Below are positions 1 to 64,000 of a stretch of 64,000 bases of DNA, in pieces. The first letter of the stretch is position 1; each line of letters opens with the position of its first letter. Source of the DNA: Massilia putida (GTDB lineage: Bacteria; Pseudomonadota; Gammaproteobacteria; Burkholderiales; Burkholderiaceae_D); the NCBI RefSeq assembly GCF_001941825.1, contig NZ_CP019037.1, forward strand, positions 1-64,000, read 5' to 3'. The notes under the pieces were generated by a model. That model ran no database searches and was not told the DNA's origin. It was given only the letters and a program-made list of their open reading frames with translations. Position numbers and translations under genes: made by a program.

Positions 1-825
1 ATGTTGCCTGACCGCGAAGGCGTCCACCCGGATCGGGCACGGATGCACGGCCACGTCGTGCGTCTGCGCCAGCGTCTCGCCGATGTGGCGCGGCACGGTC
101 GTGATCAGGTCGGTCGTCTGGACGATCGCGCCCAGTCCGAGGAACCCCGGCAGCTCCAGCGCCACGTGGCGCTCGACCCGTTCACGCGCCAGGGCCTGGT
201 CCAGCAACTGCGCCCCGGTGCCGGCCGCGATGGCGACGTGAGCCTCCTGGCGGTACTGCTTCGGCCCCAGGCGCGCGCGGATGCGCGGATGGCGGCGGTT
301 GGCCAGGCAGACCCAATCCTGCTCGTACAGCAGTTGCTGGTAGATGCCGCCGCTCAGCCATGGCACATAGCCGATCGCGAGGTCCGCCTCGCCCGACTCC
401 AGCGCCCGTTCCGTGTTGCCATCGATGCGCGCCGCTTCCAGCCGCACCCCGGGCGCCTGGGCGCGCACATGCGCCAGCAGGCGCGGGAGCAGCGTGATAT
501 GGCTGGCATCCGTCATGCAGATGCAGAACCGGCGGCGTGCCGTGGCGGGATCGAAGGCGATTTCCCAGGCGGCGAAGCGGCGCAGCGATTCGAGGATCTC
601 GCGGCACGGCCCGATCAGCGCATCGGCCTGCGGCGTCGGCGCCATGCCGCCGGACGTACGGATGAACAGCGGGTCATGCAGATGCTCGCGCAACTGGCCC
701 AGCCAGATGCTCACCGTCGGCTGGCTTTGTCCCAATTGCTCCGCCACGCGTGTGACGTTGCGGGTCTCGTACAGGAGGTCGAAGAGCCGCAGCAGCTTCA
801 GGTCGGGCAAGTCGTTCGTCAACAT
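1..825 (-). CDS. LysR-family transcriptional regulator (partial, C-terminus cut by window edge)
   Basis: 275 residues are visible, reading leftward from ATG at 825; the frame is still open at base 1. The N-terminus is a LysR winged helix-turn-helix (NVTRVAEQLGQSQPTVSIWL, residues about 23-42), followed by the start of a periplasmic-binding-like effector domain. It diverges from the 924 operon across a 98-bp gap that contains a perfect 8-bp inverted repeat, so it probably controls that operon and itself. The effector is unknown; a hydroaromatic or aromatic acid is inferred from the neighbours. Confidence 0.9.
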   Translation of the reverse strand, partial: MLTNDLPDLKLLRLFDLLYETRNVTRVAEQLGQSQPTVSIWLGQLREHLHDPLFIRTSGGMAPTPQADALIGPCREILESLRRFAAWEIAFDPATARRRFCICMTDASHITLLPRLLAHVRAQAPGVRLEAARIDGNTERALESGEADLAIGYVPWLSGGIYQQLLYEQDWVCLANRRHPRIRARLGPKQYRQEAHVAIAAGTGAQLLDQALARERVERHVALELPGFLGLGAIVQTTDLITTVPRHIGETLAQTHDVAVHPCPIRVDAFAVRQH

Positions 826-842
826 GGTTTTATTGTCTCACG

Positions 843-865
843 CAATGAGATCATTGGTCTCATTG
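843..865. promoter_or_regulatory. Inverted repeat, probable LysR operator
   Basis: CAATGAGA at 843-850 and TCTCATTG at 858-865 form perfect 8-bp arms around a 7-nt spacer. The left part also contains the shorter palindrome CAATGA-GA-TCATTG. It lies between the divergent LysR gene (start 825) and the reductase gene (start 924), the usual place for a LysR recognition site. Confidence 0.7.
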
Positions 866-923
866 TATTGGCAGTATAAGCGCGACAGCCTATCGTGTAC
901 GCATACGTCAACAAGGAGGAGCA

Positions 924-1874
924 ATGAAGATAGCAATTCTGGGTGCCGGCGCGCTGGGCTGCGCGATCGGCGCGGCGCTGACCGAAGGGGGGCACGAGAC
1001 CTGGCTGCTGGACCGTTCGCCGGAGCACGTCGGCACGATGCGCCGCGGCGGCCTGCGCGTCGACGACGAGCGCGGCTCGCGCCAGGTCGCCGTGCGGGCG
1101 ACGACGGAAGCGCAAGAGGCAGGCGTCGTCGACCTCGTGGTCGTGCTCGTCAAATCGTTCCACACGGAGGCCGCGATGCGCGGCGCGCGTTGTCTGCTCG
1201 GGCCGGACACGCTCGTGTTGTCGCTGCAGAACGGTCTCGGTCACGAGAACGTCCTCGCCGATGTCGTGGGCCGCGCGCGCGTCCTCGCCGGCAAGACCTA
1301 TGTCGGCGGCGTGCTGCGCGGGCCGGGCCACGTCCAGTCGGGCGTGGCCGGCAAGGCGACCTATGTCGGGGAACTCGACGGCGCGCGTACGGCGCGCGCG
1401 CTGGCCGTCGCCGCCGCGTTCGACCAGGCCGGGCTGGCCACGATCGTCAGCGACAACATCGTCGGCACCATGTGGGACAAGCTGCTGGTGAACGTGGCGA
1501 CGGGTGCGCTGACCGGCATCACGGGCCTGACCTATGGCCAGCTGTACGACGAACCGGCGCTGAAGGACGCAGCACTGTCGGCCGTCGGCGAGGCGGTCGC
1601 GGTCGCGCAGGCGGCCGGCGTCACGCTGTCGATTGCGGCGCCCGAGCAGGCCTGGCATCTGGCCGCCGAGGGCCTGTCGCCGGCCTTCAAGACTTCCATG
1701 CTGCAAAGCCTGGACAAGGGCTCGGTCACCGAGATCGATTTTATCAATGGTGCCGTCGTGCGCTGGGGCCGGCGCCATGGCGTGCCGACGCCCGTCAACG
1801 CGACGCTGGTCGCCTGCATCAAGGGCATCGAACGCGCCATGGCCGACCGCCAGCGCGGGGAGCGAGTCGCATGA
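924..1874 (+). CDS. Ketopantoate reductase family (PanE/ApbA-like) oxidoreductase
   Basis: 316 residues. The N-terminal Rossmann motif GAGALG (residues 7-12) binds NAD(P)H, and the conserved lysine of the family lies in WDKLLVNVATGALT (about residues 185-198). It starts just after a strong Shine-Dalgarno (AAGGAGGAGC). True PanE makes pantoate for coenzyme A, but this copy leads an operon of VOC, MaoC, CoA-transferase and AroE-like genes, so a catabolic role on a 2-keto or 2-hydroxy acid is likelier. It overlaps the next gene by ATGA. The family call is firm; the substrate is not known. Confidence 0.88.
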   Translation: MKIAILGAGALGCAIGAALTEGGHETWLLDRSPEHVGTMRRGGLRVDDERGSRQVAVRATTEAQEAGVVDLVVVLVKSFHTEAAMRGARCLLGPDTLVLSLQNGLGHENVLADVVGRARVLAGKTYVGGVLRGPGHVQSGVAGKATYVGELDGARTARALAVAAAFDQAGLATIVSDNIVGTMWDKLLVNVATGALTGITGLTYGQLYDEPALKDAALSAVGEAVAVAQAAGVTLSIAAPEQAWHLAAEGLSPAFKTSMLQSLDKGSVTEIDFINGAVVRWGRRHGVPTPVNATLVACIKGIERAMADRQRGERVA

Positions 1875-2263
1875 GCATACCGAAAGCCTACCTGGAACAC
1901 GTCGCGATACGGGTGCGCGACATCCACTGGCATATCCGCTTCTTCGGGGACGTCCTCGGCATGACGATGCGCGAAGTCGACGGCACGGCGGACGCGCCGC
2001 GCCAGTACTGGACGCTGGGCGGCATGCAGTTCATCCACGACCCGGGCTTCGAGGGTACGGAAGGCCGGCTGGCCCACCTGGGCGTGATGTGCGCCGACCT
2101 CGACGCCGCGCTCGCGGCGGCGCAGGGGCATGGCGTCAACACGCTGCCGCAAGGCCGCAACTGGCTGCGCCTGCCGGACGGCCTGGCGCTCGAACTCATC
2201 CAGGCGAAGCCCGCGTCCTGCGTCGCGCAGGCGCTCGCCATCGACCCCCGTGCGGAGGCATGA
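1871..2263 (+). CDS. VOC (glyoxalase/bleomycin resistance) family protein
   Basis: 130 residues with one vicinal-oxygen-chelate module: YLEHVAIRVRDIHWHIRFF at the start, with the first metal-ligand histidine in LEHVA, and a terminal beta strand LPDGLALELIQ carrying the glutamate ligand. Single modules of this kind usually dimerise to form metal sites in isomerases, epimerases or dioxygenases. The start ATG overlaps the stop of the upstream reductase, and the next gene begins one base after its stop. Its position suggests isomerisation of a pathway acid or CoA ester, but the reaction cannot be named. Confidence 0.8.
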   Translation: MSIPKAYLEHVAIRVRDIHWHIRFFGDVLGMTMREVDGTADAPRQYWTLGGMQFIHDPGFEGTEGRLAHLGVMCADLDAALAAAQGHGVNTLPQGRNWLRLPDGLALELIQAKPASCVAQALAIDPRAEA

Positions 2264-2264
2264 C

Positions 2265-2723
2265 ATGACGATCGATGAGAAATACTGGGACGACGCGCGC
2301 GAGGGCGATGCATGCACCAGCCCGGAGTACGTGGTGACGAAGGAACGCATCCTCGCGTATGCCGATCTCACGGGCGACCATACGCCGGTCCACGTGGACG
2401 AGGACTGTGCCAAGGCCAGCCACTTCGGCGGCATCGTGGCACACGGCCTGTTCGGGCTGTCGGTCGCGGACGGCCTCAAGACCCGCAGCGATTACCGCTT
2501 CGTGCCGGGCATGTCGCTGGGCTGGACCTGGGATTTCATATTGCCGATCAAGGTCGATGACGTGCTGCGCGTACGATTCCATGTGGCGTCGATGCGGCCC
2601 AGCAGGAGCCGGCCTGGCTGGGGTATCGTCGTGCTGCCGTCGCTGCTGCTCAACCAGTTGGGCGAGGTGGTGCAGCGGGGAGAACACCGCCTGATGGTGC
2701 CGCGCCGGCCGGGAGCCTTCTGA
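2265..2723 (+). CDS. MaoC-like (R)-specific enoyl-CoA hydratase
   Basis: 152 residues with a hot-dog fold. The hydratase 2 motif is clear in YADLTGDHTPVHVDEDCA, which supplies the Asp and His of the active site, followed by FGGIVAHGLFGLSVADGL. Such enzymes hydrate enoyl-CoA or related mesaconyl-type CoA esters. The gene starts one base after the VOC stop and overlaps the CoA-transferase by TGATG. A CoA-transferase plus MaoC pair suggests a CoA-activated acid is hydrated or dehydrated here. Confidence 0.85.
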   Translation: MTIDEKYWDDAREGDACTSPEYVVTKERILAYADLTGDHTPVHVDEDCAKASHFGGIVAHGLFGLSVADGLKTRSDYRFVPGMSLGWTWDFILPIKVDDVLRVRFHVASMRPSRSRPGWGIVVLPSLLLNQLGEVVQRGEHRLMVPRRPGAF

Positions 2724-3949
2724 TGCAGCCCCGTCCACTCGAAGGCATCCGTGTCATCGACTACAGCCACTTCCTGGCCGGTCCCTATGTCGGACGTTGC
2801 CTGGCGGCGCTCGGTGCCGAGGTCATCAAGGTCGAGCGGCCCGGCGACGGCGATGCCGGCCGGCGCCATGCCACCATCCTCGACGACCAGCAGAGCGGCT
2901 ACTTTTTGCAGCTGAACATGGGCAAGCGCGGCGTCAGCGTGAACCTGAAGGACGCGCGCGGCAAGGCCTTCATGCAGCGGCTGTGCGATTCGGCCGACGT
3001 GTTCATCGAAAACTACCGGCCCGGCGCGCTGGACAGGCTGGGCCTCGGTTACGCCGAGCTGGCGGCGCGCAATCCACGCCTCGTCTATTGCTCGATCTCG
3101 GCCTACGGGCACACCGGGCCCGACGCGCACCGCGCCGGCTTCGGCCTGATCGCGGAGGCGAAGAGCGGCATCATGCAGATGGTGGGCGCGCCGGGCGCCG
3201 CGCCGCCGCTGCTGCGCATCTCCCTGGGCGACATGTATACCGGCATCCACGCGGTGGCGGCCATCAATGCCGCGCTGCTCGGCCGCGTGACGAGCAGCCG
3301 CGGGCAGCACATCGACATGGCGCTGTACGACACGCTCGTGTCGATGCACGAATACGCCGTCCAGTGCTACACGCTGGACGGCGTGCTGCCCGAGCAGACC
3401 GGCCACGACATGCCGGCGTCGACCCTGTATGGCGTGTTTCGCGCGGTCGACGGCGACATGGTGATCGCGGCGCAGGTGGACGACGCGTGGCAGCGCTTCG
3501 CCGCGCTGGTCGAGGCGCACGGCGGCCCGGCCGGCTTCGGCAGCGATGCGCGCTTTCACGACAGCGCGGGACGCAATGCGCACCGCCAGGCGATCCTGGC
3601 GGTCGTGACGCCGTGGGTCGCGGCGCAGCCGGTCGCGCGCCTCCTCGACTGGCTGGACAGCGTCGACGTCCCCTGCGCAAAAGTGCAGCGCATCGACGAG
3701 GTGCTGGCCGACCCGCAGATCCGGGCGCGCGGCATGATCGTCGAACAGGACCATCCCCGCCTTGGGAAGCTGCGTCTTCCGAACCTGCCGTTCCGCTTCT
3801 CGGATTGCGACACGACGATCCGCGCCGTCGCACCCGACCTGGGCCAGCACAACGCCGAGGTGGCGCGTTCGCTCGGCTTCGACGCGGCCGAGATCGCGGC
3901 GCTGTGCGCCGACGGCGTCCTGTTTTCAAAAGGAGATCTCAATGACTGA
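2723..3949 (+). CDS. CaiB/BaiF family III CoA-transferase
   Basis: 408 residues. The N-terminus (LEGIRVIDYSHFLAGPYVGR, then LGAEVIKVERPGDGD) is diagnostic of class III CoA-transferases such as formyl-CoA and carnitine CoA-transferase. The catalytic aspartate is in LGDMYTG (about residue 171). These enzymes move CoA between organic acids. The gene is translationally coupled to the MaoC gene upstream and overlaps the AroE-like gene by eight bases. The acceptor acid is unknown; a product of quinate or aromatic breakdown is an inference from context. Confidence 0.9.
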   Translation: MQPRPLEGIRVIDYSHFLAGPYVGRCLAALGAEVIKVERPGDGDAGRRHATILDDQQSGYFLQLNMGKRGVSVNLKDARGKAFMQRLCDSADVFIENYRPGALDRLGLGYAELAARNPRLVYCSISAYGHTGPDAHRAGFGLIAEAKSGIMQMVGAPGAAPPLLRISLGDMYTGIHAVAAINAALLGRVTSSRGQHIDMALYDTLVSMHEYAVQCYTLDGVLPEQTGHDMPASTLYGVFRAVDGDMVIAAQVDDAWQRFAALVEAHGGPAGFGSDARFHDSAGRNAHRQAILAVVTPWVAAQPVARLLDWLDSVDVPCAKVQRIDEVLADPQIRARGMIVEQDHPRLGKLRLPNLPFRFSDCDTTIRAVAPDLGQHNAEVARSLGFDAAEIAALCADGVLFSKGDLND

Positions 3950-4772
3950 CCGGTACGCGGTGATCGGCAATCCGATCGCGCAGACGAAATCCCCGCTGAT
4001 CCACGGATTGTTCGCCGAGGCGGCCCGGCAGGACATGGTGTACGGCGCCATCGAGGGGGCGACGGCGCCGGGCGCGTTCGCGGACACGGTGCGCGCATTC
4101 GTCGCCGCCGGCGGCAAGGGCCTCAATGTCACGGCGCCGTTCAAGCTGGCCGCGTTCGCGCTGGCCGACGAACGCAGCGAGCGCGCCGCGCTGGCCGGCG
4201 CCGTCAACGCGCTGAAGTTCGAGGACGGGCGTATCCTCGCCGAGAATTTCGACGGCATCGGCCTGCTGCGCGACATCGAGGATAACCTGGGCGTGCCGCT
4301 GGCCGGCAGGCGTGTGCTGGTGCTCGGCGCCGGCGGCGCCGCGCGCGGCCTGTTGCTGCCGTTCCTGACCGCGCGGCCGGCCGAACTCGTGCTCGTCAAC
4401 CGCGACGCCACCAAGGCCGAGGCGCTCGTGGCCGCCGTCGGGGAGCACGGCGCGGTGCGGGCGTGCACCTGCGCCGATCTCGACGCGCTGGGACGCTTCG
4501 ACCTCGTCGTCAACGCCACGTCGGCCAGCCTCACGAGCGACCTGCCCGCGGTCCCACCGGGTGTGTTCAGCCCGGCCGGCATGGCCTATGAACTCGCCTA
4601 CGGCAAGGGCCTGACGCCCTTCCTGCGGCTGGCGCGCAATGCCGGCGTCGGGCGCGTGGTCGATGGCGTCGGCATGCTGGTGGAGCAGGCGGCAGAAGCC
4701 TTTCACTGGTGGCGCGGCGTGCGCCCCTCCACACGGGCCGTCATCGACCGCCTCACCATTCCTCTAACCTGA
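3942..4772 (+). CDS. Shikimate dehydrogenase-like protein (AroE family)
   Basis: 276 residues; ATG at 3942 follows AAAGGAGATCTCA. It has the substrate-binding GLNVTAPFK stretch with the catalytic lysine and a cofactor loop VLVLGAGGAARGLLL. Two signature positions differ from housekeeping AroE: the usual NTDG reads NFDG, and the N-terminal SxSP reads TKSP. Together with its catabolic operon, this suggests a divergent quinate/shikimate-type or other polyol acid dehydrogenase. A second AroE homologue lies at 5375. The family is certain; the exact substrate is not. Confidence 0.85.
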   Translation: MTDRYAVIGNPIAQTKSPLIHGLFAEAARQDMVYGAIEGATAPGAFADTVRAFVAAGGKGLNVTAPFKLAAFALADERSERAALAGAVNALKFEDGRILAENFDGIGLLRDIEDNLGVPLAGRRVLVLGAGGAARGLLLPFLTARPAELVLVNRDATKAEALVAAVGEHGAVRACTCADLDALGRFDLVVNATSASLTSDLPAVPPGVFSPAGMAYELAYGKGLTPFLRLARNAGVGRVVDGVGMLVEQAAEAFHWWRGVRPSTRAVIDRLTIPLT

Positions 4773-4787
4773 TCGACTGGAAATCAC

Positions 4788-5234
4788 ATGAAACGCATCC
4801 TGATGCTGCATGGCATTAACCACAACATGTTCGGCAAGCGCGACCCCGCGCAGTACGGCACCGTCACACTGGCCCAGATCGACGAGCGGCTGCAGGCGCT
4901 GGCGGCGCAACTGGGCGTCGCCGTCGAATCGTTCCAGACCAACAGCGAAGCGGCCATGTGCGAGCGCATCCACCAGGCTTTCGAGGAAGGGCAGGACGCA
5001 GTCCTGATCAACGCCGGCGCGTGGACGCACTACAGCTACGGTATCCGCGACGCGCTGGCGATCCTCACGTGTCCCTTCATCGAACTGCACATGTCGAACA
5101 TCCACGCGCGCGAACCGTTCCGCCATCACTCGGTGTTCGCGGACATCGCGCGAGGACAGATCAGCGGCTTTGGCGTCGACAGCTACCTGCTGGGGCTGCG
5201 CGCGGCGGTGGCCGCGATCGGCGCCGCCGTGTGA
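4788..5234 (+). CDS. aroQ: 3-Dehydroquinate dehydratase, type II
   Basis: 148 residues, the normal size of a type II dehydroquinase. It converts 3-dehydroquinate to 3-dehydroshikimate. Family landmarks are FGKRDPAQYG (catalytic Tyr and Arg), INAGAWTHYS, and ELHMSNIHAREPFRHHS with the catalytic His. The N-terminal motif reads GINHN where GPNLN is usual, and INAGAW replaces the common INPGAY, so the active site has minor variation. It sits 15 bp after the AroE-like gene and upstream of quinate dehydrogenase and QuiC, which fits a catabolic quinate route rather than aromatic biosynthesis. Confidence 0.9.
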   Translation: MKRILMLHGINHNMFGKRDPAQYGTVTLAQIDERLQALAAQLGVAVESFQTNSEAAMCERIHQAFEEGQDAVLINAGAWTHYSYGIRDALAILTCPFIELHMSNIHAREPFRHHSVFADIARGQISGFGVDSYLLGLRAAVAAIGAAV

Positions 5235-5238
5235 TGGC

Positions 5239-5281
5239 AACGTGCGCCCTCGGCCCGCTTTGTGGGCGCGTAGCGCACGTT
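5239..5281. repeat. Inverted repeat after aroQ, hairpin
   Basis: AACGTGCGC at 5239-5247 pairs perfectly with GCGCACGTT at 5273-5281 across 25 nt that themselves contain GCCC...GGGC. It begins five bases after the aroQ stop. It could be a terminator-like or RNA-stabilising hairpin; there is no clear T-tract immediately after it. Confidence 0.5.
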
Positions 5282-5312
5282 CTGTCGCCACGCGCCCACG
5301 TCTGCCGTTTTT

Positions 5313-5358
5313 AACGCGGTACCATGGCATCAGGAGACGCTTTGTCCGGTACCGCGTT
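5313..5358. promoter_or_regulatory. Long inverted repeat upstream of quinate/shikimate dehydrogenase
   Basis: AACGCGGTACC at 5313-5323 and GGTACCGCGTT at 5348-5358 are perfect 11-bp arms, extendable outward by several A/T bases with one mismatch, around a 24-nt spacer. It ends 16 bp before the ATG at 5375. It could be a regulator-binding site or a leader hairpin that controls the following dehydrogenase-quiC operon. Confidence 0.6.
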
Positions 5359-5374
5359 TAAAAGGAATACGATC

Positions 5375-6271
5375 ATGACAAATACCACCACCGCCCCGAC
5401 CCACGCAGAACGCAGACTGCTGGTTGGCCTGATAGGCCAGGGCATCCAGCATTCGATGACGCCGGCGATGCAGGAACGGGAAGCGGGCGCACATGGCGTG
5501 CGGCTGCATTACCAGCTGGTCGACCTGGCCGAGCCCGCTGCCGGCGATGTCGAGCTGTCCGAGGTCGTCAAGGCGATGCGCGCGATCGGCTTCGCGGGCT
5601 TCAACGTCACGTTCCCGTACAAGCAGGCGATCCTGCCGCTGCTGGACGACCTGTCCGAGGAGGCGCGCGCGATGGGTGCCGTCAACACGGTCGTCAACAC
5701 CGGCGGCAAACTCGTCGGCCACAACACGGACGGTTCCGGCTGGGCCCGGGGCTTCCGGCGCGCCCTGCCGGAAGCCGACCTGGCGCGCGTCGTGCTGCTC
5801 GGCGCCGGCGGCGCGGGATCGGCCGTGGCCGATGCCGTGCTGCGCCTGGGGGCGCCACGCCTGACCGTCGTCGACATCGACGCCGCCCGCATCGACGCGC
5901 TGGCGTTCAAGCTGAATACCCAGCACGGCGCCGGCCGGGTCGACGCGACGACCGATATCGCCGCCGCACTGGACGGCGCCACCGGCCTCATCCACGCGAC
6001 GCCGACCGGGATGCGGGCTATGCCCGGCCTGCCGCTGCCGGAACACCTGCTGCGCCCGTCGCTGTGGGTGTCGGAGATCGTCTATTTCCCGCTCGAGACC
6101 GAGCTGCTGAAGGTGGCGCGCGCACGCGGCTGTCCCACCTCGGATGGCGGCGGCATGGCGGTCGGCCAGGCGATCGGGGCCTTTCAGCTGTTTACCGGGC
6201 TGGCGCCGGACCCGGCGCGGATCGACGCGCATTTCCGCGCCATGGTGGATGCCAAGGCCGCACAGGATTAA
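5375..6271 (+). CDS. Quinate/shikimate dehydrogenase (AroE superfamily, catabolic type)
   Basis: 298 residues; the ATG at 5375 follows AAAGGAATACGATC. The substrate domain has GFNVTFPYKQ with the catalytic lysine and HNTDGSGW; the cofactor loop is LLGAGGAGSAVADAV, followed by VVDIDAARIDAL. The acidic VDID after the Rossmann strand suggests NAD rather than NADP, as in quinate catabolism. It would oxidise quinate or shikimate to 3-dehydroquinate or 3-dehydroshikimate in the cytoplasm. quiC follows after 10 bp, and the pair reads as one operon. Confidence 0.9.
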   Translation: MTNTTTAPTHAERRLLVGLIGQGIQHSMTPAMQEREAGAHGVRLHYQLVDLAEPAAGDVELSEVVKAMRAIGFAGFNVTFPYKQAILPLLDDLSEEARAMGAVNTVVNTGGKLVGHNTDGSGWARGFRRALPEADLARVVLLGAGGAGSAVADAVLRLGAPRLTVVDIDAARIDALAFKLNTQHGAGRVDATTDIAAALDGATGLIHATPTGMRAMPGLPLPEHLLRPSLWVSEIVYFPLETELLKVARARGCPTSDGGGMAVGQAIGAFQLFTGLAPDPARIDAHFRAMVDAKAAQD

Positions 6272-6281
6272 GGGGAGCGTC

Positions 6282-8204
6282 ATGCGCAAATCCATCGCCA
6301 CCGTCTCGCTGTCGGGCATGCTGCCTGAGAAACTGGAAGCCGCCGCGGCTGCCCGTTTCGACGGCGTCGAGATCTTCGAGAACGACCTGCTGCAATTCCC
6401 CGGCAAGCCGGCCGATGTGCGCCGCTTGTGCGCCGACCTTGGCCTGCGGATCGACATGTTCCAGCCGTTCCGCGATTTCGACGGCGTCGCGCCCGAGCAG
6501 TTGCAGCGTAACCTGGACCGCGCCGAACGGAAGTTCGACGTCATGGAGCAGCTGGGCACCGATCTGATCCTCGTCTGCGCCAATATCTCGGCATCGGCAT
6601 CGAGCGACCTCGACCTGCGCGCCGAGCAGATGGCGCTGCTGGCCGAACGGGCCGCGCGGCGCAAGTTCCGCATCGCATTCGAGGCGCTGGCCTGGGGCGG
6701 CGCCGTGAAATACTACCGCCAGGTGTGGGACATCGTGCAGCGCGCCAACCGGCCGAACCTCGGCGTCGCGCTCGACAGCTTTCATACGCTGGCGCTGAAG
6801 GACGACTGGCATCCGATCAAGGATATCCCGGGCCAGCGCATCTTTTACGTGCAGCTGGCGGACGCGCCCTGGGTCAACACGGACCCGCTGACGCACAGCC
6901 GCCACTACCGCTGTTTCCCGGGCCAGGGCGACATGGACGTGACGGGGTTTGTGGGCGCCATCCTCGACAGCGGCTACAACGGCCCGTTGTCGCTGGAAAT
7001 CTTCAGCGACGAATGCCGCGCCGCGCCCGCCCGCAGCACGGCGGCCGATGCGATGCGTTCCCTGTTGTGGCTGGAAGAGCAGGTCCGGCGCCTGCCGTCG
7101 CTCAAGCAACCGGCGCTCACCCACGGCCAGACGGGACGCGCCGTGCTACTCGACCCGCCGCCGGCGCCCGTGCTGCACGGCTGGGCCTTCGTGGAATTCG
7201 CCGTGGACGCGCCGACGGCCGCGCGCCTGCGCGACTTTCTCGGCACGCTGGGCTTCGGGCTGATCGGCCGCCACCGGTCCAAGCATGTCGAGTTGCTGGG
7301 GCAGGGCGACGCACGCATCGTCCTCAACTTCGAAGAAGACTCGTTTGCGCGCGGCTATTTCGACCAGCACGGCACCTCGGCCTGTGCGGTGGCGCTGGCC
7401 ACCGACGATGCGGCCGCCGCACTCGCGCGCGCCGAAGCACTCGGCGCCACGCGCGTGGAAGGGCAGGTCGGCCCGAACGAACTCACGATTCCCGCCGTGC
7501 GCGCGCCGGACGGCAGTCTCGTCTATTTCTTCGACACCCACCAGGGCGGCAGCCACGGTTTCGAGGCGGACTTCGTGCTCGAACCGGACGCCGCCCCGGC
7601 CGGGTGCCTGGGCGCGGCCGCGCGTATCGACCACATCGCGGCCGTGCTGCCGGCCGGCCAGCTCGACAGCTGGGTGCTGTTCTATCGCGCCCTGCTGGGA
7701 CTGGAGCCCACGCCGGGCACCGTGCTGCACGATCCATACGGGATCATCCGCAGCCGCGCGCTGGAAGCGCCCAACAAGATGGTGCGCTATGCGCTCAACG
7801 TGTCCGAACGTCCGGGCACGTCCGTCGGCCGCACCGTCGGCCGCTTCGGCGGCGCCGGCATCCACCACATCGCCATCGCGGTGGATGACGTCGTCGCGGC
7901 CGTGCGCAGCCTGCGCGAGCGGGGCATGCCGATGCTCGCGATTCCGGAAAATTACTATGACGACCTGGATGCCAAGTACGGCATCGATGGCGCCACGCTC
8001 GCGGCGTGGCGCGCGCTCGGCGTCATGCTGGAGCGGGACGGCGACCGGGAATTCCTGCATGCCTACAGCGTGCCGTTCGACGGCCGCTTCTTCTTCGAGA
8101 TCGTCGAACGGCGCGGCGGCTATGACGGCTACGGCGCCCTGAACGCCCCGTTCCGGCTGGCGGCGCTGACCCAATGGCAGGACGGTCATGACGACCTGGG
8201 TTAA
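6282..8204 (+). CDS. quiC: 3-Dehydroshikimate dehydratase QuiC (sugar-phosphate-isomerase domain fused to HPPD-like domain)
   Basis: 640 residues in two parts. Residues about 1-275 are an AP-endonuclease-2-like TIM barrel with metal or catalytic sites in FEALAWGG, ALDSFH, HYRCFPGQG and LSLEIFSDE. Residues about 290-630 are a 4-hydroxyphenylpyruvate-dioxygenase-like VOC domain that keeps a complete 2-His-1-Glu set: RIDHIA, GIHHIA and FFEIVERR. This architecture and length match QuiC, which dehydrates 3-dehydroshikimate to protocatechuate. It follows the dehydrogenase after 10 bp, with RBS AGGGGAGCG. Protocatechuate-cleaving genes are not in this window. Confidence 0.93.
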   Translation: MRKSIATVSLSGMLPEKLEAAAAARFDGVEIFENDLLQFPGKPADVRRLCADLGLRIDMFQPFRDFDGVAPEQLQRNLDRAERKFDVMEQLGTDLILVCANISASASSDLDLRAEQMALLAERAARRKFRIAFEALAWGGAVKYYRQVWDIVQRANRPNLGVALDSFHTLALKDDWHPIKDIPGQRIFYVQLADAPWVNTDPLTHSRHYRCFPGQGDMDVTGFVGAILDSGYNGPLSLEIFSDECRAAPARSTAADAMRSLLWLEEQVRRLPSLKQPALTHGQTGRAVLLDPPPAPVLHGWAFVEFAVDAPTAARLRDFLGTLGFGLIGRHRSKHVELLGQGDARIVLNFEEDSFARGYFDQHGTSACAVALATDDAAAALARAEALGATRVEGQVGPNELTIPAVRAPDGSLVYFFDTHQGGSHGFEADFVLEPDAAPAGCLGAAARIDHIAAVLPAGQLDSWVLFYRALLGLEPTPGTVLHDPYGIIRSRALEAPNKMVRYALNVSERPGTSVGRTVGRFGGAGIHHIAIAVDDVVAAVRSLRERGMPMLAIPENYYDDLDAKYGIDGATLAAWRALGVMLERDGDREFLHAYSVPFDGRFFFEIVERRGGYDGYGALNAPFRLAALTQWQDGHDDLG

Positions 8205-8235
8205 CATCTGACTCTGTATCACCGAAAGCCAACGC

Positions 8236-9189
8236 ATGCTCCAGATCTTTGCGATTATCACGCCCATCTATCTTGCCATCCTGGCCGGTTATGCCGCTAC
8301 CCGGAGCGGGATGTTCAGCAAGGAGGACATGCGCACCTTCGGCAAGTTCGTCATCAATTTCGCGCTGCCGGCCATGGTGTTCAATGCCATCGCGCAGCGG
8401 CCGATCGCCGACGTCCTGAACGCCAGCTACATGACGGCCTATACGTGCGGGTCGCTGGCGATGCTCGGGCTGGGCTTCCTGTGCGCGCGCCGCCTGGGCG
8501 GACAGACCCATACCGGCAGCACGATCGCGGCGATGGGCGTGGCCTGCTCCAACAGCGGCTACATCGGCCTGCCGATTTTGCTGCTGGCCTTGCCGGCAGT
8601 GGCCAGCACGGCGCTGGCCATGAATCTGATCATCGAGAACGTCCTGGTGATCCCGCTGCTGCTGGTGATGGCGGAAAGCGGCCGCCAGGGCGGCACCGCG
8701 GCGCACCGTGTGTTCCTCCAGACCCTGGGCCGGGTCGCGCGCATGCCGCTCGTACTCGGCCTCGTCGCGGGCCTGGCCGTCAGCGTGCTGGGCTGGTCCC
8801 TGCCGGCGCCGCTCGCGCGCACCGTGGCCTTGTTCGGACAGGCCACCGGCGCGCTGTCGCTGTTCGTCATCGGCGGCACGCTGGTCGGACTGCCGCTGCG
8901 CGGCATGGGACCGGCCGTGCTGCCGATCGCGGTCGGCAAGCTGGTCGGGCATCCGCTGGCCGTGCTGCTCGCCGCCAGCGCGCTGACGTGGCTCGGCATG
9001 GCGCCCCTCGCCCCGCCCCTGCTGGCGGCCGGCATCGTGCTGGCTGCCGTGCCGATGCTCGGCATCTATCCGATCCTGGCCCAGGCTTACGGCCTGGCCG
9101 AGCGCAGCGCCGCAGCGTTGCTCGTCACCACGGCATCGTCCTTCCCCACGCTCAGCGTGGCGCTGCTGCTGCTAAAAGGCTGGGGCTGA
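8236..9189 (+). CDS. AEC-family (auxin efflux carrier) permease
   Basis: 317 residues, highly hydrophobic, about ten predicted transmembrane segments. The N-terminus IFAIITPIYLAILAGYAATR and the later LPAMVFNAIAQRPI are typical of the AEC family, which includes malate and other carboxylate carriers. It lies 31 bp after quiC on the same strand, so it probably moves a substrate or product acid of the quinate route across the inner membrane. Direction and substrate cannot be read from the sequence. Confidence 0.85.
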   Translation: MLQIFAIITPIYLAILAGYAATRSGMFSKEDMRTFGKFVINFALPAMVFNAIAQRPIADVLNASYMTAYTCGSLAMLGLGFLCARRLGGQTHTGSTIAAMGVACSNSGYIGLPILLLALPAVASTALAMNLIIENVLVIPLLLVMAESGRQGGTAAHRVFLQTLGRVARMPLVLGLVAGLAVSVLGWSLPAPLARTVALFGQATGALSLFVIGGTLVGLPLRGMGPAVLPIAVGKLVGHPLAVLLAASALTWLGMAPLAPPLLAAGIVLAAVPMLGIYPILAQAYGLAERSAAALLVTTASSFPTLSVALLLLKGWG

Positions 9190-9197
9190 CGCCAAAA

Positions 9198-9234
9198 GCG
9201 AACAGAAAGGGCGCAAATTGCCCAGAATGTTCGC
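9198..9234. repeat. Nested inverted repeat between AEC carrier and IclR gene
   Basis: GCGAACA (9198-9204) pairs with TGTTCGC (9228-9234), and inside it GGGC pairs with GCCC around GCAAATT. It begins eight bases after the carrier stop. The right arm is also the left part of the IclR-type operator at 9228-9244, so the element may work as hairpin, operator or both. Confidence 0.5.
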
Positions 9235-9244
9235 TTATCGCCCA
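9228..9244. promoter_or_regulatory. IclR-type operator, copy 1 (upstream of iclR gene)
   Basis: TGTTCGCTTATCGCCCA, 45 bp before the ATG at 9289. The same 17-bp pattern, TGKKCGCNTAYCGCCCA, occurs upstream of the HPPD-like gene (12991-13007) and the ABC binding protein (15560-15576). The position before its own gene suggests autoregulation. It resembles the TTCG/CGNNCA spacing known for PcaR/PobR-type IclR proteins. Confidence 0.65.
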
Positions 9245-9288
9245 TCCGGTGCTATGATGTCCCTATCGTATTTACCGCAGCCACCGCC

Positions 9289-10167
9289 ATGAAAACCCCC
9301 GCAGTAAAATCGCCGGCGCCGAGGGATGTGCCGCGCACGGCCGGCCGCATCGTGCCGCCGGTTGTCGATGTGCAGGCCCAGCTCGCCTCAGCCATCGACC
9401 GTCACAAGGACGACGCCGATTTCGTCACGGCACTGGCGCGTGGCCTGGCCGTCATGATGGCCCTGTCGGAAAAGCGGCGGCGCATCTCGATCGCCCAGGT
9501 GAGCCATGTGACGGGCATTCCGCGCGCGGCGGCGCGCCGCAGCCTGCACACGTTGACCAAGCTCGGCTTCGTGGCCATGGACGACGCCAACCTGTTCTAC
9601 CTGCGCCCGCGGATCTTGTCGCTCAGCCATTCCTATCTGTCGGCGTCGCCGCTGGCGATGCTGTCGCAACCGATTCTCGACAAGCTGGGCGAGGACATCG
9701 GGGAAAGCTGTTCGCTCGCCGTACTCGACAGCGACGAAATCGTCTACCTGGCGCGCTCGTCGGCGTCGCGCGTGATTTCGCCGTCGCTGAACGTGGGCCG
9801 GCGCATCCCCGCGTATTGCACGTCGATCGGCCGCATCCTGCTGGCCCACCTGCCCGACGAAGACCTCGATGCCTATCTGCAGAGCACGCGGCTGCACGCG
9901 TATACCGAATACACGGTCACCGATCGCGGCGAGCTCCGCACCATCCTGATGGAAGCGCGCGCGCAGGGCTACGCGTTTTCGCGCGAGCAGATCGAGCCGC
10001 GCCTGTCGTCGCTGGCGGTGCCGGTGCGCGATACGACAGGCCAGTACGTGGCAGGCATCAACGTGCTGCTGCAGGGCCGGCCACCGTCCATGCAAGAGGT
10101 GGCCGCCAAATACTTCCATCCACTGAACGAGGCCGCCAATGCGCTGGGCCATTTGCTGATGCTGTAA
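9289..10167 (+). CDS. IclR-family transcriptional regulator (PcaR/PobR-like)
   Basis: 292 residues. After a disordered Ala/Pro-rich start of about 45 residues comes the IclR helix-turn-helix (ISIAQVSHVTGIPRAAARRS, about 64-83) and a C-terminal effector domain with GRRIPAYCTSIGRILLA and SLAVPVRDTTGQYVAGINV. This subgroup typically senses protocatechuate, 4-hydroxybenzoate or beta-ketoadipate. The neighbours make and import protocatechuate precursors. Three matching 17-bp operators in the next 6 kb make it the likely local regulator. Confidence 0.92.
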   Translation: MKTPAVKSPAPRDVPRTAGRIVPPVVDVQAQLASAIDRHKDDADFVTALARGLAVMMALSEKRRRISIAQVSHVTGIPRAAARRSLHTLTKLGFVAMDDANLFYLRPRILSLSHSYLSASPLAMLSQPILDKLGEDIGESCSLAVLDSDEIVYLARSSASRVISPSLNVGRRIPAYCTSIGRILLAHLPDEDLDAYLQSTRLHAYTEYTVTDRGELRTILMEARAQGYAFSREQIEPRLSSLAVPVRDTTGQYVAGINVLLQGRPPSMQEVAAKYFHPLNEAANALGHLLML

Positions 10168-10171
10168 ACGC

Positions 10172-10207
10172 AAAAACGCCGCGGGGCGCACATGTCGCAC
10201 CGCGGCG
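10172..10207 (-). terminator. Intrinsic terminator of the MHS transporter gene
   Basis: Read on the minus strand, a 12-bp stem with one mismatch (arms 10196-10207 and 10177-10188, 7-nt loop) is followed by TTTTT (A-run at 10172-10176). It lies between the convergent iclR and transporter genes and may slow transcription in both directions. Confidence 0.75.
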
Positions 10208-10228
10208 CCGGCCTTGCGGCCGAGGGGG

Positions 10229-11635
10229 TCAGGCGGCGACCTTGGCGACGGAGTCGGCCACGCTCTGTTCACGCAGGTGGTCGTACTCGGCCTTGTTGAC
10301 GGGAACAGCGTCCGGATTGCCCAGGTCTTCCATGCGGATGCGATACGTTTCGCGGGCACTCAGCGCGGCCAGTGCCGCGATCACGGTGACGGCGAGGGCG
10401 ACAGCGCCGACGGTCATGGGGATGTTTGTTGAGCCCGGCGGCGCGACGGCCGTGAACAGCGCCGGCAGCATCGCGGTGACGAGGGTGCCGAGGTTTTGCG
10501 AGATCGCCATGGCGGACACGCGGGTGCGGGTCGGGAACAGTTCCGGATAAAAGCTGGGGAACACGGCGTTATAGCCCTGGTACACGATACCCCACATCAG
10601 CAGCGACATCACGATGGCGAGCGGGACGTTGTGGATGCTGATGGCGTACAGGTAGCCGAACGACAGCAGGCCGGCGCCGACCGAGCCGACGATGAGCGGC
10701 GGGCGGCGGCCGATCTTGTCGGACAGGTTGCCGACGAACGGGATGACGACGACGGCAGCGATGTTGCCCAGCACCGGAATCCACAGGTACACGTCCTTCG
10801 AGAAGCCGATGCCGTAGCCTGGCTGGACCGCGTAGGCGGCGCCGAAGATCGTGGCCACGACCGGGATCACATTCATCAGGGCCATGCACACGACGCGCAG
10901 CATGTCGCGCCAGCTTTCCTGGATCGCCTGCACGACCGGCGCCTTCGGACGCTCCGCGGCCGCACCCGTCTTGGTGAATGCCGGGGTCTCGTGCACGTTG
11001 CGACGGATCATCACGCCGATCACGATGACGACAAAGCTGAGCAGGAACGGAATGCGCCAGCCCCAACTGTTGAATTCGTCATCCGGCATGTAGTGCGCCA
11101 GCGGCAGGAACACGGCGGCGGCGAGGATCTGCCCGAACTGCACGCCTTGCAGGCTGAAGCTGGAGAAGTAACCGCGCCGGCCGAACGGCGCATGTTCCAA
11201 GATCATCGAGCTGGCGCCGGAAATCTCGCCGGCGACGGCGAAGCCCTGGATCAGGCGCAGCACGACGAGCAGCACCGGTGCCAGCATGCCGACCTGCTCG
11301 TAGGTCGGGAGCAGGCCGACGGCCATCGTCGACAGGCCCATCAGGAACATGCAGGTGACGAGTACATGCTTGCGGCCACGGGTGTCTCCCCAGTGGCCGA
11401 GGACGAAGGCGCCGATCGGGCGCGCCACATAGCCGACCCCGTACGTGGCCAGCGAAGCGATGATGGCGGTCTTGGGGTCGCCCTTGGGAAAGAAGATCTG
11501 TGGGAAGATCAGCGATGCCGCCGTGGCATAGATGAAGAAGTCGTAGTACTCGAGCACCGAGCCGATCCATCCGCTCAGCGTCGCCTTTTTCGCCTGGCTG
11601 CGGTCATGCGCCGCATGCTTTGTCGAGTTGGCCAT
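10229..11635 (-). CDS. MFS metabolite:H+ symporter (MHS family, shikimate/protocatechuate-type)
   Basis: 468 residues with twelve predicted membrane helices. The MHS signatures are SVLEYYDFFIYATAASLIF and GHWGDTRGRKHVLV between helices 2 and 3. I chose ATG at 11635 because CCAGGAGA precedes it at the right distance; an upstream in-frame ATG at 11653 lacks this. The family includes ShiA, KgtP and PcaT-like carriers. With quinate dehydrogenase, quiC and a porin alongside, uptake of shikimate, quinate or dehydroshikimate is the best guess. It follows the porin gene after 69 bp on the same strand. Confidence 0.9.
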   Translation of the reverse strand: MANSTKHAAHDRSQAKKATLSGWIGSVLEYYDFFIYATAASLIFPQIFFPKGDPKTAIIASLATYGVGYVARPIGAFVLGHWGDTRGRKHVLVTCMFLMGLSTMAVGLLPTYEQVGMLAPVLLVVLRLIQGFAVAGEISGASSMILEHAPFGRRGYFSSFSLQGVQFGQILAAAVFLPLAHYMPDDEFNSWGWRIPFLLSFVVIVIGVMIRRNVHETPAFTKTGAAAERPKAPVVQAIQESWRDMLRVVCMALMNVIPVVATIFGAAYAVQPGYGIGFSKDVYLWIPVLGNIAAVVVIPFVGNLSDKIGRRPPLIVGSVGAGLLSFGYLYAISIHNVPLAIVMSLLMWGIVYQGYNAVFPSFYPELFPTRTRVSAMAISQNLGTLVTAMLPALFTAVAPPGSTNIPMTVGAVALAVTVIAALAALSARETYRIRMEDLGNPDAVPVNKAEYDHLREQSVADSVAKVAA

Positions 11636-11668
11636 GTTTGTCTCCTGGGTCAAAAAACGGTCTGAAAT

Positions 11669-11687
11669 GAGCCGCGTCCCGCGGCTC
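11669..11687. repeat. Hairpin between porin and MHS transporter
   Basis: GAGCCGCG and CGCGGCTC are perfect 8-bp arms around TCC. In the minus-strand transcript it falls after the porin stop and before the transporter RBS. No T-tract follows directly, so partial termination or 3'-end protection of porin mRNA is more likely than full termination. Confidence 0.55.
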
Positions 11688-11704
11688 GATTGTTACATAG
11701 GGTG

Positions 11705-12829
11705 TCAAAAACGGTGGAGGATGCCGAGCTGCAGGCCGCTCAGCGACTGGCCGTTGATGGCGGCCCCGGCGAGGTTGGCCGACGGTCCGGCGGAGCTGCT
11801 GAAGCGGAATCCGGCATTCGCCTCGTTCTTCAGCCAGCTGGCGAAGCCGTACAAGGTCGTACGTTTCGACAGCGTGTAGTAGGCACCTGCGTTGGCGCCG
11901 CGCGCACCGGCATCGCCGCCGGACGTGTCGCGCATCTGGCCGTACAGGGCGCCGACGCGCAGCGCGGGCGTGACGCGGTAGTCGGCCGACAGCTGCCAGA
12001 TGTTGTAATAGCGCTCCGCATTCGGATCGGTGCCGGCAAAGAAATTGTTGGGGACGCTGATATTGCTCAGGATGGTACCCGCATTGCGGCCATTCGCGTT
12101 CGCCGTCGAGTTATTGCTGCGCACGAAGGCCAGGTACACGGTACCCATCCCGTACTTGTAGTCGGCATATACGTGGTGGTAGTTGATCTTTTCATGCACC
12201 GTGGCCGTGACCGCGTTCGGGGAAGCCTGCAGGCCCGCATAGCCGAGGCGATAGGGACCTTTCTCGAAGTCGAGGGCGGCCTGGTAGACCGGGCTGTTGC
12301 CGCGCGTGGCACCGCCGTTTTCCGCCAGCGCGTAGTGCAGGATCAGCATCAGGCCGGCCACGCGCGGCGACCGGTACGAGATGTCGTTGTCGTAGCGCGA
12401 TGGAATGCCGAACGTGTTGATGACCGAACCGAACGTGGTGCGCTCGGTATAGTCGATCGCGCCGCCGGTGGCGAAGATCTCCGTATTCTGCCGCCCCACG
12501 CGGACTTCGCCGAACGGGGCGCTCAAGCCGACCCAGGCCTGGCGGTCGAACAGCCGCGACGAGTCCGCCTGCGTGCCGGTGTCCGCATTCAGGCCGGTTT
12601 CGAGCGTGAACTTGACATCATAGCCCGGCGCCAGGGTTTCGCCGCCGCGGAAACCGAGGCGGCTACGCAGGATCGCACCGTCGTTCAGGCCGGTGATGCT
12701 GCTACCGTTGCTGCTGTGGATATAACCCATGTATTCGTCGAAATTACCGTACACGGTGACATTCGACTGCGCCTGGGCCAGGCCCGTGCACGCGGTGAGG
12801 GCAATTGCTACCGCAGTATTCGTCTTCAT
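11705..12829 (-). CDS. Outer-membrane porin (Gram-negative trimeric type)
   Basis: 374 residues. A signal peptide (MKTNTAVAIALTACTGLAQA) is followed by SNVTVYGNFDEYMGY, the usual first strand of betaproteobacterial porins. Loop 3 contains the constriction segment after LGFRGGETLAPGYDVKFTLE and FDRQAWVGL, and the chain ends in phenylalanine (LGILHRF) for BAM recognition. It lies upstream of the MHS transporter on the same strand, which suggests outer- and inner-membrane uptake of the same organic acid. It diverges from the HPPD-like gene across a 295-bp region that has an IclR-type operator. Confidence 0.93.
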   Translation of the reverse strand: MKTNTAVAIALTACTGLAQAQSNVTVYGNFDEYMGYIHSSNGSSITGLNDGAILRSRLGFRGGETLAPGYDVKFTLETGLNADTGTQADSSRLFDRQAWVGLSAPFGEVRVGRQNTEIFATGGAIDYTERTTFGSVINTFGIPSRYDNDISYRSPRVAGLMLILHYALAENGGATRGNSPVYQAALDFEKGPYRLGYAGLQASPNAVTATVHEKINYHHVYADYKYGMGTVYLAFVRSNNSTANANGRNAGTILSNISVPNNFFAGTDPNAERYYNIWQLSADYRVTPALRVGALYGQMRDTSGGDAGARGANAGAYYTLSKRTTLYGFASWLKNEANAGFRFSSSAGPSANLAGAAINGQSLSGLQLGILHRF

Positions 12830-12990
12830 TACGTCTCCAGATCGTGATTATTGTCGGGGCGCGCCTTCTACGTGCCGCCTGTCGCTCGGTGTGTGTCGCC
12901 CGCTTCTGCCTCGTTCCGGCAGCTTTTACATGGGCGACAGAAAAATGGTAAAACAGATTGCACCGCCAAAATGGGCGGTCACCGATTATA

Positions 12991-13007
12991 TGTGCGCCTA
13001 TCGCCCA
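12991..13007. promoter_or_regulatory. IclR-type operator, copy 2
   Basis: TGTGCGCCTATCGCCCA in the divergent region between the porin (start 12829) and the HPPD-like gene (start 13125). It shares the pattern TGKKCGCNTAYCGCCCA with 9228-9244 and 15560-15576. Nearby are a second repeat, CCGCC/GGCGG (12963-12978), and the arms TGTCGCCC (12894-12901) and GGGCGACA (12932-12939), which may be extra half-sites for the porin promoter. Confidence 0.65.
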
Positions 13008-13124
13008 ACATGTCCATTATTATCACAACAATGCTCTAGGGCTCTGATAATATTATTCGTGAATATCTTGCATGTCGGGAAAAGCGTTATGATGAAAAAA
13101 GACCGTTCAAGAGTGAGACAAGAC

Positions 13125-14021
13125 ATGACTTTTTCAAATGACATGGTGGATCCTTGCAACCCGGTGGGGCTCGCAGGCATCGAATTCATCGAATACGCGA
13201 CGAATCAGCCGCAGGCGTTCGGTGGCTTGATCGAGCAGATGGGATTCGTCGCCATCGCACGCCACCGTTCACGCGAAGTCACGCTGTACCGCCAGGGCGA
13301 CATGAACCTCGTCGTCAACGCCGATCCGCGCGCATTGCCGTCGACGGCGCGCGATGATTTGCCGGCCACCGTGATCAGCGCGGTGGCCTTGCGCGTACGC
13401 GACGCCGACACCGCCTACCGGCACGCCATCGACATGGGCGCATGGCCGATCCAGACCCGGGTCGGCGTGATGGAGCTGAATATCCCCGGCGTGCATGGCG
13501 CGGGCGACTCGATCCTGTACTTTGTCGACCGGGTTGGCGATTTCTCGATCTATGACGTCGACTTCAAGCCGATCCCAGGCGTGCCGCAGCATCCGCCCGC
13601 GCTGGACGGCATGCACCTGTTCGGTGTCGTCCAATCGATCGACGAAGGGCGCGGCCCGGAATGGATCGACTTCTACCAGCAGTTGATGAACTTCACCGTG
13701 CTGCCGGAAGGCCAGTTCTTCGGTGCAGTGCGGAAGGGTATCCTGCTCGCCAGCCCGTGCCGCAGTTTTTATTTGCAGCTGGTCGAACCGCCGCCCGGCG
13801 CCGGCAGCCTGCAATGGGACGAGCAGCTCGTGCGCATCGGGTTCGGCGTGCCGGACGTGCTTGCCGCGGTGCGCCTGCTGCGCCAGCGCGGCATTGCGTT
13901 CCTGGAGGGTGAGGCCCAGGCGCCGAGCGAGAAGGGCGCGCTGACACGCCTGTACAAGGGCGGCGTCAGCTTCGAGCTCGTCGTGAGCGAGCGCGCCGCC
14001 ATGGCCGCGGAGGCCCCATGA
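13125..14021 (+). CDS. HPPD-like VOC protein with incomplete metal site
   Basis: 298 residues. The start at 13125 gives the family-typical NPVGLAGIEFIEYA; ATGs at 13089 and 13092 are also in frame. The fold follows 4-hydroxyphenylpyruvate dioxygenase, with the first histidine in GMHLFGVV (about 163) and the C-terminal glutamate in SFELVV (about 283). The position of the second histidine reads LVRIGFG (about 239), an arginine. It therefore looks like a degenerate dioxygenase domain, similar to the C-terminal half of QuiC. It overlaps the next gene by ATGA. An accessory or non-oxygenase role is inferred. Confidence 0.8.
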   Translation: MTFSNDMVDPCNPVGLAGIEFIEYATNQPQAFGGLIEQMGFVAIARHRSREVTLYRQGDMNLVVNADPRALPSTARDDLPATVISAVALRVRDADTAYRHAIDMGAWPIQTRVGVMELNIPGVHGAGDSILYFVDRVGDFSIYDVDFKPIPGVPQHPPALDGMHLFGVVQSIDEGRGPEWIDFYQQLMNFTVLPEGQFFGAVRKGILLASPCRSFYLQLVEPPPGAGSLQWDEQLVRIGFGVPDVLAAVRLLRQRGIAFLEGEAQAPSEKGALTRLYKGGVSFELVVSERAAMAAEAP

Positions 14022-14896
14022 ACCTGGCCAATTTTGGACTGGACAGCGTCACGCTGGCCGGTTCCCTCGAGACCAAGCTGGCTGCCTGCCGCGCGGCAGG
14101 CTTTTCCCAGATCATGCTGTGGGCGCGCGACATGGCCGAACACCCCGGCGGCGTGGCGGCCGCGGCCGACCTCGTCCGGCGCAGCGGCCTGCGCGTCACG
14201 GGCATCCAGGTGCTGCGCGACTACGAGGGCCTGAGCGGCGGCCTGCACGACTACAAGCTCGACATCGCGCGCAACCTGCTGCACGTCTGCAAGGCGGTCG
14301 GTGCGCGCCTGCTGATCGTCAGTTCTTCAACGTCGTCCCATGCTGCCGGCGATCGTGACCTGATCGCGCGCGACCTTGCTAAACTGGCCACCACGGCCGT
14401 ACCGCTCGGTGTGCGGATCGGCTACGAAGCGCTGTCTTGGGGGCGCTACGTGCAAGGCTACGAGCAGGCCTGGGAAGTGGTGGACATGGCGGCGCACGCC
14501 AACCTGGGCATCGTGCTGGATTCGTTCCACATGTTTGCGAACCAGGCGGATCCCGAAGGGCTGGGCGACATCCAGCCCAACAAGATCGCACTCGTCCAGC
14601 TGTCGGATTTCATGTGGCGCGACATCCGCAGTACCGAGGAGACGATCGAGACAGCGAGCCACCTGCGCGTCTTCCCCGGCCAGGGCAGCCATTCTGCCGA
14701 ACTGTCCGCGATGCTGCGGCGCCTGGACCGCGGCGGCTACCGCGGCGACTACAGCCTGGAAGTCATCAACGACGACTACTTGCAGCTGGCGCCGGACATC
14801 GCCTGCGCGAGAGCGCTCACGGCGGCGAAGTGGATCACCGACCAGGTATTGCGCCGCAGCCTGCAGGTACGCCGCTACGCAGGCGTCACCTTGTAG
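14018..14896 (+). CDS. Sugar-phosphate isomerase/epimerase family, probable second 3-dehydroshikimate dehydratase
   Basis: 292 residues forming an AP-endonuclease-2-like TIM barrel. It has the same markers as the N-terminal half of QuiC: GYEALSWGRY, VLDSFHMF, VQLSDFMW, RVFPGQGSH and SLEVINDD. It is translationally coupled (ATGA) to the HPPD-like gene before it, so the two QuiC halves occur here as separate proteins in reversed order. Conversion of 3-dehydroshikimate to protocatechuate is the likely reaction; another keto-polyol acid is possible. Confidence 0.82.
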   Translation: MNLANFGLDSVTLAGSLETKLAACRAAGFSQIMLWARDMAEHPGGVAAAADLVRRSGLRVTGIQVLRDYEGLSGGLHDYKLDIARNLLHVCKAVGARLLIVSSSTSSHAAGDRDLIARDLAKLATTAVPLGVRIGYEALSWGRYVQGYEQAWEVVDMAAHANLGIVLDSFHMFANQADPEGLGDIQPNKIALVQLSDFMWRDIRSTEETIETASHLRVFPGQGSHSAELSAMLRRLDRGGYRGDYSLEVINDDYLQLAPDIACARALTAAKWITDQVLRRSLQVRRYAGVTL

Positions 14897-14908
14897 TGCT
14901 CGCCGCAG

Positions 14909-14968
14909 CGGCACATCTACGAACTCGTGTGTTTCGATCGCCGTCCGGGCTTGCCCAACCGCCCGGCA
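14909..14968 (+). pseudogene. Relic of a GGDEF-domain gene
   Basis: Just after the isomerase stop, one frame reads HIYELVCFDRRPGLPNRP. It closely matches IYELAYFDHLTGLPNRR, the start of the GGDEF domain in the intact gene at 18390, and most bases agree too. Nothing GGDEF-like follows, so this is a short remnant, left by a rearrangement or an ancient duplication. Confidence 0.55.
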
Positions 14969-15045
14969 TATACCTGGTGAGATGCTGACGCTCGGGACAC
15001 TGCGGCGCACTGCTCCTGTGAGACTGCTTACGTCAAGCGGCCATG

Positions 15046-15068
15046 AAAAAAGGGGCTGTTCGCCCCTT
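15046..15068 (-). terminator. Intrinsic terminator of the small gene
   Basis: On the minus strand AAGGGGC-GAACA-GCCCCTT is followed by a run of T (A-run 15046-15051). It lies 44 bp after the stop of the small gene at 15112, which supports that gene being transcribed on its own. Confidence 0.75.
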
Positions 15069-15111
15069 GTGTACTGCGCACGTCGTCTCTAACGAATGCG
15101 TAGCCACAGAT

Positions 15112-15249
15112 TTATCGCGCAGGCCCTTGAAGGTAAGCTCGGCCCGTCAGTTCGATCGCAAAGCGAATCTCATTCAACAAGATACGTGCTTTGCGGCGGA
15201 ACACGCTTTCGGTTTTAGCGCGGGAAGAGATGGCGTCTAAAGTTTTCAT
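15112..15249 (-). CDS. Small basic protein, unknown function
   Basis: 45 residues, beginning MKTLDAISSRAK and ending RAYLQGPAR, with many Arg and Lys and a likely amphipathic helix in the middle (ARILLNEIRFAIEL). The ATG at 15249 is preceded seven bases upstream by a perfect AGGAG (15257-15261), and an intrinsic terminator follows the stop. I do not recognise the family. The clean expression signals in an otherwise gene-poor AT-rich stretch argue that it is real. A membrane-associated or nucleic-acid-binding role is possible but unproven. Confidence 0.6.
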   Translation of the reverse strand: MKTLDAISSRAKTESVFRRKARILLNEIRFAIELTGRAYLQGPAR

Positions 15250-15829
15250 GACATGGCTCCTGTAGTCGATGATCAAACTTTACGCTCGCTTCTGATATAT
15301 ATCCAATTTAGATTAACCATTTCCATTATTCATAAAACATATATTTCAGCGATCGGTCATTCTTCTGGATGAGTATCGGTATCACTCGGGCATATGTCCC
15401 CGAACCTGTATGGTGATCGACGCGAGTATCGACCTGAAACGGTATGGCCGTTGTAGTCAATACATTTCGACTGCAAATCTTATCTATCTGTGCCTGTAAG
15501 ATTAGGCTTCTGCGCAATTTTTGGCGCATAAACAACGCAAGCGACGCATCAAGTCATTTTGGGCGCATACCGCCCAAAACGTCGTGGCATGAATATTTGG
15601 GCCAGGGAATTGCGCTATGATTTTTTGAAGATGTTGGTCCGAATAAAGGTACTTACTCCAAGGCTGACAATCGTCGTGCCAGCTGAAGACTGGCCCCAAT
15701 CATGACGCATTGCCAGTTGAAAAAGGCCGGCCTGATTCGGCACAACAGCGAAAAGTTCTATCAATTACACCTTTATATAAACGCGTCGTGGCTCGCCGGA
15801 TACCGCGCTGAAATAAAATGGAGACGAGA
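15250..15829. other. AT-rich intergenic region with an operator
   Basis: About 580 bp without a convincing gene, much richer in A and T than the rest of the window, especially 15265-15350. It separates the small minus-strand gene from the ABC binding-protein gene. The supportable content is the palindrome at 15557-15579 and a left half-site TTTTTGGCGCATA at 15518-15530. A 69-codon minus-strand frame over 15326-15535 lacks an RBS and familiar composition. Confidence 0.6.
15557..15579. promoter_or_regulatory. IclR-type operator, copy 3 (perfect palindrome)
   Basis: TTTTGGGCG and CGCCCAAAA are perfect 9-bp arms around CATAC. The core TGGGCGCATACCGCCCA (15560-15576) is the most symmetrical of the three copies. 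It lies about 250 bp before the ABC binding-protein gene, and a matching half-site lies 39 bp further upstream. Confidence 0.7.
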
Positions 15830-16963
15830 ATGAAAAAATTGCATCAACTGGCCGGCACGTTCGCCATGTCGATGTGCGCGGTAGCGAATGCGGCCGATAC
15901 CGTACGCGTTGCTGCCGTGCTGGAGCTGAGCGGAGCATCGAGCGTAAGCGGTATCAACTTCAAGCGCGGCGTTGACCTTGCGGTCGAGCAGATCAATGCC
16001 CAAGGCGGCGTGCTCGGCAAGCAGATTGACTTGGCAACCCTGAATACTGGTTCGGATGTGCAAGCAGCTGCCCGGCTGGCGACGCAAGCAGTGAATCAAA
16101 AAGCTGTAGCGGTATTCGGTCCTGCGACTTCCGATTCCGTGCTCGCCAGCATGGCGGTGATTCAGCAGGCTCATATCGTTCATTTTATCGGGGCCGAAGC
16201 AGCGGCGATCACCGCCCAGGCAAATCCCTATATCTTCCGCACCAGCTTCACGCAGGCGACTACGATGCCGAAGGTTGCCAGCTACATAAGTCGAATCGCC
16301 AAGTCAAAAAGCCTCTCTATCATATACGCTGACAACGGATTCGGCCGCGGCGGCAACGCCCTGATCAAAGAGGCACTTGGACGCACCCGCACGGCAATCG
16401 TGGCAGATGTCGCCGCTCAACCAGGCCAAGCCGATTTCTCCGTCCCAGTGCGTGCTGCGATTGCCGCCAACCCCGATGCTATTTTCGTGTACACGAACGA
16501 AAACGAGGCGGCGGGCATTCTGGTCGAGTTGCATAGACAAGGGTGGCGCAAGCCCATCATCGGTGAAACCGTGCTGGCGAGCCAGAAAGTTATCGACACC
16601 GTCGGGCACGCTGCTGATGGCGTCATCGCACATGTCGGGCTGACAGCGGCAGCGCCCGCTGCGCCCGTGCAGTCCTATCGTGTCTCTTATGAGGCGCGCT
16701 ACCACGATGTGCCTGATCACAGCGCAATGAAGGGTTATTCCGGAGTTTACCTCTGGAAAGCCGCTGTCGAGCGGGCTGGTCGCTTCGACAGCAGCGCGGT
16801 CGCGCAGGCCCTTCATACGACAAAGTTCAAGACATCCGAATATCCTGGCGTGCTGGCGGATGTCGAATACGATGACAAGGGGGACCTGAACCGCGAAAGC
16901 TATGTCGTCGAAGTCAAGAACGGCATGCAGGAAGTTGTCGTGTTACTGGAAAAGGCCGAGTGA
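15830..16963 (+). CDS. ABC transporter solute-binding protein, branched-chain amino acid/aromatic acid type (orphan)
   Basis: 377 residues. The ATG at 15830 follows GGAGACGAGA and opens a signal peptide (MKKLHQLAGTFAMSMCAVANA). The mature chain is a type 1 periplasmic-binding fold: VRVAAVLELSGASSVSG, FKRGVDLAVEQINAQGG, AVFGPATSDSV and DAIFVYTNENEAA. This LivK-like family also binds aromatic acids such as benzoates and hydroxycinnamates. No permease or ATPase gene lies nearby, so it must share a transporter encoded elsewhere or act as a sensor partner. Codon use is visibly less GC-rich than in neighbouring genes, which suggests recent acquisition. Confidence 0.88.
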   Translation: MKKLHQLAGTFAMSMCAVANAADTVRVAAVLELSGASSVSGINFKRGVDLAVEQINAQGGVLGKQIDLATLNTGSDVQAAARLATQAVNQKAVAVFGPATSDSVLASMAVIQQAHIVHFIGAEAAAITAQANPYIFRTSFTQATTMPKVASYISRIAKSKSLSIIYADNGFGRGGNALIKEALGRTRTAIVADVAAQPGQADFSVPVRAAIAANPDAIFVYTNENEAAGILVELHRQGWRKPIIGETVLASQKVIDTVGHAADGVIAHVGLTAAAPAAPVQSYRVSYEARYHDVPDHSAMKGYSGVYLWKAAVERAGRFDSSAVAQALHTTKFKTSEYPGVLADVEYDDKGDLNRESYVVEVKNGMQEVVVLLEKAE

Positions 16964-17190
16964 GCAGCACGGTTGATATCAACGCAGGCCGACTTGCGAA
17001 TGCCGGGCCGGCCTATTGGAATAAAGTGCCGCTTCGCGTAATTGAAGATAATGACTTTTTGAACGTGTCGCCGAATGTAACGTTATCTGTACTCGATAAC
17101 AATATTGCCAATACCGAATTCGGTCAGGTGTTGTTAGAGAAAACGCGAGCTACCGGATTCGGTTTGTTTCGGCAATCATGCCAGAAATAA
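16960..17190 (+). CDS. Short hypothetical protein (doubtful)
   Basis: 76 codons from a GTG that overlaps the stop of the binding-protein gene (GTGA). The sequence (PLRVIEDNDFLNVSPNVTL in the middle) matches no family I know, and there is no RBS beyond the upstream coding sequence. It may be a coupled small protein or the degraded end of a longer gene. Confidence 0.3.
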   Translation: MSSTVDINAGRLANAGPAYWNKVPLRVIEDNDFLNVSPNVTLSVLDNNIANTEFGQVLLEKTRATGFGLFRQSCQK

Positions 17191-17321
17191 GTGCCGGGAA
17201 ATATCTCGACCAGCTCGTCCCGGTCACCCGCATTATTCTTACCGCCTGATAGATTCAAAAAGCCGACGCGTCGCAGCTACGAAAGCGGATACGCGCCGGT
17301 TAAAATGTGTAAGGAGACAAC

Positions 17322-18152
17322 ATGAATCCCGTTATTATCGCTGTCGCGATCACCGGCTCGGTACCGCGCAAAAAAGATAATCCGGCGGTGCCGGTAACCG
17401 TTAGCGAGCAAATCGAGTCGACCCATGAGGCTTATGAGGCGGGCGCCAGCCTGGTGCACCTCCACGTGCGTAATCCGGACGAGAGCTCGTCATCCGATCC
17501 GGCACTGTTTGAAAGTGTTCTCGCCGGCATACGCAGACATTGTCCTGGCATGATCGTACAATTTTCGACGGGAGGCCGCGGTCGCGACCAGGCGTCCCGC
17601 GGCGGCGCTTTGCACCATAAGCCGGATATGGCGTCACTGGCCACCGGCAGCGTCAACTTCCCATCCATCATCTACGAAAACGCTCCAGCGCTGGTGGATC
17701 AGTTGGCACTCAGCATGAAAGAACATTGCATTTTGCCCGAGATCGAAATATTCGACCTTTCTCACATTTACGGCATGCGCAGGCTAATGGATGCGGGATT
17801 GATCAACGACAGGCCGCACGTCCAGTTCGTCATGGGCATCAAGAATGCGTTACCGGTCGAAGAGTATCTGCTCGATGTCCTGCTCTCGGTTCTACAACGT
17901 GTCGCGCCGAACGCCACGTGGACCGCTGCCGGCATCGGGCGCCATCAAAGCGTGGTCATTGACTGGGTACTCAGGCGTAAAGGCGATGCGGTTCGCACCG
18001 GACTGGAAGACAATATCCGTATCGACCGCGAGCGCCTTGCCACCAGCAACGCAGAACTCGTGCGAATCGCAGTCGATCTGTGTACACGGCACGGGGCCCG
18101 TCCAGCGACCCCGGCAGAAGCACGTGCCACACTGGGACTCGCGGCAGGTTAA
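17322..18152 (+). CDS. BKACE family beta-keto acid cleavage enzyme, copy 1
   Basis: 276 residues of the DUF849/Kce family, which cleaves a beta-keto acid with acetyl-CoA to give acetoacetate and a new CoA ester. The zinc-binding motif is VHLHVRNP (His-x-His, about residues 46-48), with IVQFSTGGRG, EIEIFDLSH, QFVMGIKNAL and the conserved glutamate in RTGLEDNI. It is preceded by AAGGAGACAAC. It follows the orphan binding protein, so the two may handle the same acid. The substrate side chain is not predictable by eye. Confidence 0.88.
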   Translation: MNPVIIAVAITGSVPRKKDNPAVPVTVSEQIESTHEAYEAGASLVHLHVRNPDESSSSDPALFESVLAGIRRHCPGMIVQFSTGGRGRDQASRGGALHHKPDMASLATGSVNFPSIIYENAPALVDQLALSMKEHCILPEIEIFDLSHIYGMRRLMDAGLINDRPHVQFVMGIKNALPVEEYLLDVLLSVLQRVAPNATWTAAGIGRHQSVVIDWVLRRKGDAVRTGLEDNIRIDRERLATSNAELVRIAVDLCTRHGARPATPAEARATLGLAAG

Positions 18153-18389
18153 TGTGACGACCGCGGGGCGGTACATTGGTCCAATGCTGAGTGAGAAACA
18201 CCCAGGAGCTCGACTCTGGTCGAACCCAAGGTGCTGCGCCGCCCGCTGCAGAAACCCCTGCGACGCGGACGTCACCATGTCGCGTCCTAGATGCAAGATT
18301 CACGCATTTCTGCCAGATACGTGCGTTCGGAAGGCGAAACTGCTAGTATTTACATCCGCTCCAATTATTTCCGTCAAATTCAGACTGTC

Positions 18390-20510
18390 ATGGGCACGAC
18401 TCCTCCGACGGAGATATTGCATCGCCTGGATGCACTGCACGACCATTTGCCGGCCGGCGTCGTCGTGCATGATGCGGACGGCTGCATCGTCTTCGCCAAT
18501 CGCCTGGTGCAGGAACTGCTGGGCCGGAGCGAAGCCGAACTGCTCGGCACCGATCCCGCTACGGCCGGCTGGACTGTGCTGCGCGAAGATGGCTCGATCT
18601 GTCCCGAGGACGAATTCCCAGCGGAAATCGTATTGCGCACGGGCCAGAAACTGTCCGGTCGCATTGCCGGCATCGTCCGCGCCGGTCAGACGCGCTGGGT
18701 ACTGTGCAACGCCTATCCCGAATGCGATGACGCCGGGCGCGTCCAGCATGTCGTCGTCTGCTTCACCGATTGCACGGCGCTGAAGGACGCCCAGCAATCC
18801 CTGCACAAGTCCGAAGAGCGACTGCGGCTGGTGCTGAAGGGGTCCACCGATGCGCCGTGGGACTGGGACCTGGTGACCGGTGACGTGTATTACTCCGAGC
18901 GCTGGTGGAACATGCTGGGCTACGCCAGCGGCGAAGGGATCGAGGATTCCGACGCATGGCGACGCCTGCTGCATCCGGACGACGACGCCATGATCAGCGA
19001 CTACCTGGAGGACCTGCTGCCCAGCCGACGCGAAGGATATACCCTCGAGTTCCGCCTGCGTCACCGTGACGGACACTACGTCCCCGTGCTGTCGCGCGGA
19101 TTCGTCCTGCGCGACGGCGCCGGCACGGCCTTGCGGATCTCCGGCGTGAACACCGATCTCACCGAACGCAAGCGCACCGAGCGCCGCATCTACGAACTGG
19201 CGTATTTCGATCACCTGACGGGCTTGCCCAACCGTCGTTTCCTGATCGAAGAATTGGAACACGTGCTGGCGCGCTGCCGGCGCTCGCGACACTGCAGCGC
19301 GCTACTCTATCTCGACCTGGACAATTTCAAGCTGCTCAACGACACGATGGGTCATGACCTGGGCGACATGTTGCTGAGTCAGGTGGCCCAACGGTTGCGC
19401 AGCACGGTGCGCGACAGCGACCAGCTCGCCCGGCTCGGCGGCGATGAATTCGTCGTCGTGCTGGAAAGCCTGGGCCACTCGTCGAGCAGCGCGGCTGCCG
19501 AAGCCGCTCGGGTGGTGACGAAGATCCTGGCGACGCTGGGCCAGCCTTACCAGCTCGGATCGCTCTTGTTCAAGAGCTCGGCAAGCGTCGGCATCACGCT
19601 GTTCGACGGCAGGGGCAGCAATATCGAAGCCTTGCTCAAGCAGGCCGACCTGGCGATGTACCGCGCAAAGGCCGCTGGGCGCAACCAGGCGTGTTTCTTC
19701 GATCCCAGCATGCAGGACGCAGCCGATCGCCGCGCCGCTTTCGAGGCCGCCATGCGCGATGGTTTGTCGCTGGGTCAGTTCCGCCTGTTCTGCCAGCCCC
19801 AGTTCGACCGTCACGGCGGACTGGTCGGCGCCGAGGTGCTGGTGCGCTGGCAGCGCGGCGACGAAGACGTGATCGGCCCCGACCATTTCATCGGGTTTGC
19901 CGAGGAATCGGGCCTCATCCTGCCGCTGGGCGAGTACGTGCTGAAGGAAAGCTGCCGCGCGCTGGCGCGCTGGCACACCGACCCCGCGCTGCGCGATGTC
20001 AAGTTGTCCGTCAACGTCAGCGTGCACCAGATGCGCGATCCGGCCTTTACCGCCGCGGTCGCGGACATCCTGGACGGTACGGGCGCACCCGCCGAGCGCT
20101 TGTGCCTGGAATTGACGGAAAGCGTGTTCGCCGAAGACATGCTGGAGATCACCGAGCGCATGCACGAGCTGCGCGCGCACGGCATCTGCTTTTCGCTCGA
20201 CGATTTCGGTACCGGCTATTCTTCGCTGGCCTACCTCAAGTGCTTCCCGCTGGCCGCGCTGAAGATCGACCGTTCCTTCGTGCGCGACGTTGGCACCGAT
20301 CCCGAATCGGTGCCCATCGTGGAGGCGATCATCGCGCTGGCGCGCAAGCTCAAGCTCGATATCGTGGCCGAAGGCGTCGAGGATGAGGCCCAGCGCAGTT
20401 TCCTGATCCACGGCGGCTGTTCCTCGATGCAGGGATTCCTGCTGGGTCGGCCTCTTCCGATCGCCGAGTTCGAGCACATCTACAGTGCCGACTGGATCGG
20501 CCATGCCTGA
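18390..20510 (+). CDS. PAS-GGDEF-EAL cyclic-di-GMP signalling protein
   Basis: 706 residues from ATG at 18390; an in-frame ATG at 18291 is also possible, and neither has a strong RBS. There are two PAS-type sensor domains (about 15-130 and 150-265), then GGDEF (RLGGDEF, about 350) with an inhibitory RxxD site five residues before it (RDSD), then EAL. The EAL signature reads EVL in GAEVLVRW, but ELTES, DDFGTGYSS and AEGVE are intact, so phosphodiesterase activity remains possible. No membrane helix is seen. It shows no clear tie to the catabolic genes around it. Confidence 0.92.
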   Translation: MGTTPPTEILHRLDALHDHLPAGVVVHDADGCIVFANRLVQELLGRSEAELLGTDPATAGWTVLREDGSICPEDEFPAEIVLRTGQKLSGRIAGIVRAGQTRWVLCNAYPECDDAGRVQHVVVCFTDCTALKDAQQSLHKSEERLRLVLKGSTDAPWDWDLVTGDVYYSERWWNMLGYASGEGIEDSDAWRRLLHPDDDAMISDYLEDLLPSRREGYTLEFRLRHRDGHYVPVLSRGFVLRDGAGTALRISGVNTDLTERKRTERRIYELAYFDHLTGLPNRRFLIEELEHVLARCRRSRHCSALLYLDLDNFKLLNDTMGHDLGDMLLSQVAQRLRSTVRDSDQLARLGGDEFVVVLESLGHSSSSAAAEAARVVTKILATLGQPYQLGSLLFKSSASVGITLFDGRGSNIEALLKQADLAMYRAKAAGRNQACFFDPSMQDAADRRAAFEAAMRDGLSLGQFRLFCQPQFDRHGGLVGAEVLVRWQRGDEDVIGPDHFIGFAEESGLILPLGEYVLKESCRALARWHTDPALRDVKLSVNVSVHQMRDPAFTAAVADILDGTGAPAERLCLELTESVFAEDMLEITERMHELRAHGICFSLDDFGTGYSSLAYLKCFPLAALKIDRSFVRDVGTDPESVPIVEAIIALARKLKLDIVAEGVEDEAQRSFLIHGGCSSMQGFLLGRPLPIAEFEHIYSADWIGHA

Positions 20511-20603
20511 GCGCCGGCCCGGCCTGCCGCGCCACAGCTGCACGATTCCACAGCCGGAACGAACTAGCGTCCAACCTCGGGGATACGCGGGTCGCGTGCT
20601 GCA

Positions 20604-22733
20604 TCACGCAAAGTAGGTGTGGCTGGCCGCCGCCATCTCGATCATCCGTGCCGTGGGCCGGTACAGGGCGCCGTCGTCGGCGTAGATTGCGCAACGTTTG
20701 ACCACGGTGTGCATGCCAAGGAAGTCGGCGTAGCGCAGCGGTCCGCCGAGATAGCGCGGGAAACCCAGGCCCAGGATGAGTGCCATGTCCAGCTCCGCGG
20801 CCGAATCGACCACGCCGTTTTCCATGCACAGGGCGGCTTCGATCAGCATCGGCAGCATGGTGCGGTCGACGATCTCGGCGGCGCCAAAGGTGCGCGGCCC
20901 GCCGGGCTGTAGCCGCGCGAGCAGGGCGTGCGTGTCGGCTGCCGCGAGCTTGCGTGCTTTCCCCTTCGAGTCCGTTTCGTACCGATAGAAACCCAGGCCA
21001 TTCTTCTGGCCGAGCCGGCCCGCATCGGCCAGCAGTGAACCCGGGTTGTCCGCCGCCGACATCCGGTCCGGATAGCCTGCTGCGATGATTTCCACCACAT
21101 GGCGCGCGGTGTCCATGCCGATAACGTCCTGCAGGTAAGCGGGGCCCATCGGCCACCCGAAGGCTTCCAGTGCCGCGTCCACCTGTTCGAAATCCGCGCC
21201 GTCCTGGATCAATCCCGCGAAGCCCAACAGGTACGCGGTCAGGATACGGTTGACGAGAAAGCCGGGGCAATCCTGTACGACGATGGGTGTCTTGCCCATC
21301 GCGGCCGCGTAGGCGACAGTCGTCGCCACCGCCTCGCCGCTGGTGTGCGGACCGCGAATCACCTCGACCAGCGCCATCGCCGGCACAGGATTAAAGAAAT
21401 GCATGCCCACGAAGTTGTGGGGGCGCCGCAAACCCCGCGCCAGCGCCGTGATCGACAATGACGATGTGTTCGAGGCAAGGACCGCGTCGGGACCGCAATG
21501 TCGTTCCACTTCCGCCAGCACCGCCTGTTTGATCGCCTGATCCTCGACGACCGCTTCGATGACCAAATCGGCCTGGTCGACGCCGTCGTAATGCAACTGC
21601 GGCGTGATCGTCTTCTTCACGAGATCGGCCTTTGCTTGCGTCAGGCGGCCAGCCGCGACCTGCTTGTCCAGCAGTTTGCCGGCTTCGGCCATACCGATAT
21701 CGAGCGCATGCTGCGCGATGTCCTTCATGATGACCGGCGTTCCCCGAAGTGCACTCTGGTACGCGATGCCCCCGCCCATGATGCCGGCACCGAGAATGGC
21801 GACTTTGCCGACCGGCCGCCCGTGCGCGCTGTCGTTCTTCGCTTTCTTCTTCAGTAGCTGATCGTTGATGAACAGGCCCGCCAGGGACGCCGCCGCCTGG
21901 CTTTTCGCGATGGCGGCGAAGGCCTGTGATTCGAGCGTCAGCGCCGCGTCGCGGCTTGCGGACGCACTCTTCGCCATCAGTTCGACGGCCGCCGACGCCG
22001 CAGGGTAATGCGCCGCTTGCCTGGCCGTTACGAGCCGCGCCGCTTCGAGCGCCGCCGGATCGACGACGACGGGCTGGTGATGACGCCGGCGCCGGGCGCG
22101 CCAGTCTTCCCGCCCGGCGATCGCCTCGCGCAGCAACGCCAGCGCGACGTCCCGCACCCGATCCTGCGGTACAACGAGGTCGACGGCGCCGGCATCAGGT
22201 GCGGCATCGGCACGACGTTGTGTTCCCGAGACGATCCAGTCGAGCGCACAGGCCATGCCGGCGATACGCGGCAGCCTGACCGTGCCGCCGTAGCCGGGCA
22301 TGATCCCCAGCCCCACTTCGGGCAATCCCACGCGCGCGGCGTCGGCCATGACGCGGTAGTCTGTCGCCAATGCCAGTTCGAAGCCACCACCCAGGGCCAC
22401 GCCGTTGATCGCGCTGACGATGGGCAGCGGCAGGTCTTCCAGCGCGGTAAAGATGGCGGTGTAGCCGCGGATCCGGGCGGCGAGCGCGTCCTCGTCCAGG
22501 GCGAACAACGCGGCGAATTCGTAAATGTCGGCGCCAACGACGAAGCCGTCGCGCGCGCTGCTGACGAGGAGGCCTTCGAGATGGGACGCCGTACGGATCG
22601 CTGCGAGCGCGTTGCTCAGTTCACCGAACGTCGTTCGGTCCAGCTTGTTTACCGGACCGTCCCGACGGTCGAAGCAGAGTTCGGCTACATGAGGTTCGAT
22701 CAGGTCCAGCCGCAAGGTCGTGCCGTGGTACAT
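20604..22733 (-). CDS. FadB-like enoyl-CoA hydratase/3-hydroxyacyl-CoA dehydrogenase
   Basis: 709 residues. The start at 22733 (MYHGTTLRLDLIE) aligns with FadB; ATG at 22763, which overlaps the upstream stop, is an alternative. The N-terminal crotonase has both catalytic glutamates (GGGFELALATDYR and LPEVGLGIMPGYGG). From about residue 310 the NAD domain begins with ILGAGIMGGGIA, with the catalytic HFFNPVPAM. It would hydrate enoyl-CoA and oxidise the 3-hydroxyacyl-CoA. FadB normally pairs with the thiolase FadA, but no thiolase lies beside it. It is the last gene of a four-gene minus-strand operon. Confidence 0.9.
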   Translation of the reverse strand: MYHGTTLRLDLIEPHVAELCFDRRDGPVNKLDRTTFGELSNALAAIRTASHLEGLLVSSARDGFVVGADIYEFAALFALDEDALAARIRGYTAIFTALEDLPLPIVSAINGVALGGGFELALATDYRVMADAARVGLPEVGLGIMPGYGGTVRLPRIAGMACALDWIVSGTQRRADAAPDAGAVDLVVPQDRVRDVALALLREAIAGREDWRARRRRHHQPVVVDPAALEAARLVTARQAAHYPAASAAVELMAKSASASRDAALTLESQAFAAIAKSQAAASLAGLFINDQLLKKKAKNDSAHGRPVGKVAILGAGIMGGGIAYQSALRGTPVIMKDIAQHALDIGMAEAGKLLDKQVAAGRLTQAKADLVKKTITPQLHYDGVDQADLVIEAVVEDQAIKQAVLAEVERHCGPDAVLASNTSSLSITALARGLRRPHNFVGMHFFNPVPAMALVEVIRGPHTSGEAVATTVAYAAAMGKTPIVVQDCPGFLVNRILTAYLLGFAGLIQDGADFEQVDAALEAFGWPMGPAYLQDVIGMDTARHVVEIIAAGYPDRMSAADNPGSLLADAGRLGQKNGLGFYRYETDSKGKARKLAAADTHALLARLQPGGPRTFGAAEIVDRTMLPMLIEAALCMENGVVDSAAELDMALILGLGFPRYLGGPLRYADFLGMHTVVKRCAIYADDGALYRPTARMIEMAAASHTYFA

Positions 22734-22759
22734 GGTGGTCTCGCTCAAGATAATGTGAT

Positions 22760-23548
22760 TCATCGTCGCCGTGCGGCAAACACTGCCAGTGCCGACTGGG
22801 CGGCTGGCGCGGCGAGCAGCCGCGCGAAATGCTCGCATTCGTGCTCGATGGTGTCGGCAACCGGACCGGTATCGGCGCGCCGCAGCAGGCGCCTGGTCTG
22901 CCGCAGGGCCTCGGGATCCATTGCCAGCAGCTTGTTAACTGCACAGATGGCATGCGTCATCGCATCGCCATCCTCGACGACCTGCGTTACCAGACCGGCT
23001 TCACGTGCCTCGGGCGCACCGAATGGCTCGCCCAGCATCAACCAGCGCGCAGCTTGCTTGTAGCCCGCGTGGCGTGGCATGAGCAGGCTGGATGCGCCTT
23101 CAGGGCACAAGGCCAGGTTGATGAACGGCATGGCGAACCTGGTGCTGGCCCCCGCATAGACGATATCGCAGTGCAGAAGCATCGTCGCGCCGATGCCGAT
23201 CGCCCCGCCTTCTACTGCGGCGACGACGGGTTTGTCGCAGCGTGACAGCGCGCGCAGGAAGTGTGCCGGCACAAACTCGTCGTCGGCGCCGAACTCGAGA
23301 AAATCGTTCAGGTCGTTGCCCGCGTTGAAGTAGTTGCCGGCACCGCTCAGCAGCACGGCGCGCACGCTGTCGTCGCCCTGCGCCAGCGTGAACATCCAGG
23401 CCAGTCGCAGGTACATGTCGAAGGTCAGCGCATGCCGCTGGCGCGGCCGGTTGAACAGGATGTGCAGTACACCGTCGCGTATCTCGTGCAGCACGTCGTT
23501 GCTCGCGCCGATGCCGCGTGACGTCGCCACGGAAGGAATGGTATCCAT
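22760..23548 (-). CDS. Enoyl-CoA hydratase/isomerase family protein
   Basis: 262 residues from ATG at 23548; a TTG three codons earlier is possible. It is a crotonase fold with the CoA oxyanion segment FNAGNDLNDFLEF, then GGAIGIGATMLLHCDIVYA and LALCPEGASSLLMPR. The PEGASSLL pattern is common in delta3-delta2 enoyl-CoA isomerases and related side-chain enzymes. It overlaps the alternative FadB-like start (ATGA), so the two are probably translated together. The likely role is double-bond isomerisation or hydration before the FadB-like step. Confidence 0.82.
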   Translation of the reverse strand: MDTIPSVATSRGIGASNDVLHEIRDGVLHILFNRPRQRHALTFDMYLRLAWMFTLAQGDDSVRAVLLSGAGNYFNAGNDLNDFLEFGADDEFVPAHFLRALSRCDKPVVAAVEGGAIGIGATMLLHCDIVYAGASTRFAMPFINLALCPEGASSLLMPRHAGYKQAARWLMLGEPFGAPEAREAGLVTQVVEDGDAMTHAICAVNKLLAMDPEALRQTRRLLRRADTGPVADTIEHECEHFARLLAAPAAQSALAVFAARRR

Positions 23549-23586
23549 GTGTCGCAATCTTTATGTCTGGAGTCGACGCGCCGGCC

Positions 23587-24246
23587 CTATTCGGCGTCCG
23601 GCTGCGCTCCCGGCGCGGCCCGCTGGAACGCATCGAGCCGCTGGCAGTTGGCGTGGATACGCATCAAGGTCGGCACGCGCGACAAGTCGCACTCGAACCG
23701 TTGCGCATTCGCGATTTGCGGGACCAGGCAGCAATCGGCCAACGTCGGCGCATCGCCGTAGCAGAAGTCGCCGCTGCGGCCGTCCTGCGCGAGCATGGTC
23801 TCCAGTACCGCCAGCCCCGTCGCCACCCAGTGACGATACCAGGCAGTCTTTGCGTCCTCGCCGGCCCCCAGCGTTTGCGTCAGGTATTTCAGCACGCGCA
23901 GGTTGTTCAGCGGGTGCACGTCGCATGCGATGGCAAGCGCGATGCTGCGCACGAACGCGCGATCCGCCGGGGAACGGGGCAGCAGCGGCGGCTCGGGGTG
24001 CAATTCTTCCAGGTATTCGATGATCGCCAGCGACTGCGTGAGCGCGGCCTGCTCGCTGCCCGGTGCGCCCAGCGCGGGCACGAGCGCGGCAGGATTGATC
24101 GCGCGGAATGCAGCCCCGAACTGTTCGCCGCCGTTGCGGTTCAGGTGGATCGAAGTCGTGTCGTAATCCAGCTGCTTCAGGTTCAGGGCGATCCGTACCC
24201 GGTACGACGCCGAGCTGCGGAAATACCCGTACAGGTGCAGATTCAT
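23587..24246 (-). CDS. maiA: Zeta-class GST: maleylpyruvate/maleylacetoacetate isomerase
   Basis: 219 residues. The thioredoxin-like domain starts LHLYGYFRSSASYRVRIAL; the SSxxYRVRIAL segment binds glutathione in zeta GSTs. NPAALVPAL and TQSLAIIEYLEE follow. The enzyme isomerises a maleyl ring-cleavage product to its fumaryl form with glutathione. Gentisate dioxygenase and fumarylpyruvate hydrolase lie at 29027 and 30073, so maleylpyruvate is the likely substrate. Its start overlaps the NIPSNAP stop by ATGA. Confidence 0.9.
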   Translation of the reverse strand: MNLHLYGYFRSSASYRVRIALNLKQLDYDTTSIHLNRNGGEQFGAAFRAINPAALVPALGAPGSEQAALTQSLAIIEYLEELHPEPPLLPRSPADRAFVRSIALAIACDVHPLNNLRVLKYLTQTLGAGEDAKTAWYRHWVATGLAVLETMLAQDGRSGDFCYGDAPTLADCCLVPQIANAQRFECDLSRVPTLMRIHANCQRLDAFQRAAPGAQPDAE

Positions 24247-24899
24247 TGCGGTTCCTCCCATGCCACCGGCAGGTCCCGCATCAGGTAGCGGTCCGCCCGT
24301 TTCAGCAGCGGCGCCACGGTCGCGTGGTCGAGCGCGCTCTCGCGCTGCGCCGCGCTGTCCCAGCCGATCACGAACACCGCGCACGGCAGCGGCCGTCCGC
24401 TGATCACGTCGAACACGCCATGCACGCAGGCCCCGGCGGCCTGCAGGGCCGGTACGGCCGCTTCCAGGATCTGCTGGCGCACGGCGGTGCCCTGGCCGAC
24501 CGCAGTCGCCTGCACCACGAGCTCGACCAGCCGCGGCGCGGCGTCTTGTGCGCGTGGCGTCCAGCCTTTGATTTCGCGTAGAAACAGCACCTCGAAGCTT
24601 TCCACCAGTTCGCTGCCGGCGTTGGTGCGGGCGCGCGCCTCGAGCCAGGCCGGGTCGGCGTAGAAATCCGCCCATGCCCGGCTGCGCTGCTGCATGCGGC
24701 GCCATGGTGTGAGATAGGCAAACAATGGAACGCCGGGTCCCGCGTCGACGGTCCATGCGGCCAGCGGGTGGATCCCGTGGCGCGGCAACAACGTGCTCAG
24801 GTCCTGTCGGACACGTGACGTCATGTCCTTCATGCGTCCGGGGGCCACGCTGTACATGCGCAGCTCGAAGATCGGGTCGTCTACGGGTTCGGTACTCAT
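24243..24899 (-). CDS. NIPSNAP family protein
   Basis: 218 residues in two similar ferredoxin-like halves: IFELRMYSVAPGRMKDM at the start, HGIHPLAAWTVDAG, then a second half with LPCAVFVIGWDSAAQRESAL. NIPSNAP proteins have no settled enzymatic role but occur often in bacterial aromatic and CoA catabolic operons. This one is first in the minus-strand operon, 33 bp after a half-copy of the LysR operator, and is coupled to the isomerase gene. The start at 24899 is best by homology; an ATG at 24959 would add 20 poorly conserved residues. Confidence 0.78.
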   Translation of the reverse strand: MSTEPVDDPIFELRMYSVAPGRMKDMTSRVRQDLSTLLPRHGIHPLAAWTVDAGPGVPLFAYLTPWRRMQQRSRAWADFYADPAWLEARARTNAGSELVESFEVLFLREIKGWTPRAQDAAPRLVELVVQATAVGQGTAVRQQILEAAVPALQAAGACVHGVFDVISGRPLPCAVFVIGWDSAAQRESALDHATVAPLLKRADRYLMRDLPVAWEEPQ

Positions 24900-24931
24900 A
24901 TCGGCTTTCGGGTACGTGCCGCGCGGCGCGC

Positions 24932-24944
24932 GGCCATCCAATAA
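24932..24944. promoter_or_regulatory. LysR half-operator upstream of the NIPSNAP operon
   Basis: GGCCATCCAATAA is identical to the left arm and most of the spacer of the perfect palindrome at 25923-25949. It stands 33 bp before the ATG at 24899. It probably lets the same LysR protein activate both the minus-strand and plus-strand gentisate operons. Confidence 0.6.
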
Positions 24945-24989
24945 CTGACAGAGTATCATTTATGTGCAAGAATAGGAACTGATGAACCG

Positions 24990-25919
24990 TTAATTTTTTG
25001 CGTGGATCAGTTTTTCGGCACCTTGCCAGTCGCCCGCGTCGACCCTGGATGTGATCAGCTCCAGCGCCAGCCGTTTGCCTTCGCGTACCGCGAGCGAGTG
25101 GGTACGCGCGCTGTTTTCGCAGAGTGTCCACGTCAATTGGATGCCGGCGAGCGGTGCCCAGCTGAGGCCTGCCGTGACATCGCTGTTGCACAAGGCGCAG
25201 CTGGGGACGACGGTCTGTGCGATGGCCTTGCGCGCCATGGTGAGGCACAGCGCCAGCGTGTCCACCTCGGCGGCAAGCTTGAAGGCGTGACCGTTGCGCG
25301 ACAACGCATGCTCGACCTGCAGGCGCAGGCCGTTGGGCCGGCTGGGGAGCACCAGCCGCATGCCGTCCAGACGGGACAGGGCGGCCGGCACCGCGTGATG
25401 CAGGCCGGCTTCGCGGCGGTCGACCAGCATCGCGGGCTCGCGTACCAGGCGCGTCTGCTGGTAGCCCGGTGTGGGATCGGGATTGAAGGGAATGATCGCG
25501 AGGTCGAGGAGGCCGGCGGCCATGTATTCGCGCAGGACGTTGCTGGCGCCCTCGTAAATGCGCAACTTCACGCCGGGCGAGCCGGAGATGATGCGCGCCG
25601 CATAGTCCTCGGTGAAGACGTGGTGCCAGGAAGGTGGGATGCCGATCGATAACAGGCCCGTGGCCTGTTCGCCGACCTGTTCCTTGAGGATGGACAGCTG
25701 GCGCAGGATGGGCCTGGCACGGCCGGCCAACAATTCGCCCGCTTCCGTCAGCGTGACGCCGCCATGCGTCCGGTTGAACAACGCGACGCCCAGTTCGTGT
25801 TCCAGCGCCGCGATATGGCGCGACAGCGCCGGTTGGGACAGGTGCAGGTCGAGCGCGGCGCGCGTGATGCTGCCGAGTTCGGAGACGCGCAGAAAGTATT
25901 CGAGCGGGAGTGAATTCAT
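24990..25919 (-). CDS. LysR-family transcriptional regulator
   Basis: 309 residues from ATG at 25919. The helix-turn-helix is [20 protein letters not shown] (about 17-36), followed by [20 protein letters not shown] and a substrate-binding domain. It lies between the two operons it probably controls. A perfect 10-bp palindrome stands in its divergent promoter with the BKACE operon, and a half-copy lies before the NIPSNAP operon. The inducer is probably gentisate or an upstream acid. Confidence 0.92.
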
Positions 25920-25922
25920 GGC

Positions 25923-25949
25923 CTGGCCATCCAATAATCGGATGGCCAG
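25923..25949. promoter_or_regulatory. LysR operator, perfect palindrome
   Basis: CTGGCCATCC (25923-25932) and GGATGGCCAG (25940-25949) are perfect arms around AATAATC. The core is ATCC-N7-GGAT. It begins four bases from the LysR start codon and 86 bp before the BKACE gene, so it suits autorepression and divergent activation. Confidence 0.75.
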
Positions 25950-26034
25950 TATAACGGTAAAACATTATCTGGATGACGCTATCGATCACTACCATGGAGT
26001 CACCGCAACAAATACGACTGAGACAGGAGAACGC

Positions 26035-26937
26035 ATGGCAACTCGAAAAATCATCGTCACCGTGGCCCCGACGGGTGGCATGGTCTCCAAGGCGCAGAGT
26101 CCGCATCTGCCGACGCAACCGGCGGAGATCGCGGAAGACACTTATCGCTGCTACAACGCCGGCGCAAGCGTGGTCGCGGTCCACGCGCGCCGCCCCGACG
26201 GCGAAGCGACGTGCAACCCGGCCATCTATCGCGATATCAACGAACGTATCCGCGCCAAGTGCGACATCGTGATCAATAACTCGACCGGCGGCGGCATCAA
26301 CGGCGACATGATCCGGGAGATGGATAACGGGTTCTGGGAAATCATGTGGGAAGAGCGCATCAAGGGCATGGAGGCCGGCGCCGAGATGTGTACGCTCGAT
26401 GCGCAGACCGTGTGCGCCAGCTTCGGTGGCAAGGAAATTCTCGTTCCGACGTCGCCGAATCGCACCAGGCAGCTGGCCGAGATGATGCGTGAACGCGGCA
26501 TCAAGCCTGAATGGGAGGTGTTCAGCGTCGAGAACATCCTCCAGGACGTGAATACGCTGATCGCGGCCGGCGGCTACGACGACGCGCCCCATTTCATCAA
26601 CATCGTACTGGGCGCCGACCGCGGTTTCCAGGGCGCCATGCCATATACGCCGAAGATCCTGCAGTTCTTCGTCGAGCACCTGCCGAAGAACTGCGTGTTC
26701 AATGTCAGCGCGATCGGGCCGGCGCAATTGCCGGCGACGACGCACGCGTTGCTGCTGGGTGGCCATGCGCGCGTCGGCCTCGAGGACAACCTGTACTTCA
26801 GCGCCGGCCAGCTGGCCACCAACGTGCAGCTGGTGGAGCGCATGGTACGCATCGTGCGCGAACTCGGTTTCGAAGTCGCGACGCCGAGCGAGGCGCGCGA
26901 GATCATGGGCCTGCGCCCGCTGCACGCCGCCAGGTGA
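26035..26937 (+). CDS. BKACE family beta-keto acid cleavage enzyme, copy 2
   Basis: 300 residues of the DUF849 family with RBS CAGGAGAACGC. It keeps the TIM-barrel markers [38 protein letters not shown] and [10 protein letters not shown] with the conserved glutamate. The usual HxH zinc motif is changed: the sequence reads [10 protein letters not shown], so the first histidine is alanine. It may use another ligand or a different mechanism. It heads the gentisate/CoA operon, and the next gene starts 14 bp later. A free beta-keto acid plus acetyl-CoA is the family reaction. Confidence 0.88.
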
Positions 26938-26951
26938 ACCGGGAGCCTATC

Positions 26952-29030
26952 GTGAATGCCTGCGAATTCGAAGTACTGCGGCGCCGGAACCTCGAGCGCT
27001 TGTTCCATCCGCGCAGCATCGCCGTGGTGGGCGCGTCGACCGACGCCTCCAAGGCGGGGTCCCAGGCCCTGCTGTCTCTGAAAGGCTTTCCGGGGCGACT
27101 GCTGGCGGTCAATCCGAAAGCGGACGAGATCATGGGCGTGAAATGCTACCCGAGCGTGGCGGCATTGCCCGAGGGTGTCGACCTGGCCGTGCTGGCGATC
27201 CCTGCGGAGCACTGCATCGCGGCGGCCGAGCAGGCGGCGCAACGGGGTGTCGGGGGCATCTTCATCATTTCCGGCGGGTTCGGCGAAACCGGCGGGGCCG
27301 GGAAGGTATTGCAGGACCGGCTGGCGGCGGCGTGTCGCCGCACCGGCATGCGCCTGCTCGGACCCAACACCTCCGGTTTCATCAACACCCACGCCGAATG
27401 CGTGGCCAGTTTCGTGCCCGGCGTCGACCGGTTGCGCAAGGGATCCGTCGCCGTCATCGCGCAGTCGGGCGGCGTCAATCTCACAATCAGTTTTCTGCTC
27501 GACCGCCTGGACCAGGGCGTCGCCCTCGCGGCAGGCTTGGGCAACGCGGTGGACGTGACGGCGGCCGACCTGCTGCCGATCCTCGCGGCCGATCCGAATG
27601 TCAGCGCCATCGCGCTGCATCTCGAGGGCGTGCCGGATGGCCGCAAGTTGTATGACGCACTGCGTGCCGTCACGCCGGTCAAGCCCGTGGTGGTGCTGGC
27701 CGCGGGCCGCGCCGACATCGGCGAGTTTGCCGTATCGCATACGGGAAATCTGATGGGGTCCCATCAACGTACCGTCAGCGCACTGGCACAGGCCGGCGCG
27801 GTGATCGTGGACAGCACGGAAGACCTCGCGCAGGCCGCGACGCTGCTGGGGCAGGGACGCTTGCCGGCATTGCGCGATCCCGGCGTGGGCCTCGTGACCG
27901 GACAAGCCGGTCCCGGCCTGCTGATCGTGGATGGCCTCAAGAGCGCCGGCTTGCGCGTACCGGAACTCGATGGCGCCACGCAGGAGGTGATCCAGCAGCA
28001 CCTGCCGCCAATGACCTTCATCAAGAATCCGGTAGACACCGGCCGACCGGGCGCGGGCTTCGCGCATGTGGTGGACGCCGTGGCGGCTGCACCCGAAGTG
28101 GACGTGGTCCTGGTCTATGCGCTCAGCGAAGCGGCGGTGCTGGATCCCGCCCGGGCGCTGGCCGCCGCGGCAGGCCGTGGCAAGCCATTGGTGTTCGGCA
28201 CCCTTGGGCTGCAACAGGACCTGGCGCCCGCGCTGCACGACCTGCGCGGGGCCGCGATACCGGCGGTTCTCGGCCCCGAGCGGCTGGTGCTGGCCGCGAC
28301 GGCGCTGGCGGCGGACGCACGCGGCCGCTGGCTGGGCACGCAGCGAGCGGAGACGACGGTGTCCCGCAGCCAGGTGCCGCTGCAGGGGCCGTATGACGAA
28401 CACAAGGCCAAGGCCTTGTTGGCCGAGTATGGCGTGCGCAGTCCGCAGCGGACGCTGTGCCACGGCCGCGCCGAAGCACTGGCCGCGTTCCAGCGCAGCG
28501 CGGGCGCGGTCGTCGTCAAGATCGTCGCGGACGACGTACCGCACAAGACGGAAGCGGGTGGCGTCCACCTGAACATCCGCACGCCTGGCGAGATGGAAGC
28601 CGCTCTGGATGCCATCGCCCGTATTCCTACCGGCGATCCCGGCAAGGTCCTGGTCGAGGAAATGGCGCCGGCAGGCGTGGAACTGATCATCGGCGCCGTA
28701 CGCGATCCGTCGTGGGGCGTGACGGTGGTGGTCGGCCTGGGCGGCGTGCTGGCCGAGGCGCTGTCGGACAGCAGCGTGCGTCTTGCGCCGCTGGCCGATG
28801 CCGACATCGACGACATGCTGAACCAACTGCGCGGCAGACAGCTGCTGGATGGCTTCCGTCACCTGCCGGTATGCGACCGCACTGCCATCGTCGAGGTCGT
28901 GCAGGCCGTGGCGCGCCTGATGCAGGAACACGCCGACATCGCGGAACTCGAGATCAACCCGCTGCGCGTCAATGCGCAAGGTGCATTGGCGCTGGATGCG
29001 CTGGTCGTCTTAGAAAAGGATGCAGCATGA
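26952..29030 (+). CDS. NDP-forming acyl-CoA synthetase (acetate-CoA ligase ADP-forming family)
   Basis: 692 residues from GTG at 26952, which follows GGGAG by six bases; a GTG at 26934 is less well placed. The order is a CoA-binding Rossmann domain ([20 protein letters not shown]), a succinyl-CoA-synthetase-like domain with the phospho-histidine region [10 protein letters not shown], and an ATP-grasp domain ([33 protein letters not shown]). All parts are in one chain. It would activate an organic acid to its CoA ester with ATP. It is coupled to gentisate dioxygenase by ATGA. Confidence 0.9.
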
Positions 29031-30076
29031 GCGAACAGCTGGGACGGGTGGAAGACTTGCCCAAGGATTATTACGACGGCCTCGTGTCGCGCAACACCCT
29101 GCCGCTCTGGCCGTCGCTGCGCGCGATGCTCCCGCACGGCATGCCGGGCCGGCGCACGCAGCCGGTGATGTGGCGCTACCAGGACGTGCGGCCGGACCTG
29201 ATCAAGGCCGGCGAGCTGACGCCGATCGAGAAGGCGGAGCGGCGCGTGCTGGTGCTGTGCAACCCTGGCCTCGGCCTGCAGAACATGCAGGCCACGGCCA
29301 GCATCTATATCGGCCTGCAGCTGATCCAGCCGGGCGAGACGGCACCGAATCACCGCCATACGCCGTCTGCCGTCCGCTTCGTGATCGAAGGCGAGGGCGG
29401 TTTCACGGTGGTCAACGGCGAAAAGCTGCCGATGGAAAAGGGCGACCTCATCCTGACGCCGCCCGGGCTGTGGCACGAACACGGGCACGAAGGGCGGGGC
29501 CCGGTGATCTGGCTCGATGCACTGGACCTGCCGCTGATCTATGGCATCGACGCCTCCTACTCCACGGAAGCCCAGCGCGGCCAGCCGCTGCGCAAGGCCA
29601 CGGGCGACTGCAACCTGCGCTATGCCCAGGGCGGCGTGGTTCCCTACGCTGCCCTGGACGACAAGCCCGAGGCGTTCCCGCTGCTGCGTTTCCCCTGGAA
29701 GGACGTGCGCGCCGCGCTGCAGTCCCTGGCCCGGGTGACGCCCGCCGCGGAGCCGGTCCAGCTGGCCTACGTCAATCCGCACACGGGCCGCGAGTGCCTG
29801 GCGACACTGGGATTCTCGGCGATCCTGCTGCGACCCGGCGAATCGCTGCGCATGAAGCGGCGCTCGGCTTCGGCCGTGCTGCACGTGGTCGAAGGCGCCG
29901 GGCAAGCGCAGGTGGATGGTGCCACCCACGATTTCGGGGCGGCCGACACGCTGGCCCTGCCAACCCACGCGCAGGTCACGCTGACCAATGGTTCGGCGAC
30001 CGGGGAGACGTACCTGTTCATGGTCGACGACGCCCCACTGCATCGCAAACTTGGTATTTACGAGGTATTCGAATGA
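29027..30076 (+). CDS. Gentisate 1,2-dioxygenase
   Basis: 349 residues, a bicupin. The iron site of the first cupin is in [18 protein letters not shown] (about 106-122), with the third histidine near [12 protein letters not shown]. The C-terminal cupin keeps the fold ([13 protein letters not shown]) but lacks a full histidine set, as usual in this family. It cleaves gentisate between the carboxyl and hydroxyl carbons to maleylpyruvate using Fe(II) and O2. It overlaps the synthetase before it and fumarylpyruvate hydrolase after it. Confidence 0.94.
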
Positions 30077-30768
30077 CAACTTATCTGTTCCCGCCCGCAC
30101 CGGTCAACGCCATTCCCGTCCAGGGCGATACCGCGACGTTTCCGATCCGGCGTATTTTTTGCGTGGGACGCAACTACGAAGCCCATGCACGGGAAATGGG
30201 CGTGGCGCCGGATCGCGAGGCGCCGTTCTACTTCACGAAGTCGCCCGACACCTATGTGCCGTCGGGGGCCACGATTCCCTATCCGCCCGGCACCAGCAAC
30301 TATCACTACGAGATGGAATTGGTGGCGGTAATCGGCAAGCCCGGCTTTCGAATTCCGCGCGACCAAGCCCTGCAACACGTGTATGGCTATGCATGCGGGC
30401 TCGACATGACGCGCCGCGATCTTCAAATCGCGGCGCGGGAGCAGCGCCGGCCGTGGGACTTGGGCAAGGATTTCGAGCAATCGGCCGTGATCTCCCCCAT
30501 CGTGCCGGCCGCGCGTATCGGCCACCCGGCCTCCGGGCGCATCGTGCTGGACGTGAATGGCGTCGAGAAACAGGCATCCGACCTGTCCCTGCTGATCCAC
30601 GGTATTCCCGACCTGATCGCGCACCTGTCCGGGTACTACCACCTCCAGCCGGGCGACGTGATCTTCACCGGCACCCCGGAGGGCGTGGGCGCGGTGCAGC
30701 CGGGCGACCGGATTGGCGGCAGCATCGACGGGGTCGGCAGCATCGCGCTGACGATCGGAGAGGCTTGA
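30073..30768 (+). CDS. Fumarylpyruvate hydrolase (FAH family)
   Basis: 231 residues. FAH-fold markers are [29 protein letters not shown] with the metal-binding glutamates, [10 protein letters not shown] and the signature [15 protein letters not shown]. Length and sequence fit the single-domain fumarylpyruvate hydrolases of gentisate pathways, giving fumarate and pyruvate. It overlaps gentisate dioxygenase by ATGA. The isomerase of the middle step is on the other strand at 23587-24246. Confidence 0.93.
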
Positions 30769-30798
30769 GTCCGGCATGACGCCGGTCGAGGAGACATG

Positions 30799-31806
30799 AT
30801 GCAGACAACGACAATCAACGGTGCCTACGCAGCACCCGCCGACGTCCGGGTCGTCGGCGTGGTCGGCACGGGGTCGGTCGGCGCCAGCTGGACCGCCCTG
30901 TTCCTGGCGTACGGCATTCGGGTGCAGGCCTTCGATCCGGCGCCGCTGGCCGAGGAGCGCGCGCGCGCGTTCGTCGGCGCCGCGTGGCCCGCGCTGATGG
31001 CACGGATGGGAACGCCGGACCGGGCCATTCCCCAGGACCAACTGCGGTTCTGCGCATCCATCGCCGAGGCGGCGGACGGTGCCCAGGCCATGCAGGAGAA
31101 CGGGCCCGAGCGTCCCGAACTGAAAGCGGAGATCATCGCGGCCATCGACGCCGCGGCCGGGCCGGACCAGGTGATCATGTCCAGCACCGGCGGCATCATC
31201 CCGTCGGTCCTGCAGAAATCCTGCCGGAACCCGCGGCGTTTCGTCGTCCTCCACCCCCTCAATCCGGCGCACTTGCTGCCGCTGGTCGAGGTGGTGGGCG
31301 GAGAAGACACCGCCCCCGAGACGATGGACTGGGCGATGACGTTCGCGCGCCGCATCGGCAAACGACCGATCCGCCTCAAGCGGGAAGCGACCGGACACAT
31401 GACCAACCGGCTGCAGTTCGCGCTGCTGCGCGAAGCGGTGCACTGTGTCGTCCAGGACATCGCGAGTCCCAGCGACATCGACGAGGCCGTGCGTTACGGG
31501 CTCGCACCGCGCTGGGCGCTGATGGGCGGATTGCTGACGATGCACCTGGCCGGCGGCCAGGGCGGGATGCGCGGCATCCTCGACCATGCAGGCGAGGCGA
31601 TCGAAGGCTGGTGGGATTCGCTGGGCAAGCCGCACCTGGACCAGGCGACCCGCGGCCAGCTGCTGGCGGCGGCGTTGGAAGTCGCCCAGGGACACAGCAT
31701 CGACGACTGGGTGGCGTGGCGCGACCGCAACCTGGCGCGCATCGTCCAGCTGATCGAACAGGACAACGGGCCGGAGGCCCCATTGACGACGGAGAACGCA
31801 GCATGA
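30799..31806 (+). CDS. 3-Hydroxyacyl-CoA dehydrogenase family, carnitine 3-dehydrogenase-like
   Basis: 335 residues. Of two adjacent ATGs, the second (30799) is better spaced from GAGGAG. The NAD site is GVVGTGSVGASWTALFLAYG, then SSTGGIIPSVLQ and the catalytic HPLNPAHLLPLVEV. The length and the short C-terminal domain (RYGLAPRWALMGGLLTMHLA) resemble L-carnitine dehydrogenase and lambda-crystallin more than FadB. Such enzymes can oxidise free 3-hydroxy acids to the beta-keto acids used by BKACE enzymes; a BKACE gene heads this operon. ATGA overlap leads to the crotonase. Confidence 0.85.
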   Translation: MQTTTINGAYAAPADVRVVGVVGTGSVGASWTALFLAYGIRVQAFDPAPLAEERARAFVGAAWPALMARMGTPDRAIPQDQLRFCASIAEAADGAQAMQENGPERPELKAEIIAAIDAAAGPDQVIMSSTGGIIPSVLQKSCRNPRRFVVLHPLNPAHLLPLVEVVGGEDTAPETMDWAMTFARRIGKRPIRLKREATGHMTNRLQFALLREAVHCVVQDIASPSDIDEAVRYGLAPRWALMGGLLTMHLAGGQGGMRGILDHAGEAIEGWWDSLGKPHLDQATRGQLLAAALEVAQGHSIDDWVAWRDRNLARIVQLIEQDNGPEAPLTTENAA

Positions 31807-32612
31807 ACGTATCCAATGATGCATCGGCGTCGCTCGGCATGCCGGACTGTATCCGGCTCGCGCGCGACGGCGCCACCCTGGTCGTGACGCTGGCCCGCGC
31901 GGCCAAGCGCAACAGCCTGAGCGACGAACTCGTACTGGGCCTGTCGCGACTGTTCGCGGCCTTGCCGACGGACGTGGCGGCCGTCGTGCTGCATGGCGAC
32001 GGTGAGCATTTCTGCGCCGGCCTGGATCTGAACGAAGTCAAGGAAGGATCGCTGCACAAGGGCTTGCAGACATCGGCCATCGGCCAGCGCCTGAACGACC
32101 TGATCCAGTTCGCCGGCGTGCCCGTGATCGCCGTGCTGCACGGCGCCGTCATCGGCGGCGGGCTGGAGCTGGCATGCGCGGCCCACCTGCGCGTGGCCGA
32201 ACCCTCTGCATTCTATGCGCTGCCGGAAGGAACCCGCGGCATCTTTCTCGGCTCGGGCGGCTCGGTTCGCATCCCGCGCCTGATCGGCGCCGACCGGGTG
32301 ATCGACATGATGCTGACCGGCCGTACCTATGGAGCGGAGGACGGCTACCGGCTCGGCTTCTCCCAATACCTGGTGAATGCGGGGGCCGGACTCGACAACG
32401 CGCTGGAACTGGCGCGCAAGGTGGCGCAGAATGCGCCGCTCGCCAATTACGCGATCCTGCAGGTGCTGCCGCATATCGCCTCCCAGGATCCCACCAGCGG
32501 CCTGGCCACGGAACGGCTGATGGCCACGCTCGCCGCATCGGACGATGAGGCCAAGGCGCGCTTGCGCGACTTCCTTGAGCGCAAACTCAACAAGGTAAGG
32601 CACGAGTCATGA
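31803..32612 (+). CDS. Enoyl-CoA hydratase/isomerase family protein
   Basis: 269 residues, crotonase fold. HFCAGLDLNEVKEG forms the CoA oxyanion hole; GAVIGGGLELACAAHLRVAE has the first catalytic glutamate and YALPEGTRGIFLG the second. It should hydrate an enoyl-CoA, or act on a cinnamoyl-type side chain. It is coupled on both sides by ATGA to the dehydrogenase and the AMP ligase, so it belongs to the side-chain oxidation part of the operon. Confidence 0.87.
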   Translation: MNVSNDASASLGMPDCIRLARDGATLVVTLARAAKRNSLSDELVLGLSRLFAALPTDVAAVVLHGDGEHFCAGLDLNEVKEGSLHKGLQTSAIGQRLNDLIQFAGVPVIAVLHGAVIGGGLELACAAHLRVAEPSAFYALPEGTRGIFLGSGGSVRIPRLIGADRVIDMMLTGRTYGAEDGYRLGFSQYLVNAGAGLDNALELARKVAQNAPLANYAILQVLPHIASQDPTSGLATERLMATLAASDDEAKARLRDFLERKLNKVRHES

Positions 32613-34240
32613 TGGCGCGCCCCACCGCCGCACACGGCGCCGACGGCGTGGACCAGATGCCCTGGGCGGGACTGTGGCGCGACCTGTGCGACCACCAGGC
32701 CGAGCGGTTCGGCGACAAGACCGCGTTCGTCAACGTGGACGGCAGCGCGTTGAGTTTCGCGGCATTCCGCACCCGCGTCTACCGCTTGAACAATGCGGTG
32801 GCACGGATGGGGTTGCGCAAGGGCGACCGGGTCGCGATCCTGGCGAAGAACCGCACCGAATATGTCGAGGTCTATGGCCTTGCCAGCAGCGGCATCATCA
32901 CCGTGCCCCTGAACTGGCGCCTGACCGCCGCCGAGCTGCTCCCGCTGCTGGAGCACAGCGCGCCGGCCCTGATCGTCGCCGACGAACAGCACGCGGCCCT
33001 GATCGATACGTTGTTGCCGGGCCTGCGGCGGGCGCCCCTGCTGTTGCGCTTCGGCGCGGGCGGCGGCGGATGGCAGGCCTACGAAGAGGTGGTGGCGGCG
33101 GCGCCGGACACCTGTCCGGAGCCGGATGCGCCGTTAACGCCGGACGACACGATCTGCCTGATGTACACGAGCGGCACCACCGGCGCGCCGAAGGGCGTGG
33201 CGCTGAGCCATCGTGGCATCCTCGGTAACGCACGCCTGTCGTCGCAGCAGGTGCTCGGGCTGACGCCACAGGACCGTACGCTGGCGGCAATGCCATTCTT
33301 CCACGCGGGCGGCATGTGGTATCACCTGCATCCAAGTTACGCGGCCGGCTGCACCAGCGTGATCCTGCCCGGCTTCGATGCCGAGCGGGTGCTGGCGACG
33401 CTGGAGCGGGCAGCGATCACGAACGTGCACCTGGTGCCCACGATGATCGGTGCGCTGCTTGCGCATCCGGCCATCGGGACGACCGACCTCGGCCGCCTGC
33501 GCCTCATCTTTTACGCGGCCTCCTCGATTCCGCTGGAGCTGCTCAAGCGCGCACTGGCCGCGTTCGCCGGCTGCGCCCTGGTGCAGTCGTATGGATCGAC
33601 CGAGGCCGGCATGGTCACGGTGCTGACGAGCGCCGACCACGCGCGCGCGCTCGCGGGCGCCGAACGCTTGCTGGCGTCCTGTGGCCGCGCCATTCCCGGC
33701 AACCGGGTCCGGATCGTGGACCACCGCGGTGCCGAGGTGGCGCCGGGCGCGGTCGGCGAGATCGTGGTGCGCGGCGCGAGCATGATGTCCCATTACTGGA
33801 ACAACCAGGCCGCCACCACTGCCGGCCTGCACGACGGCTGGTTCCAGTCTGGTGACCTCGGCTACTGCGACGACGAGGGGTACGTGTACCTGGTCGACCG
33901 CAAGAACGACATGATCGTCACGGGCGGCGAGAACGTCTATCCCAGCGAGGTGGAAGCCGTCCTGAATGCCGATCCGGATATCGCGGCGGCGGCAGTGTTT
34001 GGCCTGCCGGACCCGGTCTGGGTGGAGCGCGTGGTGGCGGCGGTGGTACCGCGCGCCGGTGCTGTCGTGACCGAGGAACAGGTCATCGCCCGCATGCGCG
34101 AGCGGCTCGCGGCGTACAAGTGCCCCAAGCAGGTATTCCTGCGCACGCAGCTGCCGCTGAATGCGGTCGGCAAGATTTCGAAAAAAGACTTGAGGCTGGC
34201 CTGTACCGAAGCGACAGCCGGCCAAGGAGACTCATTGTGA
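32609..34240 (+). CDS. AMP-forming acyl-CoA synthetase
   Basis: 543 residues of the ANL superfamily. The P-loop-like motif is LMYTSGTTGAPKGVALSH (about 183-200); later motifs are YGSTEAGM, GWFQSGDLGYCDDEGYVYLV and the C-terminal lysine in NAVGKISKK. It adenylates a medium, branched or aromatic acid and transfers it to CoA. It sits between the crotonase and acyl-CoA dehydrogenase genes with overlaps on both sides, so it probably primes the acid that the dehydrogenase then oxidises. It is the second CoA-activating enzyme in this operon. Confidence 0.9.
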   Translation: MMARPTAAHGADGVDQMPWAGLWRDLCDHQAERFGDKTAFVNVDGSALSFAAFRTRVYRLNNAVARMGLRKGDRVAILAKNRTEYVEVYGLASSGIITVPLNWRLTAAELLPLLEHSAPALIVADEQHAALIDTLLPGLRRAPLLLRFGAGGGGWQAYEEVVAAAPDTCPEPDAPLTPDDTICLMYTSGTTGAPKGVALSHRGILGNARLSSQQVLGLTPQDRTLAAMPFFHAGGMWYHLHPSYAAGCTSVILPGFDAERVLATLERAAITNVHLVPTMIGALLAHPAIGTTDLGRLRLIFYAASSIPLELLKRALAAFAGCALVQSYGSTEAGMVTVLTSADHARALAGAERLLASCGRAIPGNRVRIVDHRGAEVAPGAVGEIVVRGASMMSHYWNNQAATTAGLHDGWFQSGDLGYCDDEGYVYLVDRKNDMIVTGGENVYPSEVEAVLNADPDIAAAAVFGLPDPVWVERVVAAVVPRAGAVVTEEQVIARMRERLAAYKCPKQVFLRTQLPLNAVGKISKKDLRLACTEATAGQGDSL

Positions 34241-35382
34241 ACCACTTGCATCCCGACGTACTGGAATTTCGCGGCCACTTGGCGCGATGGGTTGACGAAC
34301 GCCTGATCCCGCAAGCGGAAAAGCTCGACGAACATCACGAGTTCTCGTTCGAACTGTTCCGCGAACTGGGCGAGCTGGGATATTTCGGCGTGATGTACCC
34401 CGAATCCGCCGGCGGCATCGGCCTCAGCCACCCGTACACCTGCTACACGATCCTGTGCGAAGAACTGGCGCGCGGCTCGATGGGATTCGCGGCCGCCGTC
34501 TGCATGCAGGGCTCGACCGCCACCCATACGATCCACGAATGGGGTAACGACGTACTGAAGGAGACCTACCTGCGTCCCGCCCTGCGTGGCGAAAAGATCG
34601 GCGCCTTCGCCATCACGGAGCCGAACGCCGGATCGGACGCGGCATCGTTGCGCACCAGGGCGACGAAGGTCGACGGCGGCTATCGCATCAATGGCAGCAA
34701 GATCTTTACGTCCAACGGCACTGTCGCCGACTTCATCACGCTGGTGGCGACCGTCGACCCGGGAAAAGGCGCGAAGGGCCTGGAACTGTTCATCGTGGAT
34801 ACCAAGAGCCCGGGTTTCCGGATCGGCCGCAAGCTCGACAAGTTTTCGGTACGATGTTCCGATACGGCCGAGTTGTCCTTCGACGACCTGTTCGTACCGG
34901 ACGACCACTGCCTGGGCGACGGGCAGGGCGGCGGCTTCCGCAAGGCGTACCAGTCGCTCACCGTCGACCGCATTTTCACCGCGGCCCTGGCGCTGGGCAC
35001 AGGCCGTGCGGCCTACGACGCGGCGCTGCGCTACGCCGGCGAGCGCAGCCAGTTCGGGCAGGCGATCGGCAAGTTCCAGGCCGTGCAATTCAAGCTCGTG
35101 GACATGCTGGCGAAGCTGGAGCAGGCCCGCCTGTACACCTATCACGCCTCGGCGCTGGCCGATAACGGACAGCCGATCACGACCGAGGCGGCGCTGGCGA
35201 AGATCATCGCCGGCGACGGCTGCAACGACGTCTGCCAGAAGGCGCTGTCGATCTTCGGCGGATACGGCCTGATGAACGAATTCCCGGTGCAGCGCTTCCT
35301 GCGCGATTCCTATTTCCCGATGGTGGGCGGCGGCACCAGCGACATCATGCGCACCATCGTGGCGCGCCAAATCGGACTTTGA
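34237..35382 (+). CDS. Acyl-CoA dehydrogenase
   Basis: 381 residues from GTG at 34237, overlapping the ligase stop, with AAGGAGACTCATT before it. FAD-binding segments are [20 protein letters not shown] and KIFTSNG, with [20 protein letters not shown] in the C-terminal domain. The last motif reads [14 protein letters not shown]; the YEG-type catalytic glutamate is absent there, as in relatives of isovaleryl-CoA and long-chain enzymes that carry the base on another helix. It desaturates the acyl-CoA and passes electrons to the EtfBA encoded just downstream. Confidence 0.9.
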
Positions 35383-35396
35383 GAAAGGCAGCAGAC

Positions 35397-36146
35397 ATGA
35401 AAGCGTTAGTGGCAGTCAAACGGGTGGTCGACTACAACGTCAAGGTGCGTGTGCGCAGCGACGGCGGTGGCGTCGATACGGCCAATGTGAAGATGTCGAT
35501 GAATCCGTTCGACGAGATCGCGGTGGAACAGGCCGTGCAGTTGAAGGAGGCTGGCGTGTTGCAGGAGGTCGTGGCCGTATCGGCCGGCCCCGCGCTCTGC
35601 CAGGAAACGTTGCGCACCGCGCTGGCACTCGGCGCGGACCGCGCGATCCTGATCCAGGAGGACGGGGAACTGCAGCCGCTGGCGGTCGCCAAGCTGCTGC
35701 ATGCGCTGGCCCGGCGGGAAGCGCCGCAACTGGTCATTCTCGGCAAGCAGGCGATCGACGACGATGCCAACCAGGTCGGTCAGATGTTCGCCGCGCTGGC
35801 GGACTGGGGCCAGGCCACCTTCGCGTCGACCCTGGCGGTCGATGCGGGGCGCGCCACCGTGACGCGCGAGGTCGACGGTGGGCTGGAAGTTGTCGAGCTT
35901 GCGCTCCCCGCAGTGGTGACGACGGACCTGCGCCTGAACACGCCGCGTTACGTCACGCTGCCCAACATCATGAAAGCCAAGAAAAAGCCGCTCGAGGTGC
36001 TGGGCGCGGCCGACTTGAACGTGGACGTCGCGCCCCGGCTGGAAGTGCTGAAGGTGAGCGCACCCGCCGAGCGCAAGGCCGGCATCGTGGTCGCCGATGC
36101 GGCCGTGCTGATCGATAAACTCAAGAACGAAGCGAAGGTGATCTGA
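35397..36146 (+). CDS. etfB: Electron transfer flavoprotein beta subunit
   Basis: 249 residues from ATG at 35397, preceded by GAAAGGCAGCAGAC. It has the EtfB markers [44 protein letters not shown] and the C-terminal [12 protein letters not shown]. With EtfA it carries electrons from the acyl-CoA dehydrogenases to ETF-quinone oxidoreductase. It directly follows the dehydrogenase gene and directly precedes etfA, so this looks like a dedicated ETF for the cluster and its several dehydrogenases. Confidence 0.95.
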
Positions 36147-37100
<954 letters not shown>

Positions 37101-37112
37101 CATGGCGCACGC

Positions 37113-38012
37113 ATGATGACGCCGCAACGGCAGGAAGCGCGCCCGCGCTGGGCCGGGCTGGACGTCGCCGAACTGCTGGCCCTGGCGGCCGGCGACGGCG
37201 TGTCCATGAGCCGGTTTAACGAGGACAACCGCAACGGCCGCGTGTTCGGCGGCCAGTTGCTTGGCCAATGCCTGCTTGCCGCGCAGGCATCGGTGCCGCC
37301 AGGCCGGCCGCCGACGGTGCTGCAGGCCTTGTTCGCGCACGGCGCGCGGGCCGACGAACCGATCTCCTACCGCGTCGATCCGCTTCAGGACGGCAAGCGG
37401 TTCTCGGGCCGGCGCGTGGAGGCCACGCAGGGCGGACGTATCGCCGTCAGCGCCCACGTGACCTTCCAGGAACCCGCCGGCGGCATTTCTCATGAACTGC
37501 CGCCACACCGCCCCGTGCCCCCTCCCGAACAATTGCTGTCGATGGATAATCTGCAGGCGGGCGGCGCGCTGGGGCTGGATGGTTTCGACTGGAGCTGGTT
37601 CCAGAAGCCATGCCTCGAGCTGCGTGTCGTCGATCCGGCCTCGCACCTGCCGGTACGCAACGCCGAACCGCTGGTCTCTTACTGGCTGCGCTTGCGCAAG
37701 GCATTGCCGGACAATGCGTCGCTGCACGCCGCGGCATTGGCCTACCTGAGCGATTACTGGATCAATACCGCCGCCATCACCCATCACGTCCCGGCCAGCC
37801 AGGTCGTCGCCAGCATGTATGTGGCAAGCCTCAACCATACGCTCTGGCTGCATCGCCCCTGCCGCGCCGACGACTGGCTGCTGTTCTCGACCGAGAGCCC
37901 CAGTACGCAAGGGGAGCGGGACCTGACCAAGGCCCGCATCTATGACCGCCACGGCATGCTGGTCGCGTCCGCGGCTCAGGAATGCCTGTTTGCACCACGT
38001 AACTCATCTTGA
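37113..38012 (+). CDS. tesB: Acyl-CoA thioesterase II
   Basis: 299 residues with a double hot-dog fold. NRNGRVFGGQLLGQCLLAA is typical of TesB; the catalytic aspartate lies in AYLSDYW, and SLNHTLWLHRPCRADDWLLF and AQECLF mark the second half. It hydrolyses acyl-CoA or beta-ketoacyl-CoA to free acids. It lies 12 bp after etfA in the CoA operon. Release of a beta-keto acid for a BKACE enzyme is an inference that would join this gene to the pathway. Confidence 0.9.
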   Translation: MMTPQRQEARPRWAGLDVAELLALAAGDGVSMSRFNEDNRNGRVFGGQLLGQCLLAAQASVPPGRPPTVLQALFAHGARADEPISYRVDPLQDGKRFSGRRVEATQGGRIAVSAHVTFQEPAGGISHELPPHRPVPPPEQLLSMDNLQAGGALGLDGFDWSWFQKPCLELRVVDPASHLPVRNAEPLVSYWLRLRKALPDNASLHAAALAYLSDYWINTAAITHHVPASQVVASMYVASLNHTLWLHRPCRADDWLLFSTESPSTQGERDLTKARIYDRHGMLVASAAQECLFAPRNSS

Positions 38013-38025
38013 TGAAAGCCAAGCC

Positions 38026-38574
38026 ATGACGATTTATGACATTCCGTTTTCCACGTTGACGGGCGCGCCCGCCACGCTCGCCGCCTACAAGGGCAAGGTA
38101 CTGTTGCTCGTCAACGTTGCCTCCCGCTGCGGACTCACGCCGCAATACGAGGCCCTCGAAAAGCTGTACGAATCCCGGCGCGAAGAAGGACTGGTCGTGA
38201 TCGGTTTCCCGTCGAACGATTTCGGCGGCCAGGAGCCGGGCACCAGCGAGGAGATCGCACGATTTTGTACCGCCACCTTCGGCGTGCAATTTCCGATGGC
38301 GGACAAGATGCCGGTCACAGGGCCGCACCAGCATCCCTTGTACGCCCACCTGACGACGGCACAGCCGGTGGCGCTCGAACATAACCCTGGGGCCTTCGAG
38401 GAAAAACTTGCGGGTTATGGTCACCACCGGTCCCGGCCGCAGGATGTGCTGTGGAACTTCGAGAAGTTCCTCATCGCGCGCGACGGGGCGGTGGTGGCCC
38501 GTTTCAATCCGGATGTGAGGCCGGACGATGCTCTCGTCGTTGAGGCGATCACGCGGGAACTGGATAAACGGTGA
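38026..38574 (+). CDS. Glutathione peroxidase-like thiol peroxidase
   Basis: 182 residues with a thioredoxin fold. The peroxidatic site is NVASRCGLTPQY, with cysteine rather than selenocysteine; glutamine is in FPSNDFGGQEPG and tryptophan in VLWNFEKF, completing the triad. It has no signal peptide, so it is cytoplasmic. It ends the plus-strand operon and may remove peroxides from the flavoenzymes upstream. Confidence 0.92.
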   Translation: MTIYDIPFSTLTGAPATLAAYKGKVLLLVNVASRCGLTPQYEALEKLYESRREEGLVVIGFPSNDFGGQEPGTSEEIARFCTATFGVQFPMADKMPVTGPHQHPLYAHLTTAQPVALEHNPGAFEEKLAGYGHHRSRPQDVLWNFEKFLIARDGAVVARFNPDVRPDDALVVEAITRELDKR

Positions 38575-38579
38575 AATAG

Positions 38580-38598
38580 CGCCCGGCATGCCCGGGCG
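38580..38598. terminator. Hairpin between convergent genes, candidate terminator
   Basis: CGCCCGG and CCGGGCG are perfect arms around CATGC, starting six bases after the peroxidase stop. The following sequence has only scattered T. It may end the long plus-strand operon where it meets the minus-strand flavoprotein gene. Confidence 0.45.
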
Positions 38599-38622
38599 TA
38601 TCGTGATCTTCCGGCGCCGGGT

Positions 38623-40644
38623 TCAGCACGCCAATTGGCGTGATGGCGCCGCCGACGCGCATAACGCGACAATGGCGTCGTAGGCGTGATTGACTGCGTC
38701 GCCGATGCGCCCGCCCCGCAGCGCATCGCCGATGGCGACGACCGGGATGCCGTCCGCGATCAGCTGCGCCGTCATGGATGTGTCCGGCGTACGGCCCTGC
38801 GCGATCAGCACCAGGCTGGCGCGCAGCGCGGACGCCGTACCGTCCTCGGCGCGCAGCGTCACGTCGGCGCCGCCCCCGGCGTCCGCGATGGCAACGATGC
38901 TGGCGCGGTCGACGATGCGCAGGCGCGGATTGCAGGCCAGGCGCTGGCGCAGCACGGTACGGTACATCGGCTCCGCCGAACGCGCCAGCTGGCCGGCGGG
39001 GGAGCGCGATACCAGCACCACCTCATGGCCCCGCTCGCAAAGGAATTCGGCCGTCTCGCAGCCGGTCTCGCCGCCGCCATACACGATCACGGGCATGCCG
39101 GCCGACGCCGGCAGCATCGACAGGTCGCCCATCAGCACGTCGTACGCGTTGTGCACGACAGGCAGGTCGCCACCCTCGATCGGCATGGGCGTGGCCCGGC
39201 CGCCTGCCGCGATCACGACGATGGCGGGATGCCCGGCGGCGACCAGCGCCGGGCCGGCGCGCGTGCCCAGCACGACCTTGACGCCGCTGTCGCGCAGCCG
39301 CCGTTCGAGGTAGGTCAGGTACCACAGCAACTTTTCCTTGAAGGGGGGCGCCGCCGACGCGATCAGGCCGCCGCCCAGCTCGTCCCTGGCTTCGTATAGC
39401 TCGGTAGCGAATCCCGCCTGGTCCAGCATCAGCGCGGCCGCGATGCCGCCCGGGCCGCCGCCGACGACCACGGCGCGCCGGCCGCGCAGCGCACCGGCGT
39501 CCGGCAGCGGGTCCAGTTCGCGGCCCGTACGCGGGTTTTCGGCGCATCCGATCGTGCCGTTCTCGGCGCCATGCATCGTCACGCAGAAATTACAGGACGT
39601 GCAGGGACGGATGGCGGCGGGATCGCCGCGCATCGCCTTGGCTGGCCACGCCGGATCCGCGAGCAGCGTCCGGCCCAGCGCGATGAAATCGGCATCGCCA
39701 TCGGCCACCGCGCGGTCGGCCATCTCGGGCCAGCGGATCTGGCCGACGCCGATCACCGGGATGGTGACCGCAGCGCGCAACCGGCGCGCGTAGGGCAGGC
39801 GCCAGCCTTCCGGTGTCGACATCGGCTCGATCACCTTGTCCAGTCCGGTCCAGCCGGTACCGATCGACACATGCAGCGCGTCGGCCCCGGCCGCCTGGAG
39901 TTTGGGCGCGATGCGTACCATGTCGTCGATGTTCAAGCCGAAGGGACTGAATTCGTCGGCCGACAGCCGGTAGATCAGGGGCCTGCTCCCCAACGCGCGC
40001 TTGACGCGCGCGATCACGCGCCGCGCGAACTGGAGACGCCGCTCCTCGTCGCCACCCCAGGCATCGGTGCGCCGGTTGCTCATCGGCGACAGGAACGATG
40101 TCAGAAGGTAGCCATGCGCACCGTGCAACTCCAGTGCATCGTAGCCGGCCTGCACGGCCAGTTCGGCCGTGCGGCCGAAGCATTCGACCAGGTGCTCGAT
40201 CTCGTCGTGCGTGAGCGCGCGCGCGCTCAGCCGGGACGGATCCCTGCGCGAGGGGACATCGCTGGGCGCGACCGCCATCCCATCGGACAGCAGCGCGCGC
40301 ACGGCGCCCTGGCCGCCGTGCTGCAACTGCAGGCACGCGGCCGCTCCCGCTTTCTTGATGGCTGCCACGAGCCGCTGATGACCATCGAGTTTCGCAACGC
40401 TATCCAGGATCAGCTGGCGGTGCTCGGAACGCCCCGTGGCCGGCTCGACGCAGCAGAATTCGACGACGATCATGCCGACGCCACCCTCGGCCCGGGCACG
40501 ATAGAACGCGATCTGTTCCGGACTGACCGCGCCGCCGGGCCCGCTCAGGTTGGTCGACATCGGGGCCATGACGGTACGGTTGCGCACGACGAGATTTCCG
40601 ATGCGTCCAGGCTGGAACAGGTTGGGGTAAGGCCGATCTTGCAT
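38623..40644 (-). CDS. OYE-type NADH:flavin oxidoreductase/2,4-dienoyl-CoA reductase family
   Basis: 673 residues from ATG at 40644, preceded by GAGAGG. The N-terminal old-yellow-enzyme barrel binds FMN (LQLQHGGQG, ELHGAHGYLLTSFLSP). Cysteines at CTSCNFC plus a later GCAENP bind a 4Fe-4S cluster. The C-terminal half has two dinucleotide motifs (VVVGGGPGGIAAAL and VIVYGGGETGCETAEFL). This is the FadH/BaiCD/TMADH architecture that reduces dienoyl-CoA or ring enones. It diverges from an SDR gene across a TetR-type operator. Confidence 0.9.
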   Translation of the reverse strand: MQDRPYPNLFQPGRIGNLVVRNRTVMAPMSTNLSGPGGAVSPEQIAFYRARAEGGVGMIVVEFCCVEPATGRSEHRQLILDSVAKLDGHQRLVAAIKKAGAAACLQLQHGGQGAVRALLSDGMAVAPSDVPSRRDPSRLSARALTHDEIEHLVECFGRTAELAVQAGYDALELHGAHGYLLTSFLSPMSNRRTDAWGGDEERRLQFARRVIARVKRALGSRPLIYRLSADEFSPFGLNIDDMVRIAPKLQAAGADALHVSIGTGWTGLDKVIEPMSTPEGWRLPYARRLRAAVTIPVIGVGQIRWPEMADRAVADGDADFIALGRTLLADPAWPAKAMRGDPAAIRPCTSCNFCVTMHGAENGTIGCAENPRTGRELDPLPDAGALRGRRAVVVGGGPGGIAAALMLDQAGFATELYEARDELGGGLIASAAPPFKEKLLWYLTYLERRLRDSGVKVVLGTRAGPALVAAGHPAIVVIAAGGRATPMPIEGGDLPVVHNAYDVLMGDLSMLPASAGMPVIVYGGGETGCETAEFLCERGHEVVLVSRSPAGQLARSAEPMYRTVLRQRLACNPRLRIVDRASIVAIADAGGGADVTLRAEDGTASALRASLVLIAQGRTPDTSMTAQLIADGIPVVAIGDALRGGRIGDAVNHAYDAIVALCASAAPSRQLAC

Positions 40645-40706
40645 CGGTTGCCTCTCAGGTTGGGCGGCGCCAGCGTTGACAGCGCCGGGAATCGGGTGGA
40701 TGATAA

Positions 40707-40725
40707 ATGACGATGTATCAGTTTT
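40707..40725. promoter_or_regulatory. TetR-type operator, copy A
   Basis: ATGA-CGATGTA-TCAG followed by TTTT (722-725) matches the pattern CTGA-N7-TCAG with one mismatch in the left arm. It lies in the divergent promoter between the flavoprotein gene (start 40644) and the SDR gene (start 40794). Other copies are at 41631, 48071 and 48157. Confidence 0.6.
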
Positions 40726-40793
40726 ATACAAAATCCGCGGTGCGTCAAGACCAACCGGCCCTGGCATCGCTATTCCAGTCAGCAGGAGACAAG

Positions 40794-41588
40794 ATGCGTA
40801 CAAGGTTCGAAGGCAGGGTGGCCCTGGTCACGGGCGCGGGGCGTGGGATGGGGCAGGCGATCGCGGAGGCATTCGCGGCCGAAGGCGCTGCGGTGGTCGT
40901 CGCCGCGCGGACAAGCGCGAGCGGCGCCGCTGTCGTTGCGGGCATCCGCGCACGCGGCGGCACCGCGGCCGCGGTCGGCGGCGACATCACGGACCGCGCC
41001 GCCGTGAAAACCATGGTCGAGTCGGCATCGCAAGCCTACGGCCGGCTGGACATCGTGGTGCATTGCGCGGCGGATAACGGTCACGGTATGGTCGAACAGA
41101 TGGCCGACGAGGCTTACGATTACCTCGTGCGCAGCAACATCCAGGCACCGTTCTGGATCGCGAAAGATACGTTGCCTCTGCTGTCCGGGGCGCCGGCGCG
41201 CGGGCGGCTGATCTTCATCTCCTCCGCCACCGCCAACCGCAATTATCTGCCGGGTCTGATTCCCTACGTGTCGTCGAAGGCCTACCTGAATTCGTTCGCG
41301 CGCGGCCTTGCCGTCGAGGCCGGGCCGCGCAATGTGCTGGTCAACGTGGTCGAGCCCGGGTTGACGGCGACAGGGCGCCTGATGGACCGGCTCACGGAAG
41401 ACCAGGTGGCCACGATCGCGGCCGGTTTCCCGGTGCCGCGGGTAGGGCGCCCAACGGATGTGGCGCAGGCGGTACTGTTCCTGGCATCCGACGACGCGTC
41501 CTACATCACGGGTGCAAGCCTGCTGGTGGACGGCGGGGTCAGCCTGGTACCGCTGACGGGGATGCCCGCATCGATGACCGGGTCATGA
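40794..41588 (+). CDS. Short-chain dehydrogenase/reductase
   Basis: 264 residues from ATG at 40794, which follows AGCAGGAGACAAG; an upstream in-frame ATG at 40707 falls in the operator and is unlikely. Classical SDR motifs are VTGAGRGMGQAIA, a VHCAADN in place of NNAG, the catalytic Ser in ISSATA, and YVSSK with Tyr and Lys. LASDDASYITGASLLVDGG ends the fold. It oxidises a secondary alcohol or reduces a ketone, perhaps a 3-hydroxyacyl-CoA or a ring carbonyl. It leads towards the DUF35-dehydrogenase operon. Confidence 0.9.
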   Translation: MRTRFEGRVALVTGAGRGMGQAIAEAFAAEGAAVVVAARTSASGAAVVAGIRARGGTAAAVGGDITDRAAVKTMVESASQAYGRLDIVVHCAADNGHGMVEQMADEAYDYLVRSNIQAPFWIAKDTLPLLSGAPARGRLIFISSATANRNYLPGLIPYVSSKAYLNSFARGLAVEAGPRNVLVNVVEPGLTATGRLMDRLTEDQVATIAAGFPVPRVGRPTDVAQAVLFLASDDASYITGASLLVDGGVSLVPLTGMPASMTGS

Positions 41589-41630
41589 ACCAAAAAATGC
41601 TGTGCAGCGCGAAATCGCACATGCTATTAT

Positions 41631-41654
41631 AAAACTGACGGTTTAACAGTTTTT
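41631..41654. promoter_or_regulatory. TetR-type operator, copy B
   Basis: AAAACTGA (41631-41638), spacer CGGTTTA, then ACAGTTTTT (41646-41654): a nearly symmetrical CTGA-N7-TCAG element with A- and T-rich flanks. It is 35 bp before the DUF35 gene and so probably controls the operon that ends at 46822. Confidence 0.7.
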
Positions 41655-41688
41655 GGAATTTTCCCCGTGATTCGAGCCGAGTGACCCT

Positions 41689-42111
41689 ATGAGTTCTTTA
41701 CGACCATTACCGCAACTGAACGAGCTGAACCGGCCGTTCTGGACCGGCGGCGCCGACGGACGGTTGCGCATGCAGCGTTGTCAGGATTGCCGTCATTGGC
41801 AGCACCCGGCGGGCGTGTGCTGCCCCGAATGTCTCGGCCGCACGCTGCGCTTCGAAACGCTGTCCGGCCTGGCGACAGTCGAGGCCTTCACATTGAACTA
41901 CCAACCCTGGTTTCCCGGCCTCGACGTGCCGTATGTGATCGCGATCGTCAGCCTGGACGAGCAGAAAGGGGTGAACCTCACCACGAACATCGTCGGTGTC
42001 CGTCCGGACCAGGTATATATCGGCCAGCGCGTGCGCGTGCTGTTCGAAGCGGTGGAAGACGTTTACCTGCCGCTGTTCACGCCCATCGACACCGGAGGAA
42101 CGGCATCATGA
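41689..42111 (+). CDS. DUF35 Zn-ribbon/OB-fold acyl-CoA-binding protein
   Basis: 140 residues. The N-terminal rubredoxin-like zinc ribbon has CQDC and CCPEC; a C-terminal OB fold follows (TVEAFTLNYQPWFPGLDVPY, VGQ-like YIGQRVRVLFE). In archaea, actinobacteria and proteobacteria these proteins nearly always act with a thiolase, or with MaoC-type partners in steroid side-chain removal. Here no thiolase is present; the next gene is an acyl-CoA dehydrogenase coupled by ATGA. Confidence 0.88.
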   Translation: MSSLRPLPQLNELNRPFWTGGADGRLRMQRCQDCRHWQHPAGVCCPECLGRTLRFETLSGLATVEAFTLNYQPWFPGLDVPYVIAIVSLDEQKGVNLTTNIVGVRPDQVYIGQRVRVLFEAVEDVYLPLFTPIDTGGTAS

Positions 42112-43222
42112 GTATCGACTACGCCGGCGAACATGCGATGGTGCGCGACGAGGCGCGCCGCTTCCTGGACGACGCCATGACGGACGAGCACCTGAAGGGC
42201 CTGCTGGAGCAGCCGGGCAGCTTCGACCGGGGCACGTGGGACAGCGTGGTCGAGCTCGGCTGGTCCGCCGTCGCCGCGGCGGAAGCGGACGGCGGCCTGG
42301 ATCTGGGCTGGGGGGGCTCTGCGTTCTCACCGAGGAGACCGGCCGCAAGACCGCATCGTTGCCGCTCGCGGGGACGGCGGCGGTGGCGCAACTGGTGCTG
42401 GAGAAGGGAACCAACGACGCGTTGCGCGCGATCGCGGCCGCACTCGTGTCCGGCGAGCAGCATGCCTGCCTCGCGCTGGCGCAACGGGGCGGACCGGGGC
42501 CGGCATTCCGGCCGGACTGCCGGATCGAACAGGGCCTGCTGCACGGGACGGTACCGATGACGCCGTTTGGCGCGAGCGCCGACCTGGCATTGGTGCCCGC
42601 GCTGCAGGACGGTGGTTTTCGCCTGTCGCTGGTCGCGCTCGGCCAGGACACCGTGCAGCGCCAGCTGCATCCGGCCATCGACAACAGCCGGGCCGCGGCC
42701 GCCTTACGCTTCGACGGCGCCCGGTACATCGAGGTGGCGCGCGACGACGCGGCGCGCGAGGCGCTCTGGCGCACGCTTGGCCTGGCGGCGCTGGCGGGTG
42801 CGTTCGAACAGATCGGCGGAGCCGCATCCTGCCTGGAGATGGCGTGTTCCTATGCACTGGAACGCAAGGCTTTTGGCCAGCAGATCGGACGCTTCCAGGC
42901 CATCAAGGGCAAGCTTGCGGACATGTATATCCGCATCGAACTGGCGCGTGGCTGCGCACTGGATGCCCTCGCGGCGCTCGAGCAGGGTGACGCGGCATGG
43001 CATGGCCTGGCCGCCGCAGCCCGGATTGCCGCCACGGACGCCTATGACGTGGCGGCGCGCGAGAACATCCAGACGCACGGCGCCATCGGGGTGACGTGGG
43101 AGGCAATGCCGCATCATCATTACCGCCGCGCCCGCGCGCTGGCCGTGGAGCTGGGCAGCGCGGTGGTCTGGCGCGAGCGCCTGCTCGCCACGTGCGGGCT
43201 GGATCTCGGCCTGGCGGCCTGA
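42108..43222 (+). pseudogene. Acyl-CoA dehydrogenase, frameshifted at a G7 run
   Basis: The first 69 or so codons (from ATG at 42108, MSIDYAGEHAMVRDEARRFL) are in one frame and the rest (LCVLTEETGRKTASLPLAG to GLDLGLAA) in another. The switch falls at seven Gs, 42310-42316. One more G, or a -1 ribosomal slip there, restores a full protein of about 371 residues with ERKAFGQQIGRFQAIK and IQTHGAIGVTWE. It is the small partner of a two-subunit dehydrogenase with the gene at 43239. It may be a sequencing error, a real lesion or phase variation. Confidence 0.85.
42310..42316 (+). other. G7 homopolymer at the dehydrogenase frameshift
   Basis: TGGGGGGGCTC: the zero frame reads TGG GGG GGC TCT and soon leaves the family alignment, while a one-base backward slip reads GGG CTC TGC and re-enters it. 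Homopolymers of this kind are common sites of assembly error and of slippage. Confidence 0.8.
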
Positions 43223-43238
43223 CTATGGAGACATCATC

Positions 43239-44459
43239 ATGAGCGAAATCGACAGCCGGCCCGCCGCCGCGGACCTGGAGGCCTACCGTGCCGACGCCGT
43301 CGCATGGCTTGCGGCAAACGCGCCGGATTATTCGGGCGCCGCGCGCGCCGGCCTGACCGTCGCCCAGGATATCGACCTCGGGCGGGCATGGCAGAGACTG
43401 AAGGCGGACGCCGGCTATGCCGGCATCACGTTGCCGGTGCGTTACGGCGGTGCCGGCCGCAGCGAGCTGGAAAAAATCATCTTCTGCGAAGAAGAAATGC
43501 GCTACGACCTGCCGGTACTCTATTTCGGCGTCAGCCTCGGCAACCCGGTGCCCATCATGCTGCGTCACGCGCGCGAGGAGGACAGGGCGAGGCTGGGGCC
43601 GCCCGCGATCCGTGGCGAGCAGATATGGTGCCAGCTGTTTTCCGAGCCGTCCGCTGGAACCGACCTGGCCGCCCTGCGCCTGAAAGCCGAACGTCGCGGC
43701 GACGGCTGGCTGCTGAACGGCCAGAAGGTCTGGACCAGCTGGGCCCAGATAGCGGACTGGGGCGTGCTGATCGCGCGTACCGATCCCACGCTGCCCAAGC
43801 ATGCCGGTCTCACGTATTTTTATGTCGACATGAAGTCGCCCGGCATCACGGTGCGTCCCATCCGGCGCCTGGTGGACGACCCGGACCTGAACGAAGTGTT
43901 TTTCGACGACGTCTACATCCCCGATACGCAGCGCCTTGGCGCCGTCGGCGAGGGCTTCAAGGTCGCGATCGAAACGTTGATGATCGAGCGCTATGCCGTG
44001 ACGGACGATTCCGGCTACGGGCCGCCGCTCGAAGCCTTCCTGTCGCTGGCACGCGAGTCCACGATCAACGACCGTCCCGCATTGGAAGACGGCGAAATAC
44101 GCGCCCTGGTGGCGCAAGTGTTTATCGAGCGCCAGGGACTGCGCTCGATCCACCGGCGTGCAATCGCGGAGCTGGCGGCGGGACGCGCACCCGGCCCGGA
44201 AGGCGCGATCCGCAAACTGCTGCTGGGCCGGACCCGCCAACGCCTGGGCGCGGCCGCGATCGATCTGCTGGGTGCGGATGGCGTGCGCATGGCGCCGGAC
44301 GCGTCCCAGTTGCGTGACTTCGCGCGCTCGTGGATGGACCCCAGCCTGCGCATCGCCGGCGGTACCGACGAGGTGCTGATCAATACCCTGGCCGAGCGCG
44401 TGCTGGGCCTGCCGCAGGATTTCAGGCCCGACAAGGGACTGCCATTCAATCAGAGCTGA
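43239..44459 (+). CDS. Acyl-CoA dehydrogenase, large partner of pair 1
   Basis: 406 residues. FAD-binding segments are WCQLFSEPSAGTDLAAL and NGQKVWTSWAQIADW; the C-terminus reads LRIAGGTDEVLINTLAERVLGLP, where the usual glutamate position is occupied by alanine. The LNEVFFDDVYIPDTQRLG motif is typical of the FadE26/FadE28-type subunits of heteromeric dehydrogenases. It lies 16 bp after the frameshifted partner. The pair would desaturate a bulky acyl-CoA. Confidence 0.88.
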   Translation: MSEIDSRPAAADLEAYRADAVAWLAANAPDYSGAARAGLTVAQDIDLGRAWQRLKADAGYAGITLPVRYGGAGRSELEKIIFCEEEMRYDLPVLYFGVSLGNPVPIMLRHAREEDRARLGPPAIRGEQIWCQLFSEPSAGTDLAALRLKAERRGDGWLLNGQKVWTSWAQIADWGVLIARTDPTLPKHAGLTYFYVDMKSPGITVRPIRRLVDDPDLNEVFFDDVYIPDTQRLGAVGEGFKVAIETLMIERYAVTDDSGYGPPLEAFLSLARESTINDRPALEDGEIRALVAQVFIERQGLRSIHRRAIAELAAGRAPGPEGAIRKLLLGRTRQRLGAAAIDLLGADGVRMAPDASQLRDFARSWMDPSLRIAGGTDEVLINTLAERVLGLPQDFRPDKGLPFNQS

Positions 44460-44468
44460 GGTCATAGA

Positions 44469-45674
44469 ATGAATTTTGAGATCGAACCGGCCGACCAGGC
44501 CTTCCGCGAGGAAGTCCGCGCGTTCCTGCGCGAGCACCTGCCGCCCGAGATGGCCGAGCGCACCCGGCGCGGCTTCCATTTCGTGCGGGAAGACCAGGTG
44601 GCCTGGACGAGAATCCTGAACAAACGCGGATGGTCGGGCCAGAACTGGCCCCGGGAATGGGGCGGCACGGGGTGGTCGCCGGTGCGCCAGTTGATCTTCG
44701 ACGAGGAGTGCTTCATGGCCGGCGCGCCGGCGATCGATACGTCGGGCTTCAAGATGATCGGTCCGATCATCATGACGTACGGCAGCGAAGCGCTGAAGCG
44801 GGAGTTCGGACCGCGCATCCTGAATGCCGATGTGTTCTGGGGCCAGGGATTCTCCGAGCCGAACGCCGGGTCCGACCTAGCGTCGCTCGGCACCACGGCG
44901 GTCAGGGACGGCGACGACTACGTCATCAATGGCCGCAAGATCTGGACGTCGTACGTCGAACAGGCCGACATGATCTTCATGCTGGTGAAGACGGATCCGG
45001 CGGCAAGGCAGCGGGGCATCTCGATGCTCCTCGTCGACAAGAACGCGCCCGGCATCACGATCCGGCCCATCATCGACATCGGCGAGAGCCATAGCCTGAA
45101 CGAGGTGTTCTTCGACGATGTCCGCACGCCCGCCACGCTGCTGGTCGGCGAGGAGGGCAAGGGATGGACATATGCCAAGTCGCTGCTGGAACTGGAGCGC
45201 GCGTTCAGCGGCGAATGGCCGCGCAACAAGCGCAACCTGGAACAGTTGCGTGCGATGGCTTGCCGCGAACGTGCAGGTGGCGGGCGGCTGATCGACAGCC
45301 CCGGTTTCGCCGAACGGCTGGCGGCACTGGAGGTCGAATTGCAGGGGCTCGAATGGCTGACCCTGCGCGCCCTATATGAAAAGGGTAGCAACGGCGGCCT
45401 GCCGGTCGGTTCGCTGTTGAAGATCCGCGGTTCGGAGCTGCTGCAGCGGATCGGCGAGATGCAGGTCGAGGCACTCGGCGATCATGCGATGTACTTTTAT
45501 GCCGACCCATGCCATGCCGCGCCGGAAGGCGCGTTGCCGGCGGGGCCGGTGCTCGGCCCCGAATACGCGCCGGGCGTGGTCACCGACTACATGTACCGAC
45601 GCGCCACCACGATCTACGGCGGTGCCAACGAGGTACAGCGGACCATCGTCGCCCGCACCTATCTGGAGCTTTGA
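44469..45674 (+). CDS. Acyl-CoA dehydrogenase, large partner of pair 2
   Basis: 401 residues, starting nine bases after the previous stop. FAD motifs are GQGFSEPNAGSDLASL and NGRKIWTSYVEQADMIF; LNEVFFDDVRTPATLLVGEEGKGW is shared with the large partner of pair 1, and the C-terminus has TTIYGGANEVQRTIVARTYL. Like that gene it is followed by a smaller dehydrogenase, so two complete heteromeric pairs lie in tandem. The two pairs may act on successive rounds or different positions. Confidence 0.9.
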   Translation: MNFEIEPADQAFREEVRAFLREHLPPEMAERTRRGFHFVREDQVAWTRILNKRGWSGQNWPREWGGTGWSPVRQLIFDEECFMAGAPAIDTSGFKMIGPIIMTYGSEALKREFGPRILNADVFWGQGFSEPNAGSDLASLGTTAVRDGDDYVINGRKIWTSYVEQADMIFMLVKTDPAARQRGISMLLVDKNAPGITIRPIIDIGESHSLNEVFFDDVRTPATLLVGEEGKGWTYAKSLLELERAFSGEWPRNKRNLEQLRAMACRERAGGGRLIDSPGFAERLAALEVELQGLEWLTLRALYEKGSNGGLPVGSLLKIRGSELLQRIGEMQVEALGDHAMYFYADPCHAAPEGALPAGPVLGPEYAPGVVTDYMYRRATTIYGGANEVQRTIVARTYLEL

Positions 45675-45676
45675 GC

Positions 45677-46822
45677 ATGCAATTCGAGCTGAATGAAGAA
45701 CAGCAGATGTTGAAGGACAGCGCGCGCCGCTTTCTCGAGGAAACCTGCGCATTCGATGCGCGCGCGCCCCTGGTGGCGCAGGGCAGTTTCGATGCCGCGC
45801 GCTGGAGCGTGTACGCCGAACTGGGCTGGCTTGCCATGTCGCTCCCGGAGGCGTCCGGCGGCCTGGGCGGTTCCGCGATCGAGACGGCGATCCTGATGGA
45901 AGAGATGGGACGCGTCTTGTGCGTCGAGCCGTTCTGGGCCGTCGCAGTCCTGGCCGCGCAGACGATCGCGGCGTCCGGCGACGAGCGCCAGAAGCAGGCG
46001 CTGCTGCCAGCCCTGGCCGAAGGCAGGGCCAGGCCCGTGCTGGCCCATGGCGAAGTGGAGGCGCGTGGCGACCTGTCCCATGTGGAAACGGTCGCGTCCC
46101 CGGCCGGCCCCGGACGCTGGCGCATCAACGGGCGCAAGTCGCTCGTCGTGGGCGGCAACGCGGCCGATCGCTTCATCGTCTCCGCGCGCACGGCCGGCAC
46201 CGCCGCGGAACGGCATGGGATCACGCTGTTCATCGTGGCGCGCGACGCGCCGGGTCTCGACGTCCGGGAGCTCAGGCTCATCGACAACCGCTGGTGCGCG
46301 GATCTCGTGCTCGACGACGTCGAGGTGGCAACGGCGGACCTGCTGGGCGAACCCGGCGCCGCGTGGCGGGCGCTCGACGCCGGTCATGCCCACGCCATGG
46401 CCGCCCTCTGTGCGGAGGCGCTTGGCGTGATGGAACAGGCCTTGTGGATCACCCGTGACTACCTGAAGATGCGCAAGCAGTTCGGTGTGACCTTGAATAC
46501 GTTCCAGTCCCTGCAACATCGGATGAGCGACATGCTGCTGGAACTGGAGCTGTCGCGGGGCATGGTGTGCCGGGCGCTGGCGGCGATGGACGCCGCGCCG
46601 GACGAGCGCGCCCAGGCCCTGTCGGCGGCCAAGGTCCATGTCGGACGCAGCGGCAAGTTCATCTGCGCCCAGGCGATCCAGCTGCACGGCGGCATCGGTG
46701 TCACGGAAGAATATGTGATCGGTCACTATTTCAAGCGCATGACGGCCATCGAATATGCACTGGGGAGTTCACATGCGCACCTCGTGCGACTGGCACGGGC
46801 GGAGCGCGAACGGTTGGCCTGA
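45677..46822 (+). CDS. Acyl-CoA dehydrogenase, small partner of pair 2
   Basis: 381 residues from ATG at 45677, two bases after the upstream stop. It begins FELNEEQQMLKDSARRFLEE and contains YLKMRKQFGVTLNTFQSLQHR and IQLHGGIGVTEEYVIGHYFKR. The FAD-binding middle part is short and divergent, as in small partners of heteromeric dehydrogenases. It is the intact counterpart of the frameshifted gene at 42108. It ends the operon, which is convergent with the TetR gene. Confidence 0.9.
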   Translation: MQFELNEEQQMLKDSARRFLEETCAFDARAPLVAQGSFDAARWSVYAELGWLAMSLPEASGGLGGSAIETAILMEEMGRVLCVEPFWAVAVLAAQTIAASGDERQKQALLPALAEGRARPVLAHGEVEARGDLSHVETVASPAGPGRWRINGRKSLVVGGNAADRFIVSARTAGTAAERHGITLFIVARDAPGLDVRELRLIDNRWCADLVLDDVEVATADLLGEPGAAWRALDAGHAHAMAALCAEALGVMEQALWITRDYLKMRKQFGVTLNTFQSLQHRMSDMLLELELSRGMVCRALAAMDAAPDERAQALSAAKVHVGRSGKFICAQAIQLHGGIGVTEEYVIGHYFKRMTAIEYALGSSHAHLVRLARAERERLA

Positions 46823-46880
46823 CCGGCGTGTCTTCCTCGCCAGTCGGCGCCGTCCCGCCCAGGGGCGCCTGATGTCCCGA

Positions 46881-47705
46881 TCAGGCGGCCTTGCGTTGCC
46901 TGGTCGCGGGCTTCGCAGGCTTGGCTGCATTGCTGGCCGCCGACTTGGCGGCCTTTGCGATGCTAGCCGCCTTTTTTTTTGCCGATTTCGCCGCGACCGA
47001 CGGGGGCATGACTTCCTTCGCTGCCCGGTCGGTATTCGCCACCGGCGGGCTGACCTCATGCGGCCCCGCTCCGCCGCGTATCGTCATCGCGACGATGCGC
47101 GCCATGTTGGCATTGATCCGCTTCGCGCCCAGGCCCGCGGCCATGACCTCCGGATCCGTAGCGGCCATATGTTCCATCGCGCCATGCAGGATCGACGCTT
47201 CGGCATACGCGTCCGCACGTTTTCGGCCCCCGGGCACGGCAGGATTGATCGACAGGATGCGCTCGGCGAAGCGTTCGATAAAGGGAAGGAAGGTATTCAT
47301 CCGCAACTCGGCGAAACGCGGATCGCCCCGCGTCGCTTCGAGGTTTCGGTAGCGCAACACCGCGCGATGCTTGTTCCAGACCTCGTTCAGGGCGTCGATC
47401 ACATTTGCCGCATGCTGCTCGAGATTGTCGCGCGACCAGGCCTGGTCGAAGATGGCGTGCACCGCGGCCATGTCCTCGCCGGCGACCTCGCTCAGGGCGA
47501 ACAGGATGTCCTTGGTGTCGTCGAAATACATGTAGAAGGTAGCCGGCGAGATATTGGCTTCCGCCGCGATGCCGACGGCCGTCAGTTCCAGCGGCGAATT
47601 GGTCAGTAGCAAGCGCCGGGTCGCGTCCATCAGCCGCGCGCGCGTCTCCTGGCCTTTGCGGCCTAGGATCTGTCCTTGTTTGTTCAGTTGTACTGCTGCA
47701 CTCAT
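46881..47705 (-). CDS. TetR-family regulator with a histone-H1-like C-terminal tail
   Basis: 274 residues. The DNA-binding helix-turn-helix lies in LTAVGIAAEANISPATFYMY (about 42-61), followed by a helical ligand domain. The last 47 or so residues are an Ala/Lys/Pro-rich tail (AAKSAKKKAASIAKAAKSAA and on) like bacterial histone H1 proteins, which is unusual for TetR. The lysine codons include an A9 run (46972-46980). Four CTGA-N7-TCAG sites mark its probable regulon: its own promoter with DUF1302, the DUF35 operon, and the SDR/flavoprotein promoter. Confidence 0.9.
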   Translation of the reverse strand: MSAAVQLNKQGQILGRKGQETRARLMDATRRLLLTNSPLELTAVGIAAEANISPATFYMYFDDTKDILFALSEVAGEDMAAVHAIFDQAWSRDNLEQHAANVIDALNEVWNKHRAVLRYRNLEATRGDPRFAELRMNTFLPFIERFAERILSINPAVPGGRKRADAYAEASILHGAMEHMAATDPEVMAAGLGAKRINANMARIVAMTIRGGAGPHEVSPPVANTDRAAKEVMPPSVAAKSAKKKAASIAKAAKSAASNAAKPAKPATRQRKAA

Positions 47706-48070
47706 GGTGGAATCCGGAGGGTGGTGTGAAAGGATCGTATCAGAGTCTCGCCATCGGATCGATGGAACTGACAGCTGTTATTCAAGTTATAACTCATGGA
47801 ACCGGGCATGGCAAGGGCATGCGCGAAGCACTTTCGCCATGATAGCAAATAACCGTTAACGTGTTAGTTATACCCCGTGCGCGGAAAGCTCGACGGCGCA
47901 GCATGCGCCCGTCGGGTCGGCTCCCGCACGCACATGCCGCACTTCTCCACCCGCTTGCGCCTCGCCCCGGCAGAACGCCTGGCGCCGCTTCCCAAGCATG
48001 TAAAAAAAGACTGGCGGCCATGCGAAAAATGGATTTGACGCGCGATTTGCGCATGGCTATTCTGCTAAAG

Positions 48071-48089
48071 CTGATGATTAGTCAGTTTT
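48071..48089. promoter_or_regulatory. TetR-type operator, copy C
   Basis: CTGA-TGATTAG-TCAG followed by TTTT: perfect 4-bp arms with the same 7-nt spacer as the other three copies. It is 366 bp upstream of the TetR start codon and 202 bp before the DUF1302 gene. Confidence 0.65.
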
Positions 48090-48156
48090 ATCAAGGCCCG
48101 CCAGGGTTTGGAAGCGGCACCTGTTGACGCTGTTGAAGTTTTGTGGCTTACTGCAT

Positions 48157-48175
48157 AAAACTGACGATCCATCAG
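48157..48175. promoter_or_regulatory. TetR-type operator, copy D
   Basis: AAAA then CTGA-CGATCCA-TCAG, perfect arms, 98 bp before the DUF1302 start. Copies C and D are 90 bp apart centre to centre, so two dimers could bind across the DUF1302 promoter. Confidence 0.65.
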
Positions 48176-48272
48176 GAATCCGGCGACCAGGCGGGACGAC
48201 ATGAAGCAAGTTGAGCCGACAGGCCGGCAACGGCATCCGTCAGTCACTACTATAAGAACAGGAGACGCAGCA

Positions 48273-49925
48273 ATGAGCAAACAAGTCTTGGTCCGCCTGG
48301 CGCGGTCGCGCGTGCCGGCCGCAATTTCGCTGGTATTCGCTGGAACATGTGGAGTGGCACACGCCGCATCGTTCGATACCGGCAATCCGAAGCTCGAGAT
48401 CCGCTGGGATAACACGATTCGCTACAACGGCGGCTGGCGCATGGAAAAGGTGAATCCGGCGTTCTACGGAAGCGCCGCCAACGACGAGACGGAAGGCCGC
48501 TTCAAGCGCGGCGACATGATGCTGAACCGGGTCGACCTGCTGTCGGAACTGGACGTCGTCTGGGACGGCAATTTCGGCGGGCGTGTCAGCGCAACCGGTT
48601 GGGCCGATGGTGCGTATTCCAGCCACTCGGAGCGCAATCCCGCGCTGACCTCGGCCGGCAATTATCAAAACGATCGCTACAACAGCTATGCCAAGCGCTA
48701 CATCGTCGGCCCTTCCGGCGAGATCCTGGACGCCTTCGTCTTCGGTCGCCTGGACCTCGGCGCGACGACGCTGAACCTGAAGCTGGGCCAGCACAACGTG
48801 TACTGGGGCGAGTCGTCATACTCAGTCGGTAACAGCATCGCCTATTCGCAGGGGGCGGTGGATAGTATCAAGGCCGCGACGAGCCCGGGCGCCGAGGCCA
48901 AGGAACTGTACTTGCCGCGCCGCCAGCTGTCCGCACAAATGACGGTCAACGACGAACTGTCGATCGGCGCCCAATACGCCTTCTCCTGGTCGCCGTTCCG
49001 GCTCGTGCCCGGCGGTACCTATTTCGCCACCGGCGATGCCACCCGCTCCGATTTCGCCGCGCCGGGCGTCGCCAATGGTCCGGACCTGCGTCCCGGGAAC
49101 AGCGGCGACTATGGCGTGATGTTGCGCTACAGCCCGGCGGTGCTGGGCGGCACGGTTGGTCTGTATTACCGCAAGTTCGACGAGAAGCTGCCGTGGGCCT
49201 TCACCCAATTGGCGCCGACGCGGCAAGTGCGCTTCAACTTCGCCCGCGACACCGAACTGCTCGGCATCAGCCTGGCCAGGACGCTCGGCAGCGTCAGCGT
49301 CGGCTCCGAACTGTCGGTGCGCAAGAATACTGCCCTGAACTCCACGACGACGGTGGTGACGCCGACCAATGGCGTCGGCCCGAGCTACGAGGCCGTCGAA
49401 GGCGCGCGCGGCGACACGCTCCATGGCCTGGTCAACGGTTCCTGGCTGTTGCCGAGGACCGCGCTGTGGCAAGGCGGTGCGCTGGCGGGTGAAATCAATT
49501 TCAGCCACCTGATGCGGGTGACGAAAAACCCCGGCCGCTTCAACGGCGAAGGCTATGCCTGCCCGGCGGGACGCGACCGGTCCGACGGCTGCTCGACCAA
49601 GAACGCGGTCGGCACGAACATTACGTTCTCGCCGTCCTGGCCGCAGGCGTTCGCGGGCTGGGACGTGTCCATGCCAACGTCGCTGGCCTATCAGATCTAC
49701 GGCAACGGCGCCGCTCTGGGCGGCGGTAACGAAGACGCGATGACGTGGTCGCTGGGTCTGGCAGCCACGCTGTATTCGCGCTACGACTTCGCCATCAAGT
49801 ACGTGGACGGCAAGGCGCGCTACAAGACCAATCCGGCCACGGGACTGGTCAGCACCACCAACGGGTCCGGCGCCATCCAGAGCGACCATGGCTGGCTGTC
49901 CGTCACTTTCAAGACGACGTTCTGA
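48273..49925 (+). CDS. DUF1302 family outer-membrane protein
   Basis: 550 residues from ATG at 48273 after AACAGGAGACGC; an in-frame ATG at 48201 is less likely. A signal peptide ends near AGTCGVAHA. The mature chain has alternating beta-strand patterns (LEIRWDNTIRYNGGWRM, LNLKLGQHNVYWGES) and ends in phenylalanine (VTFKTTF), as beta-barrel proteins do. DUF1302 is regularly encoded with DUF1329, YCF48-like and RND genes, in clusters for hydrophobic substrates. A role in passing such compounds through the outer membrane is an inference. Confidence 0.85.
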   Translation: MSKQVLVRLARSRVPAAISLVFAGTCGVAHAASFDTGNPKLEIRWDNTIRYNGGWRMEKVNPAFYGSAANDETEGRFKRGDMMLNRVDLLSELDVVWDGNFGGRVSATGWADGAYSSHSERNPALTSAGNYQNDRYNSYAKRYIVGPSGEILDAFVFGRLDLGATTLNLKLGQHNVYWGESSYSVGNSIAYSQGAVDSIKAATSPGAEAKELYLPRRQLSAQMTVNDELSIGAQYAFSWSPFRLVPGGTYFATGDATRSDFAAPGVANGPDLRPGNSGDYGVMLRYSPAVLGGTVGLYYRKFDEKLPWAFTQLAPTRQVRFNFARDTELLGISLARTLGSVSVGSELSVRKNTALNSTTTVVTPTNGVGPSYEAVEGARGDTLHGLVNGSWLLPRTALWQGGALAGEINFSHLMRVTKNPGRFNGEGYACPAGRDRSDGCSTKNAVGTNITFSPSWPQAFAGWDVSMPTSLAYQIYGNGAALGGGNEDAMTWSLGLAATLYSRYDFAIKYVDGKARYKTNPATGLVSTTNGSGAIQSDHGWLSVTFKTTF

Positions 49926-49994
49926 TCTGGAACAGCAGCGGGCCGCCGGCGCCGTGGCGATCCGGCGGTTGAAGTCATAACAGGAGACATGAAA

Positions 49995-51380
49995 ATGCAA
50001 AAGACGATTCACATCATCGCGGCTGCGGCCGCGGGCCTGGCACTGGCGCTTCCGGCACTGGCCGAGGTCACGGCGGAGGAGGCCAGGCAGCTCGGCACGA
50101 CCCTGACGCCCATGGGCGCCGAGCGCGCCGGAAACAAGGCCGGCACCATTCCCGAGTGGACGGGCGGGCTGTGCAAGGCGCCGGCCGGGTATAGCCCGAA
50201 GCAGGGGGCGCAGGCAGGCGGGGCGCCGTACATCGACCCCGTCGCCGCCGACAAGCCGCTGTTCCGCATCACGCGCGCTAACCTCGCGCAATATGCCGAC
50301 AAGATCGACGACGGCACGAAGGAGCTGTTCCGGCGCTATCCGACGTTCGCCATCGATATCTATCCGACGCGCCGCCTGGCGTGCTACGCGGACTGGGTGT
50401 ACGAGAACACCGCCAAGCGCATCAACCAACCGAAACTGGTCGGCAACGCGCCGGGCATCACGGGCGCGCATGCGCAAGTGCCGTTCCCGATTCCCAAGAG
50501 CGGTGCGGAAGTCATGTGGAACGTGATCCTCAAATTCGAGCCGGTGCGCTACCGCTTCAAGCTCGATGCCGGCCTGATGGATACCTCAGGAACGTTCACC
50601 CGCGCATCGTTCCAGGTTGCCGACACCGAAAACCTGTACTGGGACAATACCGTGACGTCGCTGCCGGAAGACAAGCCCTACCGCAGGCAAGTGGCCTCGA
50701 ACCTGGAGCCGGCGTCGCAGGCGGGCCTGGCCACCTTGCGCGTCGCCTTCCTGCGCCAGGATCAGCATGACGACATGGCATGGAGCTATGTGCCCGGCCA
50801 GCGCCGGGTGCGCCTTGCGCCCGAGTTCAAGTACGACACCGTCTCGACCACGTCCGGTGGCCTGTTGATTTTCGATGAAATCGGCGGCTTCGACGGCAAG
50901 CTCGACAAGTACAACTGGAAGCTCCTCGGCAAGCGCGAGATGTACATCCCTGCCAATGACTACCGGTTCCTCGCCGCGACGACCGAGGAAACGATGAAGA
51001 AGGACCACGCCAACCCGGACCTGTTCCGCTGGGAGCTGCGCCGGGTGTGGGTAGTCGAAGGGTCGCTGAAGGAGGGCGAGCGCCATGTCCAGCAGAAGAA
51101 GGTGTTCCTGGTCGACGAAGACAGCTGGGTATCGCCGGTCTATTACAGCGTCGATCACTCCGGCAAGATTCACCACTTGATGCACCTGCCGCCGATCCAG
51201 GAATACGACAAGCCCGGTACGCGTACCGGCGCATTCGTGCTGTACGACATGCCGCGCAACCTGTATGGCTTCCAGACCAAGCCGCAAGGGCGTCCCGACC
51301 AGTTCGGCTACATGAAAGTCTCGGCTTACCCGAGCAATTTCTTCACGCCGGACTCGCTGGCTGGACGCGGGGTACGCTGA
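49995..51380 (+). CDS. DUF1329 family periplasmic/outer-membrane lipid-handling protein
   Basis: 461 residues. The second of two close ATGs (49995) has the better distance from AGGAG. A signal peptide (IIAAAAAGLALALPALAEV) is followed by AGTIPEWTGGL, a DUF1329 hallmark, and a LolA/LolB-like beta fold (RRVRLAPEFKYDTVSTTSGG, FDEIGGFDGKLDKYNWKLLG). It is the constant partner of DUF1302. The pair may form a carrier path between outer membrane and the RND exporter encoded downstream. Its biochemical function is not established. Confidence 0.85.
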   Translation: MQKTIHIIAAAAAGLALALPALAEVTAEEARQLGTTLTPMGAERAGNKAGTIPEWTGGLCKAPAGYSPKQGAQAGGAPYIDPVAADKPLFRITRANLAQYADKIDDGTKELFRRYPTFAIDIYPTRRLACYADWVYENTAKRINQPKLVGNAPGITGAHAQVPFPIPKSGAEVMWNVILKFEPVRYRFKLDAGLMDTSGTFTRASFQVADTENLYWDNTVTSLPEDKPYRRQVASNLEPASQAGLATLRVAFLRQDQHDDMAWSYVPGQRRVRLAPEFKYDTVSTTSGGLLIFDEIGGFDGKLDKYNWKLLGKREMYIPANDYRFLAATTEETMKKDHANPDLFRWELRRVWVVEGSLKEGERHVQQKKVFLVDEDSWVSPVYYSVDHSGKIHHLMHLPPIQEYDKPGTRTGAFVLYDMPRNLYGFQTKPQGRPDQFGYMKVSAYPSNFFTPDSLAGRGVR

Positions 51381-51381
51381 C

Positions 51382-52431
51382 ATGCGGGCCGTCCACACGC
51401 TGTTGCTGGCGGCCCTCGCGCTGCCGGCCGGTGCAGGCACGCAGCCGACCCGCGATCCGCTCGATGCGCCGGCGGCGCCGACCCGGCTGGCCGCCTCGAC
51501 CCAGCTGTCCGGTGTGACGCAGGCAGGCAACCGGCTCGTCGCGGTCGGCATCCGGGGCCTGATCGTCACGTCGGACGACGGCGGCGCAACGTGGTCGCAA
51601 CGCCCGGCGCCGGTGTCGTCGGATCTGTTGGCCGTGCATTTCCCGACCCCGGCCCTGGGGTGGGCCGTCGGTCACGACGGCGTGGTGCTGCACAGCGCGG
51701 ATGGCGGCGCCAGCTGGGTGAAGCAGTTCGATGGCCGGCAGGCCGCCCAGCAATTGACGGCCCATTTCAAGCGCCTGGCGGATGGCGGCGACAAGGTCGC
51801 CGCGCGCCTGCTCGAGGATACCCGCCTGAATTACGAGAACGGTCCCGAGCAGGCTTTGCTGGATGTCTGGTTCGAGGACGCGCAGCATGGGTTCGTGTGC
51901 GGGTCGTTCGGCACGCTGTTCGCCACGAGCGACGGCGGCAAGAGCTGGCAATCATGGGTGGAGAAGGTCGAGGCGGACAACGCGCTGCACCTGAATGCGA
52001 TCCGCGGCGTGGGCGATGACATCTATATCGCCTCCGAGAAGGGCATCGTGTTCAGGCTCGACCGCGCGCGCCAGCGCTTTGTCCGTACCGACACCGGTTA
52101 TGCCGGCAGTTTTTTCACGCTGGCCGGCAATGGCGGGATCGTGCTGGCCGGCGGCCTGCGCGGTACCGCCTACCGCTCGGCGGATCAGGGGAAAACCTGG
52201 CAAAAGCTCGATACCGGTACCAATGCTTCGATCACGGGCGCCGCGGCGCCACGCGACCGGCTCCTGCTCGTCAGCCAGAACGGCAGCCTGCTGGTGAGTG
52301 ACGACGCCGGTGCCTCGTTCCGCCGGTTGCGCGTGCCGCGTCCGAGCGTCTTGTCCGGCATCGTGCAGAGCGCGCCGGGAAAGGCGGTCGTGGTGGGGGC
52401 CAATGGCGTGCAGCAGGTCGCACTGCAGTAG
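51382..52431 (+). CDS. YCF48-like/BNR-repeat beta-propeller protein
   Basis: 349 residues with a signal peptide (LLLAALALPAGAGT). Asp-box/BNR repeats recur along the chain: TSDDGGATWSQ, HSADGGASWVKQ, TSDGGKSWQSW, RSADQGKTWQKL and VSDDAGASFRRL. This is the fold of the photosystem II assembly factor YCF48, but in heterotrophs it accompanies DUF1302/DUF1329/RND clusters. It is exported and probably an assembly or scaffold protein of that system. It starts two bases after the DUF1329 stop. Confidence 0.85.
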   Translation: MRAVHTLLLAALALPAGAGTQPTRDPLDAPAAPTRLAASTQLSGVTQAGNRLVAVGIRGLIVTSDDGGATWSQRPAPVSSDLLAVHFPTPALGWAVGHDGVVLHSADGGASWVKQFDGRQAAQQLTAHFKRLADGGDKVAARLLEDTRLNYENGPEQALLDVWFEDAQHGFVCGSFGTLFATSDGGKSWQSWVEKVEADNALHLNAIRGVGDDIYIASEKGIVFRLDRARQRFVRTDTGYAGSFFTLAGNGGIVLAGGLRGTAYRSADQGKTWQKLDTGTNASITGAAAPRDRLLLVSQNGSLLVSDDAGASFRRLRVPRPSVLSGIVQSAPGKAVVVGANGVQQVALQ

Positions 52432-52485
52432 CGCCGCCTGCGCCGCGCGTTTTTACCCAAGCTGTCCTAGTCACGGAGTTCAGGC

Positions 52486-54936
52486 ATGTCATCTTCACAC
52501 CAGGCAATCGAACTGCCTGTCATCACCGACCCGGCCAAATTCGATACCCGTAGCGGGTCATGGCTGGAACGGGTCATCTTCAATCACCGGCCGCTCATGC
52601 TCGTCATCTGCGCGGTCGTGACACTGTTCCTCGGCTGGCAGGCGACGAAGCTGCCTGTCAACGCGAGCTTCGAAAAGATGATCCCGAGTTCGCATCCCTA
52701 CATCAAGAATTATTTCGCCAGCCGCCAGTCGTTGCGCGGCATGGGCAACGCGATCCGGATCTCGGTCGAGAACACCCGGGGCGACATCTATGATCGCGAG
52801 TATCTGCTCGCGCTGCAGAAGATCAACGACAAGGTCTACCTGATGCCCGGTGTCGATCGGGCATGGATGCGGGGGCTGTGGACGACCAGCCTGCGCTGGA
52901 CCGAGATCACCGAGGAGGGATACCGCGGCGGTCCGGTGATGCCCGACCGCTGGGACGGCAGCCCCGAATCGATGCGCCAGCTGCAGACCAATATTGCGCG
53001 GGCGGGAATCATCGGCAATTTTGTGGCCGACAACCTGAAGTCGACGATGATCGTGGTGCCGCTGGTGGAAAAGAACCCCGAGACCGGCGAGCAACTCGAT
53101 TACGCCGAGTTCTCGCGCCGCCTGGAAAGTGAAGTGCGCTCGTTCGACGGCCCGCATGTGAAGGTCCATATCGTCGGCTTCGCCAAGCTCGTCGGGGACC
53201 TGATCGACGGCCTGTACGACGTGATGAAATATTTCGCGTTATCGGTCTTGATCGCGGCCGCCTGCGTCTACACGTACACCCGCTGCCTGCGCAGCACGTT
53301 GCTCCTGGTCGGGTCGGCCATGCTCGGGGTCGTCTGGTTGCTGGGCCTCCTGCACCTGCTCGGTTATGTGCTGGATCCGTATTCGATCCTGGTGCCGTTC
53401 CTGATCTTCGCCATCGGCCTGTCGCACGGCGCGCAGAAGATGAACGGGATCATGCAGGACGTCGGGCGCGGCACGCACAAGTATGTCGCGGCGCGCTACA
53501 CGTTCCGCCGCCTGTTCCTGGCCGGCCTGACGGCCCTGCTGACCAATATCGTCGGCTTCGCGGTCCTCGTCATCATCGACATTCCCGCGATCCGCGACAT
53601 GGCCATCACGACCAGTGTCGGCGTGACGGTGCTGATCTTTACCAAGCTGGTCCTGATTCCGGTGCTGTTGTCCTACACCGGCGTGAACGCCGCAGCGGCT
53701 CGGCGCAGCGTAAGAATGGAACAGGCGGTACCGAGCGGCCTGGCAGGCATGGTGCGGCGCGGCCTGATCGCGCTGTGCCAGCGGCGGTATGCGACCGTCG
53801 CCATCCTCGGCGCGGTCGCGCTGGCGGCGGTAGCGATGGTGGTGCGCCGGGATATCCAGATCGGCGACTTGAATCCGGGGGCGCCCGAACTGCGGGCCGA
53901 CTCCCGCTACAACCGGGATAACGCGTTCATTACCGCGAATTATGCGCTGTCCACCGACCAGTTCGTCGTCGTGATCAAGACCCCACCCACCGAGTGTTTC
54001 GGCTACGACAACCTGGTCGAGTCGGATCGCCTGGGCGCAGCGCTGCGCCAACTCGACGGCGTGCAGACCACCCTGTCGCTGGCGGATGGCATCCGGCGTG
54101 GCACGTCGGGCCTGTTCGAAGGCAATCCGAAGTGGCAGGCGCTGTCGCGCAACACGACCAACCGCTCGCAGGCCTTCGCGATTTTCCAGGGCGACCGGCC
54201 GGAGCTGGCCGACCGCACCTGCGCATACACGCCATTGGTGGCCTACCTCAAGGACCACAAGGCGGCAACGTTGACGCGGGTGGTGGACGCGGTGGAGCAA
54301 TTCGCGGCACAGCATAATGGTCCGCGGCGCGAATTCCAGCTCGCGGCCGGGAATGCCGGTATCGAGGCGGTCACCAATATCGTCGTCAAGAAAAGCTTCT
54401 GGACCATGCATTTCGTGCTGTATGGCGCCGTCATCCTGCTCTGCTTCGTGACGTTCCGCAGCTGGCGCGCCACGGTCGTTGCCGTCATCCCGCTGATGTT
54501 GACGTCGGTGATGTGCGAAGCCCTGATGGTATGGCTGAACATCGGTATCAAGGTGGCCGTGCTGCCGGTCATCGCGGTCGGCGTCGGCGTCGGCGTCGAC
54601 TATGCGCTGTACCTGCTGAGCGTCCAGCTGTCCCTGCAACGGCAGGGCGCGACACTGGCCGAAGCCTATGCGCGCTCGTTGGACTTTACCGGCAAGATCG
54701 TCGGCCTGGTCGGGGTGACGATGGCCGCCGGCGTGATCACCTGGGTCTGGTCTCCCATCAAGTTCCAGGCCGATATGGGCATCCTGCTGACGTTTATGTT
54801 CCTGTGGAACATGATCGGTGCCTTGATCCTGATTCCGGCGCTGTCACGGTTCCTGCTGTGCACCCGCGCCGACAAGGGCGGCAAGCCGGTTGCGCATGCG
54901 GCCGCCGGCCTGCCGGTCGCGGCCGCGAAACGCTGA
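52486..54936 (+). CDS. RND superfamily (MMPL/HpnN-like) transporter
   Basis: 816 residues with two repeated halves of six helices: a first helix in PLMLVICAVVTLFLGWQATK, a large periplasmic loop, then helices in YFALSVLIAAACVYTYTRC, PFLIFAIGLSHGAQKMNG and FLAGLTALLTNIVGFAVLVI. The second half repeats this (AVLPVIAVGVGVGVDYALYL). SSD-type or MMPL transporters move lipids, hopanoids or other hydrophobic molecules. It ends the DUF1302-DUF1329-YCF48 set and supplies the inner-membrane part. Confidence 0.9.
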   Translation: MSSSHQAIELPVITDPAKFDTRSGSWLERVIFNHRPLMLVICAVVTLFLGWQATKLPVNASFEKMIPSSHPYIKNYFASRQSLRGMGNAIRISVENTRGDIYDREYLLALQKINDKVYLMPGVDRAWMRGLWTTSLRWTEITEEGYRGGPVMPDRWDGSPESMRQLQTNIARAGIIGNFVADNLKSTMIVVPLVEKNPETGEQLDYAEFSRRLESEVRSFDGPHVKVHIVGFAKLVGDLIDGLYDVMKYFALSVLIAAACVYTYTRCLRSTLLLVGSAMLGVVWLLGLLHLLGYVLDPYSILVPFLIFAIGLSHGAQKMNGIMQDVGRGTHKYVAARYTFRRLFLAGLTALLTNIVGFAVLVIIDIPAIRDMAITTSVGVTVLIFTKLVLIPVLLSYTGVNAAAARRSVRMEQAVPSGLAGMVRRGLIALCQRRYATVAILGAVALAAVAMVVRRDIQIGDLNPGAPELRADSRYNRDNAFITANYALSTDQFVVVIKTPPTECFGYDNLVESDRLGAALRQLDGVQTTLSLADGIRRGTSGLFEGNPKWQALSRNTTNRSQAFAIFQGDRPELADRTCAYTPLVAYLKDHKAATLTRVVDAVEQFAAQHNGPRREFQLAAGNAGIEAVTNIVVKKSFWTMHFVLYGAVILLCFVTFRSWRATVVAVIPLMLTSVMCEALMVWLNIGIKVAVLPVIAVGVGVGVDYALYLLSVQLSLQRQGATLAEAYARSLDFTGKIVGLVGVTMAAGVITWVWSPIKFQADMGILLTFMFLWNMIGALILIPALSRFLLCTRADKGGKPVAHAAAGLPVAAAKR

Positions 54937-54996
54937 AGTCCGGCTGCTGTCGACGGCAGTAGCGGCGATACGACCATTTGACAAGGAAGTCGCTAC

Positions 54997-56466
54997 ATGA
55001 TGCACGTGAAATTTCTTGATGGGCAAGTCAAGCAGTTGCTGATCGACGGCCGCCACGTGCCGGCGCGTTCCGGACGCTGCTTCGATTCCATCAATCCAGC
55101 CAACGGCAAGTTGCTGGCGCAAGTGGCGCAAGGGGCGGCCGAGGACATCGACCTCGCGGTACAGGCGGCCCGGCGCGCGTTCGAAGGCGCATGGTCGACG
55201 TTCAACCCCTACGACCGGCAAATGGCGCTGCTGCGCCTGGCCGACCTGGTCGATGCGCATGCCGACGAGCTGGGGGCGCTCGACACGCTCGACATGGGCG
55301 GGCCGGTTGCCTACGCTGCCAGCCGGCGCCAGCGCGCGGTCGCCATGTTGCGCTACTACGCCGGGCAGGCGACGACGGTCCATGGCCAGACGATCGACAA
55401 TTCGCAGCCGGGTGATATCTTCACCTACACCGTCAAGGAACCGCTGGGCGTCGTGGGGGCCATTATTCCGTGGAACGGCCCCTTGTTCATGGCAATCTGG
55501 AAGATCGCGCCGGCGCTCGCGGCCGGCTGCACGGTCGTCCTGAAGCCGGCCGAACAAGCGCCGCTGTCGTCTCTGCGCCTGGGCGAATTGTGCCTGGAGG
55601 CGGGCATTCCCCCTGGTGTCGTCAACGTGGTCCCCGGATTCGGCGCCGCCGGCGCCGCGCTGGCCGAGCATCCGGACGTCGACAAGATCACCTTCACCGG
55701 TTCCACCGAAGTGGGCCAGAAGATCATCCGTGCGTCCGCCGGCAACATCAAGCGCGTGACGGTCGAACTGGGCGGGAAATCGCCGAATATCGTGTTCGCG
55801 GATGCCGACCTGGACGCGGCGGTGCCGGGTGCCGCGATGGCCATCTTCGCCAATTCGGGGCAGGTCTGCAGCGCAGGCTCGCGGCTATTCGTGGAACGTC
55901 CGATTTACGATGAGTTCGTCGAGAAGGTCGCGGCCTTTGCCAACCGGTTGCGCGTCGGTGACCCGATGGACCCGGCCACGCAGATGGGGCCGGTGGTGTC
56001 GCACGAACAGCTGGAGCGCGTCGTCGGCTACCTGGGCGTCGGACGGGAACAAGGCGCGCGCCTTGCCGCGGGCGGCGCGCGGATCAGCGAAGGCGCGCTC
56101 GCGGCGGGCTATTTCGTGCGGCCGACCGTGTTTGCGGATGTCCGGGACGACATGCGCATCGCTCGCGAAGAAATCTTTGGGCCGGTGGTCGCCGCGTTGC
56201 CGTTCGATGATATCGAGGACGTCGTCAGGCGCGGCAACGCGACGACGTTCGGCCTGGGGAGCGGCATATGGACGCGCAGCATCGGCAACGCCCACCGCGT
56301 GGCGAAGGGCCTGAAGGCGGGATCGGTGTGGGTCAACTGCTATCAGCAGATGGATCCCGCGATGCCATTCGGCGGCTACAAGATGAGCGGCTACGGCCGC
56401 GAAGGCGGCGCGGCGCACGTGGAAGAATTCATGAACACGAAGGCAGTCTGGATCAAGACCGCCTGA
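54997..56466 (+). CDS. NAD(P)-dependent aldehyde dehydrogenase
   Basis: 489 residues; ATG at 54997 or 55000. Family motifs are complete: IIPWNGPLFMAIWKIAPALA, FTGSTEVGQKI, the general base glutamate in VTVELGGKSPNIVF, and the catalytic cysteine in FANSGQVCSAGSRLFV. It oxidises an aldehyde to the acid. Sixty bp after the RND gene on the same strand, it may be co-regulated with the hydrophobic-substrate module and supply the acid that a CoA ligase activates. It is convergent with BKACE copy 3. Confidence 0.93.
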   Translation: MMHVKFLDGQVKQLLIDGRHVPARSGRCFDSINPANGKLLAQVAQGAAEDIDLAVQAARRAFEGAWSTFNPYDRQMALLRLADLVDAHADELGALDTLDMGGPVAYAASRRQRAVAMLRYYAGQATTVHGQTIDNSQPGDIFTYTVKEPLGVVGAIIPWNGPLFMAIWKIAPALAAGCTVVLKPAEQAPLSSLRLGELCLEAGIPPGVVNVVPGFGAAGAALAEHPDVDKITFTGSTEVGQKIIRASAGNIKRVTVELGGKSPNIVFADADLDAAVPGAAMAIFANSGQVCSAGSRLFVERPIYDEFVEKVAAFANRLRVGDPMDPATQMGPVVSHEQLERVVGYLGVGREQGARLAAGGARISEGALAAGYFVRPTVFADVRDDMRIAREEIFGPVVAALPFDDIEDVVRRGNATTFGLGSGIWTRSIGNAHRVAKGLKAGSVWVNCYQQMDPAMPFGGYKMSGYGREGGAAHVEEFMNTKAVWIKTA

Positions 56467-56484
56467 GGCGGCCCCGGCGCCCTT

Positions 56485-57390
56485 TCAGCCCGCCGCGCGG
56501 GCAGGTGCGGCCGGACGTCCGAGCGCGGCCCAGGCGGCGGCGCTCTGGGCGACCGGCCGGCCCACTTCCCCGGCCAGCGCCACCGCCGCGGCCACCGTTT
56601 CGCTGTTGGTCAGCGAGGTGCGGCCGGCGGCGTCTTCGATTCCCACCCGCAGATGGCCGCCCCGTTCGACCGCATAGCGCGCCAGCGGCGTATCGAGGAG
56701 CGCGTCGCCCAGCACGCCGACGCTCCACGCGAGGCCGGTCCCTTCCAGCATCGACAGGTAAGCGTCCAGCGCCGGCTTGTTGGGGGGAAGGCCGAAGTTC
56801 AGCGCGCGCTTGCCGATCTTGACGAGGCTGTACTCGCCGCCGAAATAGAGCTTGATGACGGAACCCGCGGGCAGCCGGCCCTTGGCGTGCTGCGCCAGTG
56901 CCCAGCGCAGGTTGAACGGCTCGGATACGCCGACCGCCACCGGAAGATTCAGCTCGTGCGCCAGGCCCAGCGTATGGTTGGCGTCGTCGAACGAAAAGCG
57001 GGTCTTGTTGGCGCCGACCGGCAGGCCGTCGTCGTCCAGCTGGCCGGAAAAGGCGCCGCCCGGATCGACCGGCAGCAGATCGAGTACACCGGCCAATGCC
57101 AGCGGACGCACATGCCCCAGCCAGTCCTGCACCGCCGCGCCGCTCAGGAAATCCGGGTACAGCAAGGCCCCTGGATGACTGGCCTTGACGGCCTTGCCCA
57201 TGGCGAGCATCTCGTCGGTGGCGGCGCCGGCGTCGAAGCGCATGTCGTGGTGATGGTGGATGATCGCGGCGCCCGCCGCGAGGCAGGCCTGCGCCTCGCT
57301 GACCATGCCGTGCTGGTCCCAGACGGGGGCGGCGGAACGGTAGGGACAGATCGCGGCTTCGATGACCAGGGGCGTGTCGGATGGCTTCAT
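56485..57390 (-). CDS. BKACE family beta-keto acid cleavage enzyme, copy 3
   Basis: 301 residues from ATG at 57390, DUF849 family. The zinc motif region is AAIIHHHHDMRF; IKLYFGGEYS and GGHLRVGIEDAAG with the conserved glutamate follow. It is closely related to copy 4 at 62867: both share VIEAA, SEA-CLAAGAAIIH, and LLYPDF/LYYPDY segments. It lies 26 bp after the MFS transporter on the same strand, so uptake and cleavage of the same acid are plausible. Confidence 0.88.
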   Translation of the reverse strand: MKPSDTPLVIEAAICPYRSAAPVWDQHGMVSEAQACLAAGAAIIHHHHDMRFDAGAATDEMLAMGKAVKASHPGALLYPDFLSGAAVQDWLGHVRPLALAGVLDLLPVDPGGAFSGQLDDDGLPVGANKTRFSFDDANHTLGLAHELNLPVAVGVSEPFNLRWALAQHAKGRLPAGSVIKLYFGGEYSLVKIGKRALNFGLPPNKPALDAYLSMLEGTGLAWSVGVLGDALLDTPLARYAVERGGHLRVGIEDAAGRTSLTNSETVAAAVALAGEVGRPVAQSAAAWAALGRPAAPARAAG

Positions 57391-57416
57391 GATGTCCTTG
57401 TGGTGGTGGCAGGAGA

Positions 57417-58730
57417 TTACAGCGGACGCCGGCCCAGCAGCCTGTCGCATGCGCTCGCCGAGCGGGCAAAGCACAGCGCGGCCAGCGGCAGGCAGACGCC
57501 CGCGCCGGTCATGATGGCGAGACGCAGCGAGCTGGCGCCGCTGTACAGGTCGCTCAGCATGCCGACGGCCAGCGGACCGACACCGTAGCCGACCAGGTTG
57601 GAGAACACTTGCATCGACGCGGACGTGGTGCCGCGCATGTTCGGCGCCGTGAGGCCGAGCATGTTGCCATACGCGGCGGGAAAGGCGACGAAGATGCACA
57701 TCATCGTCGCACACAGCAGCGCGAGCGTCAGGAACGGCGTGCCGGCCTTGACGTTCAGCGCCAGGACGGCGAACGCGGCGGCGCAAAGGCAACTGCCCAT
57801 CGCCAGGTCCATCCGGCGGCGCGCGTTGGCCCTGGCCAGGCGGTCGCTCAGGAAGCCGCCGATGAAGGAGCCGACCGAGGAAAAGATGCCTGCCGCGAGC
57901 GCGACCGAGAAACCCGCTTCCTTGATATTGAAGCCGTGCACGCGCATCATCAGGGCGGGGAGCCAGGCGGCGATCGTGGACACGCCGCCGGCGGCAAAGC
58001 AGACACCCAGCACCAGGTTGCGCATGGCGGCATTCCCGGTCACGTAGCGCAGCACGGTGGAAACGCTCGCCGCCTTGACATTGTCGCGTCCGCGATGCGC
58101 CTCGGTCGCGCCGCGGCGCGGCTCGCGCACGGTCAGCACGCACAACACCGCCAGCACGATGCCTGGTATCCCGGCGACCATCATCGACGTACGCCATCCG
58201 AAGTGCGCCGTCATGTAGCCGCCGATGAAAACGCTGGTGACGGCGCCCATGCCGGTCGCGAGGAAGAAGTAGCCGACCGCGGTGGAGCGGCGCGATGGCG
58301 GAAACAGGTCCGAGATCAGCGACAGGCTCGTTGGCGGTCCGCCCGCTTCCGAGGCGCCGACACCCATGCGCGTGATCAGCAGGTGCAGGTAATTGGTGGC
58401 GAATCCGGCGAGTGCCGTCATGCCGCTCCAGATCGCCACTAGCGCGGCAAGCAGGCGGACCCGGTTCATACGGTCGATCAACAGCCCGATGGGGATGCCG
58501 GCGATGGCGAACGTGGCGCCGTACGCGAGGCCGGTCATCAGGCCGATCTGGCTGTCGGACAAGTGGAATTCCCTGCGGACGGGTTCGACGATGATGGAGA
58601 TCATCGTGCGGTCGAGGAAGTGACAGGCACTGATCAGTGTCAGGATCAGCAGCGCATACCAGTTGCGCGCGGGGACGCGATCCTCCTGCGCGGGGCGGTC
58701 GGTGTTGGCGAGGGGTTCGTTGAGTTGCAT
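57417..58730 (-). CDS. MFS transporter, paralogue 1
   Basis: 437 residues with twelve predicted helices. Signatures are ACHFLDRTMISIIVEPVRRE, the loop 2-3 motif GIPIGLLIDRMNRVRLL, and TRMGVGASEAGGPPTSLSLI. This subgroup of the anion:cation symporter-like MFS takes up organic acids and related compounds. It is very similar throughout to paralogue 2 at 61328. It is followed by BKACE copy 3 on the same strand. Confidence 0.9.
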   Translation of the reverse strand: MQLNEPLANTDRPAQEDRVPARNWYALLILTLISACHFLDRTMISIIVEPVRREFHLSDSQIGLMTGLAYGATFAIAGIPIGLLIDRMNRVRLLAALVAIWSGMTALAGFATNYLHLLITRMGVGASEAGGPPTSLSLISDLFPPSRRSTAVGYFFLATGMGAVTSVFIGGYMTAHFGWRTSMMVAGIPGIVLAVLCVLTVREPRRGATEAHRGRDNVKAASVSTVLRYVTGNAAMRNLVLGVCFAAGGVSTIAAWLPALMMRVHGFNIKEAGFSVALAAGIFSSVGSFIGGFLSDRLARANARRRMDLAMGSCLCAAAFAVLALNVKAGTPFLTLALLCATMMCIFVAFPAAYGNMLGLTAPNMRGTTSASMQVFSNLVGYGVGPLAVGMLSDLYSGASSLRLAIMTGAGVCLPLAALCFARSASACDRLLGRRPL

Positions 58731-58771
58731 GATCGTCTCCTGCGCGCGCCGTGGCGGCGCCGCGTCGATTG

Positions 58772-59665
58772 TTATGGGTGTCCGGCCGCCGGCGCGGGCG
58801 CGCCGAACCGGCGTTCGAGGAACTGCAGCATGGCGCCGTTGAAAGCGTCGTTCTTGTCGCCGGCGATCATGTGTCCCGCGCCGTCGATGTCCGCATATTC
58901 CAGGTGCGGAATGTGGGCACGCAGTTCCGCGACGCCTGCTTCACTGACGACGTCGCTTTGGCGGCCGCGCACCAGCAGGACCGGGATGGCGATGCGATCG
59001 GCGGCCTCGAGCATGCATTCGGTCATATGAGCCAGCGCCGCGTGGCGATCGGCGGCGAAATGGGCCGGGTCCCAGTGCCAGTACCAGCGTCCGTTCGCCC
59101 GCAGGCGCAGGTTCTTGCGCAAGCCGTCCGGATTGGGCTGGCGCGGCCGGTGCGGCGTATAGGCCGCGACGGCCCGGGCCGCCTCGTCGATGCTGGCGAA
59201 GCCGTCCGGATTGGCGTGCATGAAACGGTGGATCTGGTCCACGCCTTCCGGTTCGAGGCGCGGGGCGACATCCACCAGCACCAGCGCGCTGGCCAGGTCC
59301 GGCAGGCGGCCGCAGGCGACGAGCGCCGCGACGCCGCCCATCGATGCTCCCACGAGGGCGGGGCGGCCGCCCATCTGGCGGACGATCGCACGCAGGTCCG
59401 CGACTTGCCACGCCAGCGTGTATTCTCCCGCGTCCACCCAGTCGGATTCGCCGTGGCCGCGTGCATCGACGGACACGACGTGGTAGCCGGCGGCGATCAG
59501 GTCGCGCTGGGCCTGACCCCATGAGTGGCGGGTCTGGCCGCCGCCGTGAAGCAGGAGCACGCCCGGCGCGCCCGGATCGCCCCCGGCGTCCGCCGCCAGG
59601 CGGTTGCCGCCGGCTCCGGTGAAGCTGCACGGCACGATGGTGTCCAGGCGGGGGATGGCGGCCAT
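58772..59665 (-). CDS. Alpha/beta hydrolase
   Basis: 297 residues from ATG at 59665, two bases after the ligase stop. The oxyanion segment is GVLLLHGGGQTRHSW; the nucleophile elbow is LVGASMGGVAA with the catalytic serine, and the histidine is in DIDGAGHMIAGD. It could be an esterase, a C-C hydrolase or a thioesterase. It is translated with the CoA ligase, so it may release an acid from an ester for activation. Confidence 0.88.
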   Translation of the reverse strand: MAAIPRLDTIVPCSFTGAGGNRLAADAGGDPGAPGVLLLHGGGQTRHSWGQAQRDLIAAGYHVVSVDARGHGESDWVDAGEYTLAWQVADLRAIVRQMGGRPALVGASMGGVAALVACGRLPDLASALVLVDVAPRLEPEGVDQIHRFMHANPDGFASIDEAARAVAAYTPHRPRQPNPDGLRKNLRLRANGRWYWHWDPAHFAADRHAALAHMTECMLEAADRIAIPVLLVRGRQSDVVSEAGVAELRAHIPHLEYADIDGAGHMIAGDKNDAFNGAMLQFLERRFGAPAPAAGHP

Positions 59666-59667
59666 GG

Positions 59668-61302
59668 TCAACGCTTCTTCAGGACGATTGTGGATTTTTC
59701 GCGGTCCCAGGTGGACGGCGTCACGCCTTCGTCGCGGAGTTCGAACTTCTGCACCTTGCCGACCGGGCTGCGCGGGAATTCCTTGCGAAACTCGATATAG
59801 CGCGGCACCGCGTAGTACGGCAGCTGGTCGATCGCCCAGCGGCACAGTTCTTCTTCCGCAAGCACGGCGCCGTCCTTGAGGATGACGGTGACCTTCAGCT
59901 CATCCTCGCCCAGCTTGTCGAGTACCGCGTGGGCGGCGACATCTTCGACCGCGTCGTGGGCGCGGAAGGCATTTTCCACCTCGAAGCTGGAAATGTTCTC
60001 GCCGCGGCGGCGCAGGTAATCCTTCTTGCGGTCGACGAAGAAGAAGTAGCCGTCGGCATCGATCTTGCCGATGTCGCCCGTATGGAACCACAGGTTCTTC
60101 ATCACCTTCAGCGTCTCTTCTGGGCGTTTCCAGTAGCCGTCGAACATGATGCCGGGCATGCGCGGGCGGACGATCAGTTCCCCCGGCGTGCCGGGCGGAA
60201 GCTCGTTGTCGTTGTCGTCGACGATGCGGATGTCGAACCATTCGTTGCGCATGCCCGAACTCCCCGGCTTGGCGGGCGTCCCGTACGGCAGCACCGTCAT
60301 CAGCGAGCACTCGGTCAGGCCGAAACAGCCGGATGCGGTGTAGCGCAATCCGAATCGTTCCTTCCACTGTGCCTGGATCGCCGGCGGGAAGGGCGCGCCC
60401 CACGCTGCGTTCAACTGGCCGTAGCAGCGCTTCATCGCGTCGTTGTCCGGGGCATTGGCCAGCATGGGGAACATCGCACCGAGAATCGAGACTTCGGTGG
60501 CCTTGGTGCGCTCGATCTCGGGCCAGAAATTCGAGACCGAAAAACGTGGATACAGCGAGACGCGTGCGCCGACCATCATGTTCGCCATGACCGTCGAGCA
60601 GACCGCGTTCATATGGAACAACGGGAGCGGTGTCCACGTATGCGTGGAGGCGTCGCGGTTGGTCATGCGCAGCATCTGCTGGCAGAATACGTAGCAATAG
60701 TTATGGCTGATCATGCAGCCCTTGGACGGACCGGTCGTGCCGCCGGTGTAGACCAGCATCGCCAGGTCGCCCGGCTTGACGTTGACGTCGGGGTCGCTGG
60801 CGTCGTCGCTGAAGATCCCGGACCACGGCACGACCGCGCCCCCGAAGCGGGGCAGGGCGGGGATGGCGCCGCGCACTACCAGCGTGCGCACGTCCGGCAG
60901 GCGCGCGGCGACGGCGGCCACGCGCTCGGCGTAATCCGGGTCGGCGATGACCAGTGCGGCGCCGGCGTCGCCCACCTGGTGGCGCAGGAACTCGCCCTTC
61001 AGTGCCGTGTTGACGGGTACGCTGATCGCGCCCAGCTTGTTAATCGCCAGCCAGATGAAGATCGCATCCGGACAGGTGTCGAGCAGCGTGACCACGGTAT
61101 CGCCTTGCCGCACGCCCAGCGCGGCGAGACCGTTGGCCAGGCGGCAGGCATGGTTGTCTACGTCGGCGAACGAGTATTCCGTTCCCAGGAATTCCAGGAA
61201 CATGCGGTTGCCAAAATCCTGCACGGCCTGGCGCAATACGCCGTTGACGGTGCCCTGTTTGGTGCTGGTCCAGGCTTGCGTGATTTCCGTTGTGCTGCTC
61301 AT
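59668..61302 (-). CDS. AMP-forming acyl-CoA synthetase, crotonobetaine/carnitine-CoA ligase-like
   Basis: 544 residues of the ANL superfamily: LVYTGGTTGPSKGCMISHNY, GCFGLTECSLM, FHTGDIGKIDADGYFFFVD and the lysine near PVGKVQKFEL. The RRRGENISSFEVENAF segment resembles CaiC-type ligases. It would activate a carboxylic acid with ATP and CoA. It lies 25 bp downstream of MFS paralogue 2 on the same strand, followed by the hydrolase: transporter, ligase, hydrolase in one operon. Confidence 0.88.
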   Translation of the reverse strand: MSSTTEITQAWTSTKQGTVNGVLRQAVQDFGNRMFLEFLGTEYSFADVDNHACRLANGLAALGVRQGDTVVTLLDTCPDAIFIWLAINKLGAISVPVNTALKGEFLRHQVGDAGAALVIADPDYAERVAAVAARLPDVRTLVVRGAIPALPRFGGAVVPWSGIFSDDASDPDVNVKPGDLAMLVYTGGTTGPSKGCMISHNYCYVFCQQMLRMTNRDASTHTWTPLPLFHMNAVCSTVMANMMVGARVSLYPRFSVSNFWPEIERTKATEVSILGAMFPMLANAPDNDAMKRCYGQLNAAWGAPFPPAIQAQWKERFGLRYTASGCFGLTECSLMTVLPYGTPAKPGSSGMRNEWFDIRIVDDNDNELPPGTPGELIVRPRMPGIMFDGYWKRPEETLKVMKNLWFHTGDIGKIDADGYFFFVDRKKDYLRRRGENISSFEVENAFRAHDAVEDVAAHAVLDKLGEDELKVTVILKDGAVLAEEELCRWAIDQLPYYAVPRYIEFRKEFPRSPVGKVQKFELRDEGVTPSTWDREKSTIVLKKR

Positions 61303-61327
61303 TAGTTTGTCTCCTGTCTTGCGTTGA

Positions 61328-62626
61328 TTAATTGTCCGATGCCGTGCGTGCGCCGAGGATGAAGTGCAGCGCCGCCCAGGGGAAGCAAATGCTCATGACC
61401 GTGATCATCGCGTAGCGCAGCGACTGGTCGCCGCCGTACCAGTCGCTGAATACCCCCACCATGAAAGGACCGAGGCCGTATCCGGCCAAGTTGGTACAGA
61501 CCTGCAGGCTGGCCGACGTGGCGCCGCGCATGTTCGGCGCGGTGATGCCGAGCATGGCGCCGAAGGCGGCCGGGAATACGATAAAGGCCAGCATCTGGGT
61601 CAGCGACAGCAGGCCGACCGCCAGCGAACCGGTCCCCGCCAGCATGCCGGCGGCGGCCGTGGCGGTCGCCGCGAGGCACACGCCGGCACTGACATCCATG
61701 CGCCGGCGCGGCCTGCCGTCGGCCGCCTTGTCGGTCAGGTACCCGCCCACCGCCGAGCCGAGGGCGCCGCAAAAGCCGCTGGCCAGGGCCACCGCGAATC
61801 CCGCGTCCTTGATGGTAAAGCCGTGAAAGCGCATGACGAACGACGGCAGCCATGCGCCTATCGTGGCGACGCCGGCGGTCGTCAGCGTCACGCCGGCCAG
61901 GATGTGATACATGGTCGCGTTGGTTCCGATATGGCGCAGCATCTGGCCGATGCCGGCGGCCGGCCGCGCTGTCGCGCTGCCTGCGCCGGGCTCCATCGCG
62001 CCGCGGCGCGGTTCGCGCACGGTCACGAACAATACGACCGCCAGCAGCAGCCCGGGTGCGCCGGCGATCAGCATCGCCGCGCGCCATCCATGGTGGGCCG
62101 CCACGTACCCGCCGATCAGGATACTCATGATGGCGCCGACTGCGTTACTGAGAAAGAAGCAGCCCACTGCGGTGGAGCGCCGCGAGGCGGGAAACATGTC
62201 GGAGATCAGCGACAGGCTGGTGGGCGACCCGCCCGCCTCCGATGCGCCCACGCCCATGCGTGCGAGCAGCAACTGGACATAACTCTGCGCCATGCCCGAC
62301 AGCGTCGTCATGGCGCTCCAGATGGCGACCAGCATGGCCAGCAGGCGAACGCGGTTGACCCGGTCGATCATGAGTCCGATCGGGATGCCGGCCGCGGCGA
62401 ACGACGCGCCATAGGCCAGCCCGGTCAGCAGGCCGATCTGGCTGTCGTTCAGTGCGAACTCCTTGCGGACCGGCTCGATGATGATGGAAACCATCATGCG
62501 GTCGAGGAAATGGCAGGCATAAATCAGGGTCATGACCGCAAGCGCGTACCAGTGCTTTGGCGGCACCGCGGCCTCGATGTGTGCCGCCTGTGTGCCGGTG
62601 ACGTCCGGCGTGTCATTGAGTTTCAT
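61328..62626 (-). CDS. MFS transporter, paralogue 2
   Basis: 432 residues from ATG at 62626, which follows CAGGAGACGCAGCAC; an ATG nine codons upstream precedes the RBS and is unlikely. Twelve helices, with ACHFLDRMMVSIIIEPVRKE, GIPIGLMIDRVNRVRLL and ARMGVGASEAGGSPTSLSLI, nearly the same as in paralogue 1. It diverges from BKACE copy 4 across a region with an ATCC-N7-GGAT site. Uptake of the acid handled by the adjacent ligase and BKACE is likely. Confidence 0.9.
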   Translation of the reverse strand: MKLNDTPDVTGTQAAHIEAAVPPKHWYALAVMTLIYACHFLDRMMVSIIIEPVRKEFALNDSQIGLLTGLAYGASFAAAGIPIGLMIDRVNRVRLLAMLVAIWSAMTTLSGMAQSYVQLLLARMGVGASEAGGSPTSLSLISDMFPASRRSTAVGCFFLSNAVGAIMSILIGGYVAAHHGWRAAMLIAGAPGLLLAVVLFVTVREPRRGAMEPGAGSATARPAAGIGQMLRHIGTNATMYHILAGVTLTTAGVATIGAWLPSFVMRFHGFTIKDAGFAVALASGFCGALGSAVGGYLTDKAADGRPRRRMDVSAGVCLAATATAAAGMLAGTGSLAVGLLSLTQMLAFIVFPAAFGAMLGITAPNMRGATSASLQVCTNLAGYGLGPFMVGVFSDWYGGDQSLRYAMITVMSICFPWAALHFILGARTASDN

Positions 62627-62731
62627 GTGCTGCGTCTCCTGTAGGGCCTGCACCGCCGGGCGCGAGTGGTGTTATTCGACCGGACGAATAAATAATGCCA
62701 TACAAATTCTGGAAATAATAGAGTATCAGTT

Positions 62732-62746
62732 ATCCGAAACGTGGAT
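62732..62746. promoter_or_regulatory. LysR-type site ATCC-N7-GGAT in the MFS/BKACE divergent promoter
   Basis: ATCC-GAAACGT-GGAT has the same arms and spacer length as the palindrome core at 25929-25943, and GGATGGCC continues the match on the right. TCAGTTAT just before it also occurs beside the half-site at 24932 (opposite strand). The LysR protein of 24990 may thus reach this operon. Confidence 0.5.
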
Positions 62747-62866
62747 GGCCGCCACCCGCTGGACGACTTGCCGGTCGCGCACTCGCGGGCTACAGTGAAC
62801 GGAGAACTAACGATGATTTGGTTTTAACTTCGTGATATCGAACCCGGGAACATGAAAGGACCGACG

Positions 62867-63799
62867 ATGAGCAGCATTCGACAGGACAGTGAGGCGCCCG
62901 TGGTGATCGAGGCAGCGGTGACACCGCTGCGCAAGGGTGCGCCGCTGCAACCCGCGCAAGCGACCGTCAGCGAGGCGACGGAGTGCCTCGCCGCCGGCGC
63001 CGCGATCATCCACTACCACCACGATTTCAGGCTCGAACGTAGCGCCGCGACCGGCCAGATCATCGATATCGGCAAGGCGATTCTGGCCGACTTCCCCCAT
63101 GCGCTTTACTACCCCGACTACATCGCGGGACGCGACGAAGACCGCGCCCTGGGGCGCCGCTACCAGCCCGATGCGCTGCTGCGACCCATGCACGACGCCG
63201 GCGCGCTGCGCATGTTCGCTCTCGATCCGGGCTTCACGCTGTTCGGGCAGCTCGACGACAAGGGGTTGCCGTCGAATTCCGTCACGGGCGGGCAGACCTA
63301 TGCCGAGGCGCACGCGATGGTCGAATATGCCCGCGAAGTCGATTGTCCGATCTCGATCGGCATCTACGAGCCCGGCAATCTGCGCTGGGTGGTGGCCTAT
63401 GCCAAGGCTGGCATGTTCCCTTCCGGGTCCCTGATCAAGATCTACTTCGGCGGCGAGTACACGATGGGCCAGGATCGCGTGCCCGGCGTGAATTTCGGCC
63501 TCGCTCCCACCAGGGCGAACCTGGACGTCTATCTCGGGATGATGCAGGGGATCGACCTGCCGTGGCAGGTGAGCGTGCAGGGCGGCGTGCTGCTCGATAC
63601 CGAGGTGGCCCGCCACGCCCTGGAGCTGGGTGGCCATCTGCGTGTGGGGGTGGAAGACACCGCCGGGGGGACGCCGATGAGCAATCGCGAGACGGTGGAA
63701 GCGGCCGTGGCGCTGGCACGGCAGGTCGGCCGTCCCGTGGCGACCGGCGAGGCTGCCCTTGCAGCACTGGCCAGGCCCCCGTTCGCGTTGGCAGCCTGA
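62867..63799 (+). CDS. BKACE family beta-keto acid cleavage enzyme, copy 4
   Basis: 310 residues from ATG at 62867, which follows AAAGGACCGACG; an in-frame ATG at 62852 is less well placed. DUF849 markers are AAIIHYHHDFRL at the zinc site, LIKIYFGGEYTMG, and GGHLRVGVEDTAGG with the conserved glutamate. It is the close paralogue of copy 3. A perfect intrinsic terminator follows 34 bp after the stop, so it is a single-gene unit facing the MFS-ligase-hydrolase operon. Confidence 0.9.
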   Translation: MSSIRQDSEAPVVIEAAVTPLRKGAPLQPAQATVSEATECLAAGAAIIHYHHDFRLERSAATGQIIDIGKAILADFPHALYYPDYIAGRDEDRALGRRYQPDALLRPMHDAGALRMFALDPGFTLFGQLDDKGLPSNSVTGGQTYAEAHAMVEYAREVDCPISIGIYEPGNLRWVVAYAKAGMFPSGSLIKIYFGGEYTMGQDRVPGVNFGLAPTRANLDVYLGMMQGIDLPWQVSVQGGVLLDTEVARHALELGGHLRVGVEDTAGGTPMSNRETVEAAVALARQVGRPVATGEAALAALARPPFALAA

Positions 63800-63832
63800 T
63801 CCGGCTGGACGACTCTTTAATCGGTCTCCTTG

Positions 63833-63863
63833 CCGCAAGCGCCCAGCGCTTGCGGCTTTTTTT
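63833..63863 (+). terminator. Intrinsic terminator of BKACE copy 4
   Basis: CCGCAAGCGC (63833-63842) pairs perfectly with GCGCTTGCGG (63846-63855) around CCA, followed by CTTTTTTTA. The stem and T-tract are ideal for Rho-independent termination, and the reverse strand gene ends 12 bp beyond. Confidence 0.9.
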
Positions 63864-63874
63864 ATATGGGCCGC

Positions 63875-64000
63875 TCAGGCGGCGCGCACATAGCGCAGGA
63901 CCATGTCGATCACCGCGCTGCGGCGCGCCGCGCGGATGTCCGGCGAAGCCAGGTCGCGCCCGAAGATGAAACTGAAGGTGTGTCGGTTCGAGACATTGTA
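63875..64000 (-). CDS. C-terminal fragment of an unidentified protein (cut by window edge)
   Basis: The last 41 codons of a minus-strand gene that enters from the right, ending RRSAVIDMVLRYVRAA before TGA at 63875-63877. The composition and helical look would fit the C-terminus of a TetR-type regulator, but this is too short to assign. Confidence 0.5.
   Translation of the reverse strand, partial: YNVSNRHTFSFIFGRDLASPDIRAARRSAVIDMVLRYVRAA

What the first reader, a model, noticed from the sequence alone, without database searches (positions are those of the whole stretch)
17322..63799. Four BKACE genes and no thiolase: a possible thiolase-free beta-oxidation system
The window holds three CoA synthetases, five acyl-CoA dehydrogenases, a dedicated EtfBA, hydratases, two 3-hydroxyacyl dehydrogenase types and TesB, yet I see no thiolase motif in any frame. 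The FadB-like gene lacks FadA and the DUF35 gene lacks its usual thiolase. Four DUF849 genes (17322, 26035, 56485, 62867), whose family splits beta-keto acids with acetyl-CoA, are spread through the same clusters. TesB could release beta-keto acids from CoA and BKACE could then cleave them to acetoacetate and a shortened CoA ester.
Basis: partly seen in the sequence, partly recalled or inferred. Interest (0 to 1): 0.75.

Follow-up and report, generated by a model that had tools for sequence, protein, structure and literature searches.

The report
Beta-oxidation operon ending in BKACE
One of the four enzymes sits in a conserved gene set that probably shortens acids by a beta-oxidation-like route ending in a BKACE instead of a thiolase, but the wider gene island around it has thiolases just outside the window, so the island is not thiolase-free.

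Summary
In detail: four BKACE (DUF849) genes and no thiolase in the window. "Thiolase-free system" fails for the whole: the window cuts a conserved ~68 kb island that runs on to about 92 kb and has two SCP2-type thiolases and a BktB; in Herbaspirillum a BktB lies inside the same operon. The BKACEs are not one system: 17322 is a 3-oxoadipate type outside the island.

The core idea survives for one operon. BKACE 26035 lies with CoA ligase, acyl-CoA dehydrogenase, a DmdD-like crotonase and a dehydrogenase nearest to free-acid enzymes. In 13 of 80 related loci this BKACE sits with feruloyl-CoA synthase, crotonase and that dehydrogenase, without thiolase or amidohydrolase. Among 49 synthase loci chosen without regard to BKACE, the two with BKACE are the two with the dehydrogenase. 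A 62% relative lies in an acetophenone-carboxylase-like cluster.

Best reading: a BKACE-terminated beta-oxidation round on a free beta-keto acid, probably an aroylacetate. This clade has lost one metal histidine (86 of 86), so an assay is needed.

The parts
26035..26937 (+). BKACE (DUF849), AxH subclade; proposed cleavage of a free beta-keto acid with acetyl-CoA
   Evidence: PF05853 276 bits; Kce His46 position is Ala, seven other active-site positions kept; operon conserved
26952..29030 (+). ADP-forming acyl-CoA synthetase (start uncertain, 26934 to 27027)
   Evidence: orthologs in L054, L087, L089
29027..30076 (+). gentisate 1,2-dioxygenase-like ring-cleavage enzyme
   Evidence: TIGR02272 269 bits, below cut-off 442; PDB 2d40 239 bits; 81% to Herbaspirillum
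30073..30768 (+). fumarylacetoacetate hydrolase family, probably the step after ring cleavage (inference)
   Evidence: PF01557
30796..31806 (+). 3HCDH-fold dehydrogenase of the lambda-crystallin / L-carnitine dehydrogenase kind (free-acid substrates, recalled)
   Evidence: PDB lambda-crystallin E 2e-42 against 8e-21 for the best CoA 3HCDH; NCBIfam L-carnitine dehydrogenase 250 bits, below cut-off 414
31803..32612 (+). crotonase near DmdD and crotonases beside feruloyl-CoA synthase; hydratase, possibly also CoA-ester hydrolase
   Evidence: PDB 3hin 292 bits, DmdD 182, next 112; both catalytic Glu kept; tree
32609..34240 (+). AMP-forming acyl-CoA ligase
   Evidence: PF00501; 11 of 11 operon loci
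34237..35382 (+). acyl-CoA dehydrogenase (start uncertain)
   Evidence: PF00441/02770/02771; 86-87% to Herbaspirillum and Azoarcus
35379..37100 (+). EtfB (35379-36146) and EtfA (36147-37100)
   Evidence: PF01012, PF00766
37113..38012 (+). TesB-type thioesterase
   Evidence: PF02551/PF20789; TIGR00189 189 bits, below cut-off 293
38623..40803 (-). FadH/OYE-type flavoenzyme, part of the conserved island
   Evidence: NCBIfam 391 bits, below cut-off; 70/66% in Herbaspirillum/Azoarcus
40707..46822 (+). SDR, DUF35 (41689-42111), four acyl-CoA dehydrogenases; second conserved block of the island
48201..54936 (+). DUF1302, DUF1329, YCF48-like, MMPL: envelope / uptake block for a hydrophobic substrate (inference)
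56485..57390 (-). divergent BKACE (start uncertain)
   Evidence: PF05853 72.6 bits; His pair and ED kept
59668..61302 (-). AMP-forming acyl-CoA ligase near two MFS genes and two divergent BKACEs
62852..63799 (+). divergent BKACE, conserved in the island of Herbaspirillum (68%)
   Evidence: PF05853 93.5 bits
17322..18152 (+). 3-oxoadipate-type BKACE, outside the island
   Evidence: NF053568 460 bits against cut-off 350

Best explanation
BKACE 26035 is the terminal carbon-carbon cleaving enzyme of a beta-oxidation-like operon. A carboxylic acid, probably with an aromatic ring and a three-carbon side chain, is activated by the ligase (32609), desaturated by the acyl-CoA dehydrogenase (34.2 kb, electrons to EtfBA) and hydrated by the DmdD-like crotonase (31803). 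The CoA ester is then hydrolysed, by that crotonase itself or by a thioesterase such as TesB. The free beta-hydroxy acid is oxidised by the lambda-crystallin-type dehydrogenase (30796) to a beta-keto acid. BKACE and acetyl-CoA turn this into the shortened acyl-CoA plus acetoacetate. The ring then goes through the gentisate-dioxygenase-like enzyme and the FAA hydrolase; acetoacetate is activated and split by a thiolase elsewhere (BktB at C2:90929 or others). Shown: gene content, order, conservation, subfamily placement. Inferred: every substrate and reaction of this operon, the hydrolysis step above all.
For: Genes from BKACE to TesB abut, overlap or lie within 30 bases, leaving no room for a thiolase. 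BKACE, the dehydrogenase and the ligase recur in 11 of 11 ligase-type loci, the crotonase in 10, the acyl-CoA dehydrogenase family in 9. The same BKACE and dehydrogenase occur with feruloyl-CoA synthase and crotonase in 13 of 80 named loci. Survey not chosen by BKACE: of 49 synthase loci 14 have an amidohydrolase, 12 a thiolase (3 both), 2 BKACE, 24 none; the dehydrogenase (100 bits or more) is in exactly the two BKACE loci, and neither has amidohydrolase or thiolase. Amidohydrolase or thiolase: 0 of 6 BKACE clusters (four named genera, plus the two survey loci counted as one each) against 16 of 20 synthase-plus-crotonase loci, Fisher p 9e-4; against 23 of all 47 other synthase loci, p 0.03. 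Dehydrogenase nearest to free-acid enzymes. DmdD hydrolyses 3-hydroxybutyryl-CoA, kcat 13 per s (passages, PMC3660561). In Sphingobium a 62% identical BKACE sits with a thioesterase, a biotin carboxylase set and a HAD hydrolase; a carboxylase and a phosphatase make a hydroxyphenyl-beta-ketopropionate in the Hpe pathway (passages, PMC9618137).
Against: The clade lacks one of the metal-binding histidines of Kce (Ala in 86 of 86). Herbaspirillum keeps BktB in the same operon, so thiolysis is possible there. Two of the 80 loci (L095, L099) have a strong amidohydrolase match beside this BKACE, without the synthase, and L108 has a weak one and a thiolase. The gentisate gene is in only 4 of 11 loci. 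Ordinary hydratases also have both Glu residues, so hydrolysis by the crotonase is not shown; the crotonases of the Pandoraea-type loci fall outside the clade of the operon crotonase and DmdD. Ten of the 13 synthase loci are Pandoraea, and those 13 were found through BKACE; independent events are few. 24 of 49 survey loci showed none of the three enzymes, several of them cut by contig ends. DmdD did not hydrolyse several saturated CoA esters.
Confidence: 0.52

Rival explanations
1. One reading: the dehydrogenase acts on the CoA ester, TesB or another thioesterase hydrolyses the beta-ketoacyl-CoA, and BKACE cleaves the resulting beta-keto acid.
For: A thioesterase of some kind is near the BKACE in 6 of 11 ligase-type loci: TesB in the window, L087 and L089, small 4HBT-type ones in L051, L092 and, at 45 bits, L088.
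Against: The dehydrogenase is nearest to free-acid enzymes. Eight thioesterase queries found nothing clear in the 15 synthase-BKACE loci (one match of 32 bits in L231), and a ninth nothing in the 13 named ones. A thioesterase may act after BKACE, on the aroyl-CoA.
Confidence: 0.18
2. Ordinary beta-oxidation closed by a thiolase elsewhere (BktB C2:90929, 100728 or 236693, or the SCP2 thiolases); BKACE serves another substrate or only a side reaction.
For: The island has three thiolases outside the window; BktB lies inside the Herbaspirillum operon and is 75-76% identical to three copies on C2.
Against: The Azoarcus island has no classical thiolase in the 110 kb read; BKACE and its dehydrogenase recur together in clusters without thiolase.
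Confidence: 0.17
3. BKACE acts first: a beta-hydroxy acid taken up from outside is oxidised and cleaved, and ligase, acyl-CoA dehydrogenase and crotonase work on the product or on a second substrate.
For: 27 of 80 loci have a major-facilitator gene beside this BKACE, 22 of the 27 with the dehydrogenase, and none with ligase or acyl-CoA dehydrogenase on the same strand.
Against: A ligase would hardly be needed after BKACE has made an acyl-CoA; synthase, crotonase, dehydrogenase and BKACE together fit hydroxycinnamates.
Confidence: 0.07
4. The AxH clade is not a beta-keto acid cleaving enzyme but, for example, a hydrolase of the same family, as cis-epoxysuccinate hydrolases are.
For: One metal ligand lost in 86 of 86; cis-epoxysuccinate hydrolases are relatives.
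Against: His48, Ser82, Thr106, Glu143, Arg226, Glu230 and Asp231 kept in 86 of 86; contexts predict a beta-keto acid.
Confidence: 0.06

Closest known systems
Hydroxycinnamate beta-oxidative deacetylation (Agrobacterium fabrum Atu1415-1417 and 1421; Rhodococcus CouL/CouO; PipUVWX)
   Same: Ligase, crotonase, dehydrogenase, then loss of two carbons; the operon crotonase falls in one clade with crotonases beside feruloyl-CoA synthase. PMC7797058 passages call Atu1421 a beta-keto-thiolase; PMC9618137 passages call CouO-like HpeF a beta-ketoacyl-CoA hydrolase
   Different: There an SDR and an amidohydrolase-family enzyme (family of Atu1421 and CouO recalled; gene sets seen in L151, L152); here a lambda-crystallin-type dehydrogenase and a BKACE, plus an acyl-CoA dehydrogenase
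VceA/VceB and the acetovanillone (Acv/Hpe) pathway
   Same: Hydroxyphenyl-beta-ketopropionate turned into the benzoate (passages, PMC9618137); a 62% identical BKACE with a thioesterase sits in a similar cluster in Sphingobium
   Different: The keto acid comes from carboxylation of an acetophenone. That VceA is a DUF849 protein is recalled, not checked; no counterpart of the Hpe kinase was identified in the Sphingobium cluster
L-carnitine degradation (dehydrogenase, thioesterase, BKACE; recalled)
   Same: 3HCDH-fold free-acid dehydrogenase paired with BKACE and a thioesterase
   Different: No ligase, acyl-CoA dehydrogenase or crotonase; 30796 is below the carnitine dehydrogenase cut-offs
DMSP demethiolation DmdB-DmdC-DmdD
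   Same: Ligase, acyl-CoA dehydrogenase and a crotonase that hydrates and hydrolyses (passages, PMC3660561; DmdB and DmdC recalled)
   Different: No BKACE; the product falls apart to acetaldehyde, CO2 and methanethiol
Deoxyribonate oxidation in Pseudomonas simiae
   Same: Free-acid dehydrogenase then BKACE; an acetyltransferase gene important too (passages, PMC6365646)
   Different: Sugar acid, SDR dehydrogenase, no CoA-bound upstream steps. In Burkholderia phytofirmans the acetyltransferase was instead detrimental on deoxyribonate, unexplained (same passages)

Membership tests
BKACE (PF05853), gene 26035 | match to the family above cut-off | tested here: met
   276 bits, cut-off 24.8
BKACE (PF05853), gene 26035 | His-x-His metal pair of Kce (46, 48; roles recalled) | tested here: not met
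   Ala at 46, His at 48; the same in 86 of 86 relatives (80, 4 plasmids, 2 survey loci)
BKACE (PF05853), gene 26035 | other active-site positions (S82, T106, E143, R226, E230, D231; roles recalled) | tested here: met
   86 of 86
BKACE (PF05853), gene 26035 | acetyl-CoA-dependent cleavage of a beta-keto acid | not testable with these tools
   needs an assay
BKACE (PF05853), gene 62852 | metal pair and other active-site positions | tested here: inconclusive
   His pair, R226, E230, D231 kept; aligned S82, T106, E143 are D, A, G, alignment weak
3-oxoadipate:acetyl-CoA acetyltransferase, gene 17322 | NCBIfam equivalog cut-off | tested here: met
   460 bits against 350
   island has thiolases at 78944, 85125, 90929; BktB inside the Herbaspirillum operon
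BKACE-terminated beta-oxidation module | BKACE with ligase, crotonase and dehydrogenase, no thiolase nearby | tested here: met
   window, L051 and 9 of 80 (ligase type; L113 without crotonase), 13 of 80 (synthase type); no thiolase in the fetched flanks (often 10 kb, some shorter); L089 has one when read further
CouO / Atu1421-type route | amidohydrolase of the L151/L152 kind in the cluster | tested here: not met
   0 of 13 synthase-BKACE loci and no C2 ORF at 100 bits; but 3 of the 80 loci, without synthase, have one
L-carnitine dehydrogenase, gene 30796 | NCBIfam cut-off | tested here: not met
   250 of 414 and 231 of 592 bits
DmdD, gene 31803 | both catalytic Glu | tested here: met
   alignments; shared with ordinary hydratases
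DmdD, gene 31803 | CoA-ester hydrolysis | not testable with these tools
   needs an assay

The most novel reading that the evidence does not exclude
A defined BKACE clade with an Ala-x-His metal motif has replaced both thiolase and the amidohydrolase-type cleaving enzyme in arylpropanoid beta-oxidation, together with a free-acid dehydrogenase and a hydrating and hydrolysing crotonase: the substrate is put on CoA, taken off CoA halfway, and put back on CoA by the carbon-carbon cleavage itself.
Probability: 0.3. Interest if true: 0.72.

Novelty: new variant of a known kind. Interest (0 to 1): 0.55.

Why it matters
It would add a further solution, beside thiolase and the amidohydrolase-type enzyme, for removing two carbons from aromatic side chains, and gives a probable role to a BKACE clade that databases name after lysine fermentation. 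It also makes a simple test possible: whether loss of one metal histidine is compatible with BKACE chemistry. The route could matter for lignin-derived acids, where free beta-keto acids occur as intermediates.

Tried and rejected
Rejected: steroid side-chain degradation as the identity of the island. DUF1302/DUF1329/MMPL, DUF35 and neighbouring acyl-CoA dehydrogenases suggested it, but the ring-cleavage gene is gentisate-like; no steroid marker search was run, so this is a judgement. Rejected: FadB 20604 and ECH 22760 as part of the system (no match of 40% or more in the stretches read of the two other island copies). Led nowhere: genome scan with the 62852 BKACE alone; near-DNA search of 24 kb in plasmids, whose 20 listed rows of 55 records matched only the etfBA stretch; the ligase in 399 genomes of the order at a strict cut-off, found only in its own genome; paper searches for 3-hydroxyphenylpropionate and salicylyl-CoA with gentisate (none). 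Not used: structure prediction.

Weak controls and faults: of six AMP-ligases found on C2 by two ligase queries, the two beside BKACEs have no thiolase within 10 kb and three of the other four do. The gene 56485 row was out of frame and is not used; searches give it in frame. One of nine sequences in my classical thiolase HMM was a 758-residue open frame that may be a wrong frame. The tree has long branches and warns of them. Which C2 BktB is the counterpart of the Herbaspirillum one is open: three are 75-76% identical.

Survey rows: of 52 synthase places 49 were fetched; two of the other three lie inside fetched loci (L196, L220), one fragment was not examined. One further survey locus (L223) has a 75-bit dehydrogenase match, under my threshold of 100. 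9 of the 80 loci are under 12 kb and more are cut on one side, so absence there is weak. L116 was read only 1.7 and 4.6 kb either side of BKACE. The 20 control loci of the Fisher test are the 21 survey loci with a crotonase match over 200 bits, less the BKACE one; the other BKACE survey locus (L231) has a crotonase match of only 85 bits. The two unnamed survey loci could belong to genera already counted.

Full report
The window is the first 64 kb of contig C2 (457 kb) of a 7.5 Mb genome in three contigs. All five BKACE genes found in the genome are on C2, four of them in the window. The window has no thiolase by two Pfam models and by two HMMs made from this genome's thiolases, while C2 has ten PF00108 places further on.

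The four BKACEs do not form one set. Gene 17322 scores 460 bits against the cut-off of 350 for 3-oxoadipate:acetyl-CoA acetyltransferase; such a role was suggested for a relative in Ralstonia eutropha H16 (passages, PMC6449761). Genes 56485, 62852 and C2:97230 are divergent, with 74-94 bits to the family; relatives of 62852 occur in Sphingomonas, Streptomyces, Pandoraea and Herbaspirillum. Gene 26035 is a third type.

Synteny shows that the window cuts an island. C2:24.2-92.1 kb has counterparts in Herbaspirillum autotrophicum (contig 1, about 155-216 kb) and in an Azoarcus metagenome-assembled genome (contig of 125 kb, about 1-90 kb, rearranged). Outside the window the island continues with a ligase (75776), SCP2-type thiolases (78944, 85125), hydratases, two Amidohydro_2 genes, ETF-QO (89214) and, next to it, a BktB (90929). 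In Herbaspirillum the matching operon reads EtfB-EtfA-BktB-TesB; that BktB scores 727 bits against a cut-off of 725 and is 75-76% identical to three on C2. The Azoarcus copy has no classical thiolase in the 110 kb read, only two SCP2-type ones; its EtfBA lies elsewhere in the island. So the island is not thiolase-free. Which SCP2 thiolase, if any, pairs with DUF35 was not tested.

The operon 26035-38574 is tight: the genes from BKACE to TesB abut, overlap or lie within 30 bases. It holds BKACE, ADP-forming CoA synthetase, gentisate-dioxygenase-like enzyme, FAA hydrolase, 3HCDH-fold dehydrogenase, crotonase, AMP-ligase, acyl-CoA dehydrogenase, EtfBA, TesB and glutathione peroxidase. A scan of one genome per species gave 352 relatives of this BKACE, of which the best 80 were kept. 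In 9 of these 80, plus a Variovorax plasmid and the window, it lies with the ligase and the same dehydrogenase, in all but one of these 11 also with the crotonase. None of the nine nor the plasmid has a thiolase in the fetched flanks, mostly about 10 kb a side and shorter in L092 and L116; L089 has BktB just beyond its flank. Thiolases are in 4 of the 80 loci.

Two placements bear on the mechanism. The dehydrogenase 30796 is nearest to lambda-crystallin and a pyridine-carboxylate dehydrogenase (E 2e-42, 1e-41), both free-acid enzymes by recalled knowledge, and only then to CoA-dependent ones (8e-21). The crotonase is nearest to 3hin and DmdD (292 and 182 bits, next 112). DmdD hydrates crotonyl-CoA and hydrolyses 3-hydroxybutyryl-CoA, though its authors leave open whether the latter is physiological (passages, PMC3660561). 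Two plasmid relatives next to feruloyl-CoA synthase and an amidohydrolase fall in one clade with it. That gene set resembles the hydroxycinnamate route of Agrobacterium fabrum (passages, PMC7797058), called beta-oxidation-like also for piperic acid (passages, PMC12753220).

This led to the main test. In 13 of the 80 loci (ten Pandoraea, one each of Derxia, Massilia and Paraburkholderia) feruloyl-CoA synthase, crotonase, dehydrogenase and BKACE are within the fetched stretch, with neither thiolase nor amidohydrolase. A survey chosen by the synthase, not by BKACE, found it in 41 of 399 genomes of the order. Of 49 loci read, 14 have the amidohydrolase, 12 a thiolase (3 of them both), 2 BKACE, and 24 none; the dehydrogenase at 100 bits is in the two BKACE loci and in no other. 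The SDR of the known route is in 12 of 49 and in neither BKACE locus. BKACE and its dehydrogenase thus seem to come as a pair in place of SDR and amidohydrolase or thiolase. The numbers are small, and several loci end at contig ends.

A third context points to the substrate. In Sphingobium yanoikuyae, with the same protein in S. bisphenolicum, a 62% identical BKACE lies after a thioesterase and before a Tm-1-like ATP-binding protein, a biotin carboxylase set and a HAD hydrolase. The acetovanillone pathway uses kinase, biotin carboxylase and phosphatase to make hydroxyphenyl-beta-ketopropionates, and in SYK-6 VceA and VceB turn such acids into hydroxybenzoates (passages, PMC9618137). That VceA is acetyl-CoA dependent and of the DUF849 family is recalled, not checked, and the Sphingobium cluster is called of this kind by resemblance only.

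A caution: in this clade the position of Kce His46 is Ala in 86 of 86 relatives and in the window, and the two Sphingomonad sequences read Ala-Leu-His; seven other active-site positions are kept in 86 of 86. Zinc is needed by one studied BKACE (passages, PMC11961710). Either the metal is held differently or the chemistry differs.

Who removes CoA is open. TesB or a small thioesterase is near BKACE in 6 of 11 ligase-type loci, but nine thioesterase queries found nothing clear in the 13 named synthase-type loci.

Even if the route is as proposed, it is not free of thiolases as a whole: acetoacetate must be activated and split. In Pseudomonas simiae an acetyl-CoA acetyltransferase gene was important together with BKACE (passages, PMC6365646). 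The ADP-forming synthetase of the operon could do the activation, or could save energy from an acyl-CoA; both are guesses. CoA-transferase (PF01144) genes are only on C3.

Literature: five searches of the held library joining BKACE or its other names with beta-oxidation, thiolase, thioesterase, acyl-CoA dehydrogenase or hydroxycinnamate listed no title or abstract that describes this pairing. Of the papers listed there I saw passages of PMC11961710, PMC6449761 and PMC6365646 only. Most subscription papers are not held.

Noticed in passing
C2:71798-74149 (outside the window, + strand): An acyl-CoA dehydrogenase followed by an APH-type kinase, a pair that by recall resembles LvaC/LvaA or ACAD10/11 and would suit 4-hydroxyacyl-CoA; conserved in both island copies.
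   Followed up: no
C2:78336-78902: A GTP cyclohydrolase I gene inside the catabolic island, 81-82% identical in both other copies.
   Followed up: no
C2:219371-223313: A FadB paralog lies directly beside an SCP2-type thiolase on the same strand, by recall an unusual partner for FadB.
   Followed up: partly
L047:11974-13707 (Rhodococcus rhodochrous GD02 plasmid): A short BKACE gene (175 codons) directly followed by an IS3 transposase in an acetovanillone-degrading strain; it looks truncated.
   Followed up: no
window 18291-20510: A PAS-GGDEF-EAL protein between the 3-oxoadipate-type BKACE and FadB.
   Followed up: no
L051, L054, L092, L100, L116: Four ligase-type operons (L054, L092, L100, L116) carry an extra small gene that I read as MaoC-like, and L051, L054, L092, L116 a flavin monooxygenase; the L051 one is nearest to salicylyl-CoA 5-hydroxylase, which hints at a salicylyl-CoA to gentisate branch.
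   Followed up: partly
C2:90929, 100728, 236693: Three BktB-like thiolases on one contig, all 75-76% to the one in the Herbaspirillum operon; the first two pass the NCBIfam BktB cut-off.
   Followed up: partly
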